Position numbers and translations under genes: made by a program
The notes under the pieces: model-generated
Databases searched by the model: none
What the model saw: the letters and a program-made list of their open reading frames with translations, nothing else
What the model was told of the DNA's origin: nothing
Source: an uncultured Anaerolineae bacterium
GTDB lineage: Bacteria > Chloroflexota > Anaerolineae > Anaerolineales > Villigracilaceae
DNA length: 42,610 nt
NCBI GenBank assembly: GCA_903846015.1
Contig: CAIMZS010000072.1
Location: forward strand, 1-42,610
Reading direction: 5' to 3'
Shown here: in pieces, positions 1-42,610 of the stretch
How positions within the stretch are numbered: the first letter of the stretch is position 1
Layout: each line of letters opens with the position of its first letter

Positions 1-77
1 CCGTGGCTTCGGCCGTGGCCGTGCTAGAACCGGCACTATCGCTAGAATCGGCGCTGTCGCAGAACTGGGTACCATGG
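1..77 (-). repeat. Mosaic palindromic repeat, site 1
   Basis: Read on the - strand it runs GGTACCCAGTTCTGCGA, then two successive units of the GATAGTGCCGGTTCTAG type, then GCACGGCCACGGC. The GGTACC end lies directly against the stop codon of the neighbouring - strand gene, an arrangement seen again after the permease at 5.03 kb. It extends to the window edge, so its full length is unknown. Confidence 0.8.
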
Positions 78-494
78 TTATTTCTCCCAGGAAGACATGG
101 TTCTCAGGCCCTGGATGGAAGCCAGAAATAACAGGATGCCCAGGATAATCATGCCAAAGACGTAGTGCAGTGAGATAAAGCCAGAGCGATAGGGCTGAAG
201 GGTGAGGATCACCGGCAATTGGGCCGTACCCGCCGCCAGGGGCCAGAAAATTCCCAAGCCCAGATGAATGAAGTAGCCGCGTCGTTGATCGCCTCCAAGA
301 CAAAAGAGCGCCAGCCCTTGCAAAGCAAACAATCCAGCGATAATTCCTGCCAGTAACGGGGCCGGAACACCATTCTTCAAGGGTTCGCCCAGCGCAAAAT
401 CTTCCAACGTATGTGGAATGGTGACAAAAGTGAGCAATAGCGATAGTACGACAACGCTCATTCTCCAGACTGCATGTTTCGATTTGTTGACCAT
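78..494 (-). CDS. Small four-helix membrane protein, function unknown
   Basis: A 138-residue protein with about four hydrophobic stretches (roughly residues 12-30, 45-68, 75-95 and 108-130) and a lysine/arginine-rich N-terminus, so an integral membrane protein. I do not recognise the family. The reading frame is open 29 codons further upstream, but those codons read through a repeat module. I chose the ATG at 494 because AAGGAG sits 8 bases upstream of it. That ribosome site adjoins repeat sequence, so a repeat forms most of the immediate 5' leader. The gene is divergent from the Crp/Fnr regulator that begins at 733 and could be its target; that is inference from position only. Confidence 0.6.
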   Translation of the reverse strand: MVNKSKHAVWRMSVVVLSLLLTFVTIPHTLEDFALGEPLKNGVPAPLLAGIIAGLFALQGLALFCLGGDQRRGYFIHLGLGIFWPLAAGTAQLPVILTLQPYRSGFISLHYVFGMIILGILLFLASIQGLRTMSSWEK

Positions 495-508
495 CAGGCA
501 AACTCCTT

Positions 509-532
509 CTCGTGCTGGAACCGGGACTATCG
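509..532 (-). repeat. Mosaic repeat module in a 5' leader
   Basis: The + strand reads CTCGTGCTGGAACCGGGAC then TATCG, which is the GTCCCGGTTCCAGCACGAG module on the - strand. It lies immediately upstream of the ribosome site of the membrane protein gene, so it is probably transcribed in that mRNA leader. Confidence 0.7.
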
Positions 533-593
533 TGATAAAAATCGTGGGGGAAAACCCGTGAAGACAAGGATACGACTGCATGGGTGGCTTCGG

Positions 594-609
594 TACGACT
601 TTTGTCGTA
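594..609. promoter_or_regulatory. 16-bp palindromic operator candidate
   Basis: TACGAC-TTTT-GTCGTA is a perfect inverted repeat with a 4-base centre, and an extra half-site TACGAC lies at 571-576. Crp/Fnr family dimers bind inverted repeats of similar size (FNR: TTGAT-N4-ATCAA). It sits between the divergent membrane protein gene and the Crp/Fnr regulator gene, so autoregulation or shared control is plausible. The half-site matches neither the Crp nor the FNR consensus. Confidence 0.4.
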
Positions 610-732
610 TTTATAAAAATTCAATTGAAAGAATGTTTGGGGGTAGAATAGCTGCAATAACGCTGCGCAACCTCATTTTTTATTTCCCAGTTTCCCGCCT
701 TGACTGACTGGCGGGGTGGATTTCAAAAGCCA

Positions 733-1446
733 ATGCCATCCCAATCTCTGCCTGCCACTTCTGATTTTTCCCTTGCCAGACAAGCCGTAGCCAGGATCGG
801 GCATTTTTCCACCCTATCAGCCGAAGTGGGGGAGGCGCTGGCGCGCCAGATGATTCCGCGTTCCTATACGGCCGGACAGGTCATTTGCCTGGAAGGCGAA
901 CCCGGTGAATATGTCTATTTGTTGGAAAAAGGCTGGGTCAAGGCGGTACGGACTGCGCTTGATGGACGTGAACAGGCCGCCATGTTTTTGCATGACAGCG
1001 AAATCTTCGGCGATGAAGCGGTTTTCAGCAGAGCGACTTACCCGGTGACGGTGAGCGCGTTAGAAAAGGTCAATTCCTGGGCAATTGAAGGCGCTGCGCT
1101 GATTGGTCTGGTCAACCGTTATCCTGCATTAGCGCTGGCCTGTCTTGAACACCTGGGCACCCGTGTTCTGTATTATGTGCAGTTGGTGGAAGACCTCGGC
1201 CTGCGAAGCGTGCAGGCGCGGATTGCCCACACATTATTGAACCATGCTGAACTAAGAGATGGTTCTTTGATCGTTCCCCGCCGCTCCTGGACAACCCTGG
1301 ATGAAATGGCCGCTCGACTTGGAACCGTGCGTGATGTACTTAGTCGTTCATTGAACGTGCTTGAAACCGAAGGGATTCTGCGCCTGGAGCGCAGTCGAAT
1401 TGTGATTCTCAACCCGCAAAAATTGTTTGAGCGTGGCAAAGCATAA
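733..1446 (+). CDS. Crp/Fnr family transcriptional regulator
   Basis: About 237 residues. The N-terminal two thirds form a cyclic-nucleotide-binding-like beta barrel (GQVICLEGEPGEYVYLLEKG, then FGDEAVFS). A C-terminal winged helix-turn-helix (TTLDEMAARLGTVRDVLSRS) ends in a wing with LRLERSRIVI. No cysteine cluster of the oxygen-sensing FNR type is visible, so the signal cannot be told from sequence. The frame also opens from a TTG at 700; I prefer the ATG at 733, because the extra residues are not typical of the family, but neither start has a strong ribosome site. It is divergent from a small membrane protein gene and followed by a long hairpin that probably ends its transcript. Confidence 0.85.
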   Translation: MPSQSLPATSDFSLARQAVARIGHFSTLSAEVGEALARQMIPRSYTAGQVICLEGEPGEYVYLLEKGWVKAVRTALDGREQAAMFLHDSEIFGDEAVFSRATYPVTVSALEKVNSWAIEGAALIGLVNRYPALALACLEHLGTRVLYYVQLVEDLGLRSVQARIAHTLLNHAELRDGSLIVPRRSWTTLDEMAARLGTVRDVLSRSLNVLETEGILRLERSRIVILNPQKLFERGKA

Positions 1447-1480
1447 CGATTGCCGGTTCATATACCAGGCGTCTTTTTAA

Positions 1481-1516
1481 ACAAACACGCTCCCAAATTT
1501 CTGGGAGCGTGTTTGT
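1481..1516 (+). terminator. Long perfect hairpin after the regulator gene
   Basis: A 15-bp perfect stem (ACAAACACGCTCCCA paired with its complement) closes a 6-base loop about 35 bases after the regulator stop. There is no clear T run on the + strand, so it is a probable rather than textbook intrinsic terminator. It would also fold in RNA from the opposite strand. Confidence 0.55.
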
Positions 1517-1590
1517 ATGATTACCACCTATCCAGGAATCACAAGCCTGGCTATCCCCAAATATTGTTGTCGGTTGTGAAACCTTCGCCA

Positions 1591-1639
1591 ATGCCCGTGG
1601 CCGTGCTAGAACCGGCGCTATCGCAGGAGCTGGGTACCC
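1591..1639 (-). repeat. Mosaic palindromic repeat, site 3
   Basis: On the - strand: GGGTACCCAGCTCCTGCGAT, AGCGCCGGTTCTAGCACGG, CCACGGGC. It abuts the stop codon of the truncated esterase, with the GGTACC end against the stop as at 1-77. Confidence 0.8.
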
Positions 1640-1640
1640 A

Positions 1641-2095
1641 TCAATGGGACGCGCGGAGAAACAGGTCAAGGAAATCTAACACTTTCTGGACGTTTTGTGA
1701 TGTCTCGAAGGCTGGGTCGGCGTGGCGAGCATTTGACAAAAGCTCGTGCGAAACCATTTGTGGGGCGATGGCGGCCAGTTTGGCTGCAAAATTCAGCGAC
1801 TGCTGATGTGGAACCACGTCAGCATGTGTTCCGTGTTGGATAAAAAAGGGCGGCAAGCGTGGGCGGAGGTAGGTCTCGGGGTTGGCTGCGTGCACCAGGT
1901 CGGGGATTTCGGTAATTTTCTGCCCAAGAATCAAAGATTCGGGAGAGTTTGCGCCGCTGTGAGCGAATTCTGGCGGGGAGGCAAAACCGGATTCAGCTAG
2001 CTGCTCGTCCATTTTCAAGAAGTTAGTTGGTGGGAACCAGGCCACCACTGCCTGGACGTCGCCTGGTTGGTCAGGGTTGCCAGGGATTGGATCAT
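1641..2095 (-). pseudogene. Truncated alpha/beta-hydrolase esterase (C-terminal half)
   Basis: Reading leftward, about 150 residues match the C-terminal part of small acyl esterases of the alpha/beta-hydrolase fold. VQAVVAWFPPTNFL follows where the nucleophile elbow should have been. The catalytic aspartate region reads FFIQHGTHADVVPHQQS and the catalytic histidine lies in NARHADPAF. The N-terminal half with the oxyanion loop and the GxSxG serine is missing, so the product cannot be active. The open frame continues upstream to 2423, but from about 2095 it is only the shadow of a permease fragment on the other strand. The left end abuts a mosaic repeat. Confidence 0.75.
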
Positions 2096-2484
2096 CGAGT
2101 TTGGAAATACCATTGGCTGCCAGGTAGTCGGGTATCAATATCGAAAAAAATAAGATCATCGTCTTCCTGATCGCAGCGTTGGGAATCAGTTTGGCAGCGG
2201 TGATCATCTTGTTAAGAACAAAAACAGCCAGCCCTACCACCGGAGGAACTGTTGGCATCGATATCATGGTGGCGTTGGTGCTGGGCGGGATGCCGCTTTC
2301 GGGAGGTCCGCGTTCCAGGATCAGCGCAGCCATTATTGGCGCCGCAACAATCACAGTGTTGAACAGCGGGCTGACCATCATTGGGGTTGGTCTGGGAACT
2401 ATCCAGATTTTCCGCGGCGTCATTTTTCTGGCAGTGGTGTTGGTCGCCAGCCTGAATTACAGAACTCAACTACTGCCCAGGTGA
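2096..2484 (+). pseudogene. Truncated RbsC-type sugar ABC permease (C-terminal part)
   Basis: The C-terminal third of an inner-membrane permease of the ribose/xylose (BPD_transp_2) family: SGINIEKNKI, then a membrane helix, TASPTTGG, the diagnostic LGGMPLSGGPRSR loop, ITVLNSGLTIIGV and a final helix ending NYRTQLLPR. The N-terminal two thirds are absent. The 5' edge is also damaged: GNTI at 2103-2114 and AAR at 2116-2124 are in different frames (one extra base near 2115), and a TAG at 2125 interrupts the family sequence just before SGIN. It begins where the - strand esterase fragment ends, so the two are joined at internal breakpoints. It probably belonged to the same transporter as the solute-binding gene and permease downstream. 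Confidence 0.8.
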
Positions 2485-2495
2485 CCCAAACGACG

Positions 2496-2555
2496 ACACG
2501 GCGATAAATCGCACGTGCTAGAACTATCAGCCGTGCTAGAACCGGCACTATCGGG
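2496..2555. repeat. Mosaic palindromic repeat, site 4
   Basis: A degenerate CACGGCGAT-AA-ATCG hairpin module is followed by two copies of the CGTGCTAGAAC unit, the second complete (CCGTGCTAGAACCGGCAC then TATCG). It lies between the permease fragment and the solute-binding gene. Confidence 0.75.
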
Positions 2556-2656
2556 AGAAATGTATGTAGAGATTGTGAAACCTACCGTGGAGATTTAACC
2601 TATTTACCGTGACCATCCAGATAACATTTTTTATAACCATGCCAGGAGGAAGAAAA

Positions 2657-3869
2657 ATGAAAGTAACCTTTAAGTTGATCAACACGCTTTTTGCGATTGT
2701 CATGCTGGCCAGCTTGTTTGCATGTGCTCCGGCCGCTACCGCTGTCCCTGCTACCGCCGTCCTGCAGCGACAGAAGCACCCGCTGCAACCCAGGCTCCCG
2801 CTGCAACAGAAGCCGCACCCACGGCTGCGCCGGCTGCCCAACTGACTGCGGATGGAAGATACCCGCTTAACCCTATCAAAATCTGTGTTGAAACTTTCGA
2901 CCCGACCGATGCGGGCTACATGGGCGTACAGGACTATTACAAGTTCCTGTCCGAGAAGGTTTTCAACGTTGAGTTTATCTATTCTGAGAAAATCGAATCT
3001 GCAGAGCAGCCGGCGCAAAAGGTTTTGTCGCTTATTACAATGTCTCCAAGGGCCAGGCGGTTGCCAAGGCAGCCGAATTAGGCATGTATTTTTGGGGCAC
3101 CGCCGAAGAAGCAGAAATCTACAATGCCTACAAGGCCAACCCCTACTATCTGGGCAGCGTCATCAATGGCAACGGTGATTACGACGGTATGTATGGCGTG
3201 ACCAAGGCTCTGTTGGATAAAGGCCGGACAAAGTTCATCTACGCCAATGGCGGCGCTGATTTCGGCATCACCATGTTCATTAATCGCAAGGCAGGCTTCC
3301 AGGTTGCTGTGGATGAAGCCAAGAAAGCCGGCGCGACGATCACCGTGACCGAAGTGCCTGGGTTCCCGAACGAAGCCTGGTTCGCCGCCCAGGGTGCAGC
3401 CCTGGCCGGGGATGCCGATGCAGTCGTCAGCAGCTTTGGCCCGGAAATCTGGATCCAGCCCATTACTGCCGGTAACAAGGCTGCTGTTATCATCGTAGGC
3501 TCTTTTGGCGCCATCAGCCCCAGCACTGTTGATATGTACAAAGGCATGTATGCCAGCGGATTGTTCTCTGCCATTGCCACAGAACCCACCGAACGCTTTG
3601 GGATTGGTATTGCCCAGATCGTGAATGCAGTCGATGGAAACGCCGATGCCCTGAAAGAAAACGGAGCGGCCACCAATGCTGCCCAATCCCTGTGGATCAT
3701 CACCAACGCGGATGCTTACTACAAGATCTCTGGTTATGAAATGGGTGCAGGGCGCGCTGAATATTCCAAGGGACTGACTAAACTGATCAAGAACCTCAAT
3801 CCTGATGCCAGCTACACCACCCTGCTTGACCTGATCAAAGCCTACATGCTCGCTTCCATTGTCAAGTAA
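2657..3869 (+). pseudogene. Sugar ABC transporter solute-binding lipoprotein, frameshifted
   Basis: The start at 2657 follows a strong AGGAGGA site. The protein begins with a lipoprotein signal peptide whose lipobox LFAC ends at Cys23, followed by a low-complexity PAATEAPAATQ linker, then a periplasmic-binding-protein fold of the type found with RbsC-like permeases (GFVAYYNVSKGQ, MYFWGTAEEAE, NPYYLG). The frame breaks twice. Near 2761 a CCC run seems to have lost a C, and near 3017-3020 an A run seems to have lost an A. Frames 2657-2760, about 2760-3018 and 3019-3869 together give one continuous family sequence, perhaps with some residues missing around 3010. Both breaks lie in short homopolymers, so base-calling errors are a real alternative. 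As read, no full-length protein can be made. Confidence 0.8.
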
Positions 3870-3900
3870 AACCAAAATCGTTTGACATATTGCCGTGTCC

Positions 3901-3942
3901 CCGCCGCCGTTCGCCAGAACACTTCGCCGTGAACGGCGGCGG
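3901..3942 (+). other. Intercistronic hairpin
   Basis: A 12-bp perfect stem (CCGCCGCCGTTC with its complement) closes an 18-base loop between the solute-binding gene and the permease gene. No T run follows. Such hairpins often stabilise upstream mRNA or partly stop transcription, giving more binding protein than permease. Confidence 0.5.
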
Positions 3943-3944
3943 CA

Positions 3945-3970
3945 TAGCACAGCGATTGATCGCCGTGTAA
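3945..3970 (+). repeat. CACGGCGAT-type hairpin module
   Basis: CACAGCGAT-TG-ATCGCCGTG is a near-perfect 9-bp hairpin of the same family as those at 8003 and 10572. It stands alone, without the GTGCC module. Confidence 0.7.
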
Positions 3971-4016
3971 AAACAGAAAACCCGAACACAAACTCCCTTA
4001 CACCCGGAGGCTGAAA

Positions 4017-5030
4017 ATGAAAAAAACACTTTGGAAAATTGGCCGAAACATCCTGAATACGTTATGGATGCCGGTTGTGGTTTATCTTTTCTTCACTGTG
4101 CTGTGTGCTGCCAATGGGAAAACGGGGTTCGGGATCAACTCTGACTGGATGATCATCGTTCGAAATACGGTTTACTCTGGGTTAATTTCGCTGGCCCTGT
4201 CTTATAATCTGACTTCGGGTAGATTCGATTTCAGCATTGGCTCGATTTTGATTTTATCGGTCATTATTGGGGTAAACATTACCCTTGCCTGGGGGTTGGG
4301 CCCTATCCCCATGCTGGTGATCTGCATGATCGTTGACGCGAGCCTGGGGGCAATTTCTGGACTTGTTTATATTATCCTGCGCCTACCGCCGATAGTGGTA
4401 GCGGTCGGCGTGGCCATGATCTATGAGGCCATTGGCTTCTTGTTGAATGATGGTAAAGGTGTTAAAGTTATCAGCAACCCCGAACTGCCGATCTTCGCGG
4501 GGCAGCCCGTTATTTCCATTCTTGCGCTCGTCATTGTGATCATTCTTGTCATTCTATTAAACTTCACTAAATTTGGGTTCGATACAAACTCGCTGCGCGG
4601 TGGGCAGGCCATCGCGGTCAATATTGGCATCAACGAAAAGCTGAACACGCTGATTTGTTACCTGATCGCCGGAGCGCTCATGGCAGCCGCTGGCGTTATC
4701 AGCCTTTCCATTCTTGGTACGATGTCACCGAAACTGGGACTGGGTAGTTCATCGTATATGATGAACGCCTTTTTACCGATGTTTATCGGTGGGTTTCTGG
4801 CAAAATATTCCGACCGTAATATTGGTATTATTGTCGGTTCTTTCACACAGGCTTGCATCATCTCTGGCTTTGCCATCCTGGGCCTTTCTACCTCGCTGCA
4901 ATCTGTGCTTAACAGCCTGATTGTGCTGGCCTTCCTGGTGTTTACTTCCAATAGTTACAAGATCGCAGAGTTTCAAATGATGAAGGAAAAGCGGCTCAAA
5001 GCTCAAATGGCGCTTGGAAAAGCCGGATAA
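4017..5030 (+). CDS. RbsC-type sugar ABC transporter permease
   Basis: A 337-residue inner-membrane protein with about eight to ten hydrophobic helices, of the BPD_transp_2 family that forms the membrane channel of ribose-, xylose- or rhamnose-type importers. The region after the third helix has SGRFDFSIGSI, typical of the family's early cytoplasmic/periplasmic loop. GGAGG lies 8 bases before the ATG. It follows the solute-binding gene by about 150 bases, separated by a hairpin. Unlike that gene it is intact. The partner ATPase is not in the window, so it must use an ATPase encoded elsewhere or be non-functional. The sugar specificity cannot be read from sequence; the adjacent GH78 gene makes rhamnose-containing oligosaccharides a reasonable guess. 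Confidence 0.88.
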   Translation: MKKTLWKIGRNILNTLWMPVVVYLFFTVLCAANGKTGFGINSDWMIIVRNTVYSGLISLALSYNLTSGRFDFSIGSILILSVIIGVNITLAWGLGPIPMLVICMIVDASLGAISGLVYIILRLPPIVVAVGVAMIYEAIGFLLNDGKGVKVISNPELPIFAGQPVISILALVIVIILVILLNFTKFGFDTNSLRGGQAIAVNIGINEKLNTLICYLIAGALMAAAGVISLSILGTMSPKLGLGSSSYMMNAFLPMFIGGFLAKYSDRNIGIIVGSFTQACIISGFAILGLSTSLQSVLNSLIVLAFLVFTSNSYKIAEFQMMKEKRLKAQMALGKAG

Positions 5031-5106
5031 TGGTACCCGGTTCTGCGATAGTGCCGGTGCCCCGTGCGGGAGCCGGGACTATCGCTAGCACGGCCACGGG
5101 CAAAGA
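5031..5106 (+). repeat. Mosaic palindromic repeat, site 6
   Basis: Starting one base after the permease stop: GGTACCCGGTTCTGCGATAG, TGCCGGTGCCCCGTGCGGG, AGCCGGGACTATCGC, then TAGCACGGCCACGGGC. The central part forms a hairpin of inverted half-units. It is open in the frame of the following GH78 gene, which creates a false N-terminal extension. Confidence 0.85.
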
Positions 5107-5119
5107 GACAGGATACCCA

Positions 5120-8002
5120 ATGACCCCATCTGAAATCAGCATTCAACGATTGCAAATCGAGCACCTGCGCGAAACCCTGGGGATAGGCATAGATCGCCCA
5201 CGTCTCTCCTGGCGGGTCGAAACTTCCATTCAGAACTGGCAGCAAGCTGGTTATGAAATCGAATGCTATGGCGCAAATGGTCAACTGAGCGATAAAACCG
5301 GGCAGGTCGCGTCCGGCCAGTCGGTGTTGGTGGTTTGGCCGTTTGCTCCGATGCAATCCCGTCAACAGGTCAGCCTGAGAATGCGGGTTTGGGGCTCGGA
5401 TGGAAGCGAATCTGCGTGGAGTGAACCTGTCAGTATCGAAACCGGATTACTCCATGCCGCGAACTGGGATGCTGATTTTATCTCTCCAGATTTTAACGAA
5501 GATACATCAAGCCCCAACCCCGCTCCTTATCTGCGGCGGAAATTTGGATTGCGTCCTGGCATCAAGTCCGCCCGGCTGTATATTACTGCTCTGGGCTTGT
5601 ACGATGCCTATATCAACGGACAGGCAGTCGGTGATCACGTATTATCCCCCGGCTGGACAGTATACGACCAGCGCCTGCGCTACCAGACCTTCGATGTGAC
5701 AGCCATGCTGCAACCGGGAGGCAATGCCATCGGTGTGATTCTCGGCGATGGCTGGTTTCGTGGACGGATTGGCTTTGGCAGCGGGAAAAGCAATATCTGG
5801 GGTGAACACCTGGCGCTGCTTGCGCAACTTGAAATCCAGTACGCCGATGGCTCAAGCGAACGGATTGTCAGTGATGACGTGTCAGCCTGGCGCGCGGCAA
5901 CCGGCGCAATTGTCACGAGCAGTATTTACGATGGCGAAACCTATGATGCGCGGCTGGAACCTGCTGGCTGGGCCGAAGCAGGGTTTGACGATGCCCGTTG
6001 GACAACAGTCCACAGGCTCGAGTGGGATTTTGAAACGTTGGAGTCTCCGCTTGGGCCGCCGGTGCGGCGCATCGAAACGGTCAAGCCCGTTTCCATCGTC
6101 CAAACCCCATCTGGCAAAACAATTTTGGATTTTGGGCAAAATCTTGTTGGCTGGTTGAATATCAAAGTAAAAGGTTCCGCCGGGCAGACCATCACCTTGC
6201 GCCATGCCGAAGTGCTCGAAAACGGTGAACTTTGTACTCGCCCACTGCGCTTTGCCGAAGCGACCGACCGCTATACGTTGCGCGGCGGGGATATCGAAGT
6301 CTGGGAGCCGCGTTTTACTTTTCACGGCTTTCGCTACGCTGAAGTGACTGGTTGGCCCGGCGAACTGCACCCGATAGTGCCCGTTCTAGCAGGGCCGGAT
6401 GATATTTGCGCGGTGGTTATTCACTCGGACATGGAGCGCACTGGCTGGTTTGAGTGCTCTGACCCGCTGATTAACCGTCTGCACGAAAATGTGGTCTGGA
6501 GCATGCGCGGCAACTTTCTGGACGTACCGACAGACTGCCCACAACGCGACGAGCGCCTGGGCTGGACGGGTGATATACAGGTCTTTACGCCCACCGCCTC
6601 TTTTTTATATGACTCCAGCGGCTTTCTCCAGTCCTGGTTGGTTGACCTGGCTGCCGGGCAGAAAAAATTGGGCGGCAGTGTTCCAGCTGTTGTTCCCGAT
6701 GTGCTCGGCTTTGGCGCGGGCGCGGCCGCCTGGGCTGATGCCGCGACGGTTGTGCCCTGGGCGCTGTACCAGCGCTTTGGCGATGCTGGCATCCTGGCGA
6801 ACCAGTTTGAAAGCATGCGCGCCTGGGTTGACCATGTCGCGTCCATCGCCGGGGAAAAGCATCTTTGGGATACTGGTTTCCAGTTTGGCGACTGGCTTGA
6901 CCCCACCGCCCCGCCTGACCAACCCGCGCAGGCTCGTACCGATAAAGCCATCGTCGCCAGTGCCTATTTTGCCCATTCCGCCGAACTGGTGGGCCGCGCC
7001 GCCGAAGTTTTGGGGCGCAGCGACGATCTCGTGGCCGTGGCTGTGCTGGAACCGGCACTTCGTAAAAACCGCTATTTAGCCCTGTCTGCTGCCGCACGGG
7101 CCGCTTTTGCGCACGAATACATCACTCCAGCCGGACGCCTGATGTGCGACGCCGAGACGGCGTATGCGCTTGCCCTGGTTTTTGATTTGTTCCCCACTAT
7201 TGAACAGCGCAAGCACGCTGGAGATCGTCTGGCAGAACTGGTGCTCGATAGCGGTTACCACATCCGCACTGGCTTTGTGGGTACACCGTTGATCTGTGAC
7301 GCGCTTTGCAGCACCGGGCATACCCTGGCTGCTTACCGCCTCTTGACCCAACGCGAGTGTCCATCCTGGCTTTACCCCGTAACAATAGGCGCGACCACTG
7401 TCTGGGAACGCTGGGACTCCATGCTCCCGGATGGCTCGATCAACCCTGGCGAAATGACTTCGTTCAACCATTATGCGCTCGGCGCTGTAGCAGATTGGAT
7501 GCACCGCGCGATTGGTGGTCTGACTCCTGCCGAGCCTGGCTATCGCCGCATAGAGATATCTCCACGCCCGGGCGGCGGTCTCACGCATGCCCAGGCCCGG
7601 CACCTTACCCCATACGGGCTGGCGGAATGTACTTGGAAAATCGAAGCGGGAAAAATTGACCTTAACGTGGTCATCCCCCCAAACACCACCGCGCTGGTCA
7701 CCCTGCCCGGCAGCGCAACCCCGCCCATCGAAGTGGGTTCCGGATCCTGGCATTGGTCGGTCCTTTACCAGGATCCGGATGTGCGCGGGCCCTATACAGT
7801 AGACGACCTGATTGGCGAAATAATGAGCTTTAGCGCTGCCCGCAACGCTGTCATGGTTGAATTGGATCGGGTGGGAGCGCCCGATTTTCTCAAAGTAGTT
7901 CTTTCCAATGAGCGTAATCTCCCCCTGCGGCAGGTGCTTCACATGCTTCCCAATTACCAGGAAGCGGTGGAAATGATGAACGCTGTTTTGGCAAATCTAT
8001 GA
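5120..8002 (+). CDS. Alpha-L-rhamnosidase (GH78)
   Basis: A 960-residue enzyme expected to hydrolyse terminal alpha-L-rhamnose from pectic or flavonoid glycans. N-terminal beta-sandwich domains (RLSWRV, then ARLYITALGLYDAYINGQ and LSPGWTVYDQRLRYQTFDVT) precede an (alpha/alpha)6 catalytic domain. That domain carries the family signature DVPTDCPQRDERLGWTGD at residues 468-485, which holds the catalytic acid and its neighbours, and TTVWERWDS further on, where the partner glutamate lies. No signal peptide is visible, so it probably acts in the cytoplasm on imported oligosaccharides. The frame is open back to 5030, but those 30 residues are pure repeat; the ATG at 5120 begins the family's usual sequence. 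Two repeat modules lie inside in frame: IVPVLAGP at residues 419-426 and about 14 residues containing VAVAVLEPAL at 637-650. Confidence 0.92.
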   Translation: MTPSEISIQRLQIEHLRETLGIGIDRPRLSWRVETSIQNWQQAGYEIECYGANGQLSDKTGQVASGQSVLVVWPFAPMQSRQQVSLRMRVWGSDGSESAWSEPVSIETGLLHAANWDADFISPDFNEDTSSPNPAPYLRRKFGLRPGIKSARLYITALGLYDAYINGQAVGDHVLSPGWTVYDQRLRYQTFDVTAMLQPGGNAIGVILGDGWFRGRIGFGSGKSNIWGEHLALLAQLEIQYADGSSERIVSDDVSAWRAATGAIVTSSIYDGETYDARLEPAGWAEAGFDDARWTTVHRLEWDFETLESPLGPPVRRIETVKPVSIVQTPSGKTILDFGQNLVGWLNIKVKGSAGQTITLRHAEVLENGELCTRPLRFAEATDRYTLRGGDIEVWEPRFTFHGFRYAEVTGWPGELHPIVPVLAGPDDICAVVIHSDMERTGWFECSDPLINRLHENVVWSMRGNFLDVPTDCPQRDERLGWTGDIQVFTPTASFLYDSSGFLQSWLVDLAAGQKKLGGSVPAVVPDVLGFGAGAAAWADAATVVPWALYQRFGDAGILANQFESMRAWVDHVASIAGEKHLWDTGFQFGDWLDPTAPPDQPAQARTDKAIVASAYFAHSAELVGRAAEVLGRSDDLVAVAVLEPALRKNRYLALSAAARAAFAHEYITPAGRLMCDAETAYALALVFDLFPTIEQRKHAGDRLAELVLDSGYHIRTGFVGTPLICDALCSTGHTLAAYRLLTQRECPSWLYPVTIGATTVWERWDSMLPDGSINPGEMTSFNHYALGAVADWMHRAIGGLTPAEPGYRRIEISPRPGGGLTHAQARHLTPYGLAECTWKIEAGKIDLNVVIPPNTTALVTLPGSATPPIEVGSGSWHWSVLYQDPDVRGPYTVDDLIGEIMSFSAARNAVMVELDRVGAPDFLKVVLSNERNLPLRQVLHMLPNYQEAVEMMNAVLANL
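6373..6396 (+). repeat. 24-bp mosaic module inside GH78
   Basis: GATAGTGCCCGTTCTAGCAG followed by GGCC, exactly 24 bases, read as IVPVLAGP. It falls between the end of a beta-sandwich domain (VTGWPGEL) and DDICAVVIHSDM, a position where the family has a short linker. The same unit is tandemly repeated in the GH3 gene and occurs in intergenic sites at 13.1 and 19.7 kb. Confidence 0.85.
7025..7066 (-). repeat. Longer mosaic module inside GH78
   Basis: The stretch beginning GATCTCGTGGCCGTG and ending GGAACCGGCACTTCGTAAA combines sequences also found together in the intergenic cluster at 14.24-14.36 kb. It adds about 14 residues within the catalytic domain between LGRSDD and YLALSAAARAAF, without breaking the frame. 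Confidence 0.8.
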
Positions 8003-8022
8003 CACGGCGATTTATCGCCGTG
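8003..8022 (+). repeat. CACGGCGAT hairpin module after GH78
   Basis: A perfect 9-bp inverted repeat with a 2-base centre (CACGGCGAT-TT-ATCGCCGTG), starting one base after the GH78 stop codon and 20 bases before the next ribosome site. It is the cleanest copy of this module in the window and would fold in the mRNA. Confidence 0.85.
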
Positions 8023-8048
8023 CTATCTACCGTAAAAAAGGTGTGCTG

Positions 8049-9029
8049 ATGATTATCAAAACCATTTATCTTTATGAGGATAGGCAGGATATAACCCTGA
8101 CCACTTATGTTCTGGCAGATTCACCAGAACTCTTGAATGGCAAAAAGCGTCCAGCGATTCTTATTTGTCCCGGTGGCGCATACATCACCTGTTCGGACAG
8201 GGAAGCCGAGCCCGTTGCGCTGCGTTTTGCGGCGATGGGTTACCATGTCTTTGTGCTGCGCTACTCAACCTACAACAATGGTGCGCCAGGTATGCCGCCT
8301 CTTGTCGGTGAAATGGTAGTCAATCAAAACAGCATTTACCCTGCGCCGATGCGGGATATTGGTAAAGCCTTCCTGACCATTCGCGCCCATGCGGACGAAT
8401 GGCTCGTGGATACAGAGAAAATCGCTCTTTGTGGTTTTTCGGCAGGTGCGCACAACTGCGCCATGTATTCGGTTTACTGGCAAGAGCCCGTCATTTGCGA
8501 ATTCTTTGGCGAAGATCCGTCCGCCTTCAAGCCCGCCGCTTCGATCCTGTGCTACGGGATCAGCGACTATCGTTTATTGTTTGGGGCATTGTCAGATCGT
8601 TTTGCCCATTTGTTAAGAGATGCATCTCAGGTTGCCTATTTGGGCACAAAATCACCCACCAACGAGTTGCTGGACATTGTCAGCCCCGCACTGCACGTAA
8701 CCAGGATGGCGCCACCTGCATTTCTCTGGGCTACTTCGGCAGACTCTCTGGTACCCGCTGAAAACACAACCAGAATGGCAACGGCAATGGCACACGCTGG
8801 AGTACCTTTTGAGGTTCACATTTTCGAGCAGGGCCAACATGGCTTGAGCCTGGCCGACCAGTCCACGGCCGGGTCTCTGTTTGAAATAGATGCGGATGCT
8901 GCCCAATGGATAGGTTTGGCCGAAGCCTGGCTAAAGAAGCGTTTTGCTCTGCAACTTCCAGAAAAACCCGTCTGGCTGGTGGAGATGGAAGCGGGTCAGG
9001 ATAGCACGGCCACGGCCGGCGGAAAATAA
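8049..9029 (+). CDS. Alpha/beta-hydrolase esterase (acetyl esterase-like)
   Basis: A 326-residue hydrolase of the BD-FAE/acetyl-xylan-esterase-like group. It has an oxyanion loop CPGGAYI, the nucleophile Ser131 in GFSAG, a late aspartate in ATSADSLVP and a histidine in EQGQHGLSL. With its glycoside hydrolase neighbours it probably removes acetyl or other acyl groups from imported oligosaccharides. There is no signal peptide. The frame also starts with GTG at 8043; the ATG at 8049 has AAGG at a better distance. The last ten residues (QDSTATAGGK) are encoded by a repeat module that runs to the stop, so the C-terminal tail was acquired from it. The stop is one base from the GH43 start, implying translational coupling. 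Confidence 0.85.
   Translation: MIIKTIYLYEDRQDITLTTYVLADSPELLNGKKRPAILICPGGAYITCSDREAEPVALRFAAMGYHVFVLRYSTYNNGAPGMPPLVGEMVVNQNSIYPAPMRDIGKAFLTIRAHADEWLVDTEKIALCGFSAGAHNCAMYSVYWQEPVICEFFGEDPSAFKPAASILCYGISDYRLLFGALSDRFAHLLRDASQVAYLGTKSPTNELLDIVSPALHVTRMAPPAFLWATSADSLVPAENTTRMATAMAHAGVPFEVHIFEQGQHGLSLADQSTAGSLFEIDADAAQWIGLAEAWLKKRFALQLPEKPVWLVEMEAGQDSTATAGGK
9000..9020 (+). repeat. Mosaic module forming an esterase C-terminus
   Basis: GATAGCACGGCCACGGCC plus GGC encodes the last residues of the esterase just before its TAA. The same TAGCACGGCCACGG string ends many intergenic copies. Confidence 0.75.
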
Positions 9030-9030
9030 A

Positions 9031-10344
9031 ATGAATCCTATCCTTTCCATCCAGCACTTTGTCCCAGATGTGGAAGCCCGCCAGTGGTCAGATGGTCGTA
9101 TGTACCTTTACGGTTCTTACGACATTAGCGGCCGGACCTGCTATTGCAGTTGGGAATATCGCGTTTTCTCCTCGGCTGATTTGATCCACTGGCAGGATCA
9201 CGGCGAAAGTTTCCGATCGGCCCCACCGAACACAAGTTTGGATTGGACTGATGCACCATTGTTTGCCCCGGACTGCATTTACCGCAATGGGTGCTATTAT
9301 CTGTTCTTTTGCAATGCTGGCAACCGGGAAGGCGTAGCGGAAAGCCTTTCTCCAACTGGCCCATTCACAAATGCCGTCCCGATTGAGGGTGCGGATCGAG
9401 ACGCAATTGACCCGGCTGTGTTAGTGGATGATGATAACCAGGTTTATTACTACTGGGGACAATTCCATCTGCGCGGCGCAAAACTGCGCCCCGATCTGAA
9501 TGGCATCCAGCCTGAAACGTTGAATACCAATCTGTTAAACGAGGCCGAACATGGTTTCCATGAAGGGGCTTCAATCCGTAAATACAACGGTCTCTATTAT
9601 CTAATATTTGCCGATATTAGCCGGGGCAGACCCACCTCCCTGGCCTATGCCACCAGCCCATCTCCGCTGGGACCCTTCACCAAGCGCGGCATCATCATTG
9701 ACAATACCGGATGCGACCCGGAAACCTGGAACAACCATGGTTCGATAGCCGAATTTAACGGGCAGTGGTACGTTTTCTATCATCGCTCCTCCCAGGCCAG
9801 CAACTTCAACCGCCGCGTCTGCGTTGAGCCAATCCATTTCAACAAGGATGGCAGCCTTAACGAAGTGGAGATGACTACCCAGGGCGTAAGCGGACCCCTG
9901 CCGGCCGCCCAACCGATCGAAGCCTGGAGGGCTTGCTTGCTCAACGGACGTGTTCGCACGGCTGCCGAAGGCCCAACGGAAAGTGATCCATCCACCCGTG
10001 AATACCTGACCCAAATCCATCTCAACGATTGGGCCGCCTACAAATACGTGGATTTTGACGCCCAACCTGTGATCACATTCCAGGCTCGCGCCGGCAGTCT
10101 GGCTTATGGTGGTGTGATCGAAATCCATCTCGACCAGCCGGATGGTGAGTTGATTGGCGCCTGCCAGGTTCAGCGTACTGGCGGATGGCAGAAATGGTCA
10201 ACCGTGAGCTGTCCCATTCAACGCGCGAAGGGCGTTCGGGCGGTTTACCTGGTTTTCAAGGGAAGAGGCAATAAGTTTGTGATCCCGAAATTTGATCCAG
10301 AAAGGTTGTTCGATCTGGAGAGTTTTTGGTTTGTGGCTGAATAA
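9031..10344 (+). CDS. Glycoside hydrolase family 43 with C-terminal carbohydrate-binding domain
   Basis: A 437-residue protein. Residues 1 to about 300 form a five-bladed propeller of GH43, a family of beta-xylosidases and alpha-L-arabinofuranosidases. The probable catalytic base is Asp13 in FVPDVEARQW, the supporting aspartate lies in DAIDPAVLVDDD, and the general acid glutamate in GFHEGASIRK. The last 130 residues (VDFDAQPVITFQARAG, QVQRTGGWQKWSTV, VYLVFKG) look like a CBM6-type beta-sandwich. The longer frame from 8944 overlaps the esterase and is not used; the ATG at 9031 begins the family sequence one base after the esterase stop. No signal peptide is seen. Which pentose it releases cannot be decided from sequence. 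Confidence 0.9.
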   Translation: MNPILSIQHFVPDVEARQWSDGRMYLYGSYDISGRTCYCSWEYRVFSSADLIHWQDHGESFRSAPPNTSLDWTDAPLFAPDCIYRNGCYYLFFCNAGNREGVAESLSPTGPFTNAVPIEGADRDAIDPAVLVDDDNQVYYYWGQFHLRGAKLRPDLNGIQPETLNTNLLNEAEHGFHEGASIRKYNGLYYLIFADISRGRPTSLAYATSPSPLGPFTKRGIIIDNTGCDPETWNNHGSIAEFNGQWYVFYHRSSQASNFNRRVCVEPIHFNKDGSLNEVEMTTQGVSGPLPAAQPIEAWRACLLNGRVRTAAEGPTESDPSTREYLTQIHLNDWAAYKYVDFDAQPVITFQARAGSLAYGGVIEIHLDQPDGELIGACQVQRTGGWQKWSTVSCPIQRAKGVRAVYLVFKGRGNKFVIPKFDPERLFDLESFWFVAE

Positions 10345-10349
10345 GCAGC

Positions 10350-10364
10350 CTAGCACGGCGATTT
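10350..10364 (+). repeat. Half CACGGCGAT module beside the inverted-repeat element
   Basis: TAGCACGGCGATTTA is the left half of the hairpin module, cut off where the 10361-10545 element begins. The other half is not adjacent, which suggests the element inserted into or next to a repeat. Confidence 0.6.
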
Positions 10365-10545
10365 ATGGCTCTCTGGAAATTGGCGTGGTAAAAAACCATT
10401 GGACGCGGACGAGCGGCCCTGCTAGAACGGGCACTATCGCGGAAAACGCGGATAAAACCGTATTTTTCAGGTCATTTCTGCGTTTTATACTGATTACGCC
10501 AGTGCTAACTTCGAATTTCACGGAAAGTTCCAAAGAGCCATAAAT
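10361..10545. mobile_element. Small terminal-inverted-repeat element (MITE-like), full copy
   Basis: About 185 bp bounded by imperfect inverted ends: ATTTATGGCTCTCTGGAA on the left and, inverted, ATTTATGGCTCTTTGGAA on the right (19 of 21 positions match over the fuller length). It has no coding capacity. A second copy without the right end lies at 35687-35843. The interior carries a mosaic module (GCTAGAACGGGCACTATCGC). I see no clear target-site duplication. It fits a non-autonomous element moved by a transposase encoded elsewhere. Confidence 0.65.
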
Positions 10546-10548
10546 TTG

Positions 10549-10592
10549 ATGGTACCCGGTTCTAGCGATAGCACGGCGATAAATCGCCGTGT
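10549..10592 (+). repeat. Mosaic repeat with hairpin module
   Basis: GGTACCCGGTTCTAGCGATAG followed directly by the perfect hairpin CACGGCGAT-AA-ATCGCCGTG (10572-10591). It lies about 40 bases upstream of the GH1 start, so it is probably in that leader. Confidence 0.85.
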
Positions 10593-10632
10593 GACACAAA
10601 TGTAATTTAACCCTTATTCAGGAGACTATTCA

Positions 10633-11868
10633 ATGAAAGAATATATTTTTCCGAAAGATTTTATGTGGGGCGCGTCCACCGCTGCCCATCAGGTGGAGGG
10701 TAACAACATCAATAGTGAGAGCTGGGTTTTGGAACATCTGCCCGGAACCATCTATGCCGAACCATCCGGGGATGCCATCGATCATTATCACCGCTACCCA
10801 TCCGATATTGCCCTGCTGGCAGAGCTCGGTTTCAATTCCTACCGCTTCTCGATTGAATGGGCGCGCATTGAGCCGGAGGATGGCGAGTTTTCTTACGCCG
10901 AGCTTGAACATTATCGTCGTATGCTGGCAGCCTGCCATGAGCATGGCATCAAACCGGTGGTGACCTTTCACCATTTCACCACGCCGCGTTGGTTGATGCG
11001 CCAGGGCGGCTGGCTGGATGAAAAGACGCCTGAGCGCTTCGCCCGCTACGTTGAACGAGCCGCCAAACACCTTGGTGATCTGATCAGCGTTGCCTGCACG
11101 GTCAATGAACCCAATCTGCCGGTACTCCTTTCCAAAATACTGCCTTTTAAAATAGAAGAAACGCCCTTTTGGAACACCGCGGCGCAAGCATTTGGCGTGC
11201 TTCCCGACCAATTGGGATTGTTCCAGTTCGTAGCCAGGCCCCGCATGCGCGAAATCATTCTGGCAGCACACCGGCGGGCTTTCGATGCCCTCCATTCCGG
11301 GCCGGGCAGCTTCCCAGTTGGACTGACCCTGGCTTTGGTGGATATTCAAGCGGCTGAAGGTGGCGAGAGCAAGGCGGCGGAGTTTCGCCGGGAATTGGCG
11401 GATGACTACCTGGAGCAGTTGCGCGGCGACGATTTCGTCGGTGTCCAGACCTATTCGCGCATGCTCGTTGGACCGCATGGCATGATCCGGCCTGGCGATG
11501 ATGTGGAAAAGAACCAGATGGGTGAGGAGTACTATCCAGAGGCAATCGGAGGAACCATCCGTCATGCCTCCAGCGTAGCGGGAATTCCCGTTATCGTGAC
11601 CGAAAATGGTTTTTCGTCCACGGATGATTTCCGCCGTTTGGAATATTTCCAGTATGCGCTGCGTAGCGTTGCCAACTGCCTTGAGGATGGCATTGATGTG
11701 CGCGGTTACTTATGCTGGTCCGCTTTTGATAACTTTGAATGGATCAGTGGGTATCGCCCCCTGTTTGGCATCATTGCCGTTGATCGTGAAACCCAGCAGC
11801 GCAGCCCCAAACCCAGCGCTTATTGGTTGGGGAACGTGGCTCGTGCCAATCGAACCCAATTCAAATGA
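10633..11868 (+). CDS. Beta-glucosidase / beta-glycosidase (GH1)
   Basis: A 411-residue (beta/alpha)8 barrel of family GH1, slightly shorter than the usual 440-450. It opens with the family N-terminus FPKDFMWGASTAAHQVEG. The acid/base is Glu159 in TVNEPN and the nucleophile Glu324 in VTENG. LCWSAFDNFEWISGY near the C-terminus forms the aglycone site. It hydrolyses beta-linked glucose, galactose or fucose from oligosaccharides, probably in the cytoplasm since no signal peptide is seen. AGGAG lies 9 bases before the ATG. A different leader with repeats and the inverted-repeat element separates it from GH43, so it may have its own promoter. Confidence 0.92.
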   Translation: MKEYIFPKDFMWGASTAAHQVEGNNINSESWVLEHLPGTIYAEPSGDAIDHYHRYPSDIALLAELGFNSYRFSIEWARIEPEDGEFSYAELEHYRRMLAACHEHGIKPVVTFHHFTTPRWLMRQGGWLDEKTPERFARYVERAAKHLGDLISVACTVNEPNLPVLLSKILPFKIEETPFWNTAAQAFGVLPDQLGLFQFVARPRMREIILAAHRRAFDALHSGPGSFPVGLTLALVDIQAAEGGESKAAEFRRELADDYLEQLRGDDFVGVQTYSRMLVGPHGMIRPGDDVEKNQMGEEYYPEAIGGTIRHASSVAGIPVIVTENGFSSTDDFRRLEYFQYALRSVANCLEDGIDVRGYLCWSAFDNFEWISGYRPLFGIIAVDRETQQRSPKPSAYWLGNVARANRTQFK

Positions 11869-11908
11869 ATTTGCTGTTCATGCCTGTCATGAAGCGTATG
11901 AATAAATA

Positions 11909-11957
11909 GGATATCCGGTTCTGCGATAGTGCCGGATCCAGCACGGCCACGGGCAAA
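11909..11957 (+). repeat. Mosaic palindromic repeat, site 13
   Basis: GGATATCCGGTTCTGCGATAG, TGCCGGATCCAGCACGG, CCACGGGCAAAGAT. It lies about 40 bases after the GH1 stop in the same orientation as the gene. Confidence 0.85.
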
Positions 11958-12011
11958 GATAAGCACGTGGTGTAACTTTATTCTGCACCGCACTTTAAAG
12001 GTACGTAATAA

Positions 12012-12040
12012 TTGTTAGTTTGACCCCAAAATGATACACT
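12012..12040 (+). promoter_or_regulatory. Candidate sigma70-type promoter for the HSL-type esterase
   Basis: TTGTTA and TACACT are separated by 17 bases, ending 35 bases before the esterase start and after the mosaic repeat. Both boxes are imperfect. Confidence 0.35.
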
Positions 12041-12075
12041 GAACCATCCCACAGACCGGAAGGAAATCTCAACAG

Positions 12076-13086
12076 ATGAAACCGACCATTGCCGCTGTAC
12101 ATCCTGAAATGCAAGAAATTGCCAGCAAAATGCCGCAGTTCCCCTTCACTGCCAGAACGCTCTGGTTGTTCCGATTCCTGATCAGGGTATTGATCAAACC
12201 GGCTCCAATGCCTGTAGATATCCAGGTAAAGAGCACTTTTATCACCAGCCAGGATCAAAAAACTAAAATTCGCATTCGCATCTATCAGCCCCAGGCGACC
12301 ACATCCAAAGCCCCAGCGCTGCTGTGGATGCATGGCGGAGGGTACATTGGTGGTGTCCCCGAGCAAGATGATGCTTATGTGCTTCCCTTTATCCAGGAAA
12401 CTGGCGTGGTAGTAGTTTCGGTGGATTACCGCCTTGCGCCTGATTACTCCTTCCCGACGCCGCTCGAAGATTGCTACAGCGCTTTGAAATGGCTCGCCGC
12501 CGATGCGGGTGCGCTCGGCATTGATCCGCAGCGTATCGCGCTTGGCGGCAACAGTGCGGGCGCCGGACTGGCAGCCGCACTGGCCCAACTCGCCCATGAT
12601 CGCGGCGAAATCCGACCCATATTCCAACTCCTGGTCTACCCCATGCTCGATGATCATACCGCCACCCGCAAGGATATTGATCCGGAAGCTTACTATGTCT
12701 GGAATAATAACTACAACCGGTTCGGGTGGGAGTCATACCTGAAACAGCCCTGCGGCATGGATAAAGTACCTGCCGGTTCCGTGCCCGCCCGCCGGGCAGA
12801 TCTCTCCGGGCTAGCCCCAGCATGGATCGGTGTTGGCACAATCGATCTGTTCCACGATGAGGATGTTGCTTACGCCCGGCGACTCAAAGAAGCCGGTGTC
12901 CAATGTGAACTGGTCACCGTCACTGGCGCTTTTCACGGTTTCGACATATCCGCCCCAAACACACAGGTGGTCAAGGATTTCCGCAAGTCTCAAGTACAGG
13001 CGTTGAAAAATGCCCTGAAAGTTGGCTTTACGGAAGTCCCGGTTCCAGCACGAGAGGATAGTCCCGGTTCCAGCACGAGACGATAG
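12076..13086 (+). CDS. HSL-family alpha/beta-hydrolase esterase with repeat-derived tail
   Basis: A 336-residue carboxylesterase of the hormone-sensitive-lipase (fold 3) family. The oxyanion motif HGGG starts at His86, the nucleophile is Ser160 in GGNSAGAG, the acid is an aspartate in DLFHDEDVAYA and the base a histidine in AFHGFD. It would hydrolyse short acyl esters. GGAAGG precedes the ATG by about 12 bases. The last 17 or so residues (VPVPAREDSPGSSTRR) are encoded by two tandem GTCCCGGTTCCAGCACGAG modules, and the stop TAG lies inside the repeat (CGATAG). The ancestral stop has therefore probably been replaced. The core fold is complete before the tail. Confidence 0.88.
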   Translation: MKPTIAAVHPEMQEIASKMPQFPFTARTLWLFRFLIRVLIKPAPMPVDIQVKSTFITSQDQKTKIRIRIYQPQATTSKAPALLWMHGGGYIGGVPEQDDAYVLPFIQETGVVVVSVDYRLAPDYSFPTPLEDCYSALKWLAADAGALGIDPQRIALGGNSAGAGLAAALAQLAHDRGEIRPIFQLLVYPMLDDHTATRKDIDPEAYYVWNNNYNRFGWESYLKQPCGMDKVPAGSVPARRADLSGLAPAWIGVGTIDLFHDEDVAYARRLKEAGVQCELVTVTGAFHGFDISAPNTQVVKDFRKSQVQALKNALKVGFTEVPVPAREDSPGSSTRR

Positions 13087-13168
13087 TCTCGGTTCTTTCT
13101 CTAATCTGCGCCATCATCGAAATCAGCGAAAATCTGCGATAGTGCCCGTTCTAGTAGAACCACGGGCA
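13029..13168 (+). repeat. Compound mosaic repeat spanning an esterase 3' end
   Basis: Two tandem GTCCCGGTTCCAGCACGAG modules lie in the coding end. They are followed by a CTCTAATCTGCG module, then GATAGTGCCCGTTCTAGTAG and ACCACGGGC. This is the only site where a repeat crosses from coding into intergenic sequence over more than 100 bases. Confidence 0.8.
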
Positions 13169-13239
13169 TCGACGCTCGAATTGACTTATAACGTGTACCA
13201 TCCATTGAAATATGATTTTCAACTCATAAGGAGTAAGGG

Positions 13240-14238
13240 ATGAAAAGCATCGTTATTCAAAAACCAAACGAAGTAGTACTGTTGGAACGGGATGTACCGG
13301 AACCCGGTCCCGGGGAATTATTGATTAAAGTGATATCCAGCGGAATCTGCGGGACAGACCTGCATATTTATCGGGGAGAATATCTTGGGAAATACCCGGT
13401 TATTCCGGGCCATGAGTTCTCTGGCATTGTTGCTGCAGTTGGCGGATTAATCACTCGTTTTAAACTGGGGGATCGGGTTGCTGTGGAACCCAATATTGCC
13501 TGTGACAATTGTGTCAACTGTCTGAATAATAGACAGAACTTCTGTCTGAACTGGCAGGCGATTGGCGTGACCTTGCCTGGAGGAATGGAGCAATATGTTG
13601 TCGTTCCTGAAAAAGCTGTTTTTAGCATTGGGGAGCTCCCCTTTGAACATGGTGCTTTTGTCGAGCCGCTCTCCTGTGTGGTGCATGGGATCGAACGTGC
13701 GCACATTTCTCTCGCAGATCACGTAGCCATCCTTGGAGCCGGTCCCATCGGGAACCTGCTTCTTCAGATGGCCCATTTGCAAGGCGCTGCCCGCATCACT
13801 GTACTCGAATCCAATACAGGCCGTGCGGAGCTTGCTCGTGAACTGGGTGCCAACCTTGTGGTTAGCCGCATGGAAGACCTGCAGGTGGATACCTATGATG
13901 TTGTCATCGATGCAACCGGGGCTATCCCTGTTATGAATCGATCAATTGATTTTGCCAGGAAGGGGGGCACAGTGTTATTGTTTGGGGTCCCACCCGCTGG
14001 TCAAAACATGGAAATGGAAGGGTTCAAGATTTTTCAAAAAGGTTTGACTTTGCTTTCTTCGTTTACTTCTGTACGCAATTCTTACCAGGCGGTTGGTTTA
14101 CTGCAATCCGGCCAAATTCAAGTGGAACCACTGATTTCACATCGCTTGCCTTTGGATGAATTGCCCAGTGCATTTAAAATGATCGAAAGTCGTGACCCCG
14201 CTGTTAAAAAAGTGATTATTCAGCCGAATATACGCTAA
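13240..14238 (+). CDS. Zinc-dependent alcohol/polyol dehydrogenase
   Basis: A 332-residue medium-chain dehydrogenase/reductase. The catalytic zinc site has Cys in GICGTD and His-Glu in GHEF. The structural zinc site is the four-cysteine lobe CDNCVNCLNNRQNFC. The NAD(P)-binding Rossmann motif reads ILGAGPIGN. It most resembles sorbitol, threonine or other polyol dehydrogenases, and in this locus it probably oxidises a sugar alcohol or reduces a sugar freed by the hydrolases. AAGGAG sits 6 bases before the ATG. Clusters of mosaic repeats lie on both sides. Confidence 0.88.
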   Translation: MKSIVIQKPNEVVLLERDVPEPGPGELLIKVISSGICGTDLHIYRGEYLGKYPVIPGHEFSGIVAAVGGLITRFKLGDRVAVEPNIACDNCVNCLNNRQNFCLNWQAIGVTLPGGMEQYVVVPEKAVFSIGELPFEHGAFVEPLSCVVHGIERAHISLADHVAILGAGPIGNLLLQMAHLQGAARITVLESNTGRAELARELGANLVVSRMEDLQVDTYDVVIDATGAIPVMNRSIDFARKGGTVLLFGVPPAGQNMEMEGFKIFQKGLTLLSSFTSVRNSYQAVGLLQSGQIQVEPLISHRLPLDELPSAFKMIESRDPAVKKVIIQPNIR

Positions 14239-14239
14239 A

Positions 14240-14361
14240 TAGCACGGCGATCTCGTGGCCGTGCTAGCGATAGTCCCGGCTCCCGCACGGGGCACCGGCA
14301 CTATCGCTGGAACCGGGACTTCCGTCTCGTGCTGGAACCGGGACTTCCGTAAATCGCCGTG
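14240..14361. repeat. Nested mosaic repeat cluster
   Basis: The outer arms CACGGCGAT (14243-14251) and ATCGCCGTG (14353-14361) are the two halves of the hairpin module normally separated by two bases. Here about 100 bases of other modules lie between them: GTGGCCGTGCTAGCGATAG, a GTCCCGGCTCCCGCACGGGG half-palindrome, and two CGTGCTGGAACCGGGACTTCC-type units on the - strand. Confidence 0.8.
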
Positions 14362-14438
14362 AAACCGCCAGAGCTAGATTGCCACGCCGCAAAGCACGCG
14401 GATCGCAATGACAATCATTTCATCCCCAGGAGCCTTAC

Positions 14439-16706
14439 ATGTCACCGACACCCCTCGATTCTTCAATTACCACTCCCGCCTATCGCAACCCCACCTTGAC
14501 TGTTGACGAACGTGTGGCCGATTTGCTTGGCCGCATGACCCTTGAGCAAAAGATCGGTCAACTGATGTTGTGGGATGCACGCAGCGAAGATCTCTCATTT
14601 ATAAATACCCGCCAACCCGGATCCGTCCTCCATATTCTAGGAGCCAAGGTCAGCCGCGCAATAGACCTGGCCGGACAGAACCACCTTGGAATTCCGCTGC
14701 TCGTTGGCGAGGACGCCATCCACGGGCACTCTTTTTGGAAAGGCGCGACCATCTTTCCGACCCAATTGGCGTTGGCGGCGAGCTGGAATATCGAACTGCT
14801 TGAACAGGTTGGGCGCGTGACTGCCGAGGAGGTGTCTTCGACGGGCATCCACTGGACGTTCTCGCCTGTGCTCTGCCTTTCGCGCGATCTGCGCTGGGGC
14901 CGCACCGGTGAAACATTTGGCGAGGATCCCCATCTGATCGGCGAGCTCGGCGCTGCTTTAATTCGTGGCTACCAGGGCCTGGGTCTCGACGATCCAACGG
15001 CGGTGCTCGCCACCGTGAAGCACTATGCCGGCTATTCCGAGACACAGGGCGGACGCGACTCATCTGAGGCCGACATCTCGCGGCGCAAACTGCGCAGCTA
15101 CTTCCTGCCACCATTCGAGCGCGCCGTCCGGGCAGGTGCGATGACCTTCATGACTGGCTACCAGTCGATAGAGGGCCTGCCTTCAACCATCAACCGCTGG
15201 CTTCTGACGGATGTGCTTAAAAACGAGTGGGGCTTCCGCGGCGTGCTCGTAACTGACTGGGATAATGTCGGTCGCCTTGTCAGGGAGCAGAAAGTGTGCG
15301 AAACGATCAGCGATGCCGCGATCGTGGCATTGCGCGCCGGAAACGACATCATCATGACGACACCGCAGTTCTACGAGGGGGCGCTTGAGGCAGTGCACAG
15401 TGGGCGCCTCGCTGAGTCAGAAATCGATGCGCCTTGCGCCCGCCTGCTTGCGCTGAAATTCCGCATGGGCCTCTTTGAGAATCCGCGCCGTCCTGACCTG
15501 GATCGTGCCGCTATCGAGGTCGCGCGACCTGACCATCGCGCCATTAATCTTGAAGCCGCACGCCAGAGTCTGGTACTGCTCCAGAACAATGGCCTGCTTC
15601 CACTTGATTCAGCATCGGTCAAATCCATCCTGGTGGTTGGCCCCAACGCCGATGATGACCAGCAGCAGCTGGGTGACTGGTCACTCGGTTCGCCGCAGCA
15701 CCCGCCGGAAGCCGGCAAGCAGCCGCGCGAAAAGACAACGACCGTGCTCGATGGTATCCGCGCCCTGGTACCGGCCGGCTGCCTGGTCTCTCATGAACGC
15801 GGCTGTTCGATCATCGACGACGATCTCTCCGGCCTCCCCGCCGCGCTTGCCGCTGCGCAGACGGCTGACGTGGTGGTGGCTGTTGTAGGTGATCACCTGA
15901 ATTTTATCGGTGAAACGCAGAGCACCGCCACACTTGAGTTGCAGGGCGGACAGATAGACTTGCTGGATGCGTTGGAAAAAACCGGAAAGCCGATGATTAT
16001 TGTGCTGGTGAACAGCAAGCCGCTCGTGCTGCCGCCTTCGGCCAAACGCGCTGCGGCGATTCTTGAGGGCTTCAACCCTGGCATGGAGGGCGGACGGGCG
16101 CTTGCCGAGGCATTGTTCGGCCAACTGAATCCGTCTGGCAAGCTCACAATCTCGATCCCGGTGCACGTTGGCCAACAGCCGGTGTTCTACAGCCAGGTGC
16201 GCGGTCAACATGGCGATCGCTACGCAGATCTCACCCAGATACCGCTCTTCTCTTTTGGTCACGGCCTGAGTTATACGCAGTATCGCTATTCGAACTTGCG
16301 ACTGTCCTCGCCTACACTCACGCGCGGGCAAATTGCGATAGTGCCCGTACTAGCAGGGCCGATAGTGCCCGTACTAGCAGGGCCGATAGTGCCCGTACTA
16401 GCAGGGCCGGAGGTGTCTGTCGATGTGGAGAATAGCGGCAAGTATGCAGGTGTCGAAATCGTACAGGTCTATGTCACCGATGTTGTGACATCAGCAACCT
16501 GGGTGAACAAGGCGCTCAAGGGTTTCGCCCGTGTGCACCTGGCACCTGGTGAGAAGAAGACGGTGCGGATCGAGTTGCCATGGGAAGCGTTCCAGATTGT
16601 GGATGCCGAGGGCCGCAGCGTGGTTGAGCCGGGTGAGTTTGAGATTCTTGTGGGTTCATCGTCACGTGACAGTGATCTACTGAAGGCAACGCTGCGGGTG
16701 GAATAA
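14439..16706 (+). CDS. Beta-glucosidase / beta-xylosidase (GH3) with internal tandem repeat
   Basis: A 755-residue family GH3 enzyme. The N-terminal (beta/alpha)8 domain carries KHYAGY and the nucleophile Asp273 in VTDWDN. A second alpha/beta domain (SILVVGPNADD, GFNPGMEGGRALAEALFG) follows, and a C-terminal fibronectin-III-like domain (VENSGKYAGVEIVQVYV). No signal peptide is seen. AGGAG lies 7 bases before the ATG. Residues 634-657 are three perfect copies of IVPVLAGP from a 24-bp tandem repeat. They sit in a loop at the start of the fibronectin-like domain, between TLTRGQIA and EVSVDVENSG. The domain is otherwise complete, so activity may be unaffected. It completes the set of hydrolases in this locus. 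Confidence 0.92.
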   Translation: MSPTPLDSSITTPAYRNPTLTVDERVADLLGRMTLEQKIGQLMLWDARSEDLSFINTRQPGSVLHILGAKVSRAIDLAGQNHLGIPLLVGEDAIHGHSFWKGATIFPTQLALAASWNIELLEQVGRVTAEEVSSTGIHWTFSPVLCLSRDLRWGRTGETFGEDPHLIGELGAALIRGYQGLGLDDPTAVLATVKHYAGYSETQGGRDSSEADISRRKLRSYFLPPFERAVRAGAMTFMTGYQSIEGLPSTINRWLLTDVLKNEWGFRGVLVTDWDNVGRLVREQKVCETISDAAIVALRAGNDIIMTTPQFYEGALEAVHSGRLAESEIDAPCARLLALKFRMGLFENPRRPDLDRAAIEVARPDHRAINLEAARQSLVLLQNNGLLPLDSASVKSILVVGPNADDDQQQLGDWSLGSPQHPPEAGKQPREKTTTVLDGIRALVPAGCLVSHERGCSIIDDDLSGLPAALAAAQTADVVVAVVGDHLNFIGETQSTATLELQGGQIDLLDALEKTGKPMIIVLVNSKPLVLPPSAKRAAAILEGFNPGMEGGRALAEALFGQLNPSGKLTISIPVHVGQQPVFYSQVRGQHGDRYADLTQIPLFSFGHGLSYTQYRYSNLRLSSPTLTRGQIAIVPVLAGPIVPVLAGPIVPVLAGPEVSVDVENSGKYAGVEIVQVYVTDVVTSATWVNKALKGFARVHLAPGEKKTVRIELPWEAFQIVDAEGRSVVEPGEFEILVGSSSRDSDLLKATLRVE
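16337..16408 (+). repeat. Perfect 3 x 24-bp tandem array inside GH3
   Basis: Three identical units beginning GATAGTGCCCGTACTAGCAG and ending GGCC lie back to back at 16337, 16361 and 16385. Units are 24 bases, so gain or loss of copies keeps the frame. The module is the same as at 6373-6396 except for one base (A for T). Perfect identity implies recent or continuing duplication. Confidence 0.95.
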
Positions 16707-16709
16707 AGA

Positions 16710-16771
16710 TAGCACGGCGATTTACGGAAGTCCCGGTTCCTGCGATGGTGCCGGTTCTAGCACGGCCACGG
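16710..16771 (+). repeat. Mosaic palindromic repeat, site 18
   Basis: TAGCACGGCGATTTA (left half of the hairpin module), GGAAGTCCCGGTTCCTGCGAT, then GGTGCCGGTTCTAGCACGG and CCACGGG. It follows the GH3 stop by a few bases. Confidence 0.85.
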
Positions 16772-16814
16772 GTATGATACCATAATTTGTGGCACGTTCC
16801 ATCCCTTTTCCCGC

Positions 16815-16820
16815 TATAAT
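16815..16820 (+). promoter_or_regulatory. -10 box of a probable leaderless promoter
   Basis: A perfect TATAAT ends 6 bases before the response regulator ATG, and no ribosome site fits between them. Transcription would start at or within a base of the ATG, giving a leaderless mRNA. No good -35 box is seen at the usual distance. Confidence 0.55.
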
Positions 16821-16826
16821 TTCACT

Positions 16827-17543
16827 ATGAACGATAACCCAACCCTCCTGCTTGCCGATGATGATCCAACTATCACCAACAGCCTGGTACCTTTCTTTGA
16901 ACGCTCCGGGTTCCACATGCTGGTCGCTTCCAATGGTGCTGATGCGCTTGAAAAAGCCCAGGTGCATCGCCCAGACTTGATTATATTGGATGTGCTTATG
17001 CCTCGCATGGATGGGCGCGAGGTGCTGCGTCGCTTGCGTCGCGCCGGGTTGCAAACGCCAACCATCCTGCTCACCCAGGTCGGGGACGCCGTCGAACGCG
17101 CGGTGGCTCTGGAGGAAGGCGCAGATGACTATCTGAACAAACCTTTCGAGTCGCATGAACTGCTGGCGCGTGTGCGCGCCGTGTTGCGTCGTTCACAAAG
17201 CGGGCAACCATCGCTTTCCACGGCCTGGCGACTCTCCGCTCATGACCTGACTATCGATCGTCGCGCGCGCCGAGCCAGTCTCAATGGTAAGTCGCTCGAT
17301 CTGAGCCCCAAAGCCTTTGCCGTGCTCGAATACCTTATGACCCATCCAGATGAAGTTTTCAGCCGCGAACGGCTTTTGCAGCTCGTTTGGGGCTGGGAAT
17401 ACCCCACCGGTACCCGTACCGTTGACACACGCATGTTCGAGCTTCGCAAGGCTCTGGGGGACAACCCGACTGAACCCAAATTCATTGAAACACAGGCCGG
17501 TGAAGGTTACTGCTTCATTGCCCCGGTCAGGATGCTGCCGTGA
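16827..17543 (+). CDS. OmpR/PhoB-family response regulator
   Basis: A 238-residue DNA-binding response regulator. The receiver domain has the acidic pair in LLLADDDP, the phosphorylated Asp55 in LIILDVLMPRMDG, and the conserved lysine in YLNKPF. A C-terminal winged helix (LTIDRRARRASLNGKSLDLS, RLLQLVWGW, TRTVDTRMFELRKAL) is of the OmpR class, which binds tandem direct repeats about 11 bases apart. A TATAAT just upstream suggests a leaderless transcript. Its stop overlaps the GTG start of the histidine kinase by four bases, so the two form an operon. Three 11-base-spaced repeats upstream of the secreted protein gene at 18647 are a likely target. Confidence 0.93.
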   Translation: MNDNPTLLLADDDPTITNSLVPFFERSGFHMLVASNGADALEKAQVHRPDLIILDVLMPRMDGREVLRRLRRAGLQTPTILLTQVGDAVERAVALEEGADDYLNKPFESHELLARVRAVLRRSQSGQPSLSTAWRLSAHDLTIDRRARRASLNGKSLDLSPKAFAVLEYLMTHPDEVFSRERLLQLVWGWEYPTGTRTVDTRMFELRKALGDNPTEPKFIETQAGEGYCFIAPVRMLP

Positions 17544-18451
17544 AACGTCTTTCTGCCATTCTCGTGTTGGTTTTCCTCGCAATCGGTGCCCTGGCATATT
17601 ATCTGACCCCCTTTTTCTGGCAGCCAGAGCCAATCTTAGCTTTTCGGCTGGGCATTGGCGCGGCGATTTTTACGATTATGTTTACTTTGGCAGTTCTGAT
17701 CCAGATCATCATCATTATTTACGATCGGGGAACAGAACAATCTGCTCGAAACGTCACTCGTGAACAGGACGAATTACACCGCCAATTCCTGCGGCGGCTC
17801 GATCATGAGTTGAAAAATCCTCTCACGGGCTTGCAGGCGGCCCTCACCAACCTGCGCGAGGCTCAAAACGCCGGTGAAACTCACGCTGCGATCGAGAATG
17901 CCAGCCAGGCAGCTACCCGCCTGGGACGCATCCTGCGAGACTTGCGCAAATTGGCTGAGCTTGATGCCACAATGCTCGAACGCCGCCCGCTGGATGTGGG
18001 TGAATTGGTAAGTGAAATGGTCAGTGCGGCTGGCAACCTGCCGGCCTACCACGAGCGCAGTATCAATCTGTTGGTTTCAAAGGTGCCAGCCCTGCCGCCT
18101 GTGATCGGCGACCGTGACATACTTGGGCTGGCTATTTTCAACCTGATCGACAACGCACTCAAATTCAGCGCGTCCAGCGATGCCGTTGAAGTGCGCGTAC
18201 GCGATGATGGTCACGCGCTTTTCATTGAAGTAGCCGATAGCGGTGCAGGTATTCCATCCCAGGACCAGCAACGGATTTTCGATGACCTTTATAGAGGCGA
18301 AAATGCCCGTGGCACACAAGGCAGCGGTGTGGGGTTGGCGCTGGCACGACGAATTGTCCAACTCCATTGGGGAGAGATTTCCATGCGCAGCGACCCGGCT
18401 CACGGGCGGGGTACCGTTTTCACAATTCGTCTGCCTGCAGACCGGAAATAG
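17540..18451 (+). CDS. Sensor histidine kinase
   Basis: A 303-residue inner-membrane kinase starting with GTG within the response regulator stop. Two membrane helices (about residues 4-22 and 36-61) are joined by only a dozen residues, so there is no sizeable outside sensor domain; it may sense the membrane or a partner protein. The dimerisation/phosphoacceptor domain has His89 in RRLDHELKNPLTG. The ATPase domain has an N box in FNLIDNALKFS, a G1 box in VADSGAGIP and a G2 box in GSGVGLALARRIV. It should phosphorylate the regulator encoded just upstream. Confidence 0.92.
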   Translation: MKRLSAILVLVFLAIGALAYYLTPFFWQPEPILAFRLGIGAAIFTIMFTLAVLIQIIIIIYDRGTEQSARNVTREQDELHRQFLRRLDHELKNPLTGLQAALTNLREAQNAGETHAAIENASQAATRLGRILRDLRKLAELDATMLERRPLDVGELVSEMVSAAGNLPAYHERSINLLVSKVPALPPVIGDRDILGLAIFNLIDNALKFSASSDAVEVRVRDDGHALFIEVADSGAGIPSQDQQRIFDDLYRGENARGTQGSGVGLALARRIVQLHWGEISMRSDPAHGRGTVFTIRLPADRK

Positions 18452-18533
18452 CACGGCGATTTACGATAGCCCCGGTTCCAGCGATAGTGCCGGTTCTAGC
18501 ACGGCCACGGGTAATGCCCGTGCAGAGCCGGGT
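18449..18533 (+). repeat. Mosaic palindromic repeat, site 19
   Basis: TAGCACGGCGATTTA, then GATAGCCCCGGTTCCAGCGAT, AGTGCCGGTTCTAGCACGG, CCACGGG, and GCCCGTGCAGAGCCGGGTACC. It begins at the stop of the histidine kinase gene. A related short hairpin (GCCCG-TACAGAAC-CGGGC) lies at 18611-18628, just before the next ribosome site. Confidence 0.8.
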
Positions 18534-18548
18534 ACCATGTCACGAAAC

Positions 18549-18576
18549 CGTGACGCAGCCATGACAGGCTTGTGAC
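18549..18576 (+). promoter_or_regulatory. Three direct repeats at 11-bp spacing (OmpR/PhoB-type operator candidate)
   Basis: CGTGAC (18549), CATGAC (18560) and TGTGAC (18571) are spaced exactly 11 bases apart, the geometry bound by OmpR/PhoB-type regulators. On the other strand they read GTCACA, GTCATG and GTCACG, like the TGTCA core of Pho boxes. The last repeat overlaps the probable -35 box (TTGTGA at 18570, 17 bases, TAGGAT at 18593). GTCACG-AAAC-CGTGAC (18539-18554) is also a palindrome. Confidence 0.55.
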
Positions 18577-18646
18577 ATCCAACCGATATAAATAGGATAT
18601 CACATTCAATGCCCGTACAGAACCGGGCACCATTAGGAGACCTCTC

Positions 18647-19531
18647 ATGAAACGTTCGATTTTTACACTGGTTGCTTCTGTTCTTTTGCTCGGTTTGAGT
18701 TGGGTTGTGCCCCACAGCCCGTTTAAAGTGGAAGTGCAAATACCCACCCCAACGCTAGTACCATCTGGAGGTGCAGTATCTATTGCCCTGCCCACTCCCG
18801 ATTCAGCCTCTGCGCAAGGCGGTATTCAGGTCAGCTACCAGAATGTTTCCCTGGTCATTCCAGCGGGATTGGCCAGTGGAGCTGACAGCGAAATCGGGGC
18901 AGCCATTGAAGCCCCAGATGGCTATTACACCGCATCCAATGCCCCGGCGTTTACCCGTGTTATCCTGAAAGATTATCCAGTCTTGTCCTCTGATGATTTT
19001 TACAAACCGGAAGTGAGAATTTACCCGGCGGCCGAATATACTGCCATGAGTTTATGGGCTGCCGAAACTCTGAAGCGCCTGCAAAATGTGCTGGCTAACC
19101 CGTCTTCGCCTTTGGAGAACGATATCCTACCCAACGTAGCCTTTATGGGCTCCGCAGCTCAGAACTACGCCGCGCAGGTCAAAATTCTGCCCTTCCAAAA
19201 CGGAAACGGCGTGCGCATGATCTCGCATTATGCCCAGTACCCCGCCCCCATTAGCCAGAATGAAAGCTTTTACCATTATGAAGGACTTACCCAGGATGGG
19301 AAATATTACGTGGTGGTGGAGATGCCGCTGATCCTCCCGATCTACTCAGATGGCAATAACCCTGGCGAAAATGGGATCACGTACCCAGCAGACCGGAATA
19401 ACCCTGCTGAAATGGTTGCCTACTATAAATCGATGACCAATTTATTGAACTCTGCCGGGCAGGAAACCTTCAAGCCCACTCTCGCTCAATTGGATGCGCT
19501 CGTGCAGTCCATCATCGTAACGACAAAATAA
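18647..19531 (+). CDS. Secreted or membrane-anchored protein of unknown function
   Basis: A 294-residue protein with an N-terminal hydrophobic segment (about residues 5-24, preceded by KR), so it is exported or anchored by its N-terminus. A proline/threonine-rich linker follows (PTPTLVPSGG). The rest, with VSYQNVSLVIPAGLASG and a tyrosine-rich C-terminal region, looks globular and extracellular. I recognise no domain or catalytic motif. AGGAG lies 8 bases before the ATG. It follows the two-component genes and carries an operator-like repeat array upstream, so it is probably their target. A strong hairpin follows the stop. Confidence 0.75.
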   Translation: MKRSIFTLVASVLLLGLSWVVPHSPFKVEVQIPTPTLVPSGGAVSIALPTPDSASAQGGIQVSYQNVSLVIPAGLASGADSEIGAAIEAPDGYYTASNAPAFTRVILKDYPVLSSDDFYKPEVRIYPAAEYTAMSLWAAETLKRLQNVLANPSSPLENDILPNVAFMGSAAQNYAAQVKILPFQNGNGVRMISHYAQYPAPISQNESFYHYEGLTQDGKYYVVVEMPLILPIYSDGNNPGENGITYPADRNNPAEMVAYYKSMTNLLNSAGQETFKPTLAQLDALVQSIIVTTK

Positions 19532-19540
19532 ATCCGAAAA

Positions 19541-19573
19541 CGAGTGTGGCAATCTGCGAGATTGCCACACTCG
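19541..19573 (+). terminator. Strong hairpin, probable terminator
   Basis: A 15-bp perfect stem (CGAGTGTGGCAATCT and its complement) with a 3-base loop lies 10 bases after the secreted protein stop, between convergent genes. There is no T run, so efficiency is uncertain. Confidence 0.6.
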
Positions 19574-19609
19574 TCTGAATTGCAGATAAGGTCCTGGGTC
19601 TGGGCCCAT

Positions 19610-19705
19610 AGTACCCGGTTCACTTTGCCCGTCTCACTCTTACTCTTGCTCTAATCTGCGTAAATCTGCGATAGTGCCCGTTCTAGCAGGGCCAGGGCCG
19701 GTTCA
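19610..19705 (+). repeat. Compound mosaic repeat at the pxpA 3' end
   Basis: TACCCGGTTCACTTTGCCCG, then CTTGCTCTAATCTGCGTAAA, TCTGCGATAGTGCCCGTTC, TAGCAGGGCC and GGTTCAGACAC. The same CTCTAATCTGCG...GGTTCAGACAC string occurs at 27.95 and 32.86 kb. The stop codon of pxpA (- strand TGA) lies inside the GGTTCAGACAC module. Confidence 0.8.
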
Positions 19706-20449
19706 GACACACAATGGCGTTACTTCCACCCCGTTCAAGTGCAGGGTTTCACGGATCAAGATGGCGTTGCTCACGGCATTTGGGTTATCACTATGCAGGC
19801 ACAGTGTATCAATACGAACGGGTTTCCCGTCAAAAAGGATGCCTTCGGTGGCAAGCTTAAGCGCATGGGCAGCTATCTGCTGTGGGTCTTCGAGCAGCGC
19901 CCCAGGCAGGCTGCGTGACACCAACGTGCCATCCGGGTTGTACGCACGGTCTGGGAAGGCTTCACTGGCAACATGCAGCCCAAGCTCAAGACCGGCAGCC
20001 ACGATCTGTGACCCTGCCAGGCCAACCAGGATTAACTCACTGCTGAAAGATTTGATGGCGCGTGCAATTGCCATAGCCAGGGCGCGATCCCTGGCAGCCT
20101 GGTTGTAAAGTTCACCATGTGGTTTAACGTGACGCAGCTGCACACCTTCAGCGCGGGCAAAGGCGGAAAGTGCGCCAATTTGATATAGCAGCATTGCTCC
20201 GGCTTCTTCGGGAGCAACCGCCATTTTTCGCCGGCCAAAGCCCTGCAGATCAGGCCAGCCAGGGTGAGCGCCGATGGCGACGCCGTGCTGATGAGCCAGG
20301 CGAACGCTGGTTTGCATCACAGATGAATCTCCGGCATGAAACCCGCATGCGATGTTGGCGGATGTAATATGCGACATAAGGGCTGCATCAGAACCCAGGC
20401 TGTAAAGCCCAAAAGATTCACCCAGGTCAGAATTCAGGTCGATTTTCAT
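19703..20449 (-). CDS. pxpA: 5-oxoprolinase subunit A (LamB/YcsF family)
   Basis: 248 residues. PxpA, with PxpB and PxpC, forms the ATP-dependent 5-oxoprolinase that opens 5-oxoproline to glutamate in the cytoplasm. Family motifs are plain: DLNSDLGESFG at the N-terminus, ANIACGFHAGD, GAHPGWPDLQGFGRR and HVKPHGELYN. AAGGTG lies 6 bases before the ATG at 20449. It is third in the order pxpB-pxpC-pxpA, 23 bases after pxpC. The final residues and stop fall in a mosaic repeat module, so the C-terminus may have been trimmed or replaced by one or two residues. Confidence 0.95.
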   Translation of the reverse strand: MKIDLNSDLGESFGLYSLGSDAALMSHITSANIACGFHAGDSSVMQTSVRLAHQHGVAIGAHPGWPDLQGFGRRKMAVAPEEAGAMLLYQIGALSAFARAEGVQLRHVKPHGELYNQAARDRALAMAIARAIKSFSSELILVGLAGSQIVAAGLELGLHVASEAFPDRAYNPDGTLVSRSLPGALLEDPQQIAAHALKLATEGILFDGKPVRIDTLCLHSDNPNAVSNAILIRETLHLNGVEVTPLCV

Positions 20450-20472
20450 TTTTCACCTTATCTGTACGATTA

Positions 20473-21456
20473 TTACCACGAATAATCATCAATTTCGGGC
20501 TGGATGATGCTTTCGGCCAGGTTTTTTAGCAAGACGCGATAACGAGTCTGGGCCTGCTCGATGGTGCTGAGCTCGAAGCGGATGCGTCCGCTGCCAACCG
20601 GAACTTGCGCCAGCACGGGCTGATCGGCCGAAATGACAGATGCAATCTTCGGGTAACCGCCTATCGTAGGGCAGTCGGCTTGCATGACGATCGGAAGCCC
20701 ATTGATGGGCACCTGGATGCAGCCACGTGCCATACCTTCAGAAATGAGTTCAGTTGTGATAGCTCTTTCGATGGGCGCACCGTCTAAGCGGTACCCGCTG
20801 CGGTCGGAAGCTGAATTAATGGTGTAAGTGGAAGAGAGCAGTGTTTGCAATCCGAAAGATGTGAAGTGGGAAACCTGCGGGCCAGGGATGATTTGGATGG
20901 TTGGATTGGCAGAATAGCACGGCGATTTATCGTCGTGGCCTTCCAAAATGCGGCGCCCGGCCAGTTCAAGCAAGTTGTGTTTGGAAGGGCCGATGGGCAG
21001 CAGATCTCCACGCTGCAGGGCTACCTGGCCTGCGCTTTTTTCCGCGCCTAACCTGGCGCGCAGGTACGTGGAGCGGGAGCCAAGCGCAAGCGGGGTGTTA
21101 ATGCCGCCGTGAACTGCCAGATAGGCCCAATTTCCGGGACCGGTTTTCTTGATACGGATGGGATAATTTGCGCGCACATACACTGATGAGCACAGTGGTA
21201 TGTCAAAATCCCCTACCTGGAGAGAAAAACCAACGCCCGTCAGTGCCACCAGGCAGGCATGTTGGGCGATGAAAACAGCGCTGCTAAATCCGATCTCCAC
21301 CGCGCATGCAGCCGGCGGGTTGGCAACCACTACGTTGGCAGCCTGCAAAGCGAAGGCATCCATTGGGCCAGAAATGGGCACGCCAAATGCCTGCCAGCCG
21401 TGACGGCCACCATCCTGCAGCGTAGTGAGCGCGGCGGGTTCAAGCACTTCAAGCAT
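20473..21456 (-). CDS. pxpC: 5-oxoprolinase subunit C (biotin-dependent carboxyltransferase fold)
   Basis: A 327-residue PxpC/KipA-type subunit. Typical motifs are LTTLQDGGRHGWQAFGVPIS, SGPMDAFALQAANVVVAN, WAYLAVHGGI, and the C-terminal YRLDG followed by LISEGMARGCIQVPINGLPI. The longer frame begins at 21543, but the ATG at 21456 starts the family sequence and overlaps the end of pxpB by a few bases, indicating coupling. Residues 174-181 (HDDKSPCY) come from a CACGGCGAT hairpin module inserted in frame in a linker before the conserved PTIQIIPGPQ. Most relatives have only a short variable segment there. The rest appears intact. Confidence 0.93.
   Translation of the reverse strand: MLEVLEPAALTTLQDGGRHGWQAFGVPISGPMDAFALQAANVVVANPPAACAVEIGFSSAVFIAQHACLVALTGVGFSLQVGDFDIPLCSSVYVRANYPIRIKKTGPGNWAYLAVHGGINTPLALGSRSTYLRARLGAEKSAGQVALQRGDLLPIGPSKHNLLELAGRRILEGHDDKSPCYSANPTIQIIPGPQVSHFTSFGLQTLLSSTYTINSASDRSGYRLDGAPIERAITTELISEGMARGCIQVPINGLPIVMQADCPTIGGYPKIASVISADQPVLAQVPVGSGRIRFELSTIEQAQTRYRVLLKNLAESIIQPEIDDYSW
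20915..20937 (+). repeat. CACGGCGAT hairpin module inside pxpC
   Basis: TAGCACGGCGATTTATCG followed by TCGTG matches the intergenic hairpin modules at 8003 and 10572 with one base changed in the right arm. It adds eight residues to PxpC without a stop or frameshift, although this module has stops in some other frames. Confidence 0.85.
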
Positions 21457-22099
21457 CGGGCACGAACCTGATGGTATCGCCAGGCGCAAACAAAAAAGGG
21501 TGATCGCGGCGTGGGTCAAATGGGGCAAGCTGAGTATGGCCAATCAGCCGCCAGCCACCCGGAGAATCAACCGGATAAACAGCAGTTTGTGAACCAGCAA
21601 TGGCAACAGTACCAGCACGGACGATGGCTCGTGGGGTTTCAAGGCGGGGTGTCATCAGGGCATCCGGCAGTCTACCCAGATAGGCAAAACCAGGAGTAAA
21701 ACCAATCATGTAGACGGTATAGATAACCTGACTGTGCAGACGGATGACATCTTCAACCCCCATCTGGCAATGTCTTGCGACAAATTCGAGATCCTGACCG
21801 TATTCTGCGCCATAGCGAACTGGAATATCGATCTGTTTCGTGGGACGATGCTCAGTCGCTGCGCTATACAAGACATCAATGCGGGTGTTGATCCAATCCA
21901 GCGCCTGGGGTTGAGTAAGCAAAAGCGGGTCATAATGTACAACCAGCGAAGCATAAGCGGGAACGGTTTCAACAATCCCTAGCGGCGAGTCGTTTGTCAG
22001 CGCCGCAGCGAGCATGTGTACCCGGCGGTTGACCTCAAAGTCAATGCTGCTGCCGATTGGGATCAGGATGGATGTATCTGAGAGTGGGACGGGTTGCAT
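21449..22099 (-). CDS. pxpB: 5-oxoprolinase subunit B (KipI family)
   Basis: 216 residues. PxpB partners PxpC in 5-oxoprolinase. Motifs: IPIGSSIDFEVNRRV, DIPVRYGAEYGQDLEFVA, the conserved YMIGFTPGFAYLGRLPDAL, and the C-terminal SPGGWRLIGHTQ with FLFAPGDTIRFVP. AGGA lies about 13 bases before the ATG. It is the first gene of the pxp set, separated from the DUF711 gene by a repeat-filled gap of 163 bases that may hold its promoter. Its end overlaps the start of pxpC. Confidence 0.95.
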   Translation of the reverse strand: MQPVPLSDTSILIPIGSSIDFEVNRRVHMLAAALTNDSPLGIVETVPAYASLVVHYDPLLLTQPQALDWINTRIDVLYSAATEHRPTKQIDIPVRYGAEYGQDLEFVARHCQMGVEDVIRLHSQVIYTVYMIGFTPGFAYLGRLPDALMTPRLETPRAIVRAGTVAIAGSQTAVYPVDSPGGWRLIGHTQLAPFDPRRDHPFLFAPGDTIRFVPDA

Positions 22100-22123
22100 A
22101 CGATAACCATCCTGGAGCGCCTT

Positions 22124-22202
22124 GTGGCCGTGCTGGCGATAGTGCCGATTCTAGCGATAGTGCCGGTTCTAGCACGGCCACGGGGCAGCGGGACTATCGC
22201 AG
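22124..22202. repeat. Mosaic palindromic repeat, site 22
   Basis: GGCCGTGCTGGCGATAGTGC, CGATTCTAGC, GATAGTGCCGGTTCTAGCAC, GGCCACGGGGCAGCGGGAC, TATCGCAGA. It fills most of the gap between pxpB and the DUF711 gene, and its outer arms are inverted relative to each other. Confidence 0.8.
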
Positions 22203-22262
22203 ATTAAGCAAGGGCAAGCACTGATAAACCATCTCTTGCCTTTGCATAATCAGTGGCCCGGG

Positions 22263-23480
22263 TTATTTTCGCGAATGGATTGATATCGTGTCGTGACCAG
22301 CAAATAACCGTGTAACCGGCTCGGCTTCGATCGCCATGACCCTGGTATTGGCAAAATAATCGAAATTAAAGTGAGTATCATCCCCGACTTTTTTGCCAGG
22401 AATGGGCATGATACGGGCTGTAAGCGGTTTGTGAAGACGCAATGCCAGCGCAGAGATATCAAGCAGCAGGGCGTAGATCTGTTCAATACTTATATCGCCG
22501 GGTACAGGAATGGTATCAAGCCCGCTGCCGCAAACAGCCGAATACATCAGCAGGTCCTTGACGGTGAGCACCTTTTCACCAGCGCGTTTGGCAAGCACTG
22601 CATCTTCCATAACGGGCATCATCAGACCACTAAACCCGGCGCGGGGAAAATCAGCTCGGTCAATGGCATCGGTCAGGATGCAAGCGGCCGCAAGTGAACC
22701 GTGAAGCCCAATTTTGGCCAGGCCCATTTTTTCAAAAGCGTTTCCGAGCGAGCGGGATTCAATTGGGAAAGGCGCCAACGAAAAATCGATGCCCCCAAAA
22801 CGAACACTGAAGCGGAATTTGAGCGGTTCAGCAGCGTAGGCTAATTTACGAGCGTGGTTTTCCAACTCGTTGGTCAGGTTTTTGCGCCCGTCATCGATAG
22901 TCTTCACATTGGAAAAAGCCTCAACCGCCAGGTCGGCAGCTTCGATGGCTAGCGCAAACACCGGTTGATCGGAATCGTGATAGGCTGCCGGGAAGAAGGG
23001 TGATCCGGGCAGGATGTTGGCGAGCGCGGCAAACCGCAGGTTGGCGAAACCATCTGGCGAAATGGTGGCGTTTCGAATCATGATATCAGCACAGGCGCGC
23101 ATGGCGGGAAGATAGATCCCATTCTGGCTCGTAGCCATAATGCCAGAGAAAAATATATTTTTCGATGCGGCGATGGCATCCGGAATCATTTCATAACTTT
23201 CGGGTATATCAGGCAAGGCCGGGCCCAGCGATGCGAAATCGATACCGTTGGCAGCAATAGAGTTGCTCAGTTTTTGGGCAAAACGAGGTGTCAGGCTGAT
23301 TGCATCGGCCCCCAACAATTGGGTGAACGGGACACTGGCAATACGAGTGGACTGCACTTCGTAGCCAGCTGCTTCGAAGGCCGAGCGCGCTGTAGAAAGG
23401 AATCTGCCCGCTTCCTGGATTTTCTCTTCCCTAAGCGGCCAGCCAACATTCATAAAGTAGGTGATCGATCGGATTTTCAT
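22263..23480 (-). CDS. DUF711 family protein
   Basis: A 405-residue member of the DUF711/UPF0210 family, whose function is unknown. It starts with the recognisable MKIRSITYFMNVGWPLREEK. Internal features include LGPALPDIPESYEMIPDAI, the glycine/serine-rich IGLHGSLAAACILTDAI, and SGLMMPVMEDAVLAKRA with CGSGLDTIPVPGD near the C-terminus. Its ATG overlaps the stop of the RNA methyltransferase gene (ATGA at 23480-23477), so the two are co-translated. It is soluble by appearance. The shared direction with the pxp genes hints at, but does not show, a link to amino acid metabolism. Confidence 0.85.
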   Translation of the reverse strand: MKIRSITYFMNVGWPLREEKIQEAGRFLSTARSAFEAAGYEVQSTRIASVPFTQLLGADAISLTPRFAQKLSNSIAANGIDFASLGPALPDIPESYEMIPDAIAASKNIFFSGIMATSQNGIYLPAMRACADIMIRNATISPDGFANLRFAALANILPGSPFFPAAYHDSDQPVFALAIEAADLAVEAFSNVKTIDDGRKNLTNELENHARKLAYAAEPLKFRFSVRFGGIDFSLAPFPIESRSLGNAFEKMGLAKIGLHGSLAAACILTDAIDRADFPRAGFSGLMMPVMEDAVLAKRAGEKVLTVKDLLMYSAVCGSGLDTIPVPGDISIEQIYALLLDISALALRLHKPLTARIMPIPGKKVGDDTHFNFDYFANTRVMAIEAEPVTRLFAGHDTISIHSRK

Positions 23481-24265
23481 AAGACCTCGCTTCTTTGCCG
23501 GACGATTTCAAACATCAGTATTGCCCCAGCCATGGCTGCATTTAATGATTCTATTTTACCCGGCATTGGGATGTTTACAACCAAATTCGTCAATACTTTA
23601 GCAGGTTGGCTGGCTCCATCGGCCTCGCCGCCGATGATCAGCGCGAGCGGTTGGCGGAAATCAGCGCGCCAGCAAGATATACCAGCCTCGGCATTCGAGT
23701 CAGCCAGAAAGATGGTGATACCTTCCGCCCGAGAGCGGATCTCATCCCATGTCAATGTGTAGATCGGAATGCGAAAGTGAGCGCCCATACCGGCGCGAAC
23801 CACTTTAGGGGCGAATGGATCGGTTGTCTCTGGAGGAATCAAGATGGCCTGAGCTCCTGCCGCTGCGGCGGTGCGAATGATGGTGCCCAAGTTGCCCGGA
23901 TCACGGATTTGATCTGGAATTAGCAAAAAGTTAAGCGGGGTCTGCCGAATCATCTGACCATCGGGAAGTTTCAAAACGGCCAGGATTCCCTGAGTGGTTT
24001 CGGTTTCGCTGGCAGCGCGCAGCACCGCAGGGCTGACTTCTTCGATTTCGACAGTATCGGCGCGCATTTGCTCAATAAGTTTCCGAGCGCGATTAGAAAC
24101 GTCTGCGCTGAACAGAACAAACTGGAAGGGCCAGTTGGCGCTAAAGGCATCTTCGACCAGGCGAACGCCTTCAGCCAGGAAGACGCCTGCCTCGCGCCGT
24201 TCTTTTGAGCGGCCGGCCAGAGCTCGGACAAGTTTGATGCGGGGGTTGTGCGGGGATGTGATCAT
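23477..24265 (-). CDS. SpoU/TrmH-family RNA 2'-O-methyltransferase
   Basis: A 262-residue enzyme expected to methylate a ribose 2'-OH in rRNA or tRNA using S-adenosylmethionine. An N-terminal substrate-binding domain (SPHNPRIKLVRALAGRSKER, EGVRLVEDA) precedes the trefoil-knot SPOUT domain with all three motifs: DPGNLGTIIRTA, IIGGEADGAS and IPMPGKIESLNAA. No ribosome site is visible. A TATAAT (- strand, 24283-24278) lies about 12 bases before the ATG, so the leader would be only a few bases. The target nucleotide cannot be inferred. Confidence 0.92.
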   Translation of the reverse strand: MITSPHNPRIKLVRALAGRSKERREAGVFLAEGVRLVEDAFSANWPFQFVLFSADVSNRARKLIEQMRADTVEIEEVSPAVLRAASETETTQGILAVLKLPDGQMIRQTPLNFLLIPDQIRDPGNLGTIIRTAAAAGAQAILIPPETTDPFAPKVVRAGMGAHFRIPIYTLTWDEIRSRAEGITIFLADSNAEAGISCWRADFRQPLALIIGGEADGASQPAKVLTNLVVNIPMPGKIESLNAAMAGAILMFEIVRQRSEVL

Positions 24266-24288
24266 GAATTAATGATTATTATAAATCT

Positions 24289-24354
24289 ATTTTAGGATAC
24301 CCGGTTCTGCGATAGTGCCGGTTGTAGCACAGCCACGGCCACGGGCAAAGATGA
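24289..24354 (+). repeat. Mosaic palindromic repeat, site 23
   Basis: GGATACCCGGTTCTGCGATAG, TGCCGGTTGTAGCACAGCC, ACGGCCACGGGCAAAGAT. It lies between divergent genes and matches the site after GH1 closely, including the AAAGAT tail. Confidence 0.85.
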
Positions 24355-24377
24355 TGAAAAAACTGGCAGTTTCAGGC

Positions 24378-24406
24378 TTGAAATACTGGTTTGAAAAGTG
24401 TATAGT
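24378..24406 (+). promoter_or_regulatory. Sigma70-type promoter for the lipase gene
   Basis: TTGAAA and TATAGT are separated by exactly 17 bases, about 88 bases before the lipase start. Each box differs from consensus at one or two positions. Confidence 0.6.
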
Positions 24407-24493
24407 ATTTCCATCATCACTGTGTGCGAATTTGCCGAATAAGACCTTATAAGTTGTTATCAAGAGCTTTATCAATAATCCGAGGAGAATTGA

Positions 24494-25624
24494 ATGACAG
24501 AATCTTTTGAAAGTCCTGCAGAAATTTTTGAAAGTATAAAGAAGCGTCTGGATGAAGCACGAGCTGCCTTTGAGCAGGTTGAACGCGGCGAGGCGAAGGG
24601 CGATACGACCAGTGCTTACTCCGTTTTGAAAGAGCAGTTTGACAAAACTCTGGAAGAGTACCGCCAGGCTATTCTGGATTACACTCCCTTCCGCCCGGAA
24701 GACAGAATCCCCACACCTCCACTTTCCCGCGCGGCTTATTCGGATCGCATGGCGTGGGTGTTGGCCAACATGGCCAATATGGCCTATATTCGCTTTGATT
24801 GGGCTAATAAAGCCAACCGGGATGCGGAGATAGCCCGGCTACATTTCTGCCTGCTCAGCGGCGAATACCATTCACGGGAATCGGAATCAGCACAGCCTGA
24901 TAGTGGTCTATCTTTTGAACTTGTGGATTACTTCGACACATCAGAAGACCTCTCCCTGGGAAGAAAAAAGACTGATACTCAGGCTTTTTTGGCCAAAACA
25001 AAATCCGGTAGCTTTGCAGTGTTGGTCTTCAGGGGTACACAGCCCGATATTAAGGCGGATATCTGGACCGATGTTGCTCTAACGCTCCACAAGACCCGGG
25101 ATGGCGAAGTGCATACTGGTTTCAGGGATGCGTATAGAGAAGTGCAAACCCAGATCCATGAAAGCCTGATTAAGATCGGGAAAATACCGCTTTACATTAC
25201 AGGGCATTCGCTGGGAGGCGCATTGGCTACTGTGGCGGCCCAGGATCTGGAACATAAGTATGGTGACCAGATCGCGGCATGTTACACATTTGGCAGTCCC
25301 CGGGTAGGGGACGGCAAATATGAGGATCGGATCAAGGTACCCTTTTACCGAATAGTCAATGCCACCGATGCCGTCACGCTCTTTCCGTGGTTCCTCGGGG
25401 ATTATGTGCATGTAGGGGATCCTCGTTATTTGAGCCGCATCGATATGAAGAAAATGCTTTACCGGGGCATCCCGGTTTTGGTCAGGACCCGCGACGCCAT
25501 TCTAGAAATGATGGATGCTGCGCGTCAATTCCACAACCCCTTAGGTGTGTGGGCATCCGCCCACAGCATGACATTCTACATTGAAAAGCTGCAAAAAATT
25601 GCCATCACGCGGAAAAAAATATAG
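24494..25624 (+). CDS. Class 3 lipase family protein
   Basis: A 376-residue alpha/beta hydrolase of the Lipase_3 family. The first 100 residues are charged and helical (EIFESIKKRLDEARAAFEQV), without a signal peptide, so the enzyme is probably cytoplasmic or peripherally membrane-bound. The nucleophile is Ser239 in ITGHSLGGALA. FRGTQPD supplies the oxyanion region, YTFGSPRVGD follows the elbow, and NATDAVTLFP with a late histidine (VHVGDPRYL or ASAHSM) would complete the triad. GAGGAG lies 8 bases before the ATG. The natural substrate is unknown. Neighbouring PAP2 and acyltransferase genes are consistent with lipid handling. Confidence 0.88.
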   Translation: MTESFESPAEIFESIKKRLDEARAAFEQVERGEAKGDTTSAYSVLKEQFDKTLEEYRQAILDYTPFRPEDRIPTPPLSRAAYSDRMAWVLANMANMAYIRFDWANKANRDAEIARLHFCLLSGEYHSRESESAQPDSGLSFELVDYFDTSEDLSLGRKKTDTQAFLAKTKSGSFAVLVFRGTQPDIKADIWTDVALTLHKTRDGEVHTGFRDAYREVQTQIHESLIKIGKIPLYITGHSLGGALATVAAQDLEHKYGDQIAACYTFGSPRVGDGKYEDRIKVPFYRIVNATDAVTLFPWFLGDYVHVGDPRYLSRIDMKKMLYRGIPVLVRTRDAILEMMDAARQFHNPLGVWASAHSMTFYIEKLQKIAITRKKI

Positions 25625-25660
25625 TCATAAACTATATTATGAAAAACAGCAGTTAAATCT

Positions 25661-27607
25661 TTAGCGTTGAAACTGGGTTTCATACAACTGACTGTAAAGC
25701 CCCCCCAGGGCCAATAGTTCGTTATGTGTTCCACGTTCAACGATGCGACCGCGATCCATCACCAGGATCAGGTCAGCTGCCAGGATGGTGCTTAGACGGT
25801 GGGCGATGACGATGGATGTGCGCCCGGCCATGACTCGCTTAAGAGCTTCCTGTATAAGAGATTCTGATTCGCTGTCGAGGCTGCTGGTAGCTTCATCAAG
25901 CACCAGGATGCGCGGGTTTTTAAGGATAACGCGCGCCAGGGCAATGCGCTGCTTCTCGCCGCCGCTCAACCGGTAGCCGCGCTCACCGACGATGGTATCA
26001 TAACCATCGGGCAGTCCTACGACAAAATCGTGGATATTGGCTGCACGGGCAGCCAATTCGATCTCGGCGTGAGATGCATCGGGCCGGGCATAGGTAATAT
26101 TGGTGCGGATGGTATCGTGGAAGAGGTAGTTTTCTTGCGTAACCATGCCAATCTGCCGGGCTAGTGAGTCCAGTGTAACATCGCGCAGATCGTATCCGTC
26201 AATACGAATGGTACCGTTAGATGGGTCATACAGGCGTGGGATCAGATAGGTAGTGGTGGTTTTACCGGCACCGGATGGGCCAACCAGTGCGATCAACTGC
26301 CCTGGCAAAGCTTGGAAAGACACCTCGCTGAGCGCGACATCACGTGCCTGAGATACGGCTTCATCTGGGCTCTCGTTAGCCAGAGAGGTCTTCTCGTTTT
26401 CGGCTTGTTTTGGCATGCCTGGAGCAGGTGCGCTGAGAACGGCCTTGACGTTATCCATGCTGCCATAACGCTTGACTTCGCTCAGCAGCATAGCATCATC
26501 AATGCTGTAATTGAATGAAACGTTATCGAACTGAAGTTCGCCGCGTACATCGACCAGCCGGATAGCGTCTTTTTTCTCGGCAATATCAAGCGGCAAATCG
26601 ATGATCTCAAACACACGCTCAAAACTGACCATACTGGTGGTAAAGTCGACCGGGGCACTGGCGAGACCTTGCAGCGTGCCATATAGTTGAGTTAGAAATG
26701 AGCCAAAAGCTACGATGGTGCCAACAGTGAATGTGCCCTGAATGACATAGAAGCCACCCAGCCCATAAACCAGTGCCGTGCCTACTGCGCTTACCAGCCC
26801 AATGATGACAAAGAAGGTTGAGCCAACGACTGCTCGCTGAATACCCATGTCGCGGACAGTGGCGGCACGCTGGCGAAAGCGATTATCTTCCTCCAGTGTG
26901 CGCCCAAATAGTTTCACAAGCAGCGCGCCACCGATATTGAGAGTTTCATTCATGTGCGCATTCATTTGCGCGTTGGCTTCCATGGTGCGGCGGGCGATTT
27001 CCCGCAGGCGGCGCCCGAGAAGACGCGCTACTAACAGGAATAGTGGCAAGATCAATACACTGACCAGCGTCAACTGCCACTGCAGGGTCAGCATAACCGC
27101 AAGGATGGCGGCTGTTTGAATAATATTGGAAATGATATTGACAATCGTGTTACTGATGGCGTTTTGGGCGCCAATAACATCGTTGTTCAGGCGACTCATC
27201 AACTCGCCGATCCTGGTATTGGTGAAAAAGCGCAAGCTCATGTGCTGAAGTTTGGAAAAGAGCGTAGCTCGCAGGTCATAGATTACGCCTTCGCCAACAG
27301 TGGCATTCAGGCGACGTTGGATAACACCAATAAGGCCATTTAAAAGGGGCAACAGTAACAACGTCACCGCAAACATGGTCAATCCATTCATGTCTTTTGA
27401 TGGCAGCACCTTGTCAATCAGATTGCGAAAAATGAGAGGAGAGACCAGTGATAAACCGGTGCTGGCTACGATCGCCACTAACATGCCGCCCAGGTGTCCC
27501 CAATATGGGCGCGCATAAGCCAGGACACGCAGTAAGAGTTCCCGGGTAACCTTCGGGGGTTTTTCATCTCCCGAACGAAAAAAAGAAAACCAGCCACTAC
27601 CATGCAT
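25661..27607 (-). CDS. ABC exporter, fused membrane and ATPase domains (MsbA/MdlB type)
   Basis: A 648-residue half-transporter. Six membrane helices (ABC_membrane domain, with [20 protein letters not shown]) are followed by an ATPase domain with Walker [12 protein letters not shown], signature [14 protein letters not shown], Walker [16 protein letters not shown] and the H loop IVIAHRLST. Between the first strand of the ATPase ([10 protein letters not shown]) and Walker A there is an extra stretch of about 60 residues ([10 protein letters not shown] to [10 protein letters not shown]), an insertion relative to MsbA. The frame opens at 27697; the ATG at 27607 has GAGGAG 11 bases upstream and begins the family sequence. 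It would work as a homodimer exporting lipids or drugs. The gap up to 28092 holds repeats and a possible gene remnant. Confidence 0.93.
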
Positions 27608-27713
27608 AAAGTTCAATCTCCTCAGCAAAGGACAGGCACTTGAGCTTGCCCAAATACGCGGAGTACGATTAAAATCTGCCGCGTGACTAACTGTCACTAT
27701 AAAGCCATCCTGC

Positions 27714-27883
27714 TAAATCTGCAATCATACAAGTGGTCAGGTTAATGAAAGTCAAACGATTATGGTCGCGGTTATTGTACATGGCGCGGAGCGGGGGGAA
27801 ACCGCACAGCCTCGTATTTTTGGTTGGAACGCAACCCGGATGGATACAGTGGGGTTTCAGTTTGATGTATCACAGTCTTGGTA
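27714..27883 (+). other. Possible gene remnant in the 27.6-28.1 kb gap
   Basis: From 27717 the + strand is open and reads INCNHTSGQVNESQTI, then MVAVIVHGAERGETA, then GWNATRMDTVGFQFDVSQSW, ending where the GGTACC of a mosaic repeat begins. The composition looks protein-like, but I do not recognise a family and see no ribosome site. It may be the tail of a lost gene whose 3' end was replaced by the repeat, or chance. Confidence 0.25.
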
Positions 27884-28012
27884 TGGTACCCGGTTCTGCG
27901 ACGGTAGTCCCGGTTTCAGCACGAGATAGTCTTTGACCTTGCTCTTGCTCTAATCTGCGTAATCGTCGATCTGCGGTTCAGACACGTGCCGGTTCTAGCA
28001 CGGCCATGGGCA
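27884..28012 (+). repeat. Compound mosaic repeat, site 24
   Basis: GGTACCCGGTTCTGCGAC, GGTAGTCCCGGTTTCAGCACG, then CTTGCTCTAATCTGCGTAA, GATCTGCGGTTCAGACACG and TGCCGGTTCTAGCACGG with CCATGGGC. It contains four module types in one site. Confidence 0.85.
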
Positions 28013-28026
28013 TGGGACTGCATAGT

Positions 28027-28057
28027 TTGTTTTAGAAACGTGTCGCGGGTGTATACT
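28027..28057 (+). promoter_or_regulatory. Candidate promoter for the quinate-dehydrogenase-like gene
   Basis: TATACT at 28052-28057 is a good -10 box; TTGTTT at 28027 is 19 bases upstream, a long spacer. It lies just after the repeat cluster and 35 bases before the start codon. Confidence 0.4.
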
Positions 28058-28091
28058 CGTGCAAATTAAATATAGTATGGAGGCACTGGCC

Positions 28092-28997
28092 ATGAAACGA
28101 GCAGTCAGTATCAGCATAGGTTCTTCCAAGCGTAACAAAGCAGTTGAATTGACGCTATTAGGGGAGCAGATCAGCATCGAACGGATCGGTACGGATGGCA
28201 ATATGGAATTAGCTGCTCAGAAATACAAAGAACTGGATGGCAAAGTGGATGCGTTCGGGGTTGGTGGCGGCGATCTGGGGCTTCAGGTGGACGATAAATG
28301 GTATCAACTCCATTCCGTTACGCCGATGGTGCGTTTTATTAAAAAGACCCCTGTAGTGGATGGTTCCGGTCTTAGAAATACGCTCGAGAAAAAGGCAGCC
28401 CCGTTCGTCCTGGCAAAACTGGGCGATTATATTCATGATCGCGGAAAAAAAGTTTTTCTTATGACCGGTTCAGACCGTTGGGGAATGACGCGCTCCTTTT
28501 TGGATGAGGGTTTTGACTGCGTCTTTGGTGATCTGATGTTCGGCCTTGATATCCCGATTGCCCTGCACACCGTCAAACAACTCAAGGTCTTTGCCGCGCT
28601 GTTAATGCCGATCGCCACGCGGTTACCTTTTGAATGGATCTATCCAATTGGCGAGAAACAGGAAGAACGTAAGCCCAAATACCCTAAATATTTTAACTGG
28701 GCAACTGTTGTCGCTGGCGATTGTCATTACATCAAACGCTATATGCCTGATGATATGACGGGTAAGGTGGTGGTGACCAATACCACCACCACCGAAGATG
28801 TGCAGTTGTTTCGCAAAACAGGCGTAAAATACCTTGTGACAACAACTCCGGTGTTGGATGGCCGTTCTTTTGGTACGAATATGATGGAAGCGGCACTGGT
28901 GGCCCTGGCGGGTAAGGGGCGTCCTCTCAGTCTGGATGAGTATAACGAACTGCTTGACCGGCTTGAATTTAAACCTCAATTGCAGGAACTCAACTGA
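28092..28997 (+). CDS. Quinate 5-dehydrogenase-like protein of unproven function
   Basis: A 301-residue protein resembling proteins labelled quinate 5-dehydrogenase in Thermus, Firmicutes and Chloroflexota. The family N-terminus is MKRAVSISIGSSKRNKAVEL, followed by ERIGTDGNMELA, VDAFGVGGGDLGL, FLMTGSDRWGMTRSF and the late VVVTNTTTTEDVQLF. I see no classical Rossmann GxGxxG, and I do not trust the label as a biochemical assignment. The frame opens at 28059, but the ATG at 28092 has GGAGG 8 bases upstream. The next gene follows by 59 bases on the same strand. Confidence 0.7.
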   Translation: MKRAVSISIGSSKRNKAVELTLLGEQISIERIGTDGNMELAAQKYKELDGKVDAFGVGGGDLGLQVDDKWYQLHSVTPMVRFIKKTPVVDGSGLRNTLEKKAAPFVLAKLGDYIHDRGKKVFLMTGSDRWGMTRSFLDEGFDCVFGDLMFGLDIPIALHTVKQLKVFAALLMPIATRLPFEWIYPIGEKQEERKPKYPKYFNWATVVAGDCHYIKRYMPDDMTGKVVVTNTTTTEDVQLFRKTGVKYLVTTTPVLDGRSFGTNMMEAALVALAGKGRPLSLDEYNELLDRLEFKPQLQELN

Positions 28998-29056
28998 CCC
29001 AATCTTGAAGCTGCACCCGGGGATCGTCCCATTTTTTGTAACGGAGGATATTTTTC

Positions 29057-29845
29057 ATGGACGCCATAGTTACTGCTGGTGGAATTCCACTTCCTGAAGA
29101 CCCCTTGTATTCATATACCGAAGGCCATTCAAAAGCGATGCTCGCTATAGCTGGGAAACCAATGATTCAGTGGGTGCTGGATGCTCTTTCTGCATCCAAA
29201 AGTGTGGATAATGTCATCATCATCGGGATGACTGAGAATAGCGGTGTCACCTGTTCGAAACCTGTGCATTATCTGCCAAGCGAAGGTCGGATGTTGGCCA
29301 ATATTGTCGCGGGCGTGCATAAATCTCTCGAACTCGACTCTAAAACGGAATACGTGCTGATCGTCTCATCTGATATTCCAGCCTTGAGCGGTGAAATGGT
29401 GGACTGGCTAGTGGGTGAGGTCGATAAAGACCCAGGGGATATTCATTACGGTGTCATTCCACGTGCTGTGATGGAGAAGCGCTTCCCTGATTCCCGGCGT
29501 ACCTGGACTCACTTGAAAGGATTGGATGTGTGCGGTGCGGATATCAACGTCACCCACATTCGCATGGCAACCGAACACCTGGAGACTTGGGAGGAATTGA
29601 TCGGCAAGCGTAAATCGCCTCTCAAACAGGCTGCAACGATCGGGTTGGGAACTCTGTTATTGCTGGTGCTGCGGCGGTTAACACTGGACGACCTGGTGCG
29701 CCGAGTCAGTAAGCAGATCGGTATTCGTGGTAAGGCGGTGGTGTGGCCATGGGCAGAAGCCGGAATGGATGTGGACAAGCCACACCAATTGGAAATTATG
29801 CGTGCTGATCTGGCACGCTTGTCTACTGAATCAGCGCCTCCGTAG
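29057..29845 (+). CDS. Nucleotidyltransferase-like protein (MobA-type NTP transferase fold)
   Basis: A 262-residue protein. MDAIVTAGG at the N-terminus is a variant of the nucleotide-binding loop of sugar-nucleotide and molybdenum-cofactor nucleotidyltransferases. KAMLAIAGKPMIQWVLDAL follows, and VLIVSSDIPALSGEMVDW contains the metal-binding aspartate position. A hydrophobic segment near residue 195-205 (ATIGLGTLLLLVL) suggests membrane contact in the C-terminal part. GGAGG lies 10 bases before the ATG. The substrate is not evident; PAP2 and acyltransferase neighbours suggest lipid or envelope glycan work. Confidence 0.75.
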   Translation: MDAIVTAGGIPLPEDPLYSYTEGHSKAMLAIAGKPMIQWVLDALSASKSVDNVIIIGMTENSGVTCSKPVHYLPSEGRMLANIVAGVHKSLELDSKTEYVLIVSSDIPALSGEMVDWLVGEVDKDPGDIHYGVIPRAVMEKRFPDSRRTWTHLKGLDVCGADINVTHIRMATEHLETWEELIGKRKSPLKQAATIGLGTLLLLVLRRLTLDDLVRRVSKQIGIRGKAVVWPWAEAGMDVDKPHQLEIMRADLARLSTESAPP

Positions 29846-29867
29846 ATTCGCATAGCTGGTCTGTAGA

Positions 29868-29939
29868 TGGTCCCGGTTTCTACGATAGTCCGGTTCTAGC
29901 GATAGTGCCGGTTCTAGCACGGCCACGGCCACGGCCATG
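29868..29939 (+). repeat. Mosaic palindromic repeat, site 25
   Basis: GGTCCCGGTTTCTACGATAG, TCCGGTTCTAGC, GATAGTGCCGGTTCTAGCAC, then GGCCACGG extended as three GGCCAC/ACGG steps. It lies directly before the PAP2 gene and may supply part of its leader. Confidence 0.85.
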
Positions 29940-29941
29940 AG

Positions 29942-30532
29942 ATGGGAATGGAGAGAGTGGATTTGATAAAACAGATGCTTGAACTTGATCGTGACTGGTC
30001 TTATGCCATGCGCGTTGCCGAAAAGCCCGGTTCGCTGCGCAATCTGGCCAGATTCTTTGCTCATTCGGGTGATTCATGGTTTTGGGGGCTGGGCTTGCTC
30101 ATTCTGTGGGAAGCAGGCAACACAATTTGGCAGCAATGGGCGGTCTATGTGTTGTTCTGGATCTCGATGCTGGCAGTGCTTGTAATAGCCCTTAAGTTCA
30201 GTATTCGCCGCAAACGGCCTGAAGGCGAATGGGGAGCGATCTATCGCAATACCGATCCGCATTCCTTTCCATCAGGACATGCCGCGCGCGCATTTCTGAT
30301 TGCGGTACTGGCAACCTTCCTGGGACCAACCTGGCTGGCTACTTTGCTATGGGTGTGGGCGCCATTGGTCTCATTGGCGCGGGTTTCGATGGGTGTGCAT
30401 TATGTGTCGGATGTACTTGCGGGGGCGATATTCGGTGTGCTTGTTGCGCTGACAAGTTGGCAGCTTTCAGTGCCGATCTTTGCTCAAATTAATCATATGC
30501 TCGTGCAGGTTTTTGGGATTGTACTTTGGTAA
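29942..30532 (+). CDS. PAP2-family membrane phosphatase
   Basis: About 196 residues with five or so membrane helices. The three phosphatase motifs are present: KFSIRRKRP (KX6RP), FPSGHAARA (PSGH) and ARVSMGVHYVSDV (the SRX5HX3D motif, here with Ala for the first Ser). It would remove phosphate from a lipid phosphate such as undecaprenyl diphosphate or phosphatidate at the membrane. The start is uncertain: the ATG at 29942, the ATG at 29948 or a TTG at 29963, and a mosaic repeat ends just two bases upstream of the first. The acyltransferase gene begins 10 bases after the stop. Confidence 0.88.
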   Translation: MGMERVDLIKQMLELDRDWSYAMRVAEKPGSLRNLARFFAHSGDSWFWGLGLLILWEAGNTIWQQWAVYVLFWISMLAVLVIALKFSIRRKRPEGEWGAIYRNTDPHSFPSGHAARAFLIAVLATFLGPTWLATLLWVWAPLVSLARVSMGVHYVSDVLAGAIFGVLVALTSWQLSVPIFAQINHMLVQVFGIVLW

Positions 30533-30542
30533 TTGTGAAGCC

Positions 30543-31655
30543 ATGATACCAGGTCTTGATGGACTGCGTGCAATCGCCTTTATACTTGTTTTTCTGTGCC
30601 ACGCCAGTATTTTTAACTTTGGGTGGGTGGGGGTTCTGTTATTCTTCGTGCTTTCGGGCTTCCTGATCACCGGGATTCTGGTCGATATGAAGGAAAACCT
30701 GGAAGCAAAGACCTATTTCATTCGATTTTATGGGCGGCGTTTTCTACGCATATTTCCATTATATTATTTTTATATCATTCTGATGATTATGATGGCTTAT
30801 GGCTTTTATTCAATTGAATTTCGCCAGAACCGCATGCTTGAATATTTTCAGCAAATACCATACGCACTCACATATACCTATAATTTTTTTTACGCCAGTG
30901 CCTGGTTCAAAGATTCGGTCTTTCTAACTCATTTCTGGTCGCTCTCAGTAGAGGAGCAATTTTACATTTTTTGGCCTTTGATCATCCTGTTTACTCCCAA
31001 AAAGGCTTATAAAAAGCTGTTTATCGCAGCCATCTTGTGCGGCCCCATTTTTCGGATTGGTCTCTCTTATATCTATAATCACCATTTGTTTGCATTTTTA
31101 GATTCAAACGCGGCGCATGGGATTTACCCTCTGCCTTTTTCTCATATCGACGCTTTTGGATTTGGAGCCTTCATCTCTCAATACCGTATACCCCGCGCTC
31201 GCCAACAGTTTTGGGTCTTGCTGATTGCGGTACCCGTAATCGGGTTTGTCACTCAATACCTGGCCTATGGTGATTTTGGGTTGTTACAAACACTGGGGTA
31301 TCCGTTCCCAATAGCTAACGGTTACAAACACATTTGGGGCTATAGTCTTTTAAATTACTTTTTTGCTGTTACGATCTACGCGGTAGCCCGCGAGGGGCTT
31401 TTTAACCGCTTCCTGGAATTGGGCTGGATGAAATACCTGGGACGGATTTCGTATGGAATGTACGTCTACCACTTTTTTCTGATCTATATTGTGGGGCGTA
31501 TCCAGGATGTACTACCAATCAGTTATGATGCAATGCAGCTTCCCGGATTAGTTTTATCGTTTGTGGCAACCTTATTGGTGGCTTCGCTCAGTTATAAATT
31601 CATTGAACAACCAGCTTTAACCTTGAAAGATAAATATTTCGCGTCTACAGGGTAG
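30543..31655 (+). CDS. Acyltransferase 3 family membrane protein (OafA-like)
   Basis: A 370-residue integral membrane protein with about ten helices, of the family that O-acylates sugars in envelope polysaccharides or antibiotics. The N-terminal signature IPGLDGLRAIAFILVFLCHA carries the catalytic-type histidine. RFYGRRFLRIFPLYY and FWSLSVEEQFYIFWPL are the other family landmarks. The frame opens inside the PAP2 gene at 30480, but the ATG at 30543 begins the family sequence 10 bases after the PAP2 stop, so the two are probably one operon. The ribosome site is weak (GTGAAG). Confidence 0.92.
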   Translation: MIPGLDGLRAIAFILVFLCHASIFNFGWVGVLLFFVLSGFLITGILVDMKENLEAKTYFIRFYGRRFLRIFPLYYFYIILMIMMAYGFYSIEFRQNRMLEYFQQIPYALTYTYNFFYASAWFKDSVFLTHFWSLSVEEQFYIFWPLIILFTPKKAYKKLFIAAILCGPIFRIGLSYIYNHHLFAFLDSNAAHGIYPLPFSHIDAFGFGAFISQYRIPRARQQFWVLLIAVPVIGFVTQYLAYGDFGLLQTLGYPFPIANGYKHIWGYSLLNYFFAVTIYAVAREGLFNRFLELGWMKYLGRISYGMYVYHFFLIYIVGRIQDVLPISYDAMQLPGLVLSFVATLLVASLSYKFIEQPALTLKDKYFASTG

Positions 31656-31664
31656 CGACTGATT

Positions 31665-32651
31665 TCAGTTGCACATGATCACAACAAAATTCACGTTGTG
31701 AATAGTTGCAGGACCAACCGCCTGGGCGAATATAAAGGTGGTGTTATCGATAAAGCCGGCGTACATGCCCTTTGGAATGCGAATGGTAGCAGGCGCGCCG
31801 GTGCTGATCATTTGCCATGAATCAAGCTGGCTGCCGCGCTGCCAGGCTTTGGATTCTCCTCCAAAAAGCGAAGCGGCATTCGGGCTCTGTGTTGGACAGC
31901 GTGATGGGTTTGGGCCAGTCTGTTCCACAACAGCTGCGGGGGATTTCAAGAATTCGGGTTTCAGCCCATCTGGGATCACTTTCAAAATTTCAACAGGTAG
32001 GACGGGTTGTTTTGACAACACAGGGTTGGTGGGACCCTGGTTTAATTGGGCAATGATGCGGCTGCCAGCCAGGAACCAGCCGCCAAACAGCAGCGTGGCA
32101 ATCAGTAGGAATGTTATTGTGCCTACCCAAAAAAGTTTACGAGTCTGTGACTGGTTATCCCGTTCGGCCCATTTCTGCAGCCTGGCAGACCCGGATTCGG
32201 CCTGTTCACGAGTTGCCCCCGCCTGGATCAACGTGAACTCGATCAGCTTGGGCTTGTTGCCCAGCCGATACAATCCCAGCATTCGTTTCCAGACTTCTTC
32301 ATCCGAAAGCGCCTGAACAGGTACAGCAAGGGCTTTTTTTTGCATAACGGCAGTGCGATTTTCCATGAGCTTTGCCAGGTCAACTGGCTGAAGCCAGCGA
32401 TGCCGCAGTTCGGATTCTACAAAACCGAGCTGTTCGGGGATGTTTTTTAGACGGATTAACCCGGCGTTCTGCTCAACTTCAAACGACGCTTCGCAGCGCG
32501 CGCATAAAAGGTAATCCGGGCTGCCTTGCAAGTGGATCACTTTTATAGGTTTGTTTGCGCAGACAGGGCAACGTCCGCTGGCTGCCCAGGAATCGGGGAT
32601 ATCCTGGCGTGGGATAAGATCTGTCCTTTTTCTGTTATCATCGACCACCAT
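31665..32651 (-). CDS. Zinc-ribbon, single-helix membrane protein of unknown function
   Basis: A 328-residue protein. Near the N-terminus two cysteine pairs (CPVC and, about 20 residues later, CARC) form a probable zinc ribbon. A charged helical region (LSDEEVWKRMLGLYRLGNKP) leads to one membrane helix near residues 172-195 (LFWVGTITFLLIATLLFGGW). The outside part of about 130 residues ends with a beta-rich segment (APATIRIPKGMYAGFIDNTT). With a cytoplasmic metal domain and an external C-terminal domain it could be a signalling or scaffold protein, but I recognise no family. GGAG lies 5 bases before the ATG. It converges with the acyltransferase gene, 9 bases apart. Confidence 0.7.
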   Translation of the reverse strand: MVVDDNRKRTDLIPRQDIPDSWAASGRCPVCANKPIKVIHLQGSPDYLLCARCEASFEVEQNAGLIRLKNIPEQLGFVESELRHRWLQPVDLAKLMENRTAVMQKKALAVPVQALSDEEVWKRMLGLYRLGNKPKLIEFTLIQAGATREQAESGSARLQKWAERDNQSQTRKLFWVGTITFLLIATLLFGGWFLAGSRIIAQLNQGPTNPVLSKQPVLPVEILKVIPDGLKPEFLKSPAAVVEQTGPNPSRCPTQSPNAASLFGGESKAWQRGSQLDSWQMISTGAPATIRIPKGMYAGFIDNTTFIFAQAVGPATIHNVNFVVIMCN

Positions 32652-32759
32652 ACCTGCTCCTTGGGTAGATCCACCTGTCTGCCCTTGTCTAACCTGGATA
32701 ATCTCATTCTACCCATATCTATGAATGCTTACGCTTGCAATCGCCAAACAAATAGTTGA

Positions 32760-32802
32760 AAAACGAGATGTGACAGCCATTTTGACTGTCACATCTCGTT
32801 TT
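32760..32802 (-). terminator. Terminator after acnA
   Basis: A 17-bp perfect stem (CTGTCACATCTCGTTTT and its complement) with a 9-base loop. Read on the - strand it ends in a run of five T, in the right place to stop aconitase transcription about 135 bases after its stop. The opposite strand ends in TTTT, so it may work both ways. Confidence 0.75.
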
Positions 32803-32813
32803 AAAGGGTTATG

Positions 32814-32936
32814 ATCCCGGTTCCTGCGATAGTGCCGACACTCGCACTTGCTCTAATCTGCGTAAATCTGCGGTTCAGACACGTCCCCGTTCTAGTACGG
32901 CCACGAGGCGCTCGTCCGCGTCCAATGTTTTTTAGG
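32814..32936. repeat. Compound mosaic repeat, site 26, with a fragment of the inverted-repeat element
   Basis: ATCCCGGTTCCTGCGATAG, TGCCGACACTCGCACTTGC, TCTAATCTGCGTAAATCTG, GGTTCAGACACG, CCCGTTCTAGTACGGCCACG. It then has the - strand of CATTGGACGCGGACGAGCG, which belongs to the element at 10361 and 35687. It runs to the stop codon of acnA. Confidence 0.8.
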
Positions 32937-32937
32937 A

Positions 32938-35631
32938 TTATCTAACCAGGTGACGCAGCACGGTGTGCAGGATTCCGCCATTTCGGAAGTAGTTTACTTC
33001 AACGGATGTGTTGAGCAGCGCTTTAGCTTTGAATTCAACGATTTGCCCATCGGTGCGGGTGGCTGTGACAGTGACCAGGCTAAGTGGGGCCATGCCATCG
33101 CTGAGCCCGGTGATGTCAAATATCTCTGTGCCGTTTAAGCCAAGCGATTCAGCATTTTCACCATCAACAAAGCGGAGCGGCAGCACGCCCATGCCCACCA
33201 GATTGGAACGGTGGATCCGTTCAAAGGACTCGGCAATGACAGCTTTGACGCCTTGCAGCAGAGGGCCCTTTGCCGCCCAGTCTCTACTGGAGCCGGTTCC
33301 GTATTCTTTTCCAGCCAACACAACGGTCGGAATTCCGGCGGCCTTGTACTGCATGGCGGCGTCGAAAATAGACATTTCATCCGTGCCAGCCTGGCCGAAA
33401 TACTTTGTCAGGTTACCCTCGCGTGGTGCTACGAGGTTGTTCTTAAGGCGGATATTGGCGAATGTACCACGCGCCATCACGAGGTCATTACCGCGCCGCG
33501 CGCCGTACTGATTGAAATCCCTCGGCTGTACACCGCGTTCTTGCAGGAATTTACCAGCAGGGCTATCGGCAGCGATGTTGCCAGCAGGCGATATGTGGTC
33601 GGTTGTGATCGAGTCCCCGAAAATACCAAGCACACGCGCGCCTTTGATGTTGCTAATCGACGGAACATCGAGTGTCAGGTTCTGGAAGTAAGGTGGGTGA
33701 TGGATGTAGGTCGAATCGTCATTCCATTCGAACAGTTCACCGCCCGACACCTTGATATCTTGCCACATCTCTGAGCCTTCGAAGACGCTGGCGTACTTTT
33801 CTGTGTACATTTCAGTGCGCACATGCGCCGTGATGGCTTCAGCGATCTCTGCGCTGGTGGGCCAGATATCTTTAAGGAAAACCGGGCCGTCTGTGCCAGT
33901 GCCGATCGGTTCTTTGTCGAGATCGATATCGACCGTGCCCGCCAGAGCATAGGCTACCACCAATGGAGGCGATGCCAGGAAGTTAGCCTTGACCAATGGG
34001 TGGACGCGACCCTCAAAGTTGCGGTTGCCTGAAATAACCGCTGCTGCTACCAGGTCTCCGCTGGTGACGGCCTTGGCAACTTCGCCGGGCAGTGGGCCGC
34101 TGTTCCCAATGCAGGTGGTACAGCCGTAGCCTACCACATTGAAGCCCAGTTGGCTGAGTGGTTCGATCAATCCGGCGGATTTGAGATATTCAGTGACCAC
34201 GCGTGAGCCAGGGGCCAGGCTGGTCTTGACATAGGGTTTGACCGTCAGTCCTCTGGCAAGTGCTTTGCGTGCCAGCAGCCCGGCGCCGATCAGTACAGAT
34301 GGGTTGCTGGTGTTGGTGCAGGAGGTGATAGCGGCAATGACCACTGCGCCGTGTTTCATTTTGGTCGAAGCGCCAAAGGTGGCTTCACGATCGAGTGCCA
34401 GGCCAGATAGCTCATAGCCGCGATCCTTAACTGGTGCGCCAAGAGCCTTTTTAAAGCTGGATTTCATATCGGCCAGGGCCACACGGTCTTGAGGGCGCTT
34501 AGGGCCTGCCAGGGACGGCACAACCGAGCCGAGATCAAGCTCTAATGTGTCGGTAAATTCTGGGTCAGGGCTGTTTTCGTCGCGGAATAAACCCTGGGCA
34601 CGGCAGTAGGCTTCGGTGCGTTCGATTACATCCGCCGAGCGGCCAGTCAACCTCATATAGCGGAGAGTTTCAGCATCCACCGGGAAAAATCCCATTGTCG
34701 CGCCGTATTCGGGCGCCATGTTGGCGATGGTAGCGCGATCAGTCAGCGACATGGAAGCCAGGCCGGGGCCGTAGAATTCAACAAATTTATCCACCACACC
34801 TTTTTTGCGCAACATTTGGGTAACAGTAAGTACAAGGTCAGTGGCGGTGATGCCATCCTGCAATTTGCCTGCCAGTTTGAAACCGATCACATCGGGCAGG
34901 AGCATATCCATTGGCTGACCAAGCATGACCGCTTCGGCCTCAATACCACCCACGCCCCAGCCAACCACGCCCAGGCCATTGATCATGGTGGTGTGTGAAT
35001 CGGTGCCAATCAGTGTATCAGGGAAGGCGTAAGTCTGTCCATCATCATCGCGGGTAAAGACAACTTCGGAAAGATATTCAAGATTAACTTGATGAATGAT
35101 GCCGGTCATGGGCGGAACAACGCGGAAATTCTTGAACGCATGCTGACCCCATTTCAGGAATTCATAGCGTTCGCCATTGCGCTGGAACTCGATCTCGGCG
35201 TTGCGGTTGACGGAATCGCTGGTGGCGAAAAAATCAACCTGTACCGAGTGGTCGATGACCAAGTCAACCGGGACGAGTGGGTTGATCGTCTTAGGGTCGC
35301 CGCCCAGCCGCGCAACAGCAGCGCGCATGGCTGCCAGGTCAACTACGGCGGGTACGCCTGTAAAATCCTGCATCACCACGCGGGCAGGCAGGAAAGGGAT
35401 ACCAGGGCGCTCTCCCTGAGGCTTCCACGCAGCGATATTGCGAACATCCTGTTGCGTGATCTCAACATCGTTGCATTGGCGCAGGGCTGCTTCGAGCATG
35501 ACGCGCACTGAGAAGGGCAGTTTTCCTAAATTGACTAACCCGGCTTTTTCTAACGCATCCAGGCGGAAAATGACATAATCACCGTGCGTGGTTGTTAGCG
35601 TATCGCGTGACTTAAAGAAATCGTTTTTCAT
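32938..35631 (-). CDS. acnA: Aconitate hydratase A
   Basis: An 897-residue cytoplasmic aconitase converting citrate to isocitrate through cis-aconitate in the TCA cycle. The 4Fe-4S cluster ligands are Cys438 ([10 protein letters not shown]) and Cys504 and Cys507 ([14 protein letters not shown]). Other family landmarks are [20 protein letters not shown], the swivelling C-terminal domain [14 protein letters not shown] and the substrate-binding [12 protein letters not shown]. The length and order match AcnA/IRP1-type enzymes rather than AcnB. AGGAG lies 7 bases before the ATG. There are no repeats inside, in contrast with the glycan genes. Confidence 0.97.
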
Positions 35632-35686
35632 ACTGGCTCCTATACCTGTTGTCCCGGCCTGTACACGGGGGCTCTATGGGATTTTC

Positions 35687-35860
35687 TGGGCTCTCTGGGA
35701 ATTGGCGTGGTAAAAAATCATTGGACGCGGACGAGCGGCCCTGCTAGAACGGGCACTATCGCGGAAAACGCGGATAAAACCGTATTTTTAAGGTCATTTC
35801 TGCGTTTTTTATATGAATGCACCAGACTAACTTTGAATTTCACCTCGTGCCGGTTGCCGC
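35687..35860. mobile_element. Second copy of the small inverted-repeat element, right end lost
   Basis: Positions 35687-35843 match 10366-10521 with only a few differences and small length changes. Homology stops at GAATTTCAC; instead of the right inverted end, CTCGTGCCGGTTGCCGCAATGACA follows, which is mosaic-type sequence. The left end is also altered (CTGGGCTCTCTGGGAATTGG). It lies between acnA and add and has no coding capacity. Confidence 0.7.
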
Positions 35861-35878
35861 AATGACAATCTGTGTACC

Positions 35879-36916
35879 TTACTTGTAAAGTTCTTTTTTG
35901 AGGGCATCAACCATGATTTTTTTATCATTCTCGGGCAGAAAGGCGGCCTGGGCACCGGCAAGAATGCATTTTTTAAGTATGGCCCTGGGGATCTTCAAAT
36001 CTTCAATTGCCACGCGATATTCGCTGCCGAGAGTGATCTGCGAGATGGATGGATCATCTGTGTTGATGGTAACGTTCAGGCCGGCGTCGAGCATGCTTGG
36101 GGCAGGGTGCTCAGTCAGTGCCTTGGTGGCACCAGTTTGATAGTTACTGGTCAGGCATACCTCAAAAGGGATGGCGCGCTCACGCGCAAGTGCAGTGGTG
36201 GATGGATCGTCGATTACATGGACGCCATGTCCAATGCGGTCAGCACAGAACAACTCAATGGCCTCGCGCACATTTTGGGGGCCGCCCCATTCACCTGCGT
36301 GCATGGTGATCTTCAGTCCGGCCTGGCGCGCCTCGTTGAAAAGCGGTAAGAATGGTTTGGCGGGAAAATCAGTCTCGTTGCCAGTCAAGTCAATTGCCAC
36401 AATGCCCTTTTCGCGTCGATTGATCGAAAGCCAAACCACCTGTTCGGCCAGCTCAATGGATTCATGCCGGTTCACTGATGCGATCAACCTGACGGTGACT
36501 CCGAATTTCTGAGCAGCTGCCTTTGTGCTTTCGCATACCCATTCCATCACATCGTTTAATGGGAACCGCTCGGCACGGCTGAGGGCAACCGGTGCGAAGC
36601 GCAGCTCGAGGTAACGAACGTTGTCGTGAGCGGCGTCTTCGATCGCTTCATGAGTGATGCGTTCAATCACATCTGGAGAACGGTAAAACATGCGTAGGGT
36701 ATTGAACTTGCTCAAGAAGTTTGCGAAGGTCAGATTGTCTTCGTTCTGCACTTGTACAAGGCGGCTAAAACGGGGTACGCTGATCGGGATAGTGATGCCA
36801 TGCTTGCGAGCAATTTCAATCATGGTTTGCAGGCGCAGTGAACCTTCCAGGTGACGGTGCAGCTCCACCTTTGGAATAGCCTGAAATTCGTCGCGCTCCT
36901 TCTGCGAAGCAAACAA
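35879..36916 (-). CDS. add: Adenosine deaminase
   Basis: A 345-residue zinc amidohydrolase converting adenosine to inosine for purine salvage. Zinc ligands and catalytic residues are plain: VELHRHLEGSLR near the N-terminus, HAGEWGGPQNVREAI with the histidine-glutamate pair, RIGHGVHVIDDP, and INTDDPSISQITLGSEY with the catalytic aspartates. The start is a TTG 8 bases after the secA stop, which suggests translational coupling. A later start would cut into MFASQKERDEF but keep the motifs, so the exact N-terminus is uncertain. Confidence 0.92.
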   Translation of the reverse strand: MFASQKERDEFQAIPKVELHRHLEGSLRLQTMIEIARKHGITIPISVPRFSRLVQVQNEDNLTFANFLSKFNTLRMFYRSPDVIERITHEAIEDAAHDNVRYLELRFAPVALSRAERFPLNDVMEWVCESTKAAAQKFGVTVRLIASVNRHESIELAEQVVWLSINRREKGIVAIDLTGNETDFPAKPFLPLFNEARQAGLKITMHAGEWGGPQNVREAIELFCADRIGHGVHVIDDPSTTALARERAIPFEVCLTSNYQTGATKALTEHPAPSMLDAGLNVTINTDDPSISQITLGSEYRVAIEDLKIPRAILKKCILAGAQAAFLPENDKKIMVDALKKELYK

Positions 36917-36924
36917 ATTGTTGC

Positions 36925-39900
36925 CTACTTTTTCTTGTGGCGTTTGCGTCCGGCTGCGAGCGCCGCTGCGTTTGCTACCGGTTGGGATGTGAGAGTGGGT
37001 TGTACCAGCGCTGCCGTGGGTGCTGCAGGTTGCCCAGAATGGGTTGGTGCTGATTCTGTCGCGGTTGATGTTTCCAGGGCCACCATGCGTGGCAAATAAC
37101 GGAAAACCCGGTCGATTACGCCTGAGCGCACTTCACCCAACAGGGTCTGAAACATATCGGAGGCTTTGGTCTTATATTGTACCAGCGGGTCACGTTGTCC
37201 GTAAGCCTCCAGACCAATCGAAACGCGCAAAGCTTCCACGCGAGTAAGGTATTCGACCCACAATTCGGTAATGACACCTAACAGCACGTTGCGATGAATT
37301 TCTGCCGTACGTAATGTTCCAAGCTCAGCGATGAGCTGGCTGCGCTGGTCGCCGGATAAAGCATTGACTGGTGTATCAAGTGGGAGCGCCATCTTTTCGA
37401 TAGTGGCCGGGCCAAAATCGCCCAGGCGTGAGGCGTTCTGTGAAAGATGGGCATATTCAGCCTGTCCCCAACCTGCCAACAGCCGGGCGGTGGCATCATC
37501 CAGGTGAGTCATGATGTCATCTTCCACATTTTCGGGTTTGCGCCCAGACATGATTTGCGCCGCCAGATAAAAATAATTGAAACGCTGGAATTCTTGTGTT
37601 TCCTGTTTATGGGTGCGGGGATTGAACTGGGTACGCCGACCGCGTGCCAGACCAGCCAGCAGCCCGATCAGGTTCGATTCATCCATTTCGGCGGCGTGGA
37701 TGCCTGATGCATCCATACGGCTGAGGTTTTGATCCAACTCGCGAGCGGTTTGGCTGTTGGGCCCGGTCAGCTTTTCGCGGCGGCTGACCAGCATCGCGCG
37801 AGCCGATTCCATCAACCTTCTGGCGGCCTCAGCCCAATCCAGGCGAGCCAGTTCCTCAGCTTTGATCTGGAGTTGTTCGTTCATGCGAAATTCAATGCTG
37901 CCTAACAGGCGTGTGATGGCGATACTCGAAAGAGTGATATCGATCTGATCTTTGATGGTATCTTCGAGCGCTTCGGGATTGGTGGTGAGCAGCTTGATCT
38001 GTTCACTATTCAATCGTACATCAAAGCGCAGCACGGACTTGAGTTCATCCATGATTTCGGACGCTTTCTTTCCGGCGGAGCCAGTAGGAGAATCGTCGTT
38101 TTCTTTCAAACCATCGAAGAAGGTATCAAGGATGTCATTGCGCTCGTCAATCTGGGTTTCCAACCCCTGGGCGGTACTGGCAACAGCGGCCTCGATAGCC
38201 TTATAGAGATGCACTTCCTCGGTATTTATTGCGCGTCCGATAATATCCAGCAGGGTTTCCCTGGGGCTGCCCTGGGCGTGGGAAAGCTCATCTAACAGCA
38301 GTCGGAATGTAAAAGATGGGAATATCTTGTTCTCGCCGTAAGAGAAAGCAGGTTGAATTTGTTCCAGCCAGGCTAGTAACTTCCACGGGCCCTCGGCATC
38401 CGCCATGGCAGGCGGAACGCGCAGGGCAATCTCGTCTTTCAGCAAAGCAGCGATGTCCTCAGTAAGATCGGGCTTGGTCATGGCGCGGTCACGTTGTGAA
38501 TAAATGATGGTGCGCTGTTTATTGAGCACATCATCGTATTCAAGCAAGTGCTTGCGAACATCGAAGTTGGAGCCTTCAACACGGTGCTGTGACTGTTCGA
38601 TCAACCCGGTGACCATGCGATTTTCGAGTGGAAAATCATCATCGAGCTTGAAGCGCTGCATGATATTGTCCACCTGCTCGCCGCCAAACAGGCGCATCAG
38701 ATCATCCTGCAGGGAGAGATAAAAACGCGAAGAGCCCGGATCGCCCTGACGAGCGGCGCGTCCACGCAGCTGGTTATCGATGCGCCTGGCCTCATGCCGT
38801 TCTGAACCAATCACGTGCAAACCACCCACACGGCGAACCGTTTCCATATCGTCAAAATATTTTAGGAAATAATGGATCTCGGATTCGTAAATGCCGAAAT
38901 CCGATGGGTTCATCTTGAGAATGGCCTGGCGCTGGTCTTCCAGGCGCATGTTATAAGGATCAAAACCGGCACGCTTTAATACGCGACTGACAATTGCAAT
39001 TATTTCATCAGCCAGTTCACCACCCAACTTAATGTCAACACCGCGTCCGGCCATATTGGTGGCAATAGTGACCGAACCAAAGGCACCCGCAGCAGCAATG
39101 ATCTGGCTTTCCTCGGTGTGCTTGCGCGCATTAAGCACTTCGTGCTGAACGCCACCTTGAATAACAGCTTTTAGACGTGCTTCATCCCCAGACCCCAGGC
39201 GCAGGATGGTCAGCAAGCGTGCCAGGTTGGCGGGTTCTTCGGGGTTTATCGAAAGGTTATAAGGTTTGGCGAAAGTACGCAGGAAGAGCGGTTCGAGTTG
39301 ATCAAGCGATTTATACAGTGGTTCCAGCTCCGGCACAATACGGCCGTCTTCTTCTTTGCCGCTGCGCTCAAACCAGACATGGCGCAGCATGTGCACCTGC
39401 AGCAGGCGCCGTACTGGCTCGGCTTTGAGGCGAGCGGAAAGCCGCTCGGATGATTCGACCGAGGTTGTGCCGACCAGCATGGGGCGGCCGAGCACGTGGT
39501 CGCGTACGATCTCGGTTACGATGGCGCGCAGCTTAGCTTCAACGGTGCGGTAGACCACATCAGGGTAATCAGCGCGGCGCCAAAAGACCGGTGCCTTACC
39601 CGTATCACCGCGGCGCGAGAAATAGGTAACATCGTAGTTGTTTTCGTCTTTCGTTTTGACTTCAACGAGCGGTGAGTCGTTGCGGATGGCGTTGTATTCC
39701 AGGTTGGTTGGAATGGGCAAGACATCCAGCTTGTAGATCTTGTGAAATTCTTCCGCTTCGGTAAGGGCGGTACCGGTCATGCCTGCCAGCTTCTGGTACA
39801 TGCGGAAATAGTTCTGCAGGGTGATGGTAGCATAGGTGACATTTTCCGGCTCGATCTTGACGCCTTCCTTGGCCTCAATGGCCTGGTGCAGTCCGTCGCT

Positions 39901-41031
39901 CCAACGTCGTCCGGCCATCAAACGCCCTGTAAATTCATCGACGATCACGACTTTGCCACCCTGTACCAGGTAATCTTTATTACGGCGAAAAAGATACTGG
40001 GCGCGCAAGGCTTGTTCGAGGTGCCCGAGCAAGCGAGCCTGTTCAGGGGTGACATCTTCCGGCCGGTCAGGGTCGCGCAATGGCTGCCCGAGCAGGACTT
40101 CAACGTGCGCAGTGCCGACCTCGGTCATCGATATGGAGCGATCTTTTTCATTTACTTCATAGTCTTCCGGAATGAGCTGCTTTACCACCAGCGCCATCTG
40201 GGAATAGTAGTCCAGGTCGCCAGAGGCCGGCCCCGAGATGATCAAAGGGGTGCGGGCTTCGTCGATCAACACATTATCGACTTCATCAACAATGGCGTAA
40301 TAATGGCCTCGCTGGACCTTATCCGCCGGGGTGTAGACCATGTTGTCGCGCAAGTAGTCAAAGCCAAATTCGGCATTGGTGCCATAGGTGATATCGGCAT
40401 CGTAGGCCAGGCGGCGATCCACGAGGCGCAGCTTGTCTTTATCTTCCTGGGGAGAGTCGCGCTCTGGGTCGTATAGGAAGGCTTTCTTGCCGTTCTCGGT
40501 AGCTGTGGCAGACTGCAGGATACCGACCGTCAACCCCAGTGCGGCGTAAATAGGCGCCATCCAGCGCGCGTCACGTCTTGAAAGGTAATCGTTGACGGTG
40601 ATCAGGTGGACGCCGCGCCCGGTCAGTGCATTGAGATACAGCGGCAAGGTGGCAACCAGTGTCTTACCTTCACCGGTGCGCATTTCGGCGATCTTCTTCA
40701 GATGCAAAGCCGCGCCGCCGATAAGTTGAACATCATAATGGCGCATGCCGAGCGTACGCTTGCTGGCTTCTCGCACAGTAGCGAAGGCTTCGGGCAGAAT
40801 ATCGTCCAACACGGACTGCTCGATAGCCTGGCGTTCGCTAACATCCTCGATACCGTTTATCTCCGCAGAGATACGCGCGCGGAATTCTGCTGTTTTGGCG
40901 CGCAAAGCATCATCGCTCAATTTCTCGTATTTAAGTTCCAGATCGTTGACCGGCAAGATAAGCGCAGTTAAACGTTCGACTTCTTTTTTATTGGGGTTTC
41001 CCCCGACTAGTGACATGAATTTTTGAAGCAT
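36925..41031 (-). CDS. secA: Preprotein translocase ATPase SecA, unusually long
   Basis: A 1368-residue motor that pushes unfolded proteins through SecYEG. Near the N-terminus are the DEAD-type ATPase motifs: Walker A in MRTGEGKTLVATLP, LITVNDYLSRRDARWM, TYGTNAEFGFDYLRDNM and IVDEVDNVLIDEARTPLIISG. The second ATPase half has TNMAGRGVDIKLGG and the family signature GSERHEARRIDNQLRGRAARQGDPG. At 1368 residues it is about 450 longer than E. coli SecA (901). Extra sequence includes about 90 residues between SERLSARLK and VQHEVLNARKH, and long C-terminal additions (roughly residues 880-1310). It ends in a basic tail (GRKRHKKK) instead of the zinc-binding tail. It is followed by add. Confidence 0.95.
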   Translation of the reverse strand: MLQKFMSLVGGNPNKKEVERLTALILPVNDLELKYEKLSDDALRAKTAEFRARISAEINGIEDVSERQAIEQSVLDDILPEAFATVREASKRTLGMRHYDVQLIGGAALHLKKIAEMRTGEGKTLVATLPLYLNALTGRGVHLITVNDYLSRRDARWMAPIYAALGLTVGILQSATATENGKKAFLYDPERDSPQEDKDKLRLVDRRLAYDADITYGTNAEFGFDYLRDNMVYTPADKVQRGHYYAIVDEVDNVLIDEARTPLIISGPASGDLDYYSQMALVVKQLIPEDYEVNEKDRSISMTEVGTAHVEVLLGQPLRDPDRPEDVTPEQARLLGHLEQALRAQYLFRRNKDYLVQGGKVVIVDEFTGRLMAGRRWSDGLHQAIEAKEGVKIEPENVTYATITLQNYFRMYQKLAGMTGTALTEAEEFHKIYKLDVLPIPTNLEYNAIRNDSPLVEVKTKDENNYDVTYFSRRGDTGKAPVFWRRADYPDVVYRTVEAKLRAIVTEIVRDHVLGRPMLVGTTSVESSERLSARLKAEPVRRLLQVHMLRHVWFERSGKEEDGRIVPELEPLYKSLDQLEPLFLRTFAKPYNLSINPEEPANLARLLTILRLGSGDEARLKAVIQGGVQHEVLNARKHTEESQIIAAAGAFGSVTIATNMAGRGVDIKLGGELADEIIAIVSRVLKRAGFDPYNMRLEDQRQAILKMNPSDFGIYESEIHYFLKYFDDMETVRRVGGLHVIGSERHEARRIDNQLRGRAARQGDPGSSRFYLSLQDDLMRLFGGEQVDNIMQRFKLDDDFPLENRMVTGLIEQSQHRVEGSNFDVRKHLLEYDDVLNKQRTIIYSQRDRAMTKPDLTEDIAALLKDEIALRVPPAMADAEGPWKLLAWLEQIQPAFSYGENKIFPSFTFRLLLDELSHAQGSPRETLLDIIGRAINTEEVHLYKAIEAAVASTAQGLETQIDERNDILDTFFDGLKENDDSPTGSAGKKASEIMDELKSVLRFDVRLNSEQIKLLTTNPEALEDTIKDQIDITLSSIAITRLLGSIEFRMNEQLQIKAEELARLDWAEAARRLMESARAMLVSRREKLTGPNSQTARELDQNLSRMDASGIHAAEMDESNLIGLLAGLARGRRTQFNPRTHKQETQEFQRFNYFYLAAQIMSGRKPENVEDDIMTHLDDATARLLAGWGQAEYAHLSQNASRLGDFGPATIEKMALPLDTPVNALSGDQRSQLIAELGTLRTAEIHRNVLLGVITELWVEYLTRVEALRVSIGLEAYGQRDPLVQYKTKASDMFQTLLGEVRSGVIDRVFRYLPRMVALETSTATESAPTHSGQPAAPTAALVQPTLTSQPVANAAALAAGRKRHKKK

Positions 41032-41033
41032 AG

Positions 41034-41061
41034 TTTCCCTTTCGAAGGGGAAATTATAGCA
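41034..41061 (-). promoter_or_regulatory. secA promoter and leader hairpin
   Basis: On the - strand an extended -10 box (TGCTATAAT, 41061-41053) is followed within about 20 bases by the ATG. The short leader TTTCCCCTTCGAAAGGGAAA can fold as TTTCCC paired with GGGAAA, covering the ribosome site AAGGGAAA. Confidence 0.5.
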
Positions 41062-41128
41062 TATTGATTATCAATGAAGATATGAGGGAGATAAGAATAC
41101 GTGCAGATATTTTGCCTGATTGCATACA

Positions 41129-41156
41129 TTGACACTACCAGTCTTTGCGGTATAAT
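41129..41156 (+). promoter_or_regulatory. Consensus sigma70-type promoter for tRNA-Lys
   Basis: Perfect TTGACA and perfect TATAAT with a 16-base spacer, ending 13 bases before the mature tRNA 5' end. Confidence 0.85.
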
Positions 41157-41169
41157 TTTTTGTCGCTAC

Positions 41170-41241
41170 GGTCGACTAGCTCAATGGCAGAGCAACTGAC
41201 TCTTAATCAGTGGGTTCCGGGTTCAAGTCCCGGGTCGATCA
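41170..41241 (+). tRNA. tRNA-Lys (anticodon CUU)
   Basis: A full cloverleaf. The acceptor stem GGTCGAC pairs with GTCGATC (one G-U). The D arm is GCTC/GAGC. The anticodon arm is ACTGA-CTCTTAA-TCAGT with anticodon CTT, and the T arm CCGGG-TTCAAGT-CCCGG, then discriminator A. The 3' CCA is not fully encoded (ACCT follows). It has a consensus promoter before it and a strong hairpin after it. An integrase gene pointing toward it lies 125 bases downstream, so the tRNA 3' end is a likely integration site. Confidence 0.95.
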
Positions 41242-41246
41242 CCTGT

Positions 41247-41284
41247 ATATGTGGGGGGTAGGCTATGCGCCACCCCCCACATAT
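41247..41284 (+). terminator. Hairpin terminator after tRNA-Lys
   Basis: A 13-bp perfect stem (ATATGTGGGGGGT and its complement) with an inner GGC/GCC pair, starting six bases after the tRNA. TTGTTAT follows. It probably ends tRNA transcription. Confidence 0.7.
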
Positions 41285-41365
41285 TGTTATAAACCGAGAA
41301 TTTCGCGGTGCAAAAACGGGCTTGGTTGTGATTTGGATGCATTTCAAATTCTCCTGATTATGGAA

Positions 41366-42409
41366 TTAGAGTTCTTTTTCAAAAACTTCCAGCGCGGATA
41401 CAGTTAAATCAACTTTATTTTCAGGCGGCAGTTTCTCCAAAATTTCTTCGATCGTGCCAGCCACAACTTCTTGCATGGTCGGAATGACATGCGAGTAAAT
41501 CTTCAGGGTAATTGTAATATCCGCGTGTCCCAGCCGTTCGCTAACCACTTTGGGATGCACACCGCGCAAGAGCAATAACGTGGCATGGGTGTGGCGCAAA
41601 TCGTGAATACGGATATTGGGTAACTCAGCCGCTTTCAGCATATCTTTGAAACGTCGTATCAGGTTGGTCGGTTCCATCGGCGTGCCGACTTCAGAAGGAA
41701 ACACCAGGTTGTGCTCTTTCCATTTTTCTTTGGCAAATTGCTTGAAAACTGAGTTGCGGTTCTGTTGAGCCCGCAGCCTTCGGATTGTTTCTTCGCCAAC
41801 GGGAATGCGCCGTTTCGATTTTTCTGTCTTCGTTGATTGAAACTCGTAAGGGAGTTTTCCTTCTTCGCGCTTCTCATCTGTATACTGCACCTGCTCAACC
41901 ACAATGATACACTTCGTATCCCAGTCGACATTATTCCAACGCAGACCCAGAATTTCACCTTCACGCATCCCCGTGGACAGCGCAAAGTAGTATAAGTCAA
42001 CCAGCGGATCATTGCACGCATCTGCCACCTGGATGAACTTATGGGTCTGGTCACGCGATAAATGCTGAATCTTCTGCGATTGGTTCTGCTTGGGCTTGGC
42101 TACATTCTTCGCCAAGTTTTGTGGGATAACACCCTGGGTCACCAGGTAGCCAAAGAAAGCGCTGGCCGTTTGCCAGATGTACAGCAACTCGCGCTGACCG
42201 ACTTCTTTTGAATACGTGGTAATAATTTGCTGAATATCCAGCGGTTTCACATCAAAGACGCGCCGTTTACCAATTTGTGGAATGATATACTTATCAGCAA
42301 CGCGCTTGTAACCGAGATAAGTCTTTAAACTCTTGGAAAGCTTTTTGTAGTCCAGCCAGATCCCGATAGCTTCTTCGATGGAGGCCGCAAGCAGGCCAAC
42401 ATCGGACAC
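41366..42409 (-). CDS. Tyrosine recombinase / integrase (main body)
   Basis: A 347-residue integrase from a GTG at 42409. It has a core-binding domain (SLKTYLGYKRVADKYIIPQI) and a catalytic domain with the tyrosine-recombinase residues: Arg in LSTGMREGEILGLRW, His-x-x-Arg in IHDLRHTHATLLL, His in SERLGHADITITLKIYSHV, the last supplying the catalytic Tyr. It is the type carried by phages and integrative elements. In the same frame, upstream sequence encodes the arm-binding N-terminal domain but is cut off by a TAA at 42425-42427, so this is probably the larger part of a split gene. It points toward tRNA-Lys, 125 bases away, as expected for an element integrated there; the rest would lie to the right. 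Confidence 0.9.
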   Translation of the reverse strand: MSDVGLLAASIEEAIGIWLDYKKLSKSLKTYLGYKRVADKYIIPQIGKRRVFDVKPLDIQQIITTYSKEVGQRELLYIWQTASAFFGYLVTQGVIPQNLAKNVAKPKQNQSQKIQHLSRDQTHKFIQVADACNDPLVDLYYFALSTGMREGEILGLRWNNVDWDTKCIIVVEQVQYTDEKREEGKLPYEFQSTKTEKSKRRIPVGEETIRRLRAQQNRNSVFKQFAKEKWKEHNLVFPSEVGTPMEPTNLIRRFKDMLKAAELPNIRIHDLRHTHATLLLLRGVHPKVVSERLGHADITITLKIYSHVIPTMQEVVAGTIEEILEKLPPENKVDLTVSALEVFEKEL

Positions 42410-42424
42410 ATTACGACTTTTGTT

Positions 42425-42583
42425 TTACATGTCCTGTATCCAGCGGGTCGATTCAGTCTTTGTGGCAAAGGATTGAGAAATGTGTTGCCCACGAATCGCG
42501 ATTTGTGCCATAAAAGGCTTGGGACGCCCTTTGCGAACCGTGATCGATCCCTCGCCATGTGCGCGATAGTGTTTAGCGACCAT
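42425..42583 (-). pseudogene. Integrase N-terminal arm-binding domain, separated by an in-frame stop
   Basis: From the ATG at 42583 the frame reads GEGSITVRKGRPKPFMAQIA, then SQSFATKTESTRWIQDM, then TAA, followed without frame change by NKSRNVSDVGLLAAS of the main integrase frame. The first part is a typical small N-terminal DNA-binding domain of integrases. A single base change (for example GAA to TAA) would explain the break. The frame is open upstream to the window edge, so the true start may be earlier. Confidence 0.7.
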
Positions 42584-42610
42584 TTGACAAAGCCTTGGGC
42601 TGCGGGTAAC

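Follow-up and report, generated by a model that had tools for sequence, protein, structure and literature searches.

Several enzyme genes in a 42,610-nt stretch of Anaerolineae (Chloroflexota) DNA, referred to here as the window, contain short repeated peptides, and the question that they raise is whether these peptides were inserted into the proteins and, if so, why the reading frame is kept. An earlier note had proposed that repeat modules lie inside these genes, always in frame and always in linkers. The peptides that it named, namely IVPVLAGP and VAVAVLEPAL in a GH78 enzyme, three consecutive IVPVLAGP in a GH3 enzyme and HDDKSPCY in a PxpC-like protein, could all be located (Table 1). As contig C72, the window belongs to a 6.5-Mb MAG (662 contigs, 5.85% contamination), the one genome of the species on which the analysis rests. 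Two of the units concerned, a and b, are 24 bp long and conform to CGATAGTGCC[C/G]GTTCTAGCA[G/C]GGC. Their core matches the MAG 411 times, as compared with 0 matches for the reversed control, which is well above what chance would give.

Table 1. Repeat units in the window and the enzyme genes that carry them; coordinates are positions in the window
Feature	Position	Strand	Basis
GH78 alpha-L-rhamnosidase gene	5120..8002	+	Pfam Bac_rhamnosid domains; PDB 6gsz, 3w5m
Unit a in GH78, read IVPVLAGP	6372..6395	+	Exact core match; 8-residue gap in orthologue L074
Unit b (7039-7062) with 12-nt tail in GH78, antisense LVAVAVLEPAL	7027..7062	-	12-residue gap in L074, L075, L077
GH3 gene	14439..16706	+	Pfam; PDB 8xrt, 5z9s
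Three head-to-tail copies of unit a in GH3, IVPVLAGP x3	16336..16407	+	24-residue gap in L083, L084, L085
PxpC-like gene, CT_A_B domain	20473..21456	-	Pfam PF02626
Unit d in PxpC, minus-strand read HDDKSPCY	20914..20937	+	Net +4 to +5 residues vs L097, L098
Two tandem 25-bp units c, 3' end of alpha/beta-hydrolase-like gene (12076-13086)	13030..13080	+	Sequence match
Unit b nested in c-like unit, intergenic	18481..18504	+	Sequence match
Unit a inside AATCTGCG repeat, intergenic	19668..19691	+	Sequence match
Unit b nested in another unit, intergenic	22154..22177	+	Sequence match
Unit b, intergenic	29899..29922	+	Core match
Unit a within 123-bp repeat (10367-10489)	10417..10440	-	Sequence match
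Unit a within second copy of 123-bp repeat (35689-35811)	35739..35762	-	Sequence match
Unit b, intergenic	19..42	-	Core match
Unit b adjoining d-like fragment	2531..2554	-	Core match

The 24 residues encoded by the three units in the GH3 gene (3 x 24 bp) are missing from three species whose flanking sequences are 82-84% identical, and the closest solved GH3 homologues are also without them. According to Pfam, the insert lies between the Glyco_hydro_3_C domain, which ends at 612, and the Fn3-like domain, which starts at 673. The GH78 gene, whose ORF opens at 5030 within repeat-derived sequence and whose likely start is at 5120, gives a comparable picture: an orthologue with flanks 75-77% identical shows gaps of 8 and 12 residues at the two inserts, which the closest solved homologues of GH78 lack as well. 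For these two enzymes, aligned orthologues and solved structures thus bear out the view that the peptides are insertions and not ancestral residues. The placement of all copies in linkers holds for GH3, whereas both GH78 inserts sit within Pfam domains, at places where homologues vary in length, and the PxpC copy also falls within a domain.

That the same peptide recurs in several enzymes might suggest an ancestral or functional motif that is selected as a peptide. We give this explanation practically no credence, since orthologues and solved homologues do without the peptides, the same DNA yields four unrelated peptides in four phases, and this DNA lies mostly between genes. The peptides instead very probably arise by translation of mobile DNA units of very small size, which would insert blindly with respect to frame and be kept where the frame is safe.

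Insertion was examined by cutting 19-30 nt from each of 196 a/b copies and seeking the joined 20-nt junction elsewhere in the sample, that is, in 1.86 Mb of stretches chosen partly for contigs with matches, from which the in-gene counts were also drawn. When 24 nt were excised, the junction was present elsewhere for 88 of the 196 copies, some of these being copies in tandem arrays for which another array served as the empty junction; excision of 19-23 or 25-29 nt gave an empty junction for 0-4 copies. The 15 copies with an empty junction after excision of 30 nt, as against 0-4 at neighbouring lengths, possibly represent one unit nested in another. What units a and b add to a site is exactly 24 bp. 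Among the empty sites are AATCTGC^GGTTCAGAC and TTGTCATTGC^GAGC; others lie inside units b, c and e. The units nest in one another and in other repeats. C is nearly always the base found at the target's right edge, mostly as CG or CA. A strict CG target duplication was discarded as a general rule, because at GC^A sites unit b is flanked by CG on the left and by CA on the right. At non-tandem sites, the inserted length of unit c is 25 nt. Unit e, which has a tandem period of 23 nt and no clear peak of insertion length at non-tandem sites, would, judging from that period, insert as 23 bp.

Across the sampled 1.86 Mb, 42 of the 174 a/b loci (about 24%) lie within genes, a copy being scored as in-gene when it stood at least 60 bp inside a gene, called with a home-made gene caller, and had coding signal on both sides. 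The statement that the 24-bp core is open in four of its six frames was correct: of the six a/b phases, two are interrupted by a TAG stop. In-gene copies occupy each of the four that are open, with counts of 19, 15, 10 and 9; these are conditional on an open ORF, so that zero copies in a stop phase are expected by construction. The four octapeptide readings are IVPVLA[G/R]P; DSA[G/R]SS[T/R]A; [A/V]LEPALS or LLERALS; and RARTGTI or PARTGTI. Nineteen in-gene loci are spanned by relatives from the genus, and the unit is found in none of the relatives listed. Clean gaps of 8 residues are seen at L109, in three relatives, and at L100, an E2-like gene, and a clean gap of 16 residues at L036. Many other in-gene gaps measure 7-19 residues and not a clean 8, because of nesting between the units and pieces of other units. 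At L112 (14853-14876), for example, 18-19 residues including unit b are missing from orthologues that are 82-89% identical in the flanks.

Some of the host genes deserve separate description. The L112 gene looks like an asparaginase-type autoproteolytic enzyme, and its unit b, together with fragments, directly precedes GDTVGAIAMDASG, near the expected cleavage site. At L100 (4736-4759), unit b follows KNDVL of the subunit-binding domain in a dehydrogenase E2-like gene, and at L058 (9509-9532) it lies inside a gene of the ATP-NAD kinase family; both enzymes are probably important. The PKS-like genes of L063 (4-11173) carry many units, among them d units and a triple b array just before the SAFGFGGTNAH motif, and a 396-bp internal repeat there has its own b unit.

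The access of the units to genes varies with their length. Unit c was found inside genes at 4 of 48 loci (p 0.016 versus a/b) and unit e at 1 of 75 (Fisher p 2e-6 versus a/b). Upon inspection, 27/30-nt variants seem to account for two of the four in-gene c cases, and an over-called gene start probably for one; a further in-gene c-like copy, at L057 (6019), corresponds to a 9-residue gap relative to an orthologue 86% identical. A strict unit-level count gave 47 of 196 a/b units in genes and 2 of 90 for c and e together (p 9e-7), the units being non-independent where they belong to tandem arrays or to the duplicated segments in L063. Units a and b do not break the frame in genes because 24 bases make exactly eight codons, and c and e are rare there because their lengths would shift it. 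The tandem c units of the window illustrate the effect: they read VPVPARE and then, in a shifted frame, DSPGSSTRR, a change caused by the 25 bp. We conclude that the 24-bp length and selection together leave in-frame copies. The claim that the modules are always in frame accordingly stands as a description of the in-gene copies and fails as a property of insertion. Three units outside gene interiors had been flagged as possible gene splitters. The stop-phase copy at L046 (8469) was dismissed, as it sits between separate genes, DUF952 and DUF2298; L070 (3391) and L100 (14115, unit e), both near gene edges, are candidate split genes.

The expansion of units a and b is recent and restricted to this lineage, because the core has 411 matches in this genome, 2 in G008, the MAG of a relative in the same genus, and 0 in each of the other 59 of the 60 relatives searched. 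In a scan of 84,980 species genomes, from which the window's own genome was perhaps excluded, the sole exact match came from the G008 MAG, and a search for the exact unit in viral contigs found none. In G008, the sister unit e is present in 22 copies, some of them in tandem arrays with a 23-bp period; such arrays stand at the starts of its contigs C192 and C231 (L032, L202), and b-like copies number only two in this sister species. The pattern may represent a progenitor state. Given the 662 contigs, the contamination of 5.85% and several contigs that end in units, the repeats might be suspected of being an artefact of assembly or binning. This is very improbable: copies occur in mid-contig, in hundreds of contexts and with exact 24-nt boundaries, their length-dependent exclusion from genes has no technical cause, and G008, another MAG, has related units.

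The copy in the PxpC-like gene is of another kind. Although it had been grouped with the others, it belongs to a different unit, d, a perfect palindrome (fold z -7.4) whose family is distinct from a/b and which is found inside genes at 13 of 32 loci. The PxpC copy lies within the Pfam domain, in a loop whose length varies among relatives, and the difference from those relatives amounts to only about 4-5 residues, which does not sustain the claim of an insertion for this gene. Other in-gene copies of d behave similarly, with net changes versus relatives of +3 to +4 residues at L063 (15525-15548) and of +1 and +5 to +8 residues at the two sites of L117 (2936-2959 and 3395-3418). Since these net changes are small, d is not inserted as a clean block of 24 bp; it may take the place of residues in the loop instead of adding to them.

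The course of events that we propose for a/b is as follows. The units enter sites that have C at the right edge, each time as exactly 24 bp, as the empty junctions show, and they also enter each other and other repeats; they have multiplied recently in one Anaerolineae species, as their absence from orthologous sites shows. Insertion itself would ignore the reading frame, to judge from the sister units. A copy landing in a gene would add one of four octapeptides (eight codons, with a stop in two of the six phases) and would survive where the protein can accommodate a lengthened loop or linker, the frame being conserved and the tolerance presumed. Head-to-tail duplication could then add further multiples of eight residues, as in the threefold array of GH3. 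Sister units of other lengths would spread likewise and, as the counts show statistically, stay rare in genes by shifting the frame. The copying would presumably be done in trans by an enzyme.

As regards this enzyme, the units could be REP/REPIN-like, with a RAYT (TnpA-REP) transposase moving them in single-stranded form, an account that differs in mechanism and agrees with the insertion and frame results. Their small size, intergenic bias and dispersed copies would fit, some c units start with a GTAG-like sequence (GGTAGTCCC), and REPs are known inside ORFs (PMC3733652). Nevertheless, this account is rather improbable, since the folding of a/b is not stronger than that of shuffled sequence (z about -0.8), with a weak 4-bp stem at most, and since they insert as a single 24-bp unit and not as a REP doublet. 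Moreover, this genome has only two Y1_Tnp matches, a number like that of relatives that lack the repeats, and of its two Y1 loci the one examined contains no unit. Alternatively, the units may spread via an RNA copy through a reverse transcriptase acting in trans, which again concerns mechanism only and which we consider unlikely, if less so than the transposase. The fixed unit length and the nesting at a preferred position would be consistent with it, as would pairs 7-23 and 10-20, in which both partners differ from one family to another among a, b and c. The stems are weak, however, and these family-level changes could be single events, so that a hairpin role of the units is only suggested. 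Spread by RNA copying was reportedly proposed for the small dispersed repeats (SDRs) of cyanobacteria. Reverse transcriptase genes are present in this genome (5 matches), but they are as common in G008 (8 matches), and no unit was seen at the reverse transcriptase loci examined. Both drivers were set aside, neither being specific to this genome nor flanked by units at the loci examined.

Whichever enzyme copies them, mobile units that enter coding sequence have precedents. The Rickettsia palindromic elements (RPEs) and their Wolbachia counterpart are selfish-looking repeats that are found in frame in unrelated protein genes as well as between genes (PMC10969869, PMC3767692). Units a and b resemble them in entering ORFs without destroying the frame, as the 42 in-gene loci and the orthologue gaps attest. 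The likeness to the RPE type goes no further, since RPEs are palindromic and about 100-150 bp long, whereas a/b are 24 bp and essentially non-palindromic; in addition, RPE sites are often common to orthologues of several species, while here no relative examined has the unit at the orthologous site. The earlier note was right to regard the case as independent of Rickettsia, but Rickettsia is not the sole precedent. REPs, repeats of 20-40 bp that occur singly or in groups, are mostly intergenic, with a minority inside ORFs of several species (PMC3733652). Each forms a palindromic stem-loop that bears a GTAG or CGTC tag, and they often occur as dimers close to RAYT genes. Units a and b, in contrast, start with CGATAG and lack a strong stem-loop and a clear tag, although some c units begin with GGTAG; at the Y1 locus examined, no association with a RAYT gene was seen.

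A parallel in size and nesting is offered by the SDRs of Nostoc-type cyanobacteria, which, reportedly (Elhai et al. 2008), are 21-27 nt long, dispersed, inserted into each other and into other repeats, and, it is said, confined to a coherent group of genomes. The units described here, with 24 nt (a/b), 25 nt (c) and a 23-nt period (e), fall within this range, and nesting in their own copies or in other repeats occurs here too. As for the hairpins of SDRs, pairs 7-23 and 10-20 switch between families here, with energies not below those of shuffled sequences. The differences are the phylum, the large share of copies in frame inside genes, and sister families that differ by one nucleotide in length and have different access to genes. 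By analogy, a/b work like an SDR that is able to live in genes too. GC clusters of yeast mitochondrial DNA are likewise very short, mobile and rich in G+C, and they enter one another and at times coding sequence; they belong to a eukaryote organelle. A literature search on Chloroflexi repeats inside genes found nothing relevant. The units are an unusually small, lineage-restricted variant of a known phenomenon.

This variant amounts to a natural experiment on the entry of selfish DNA into proteins, in which 24-bp units have about 24% of their loci in genes and the 23- and 25-bp families are rare there. With empty sites, insert-free orthologues and enzymes of known fold at hand, the cost of an added octapeptide is directly measurable; the finding also points to some mechanism by which a unit as short as 24 bp can be copied. 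One could go further and suppose that the 24-bp length was favoured as eight codons, so that only 24-bp lineages, as opposed to those of 23 or 25 bp, could use genes as safe harbours and reach copy numbers in the hundreds, with octapeptides routinely added to enzymes, and that a/b are among the smallest mobile DNA units known; we put this pair of ideas forward tentatively, and they may well not hold.

A few further observations concern the remaining repeats and the edges of the window. The long NSNINDDD tandem repeat within a gene at L041 (10531-10680) has no relation to the mobile units. The two copies of the 123-bp repeat are 97% identical and have unit a at the same place in each; this suggests that a larger repeat spread with the unit inside it. 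An Rfam search of the window returned a tRNA and nothing else. The tRNA gene at 41170-41241 adjoins a phage-type integrase-like gene (41366-42409), an arrangement typical of the edge of an integrated element.
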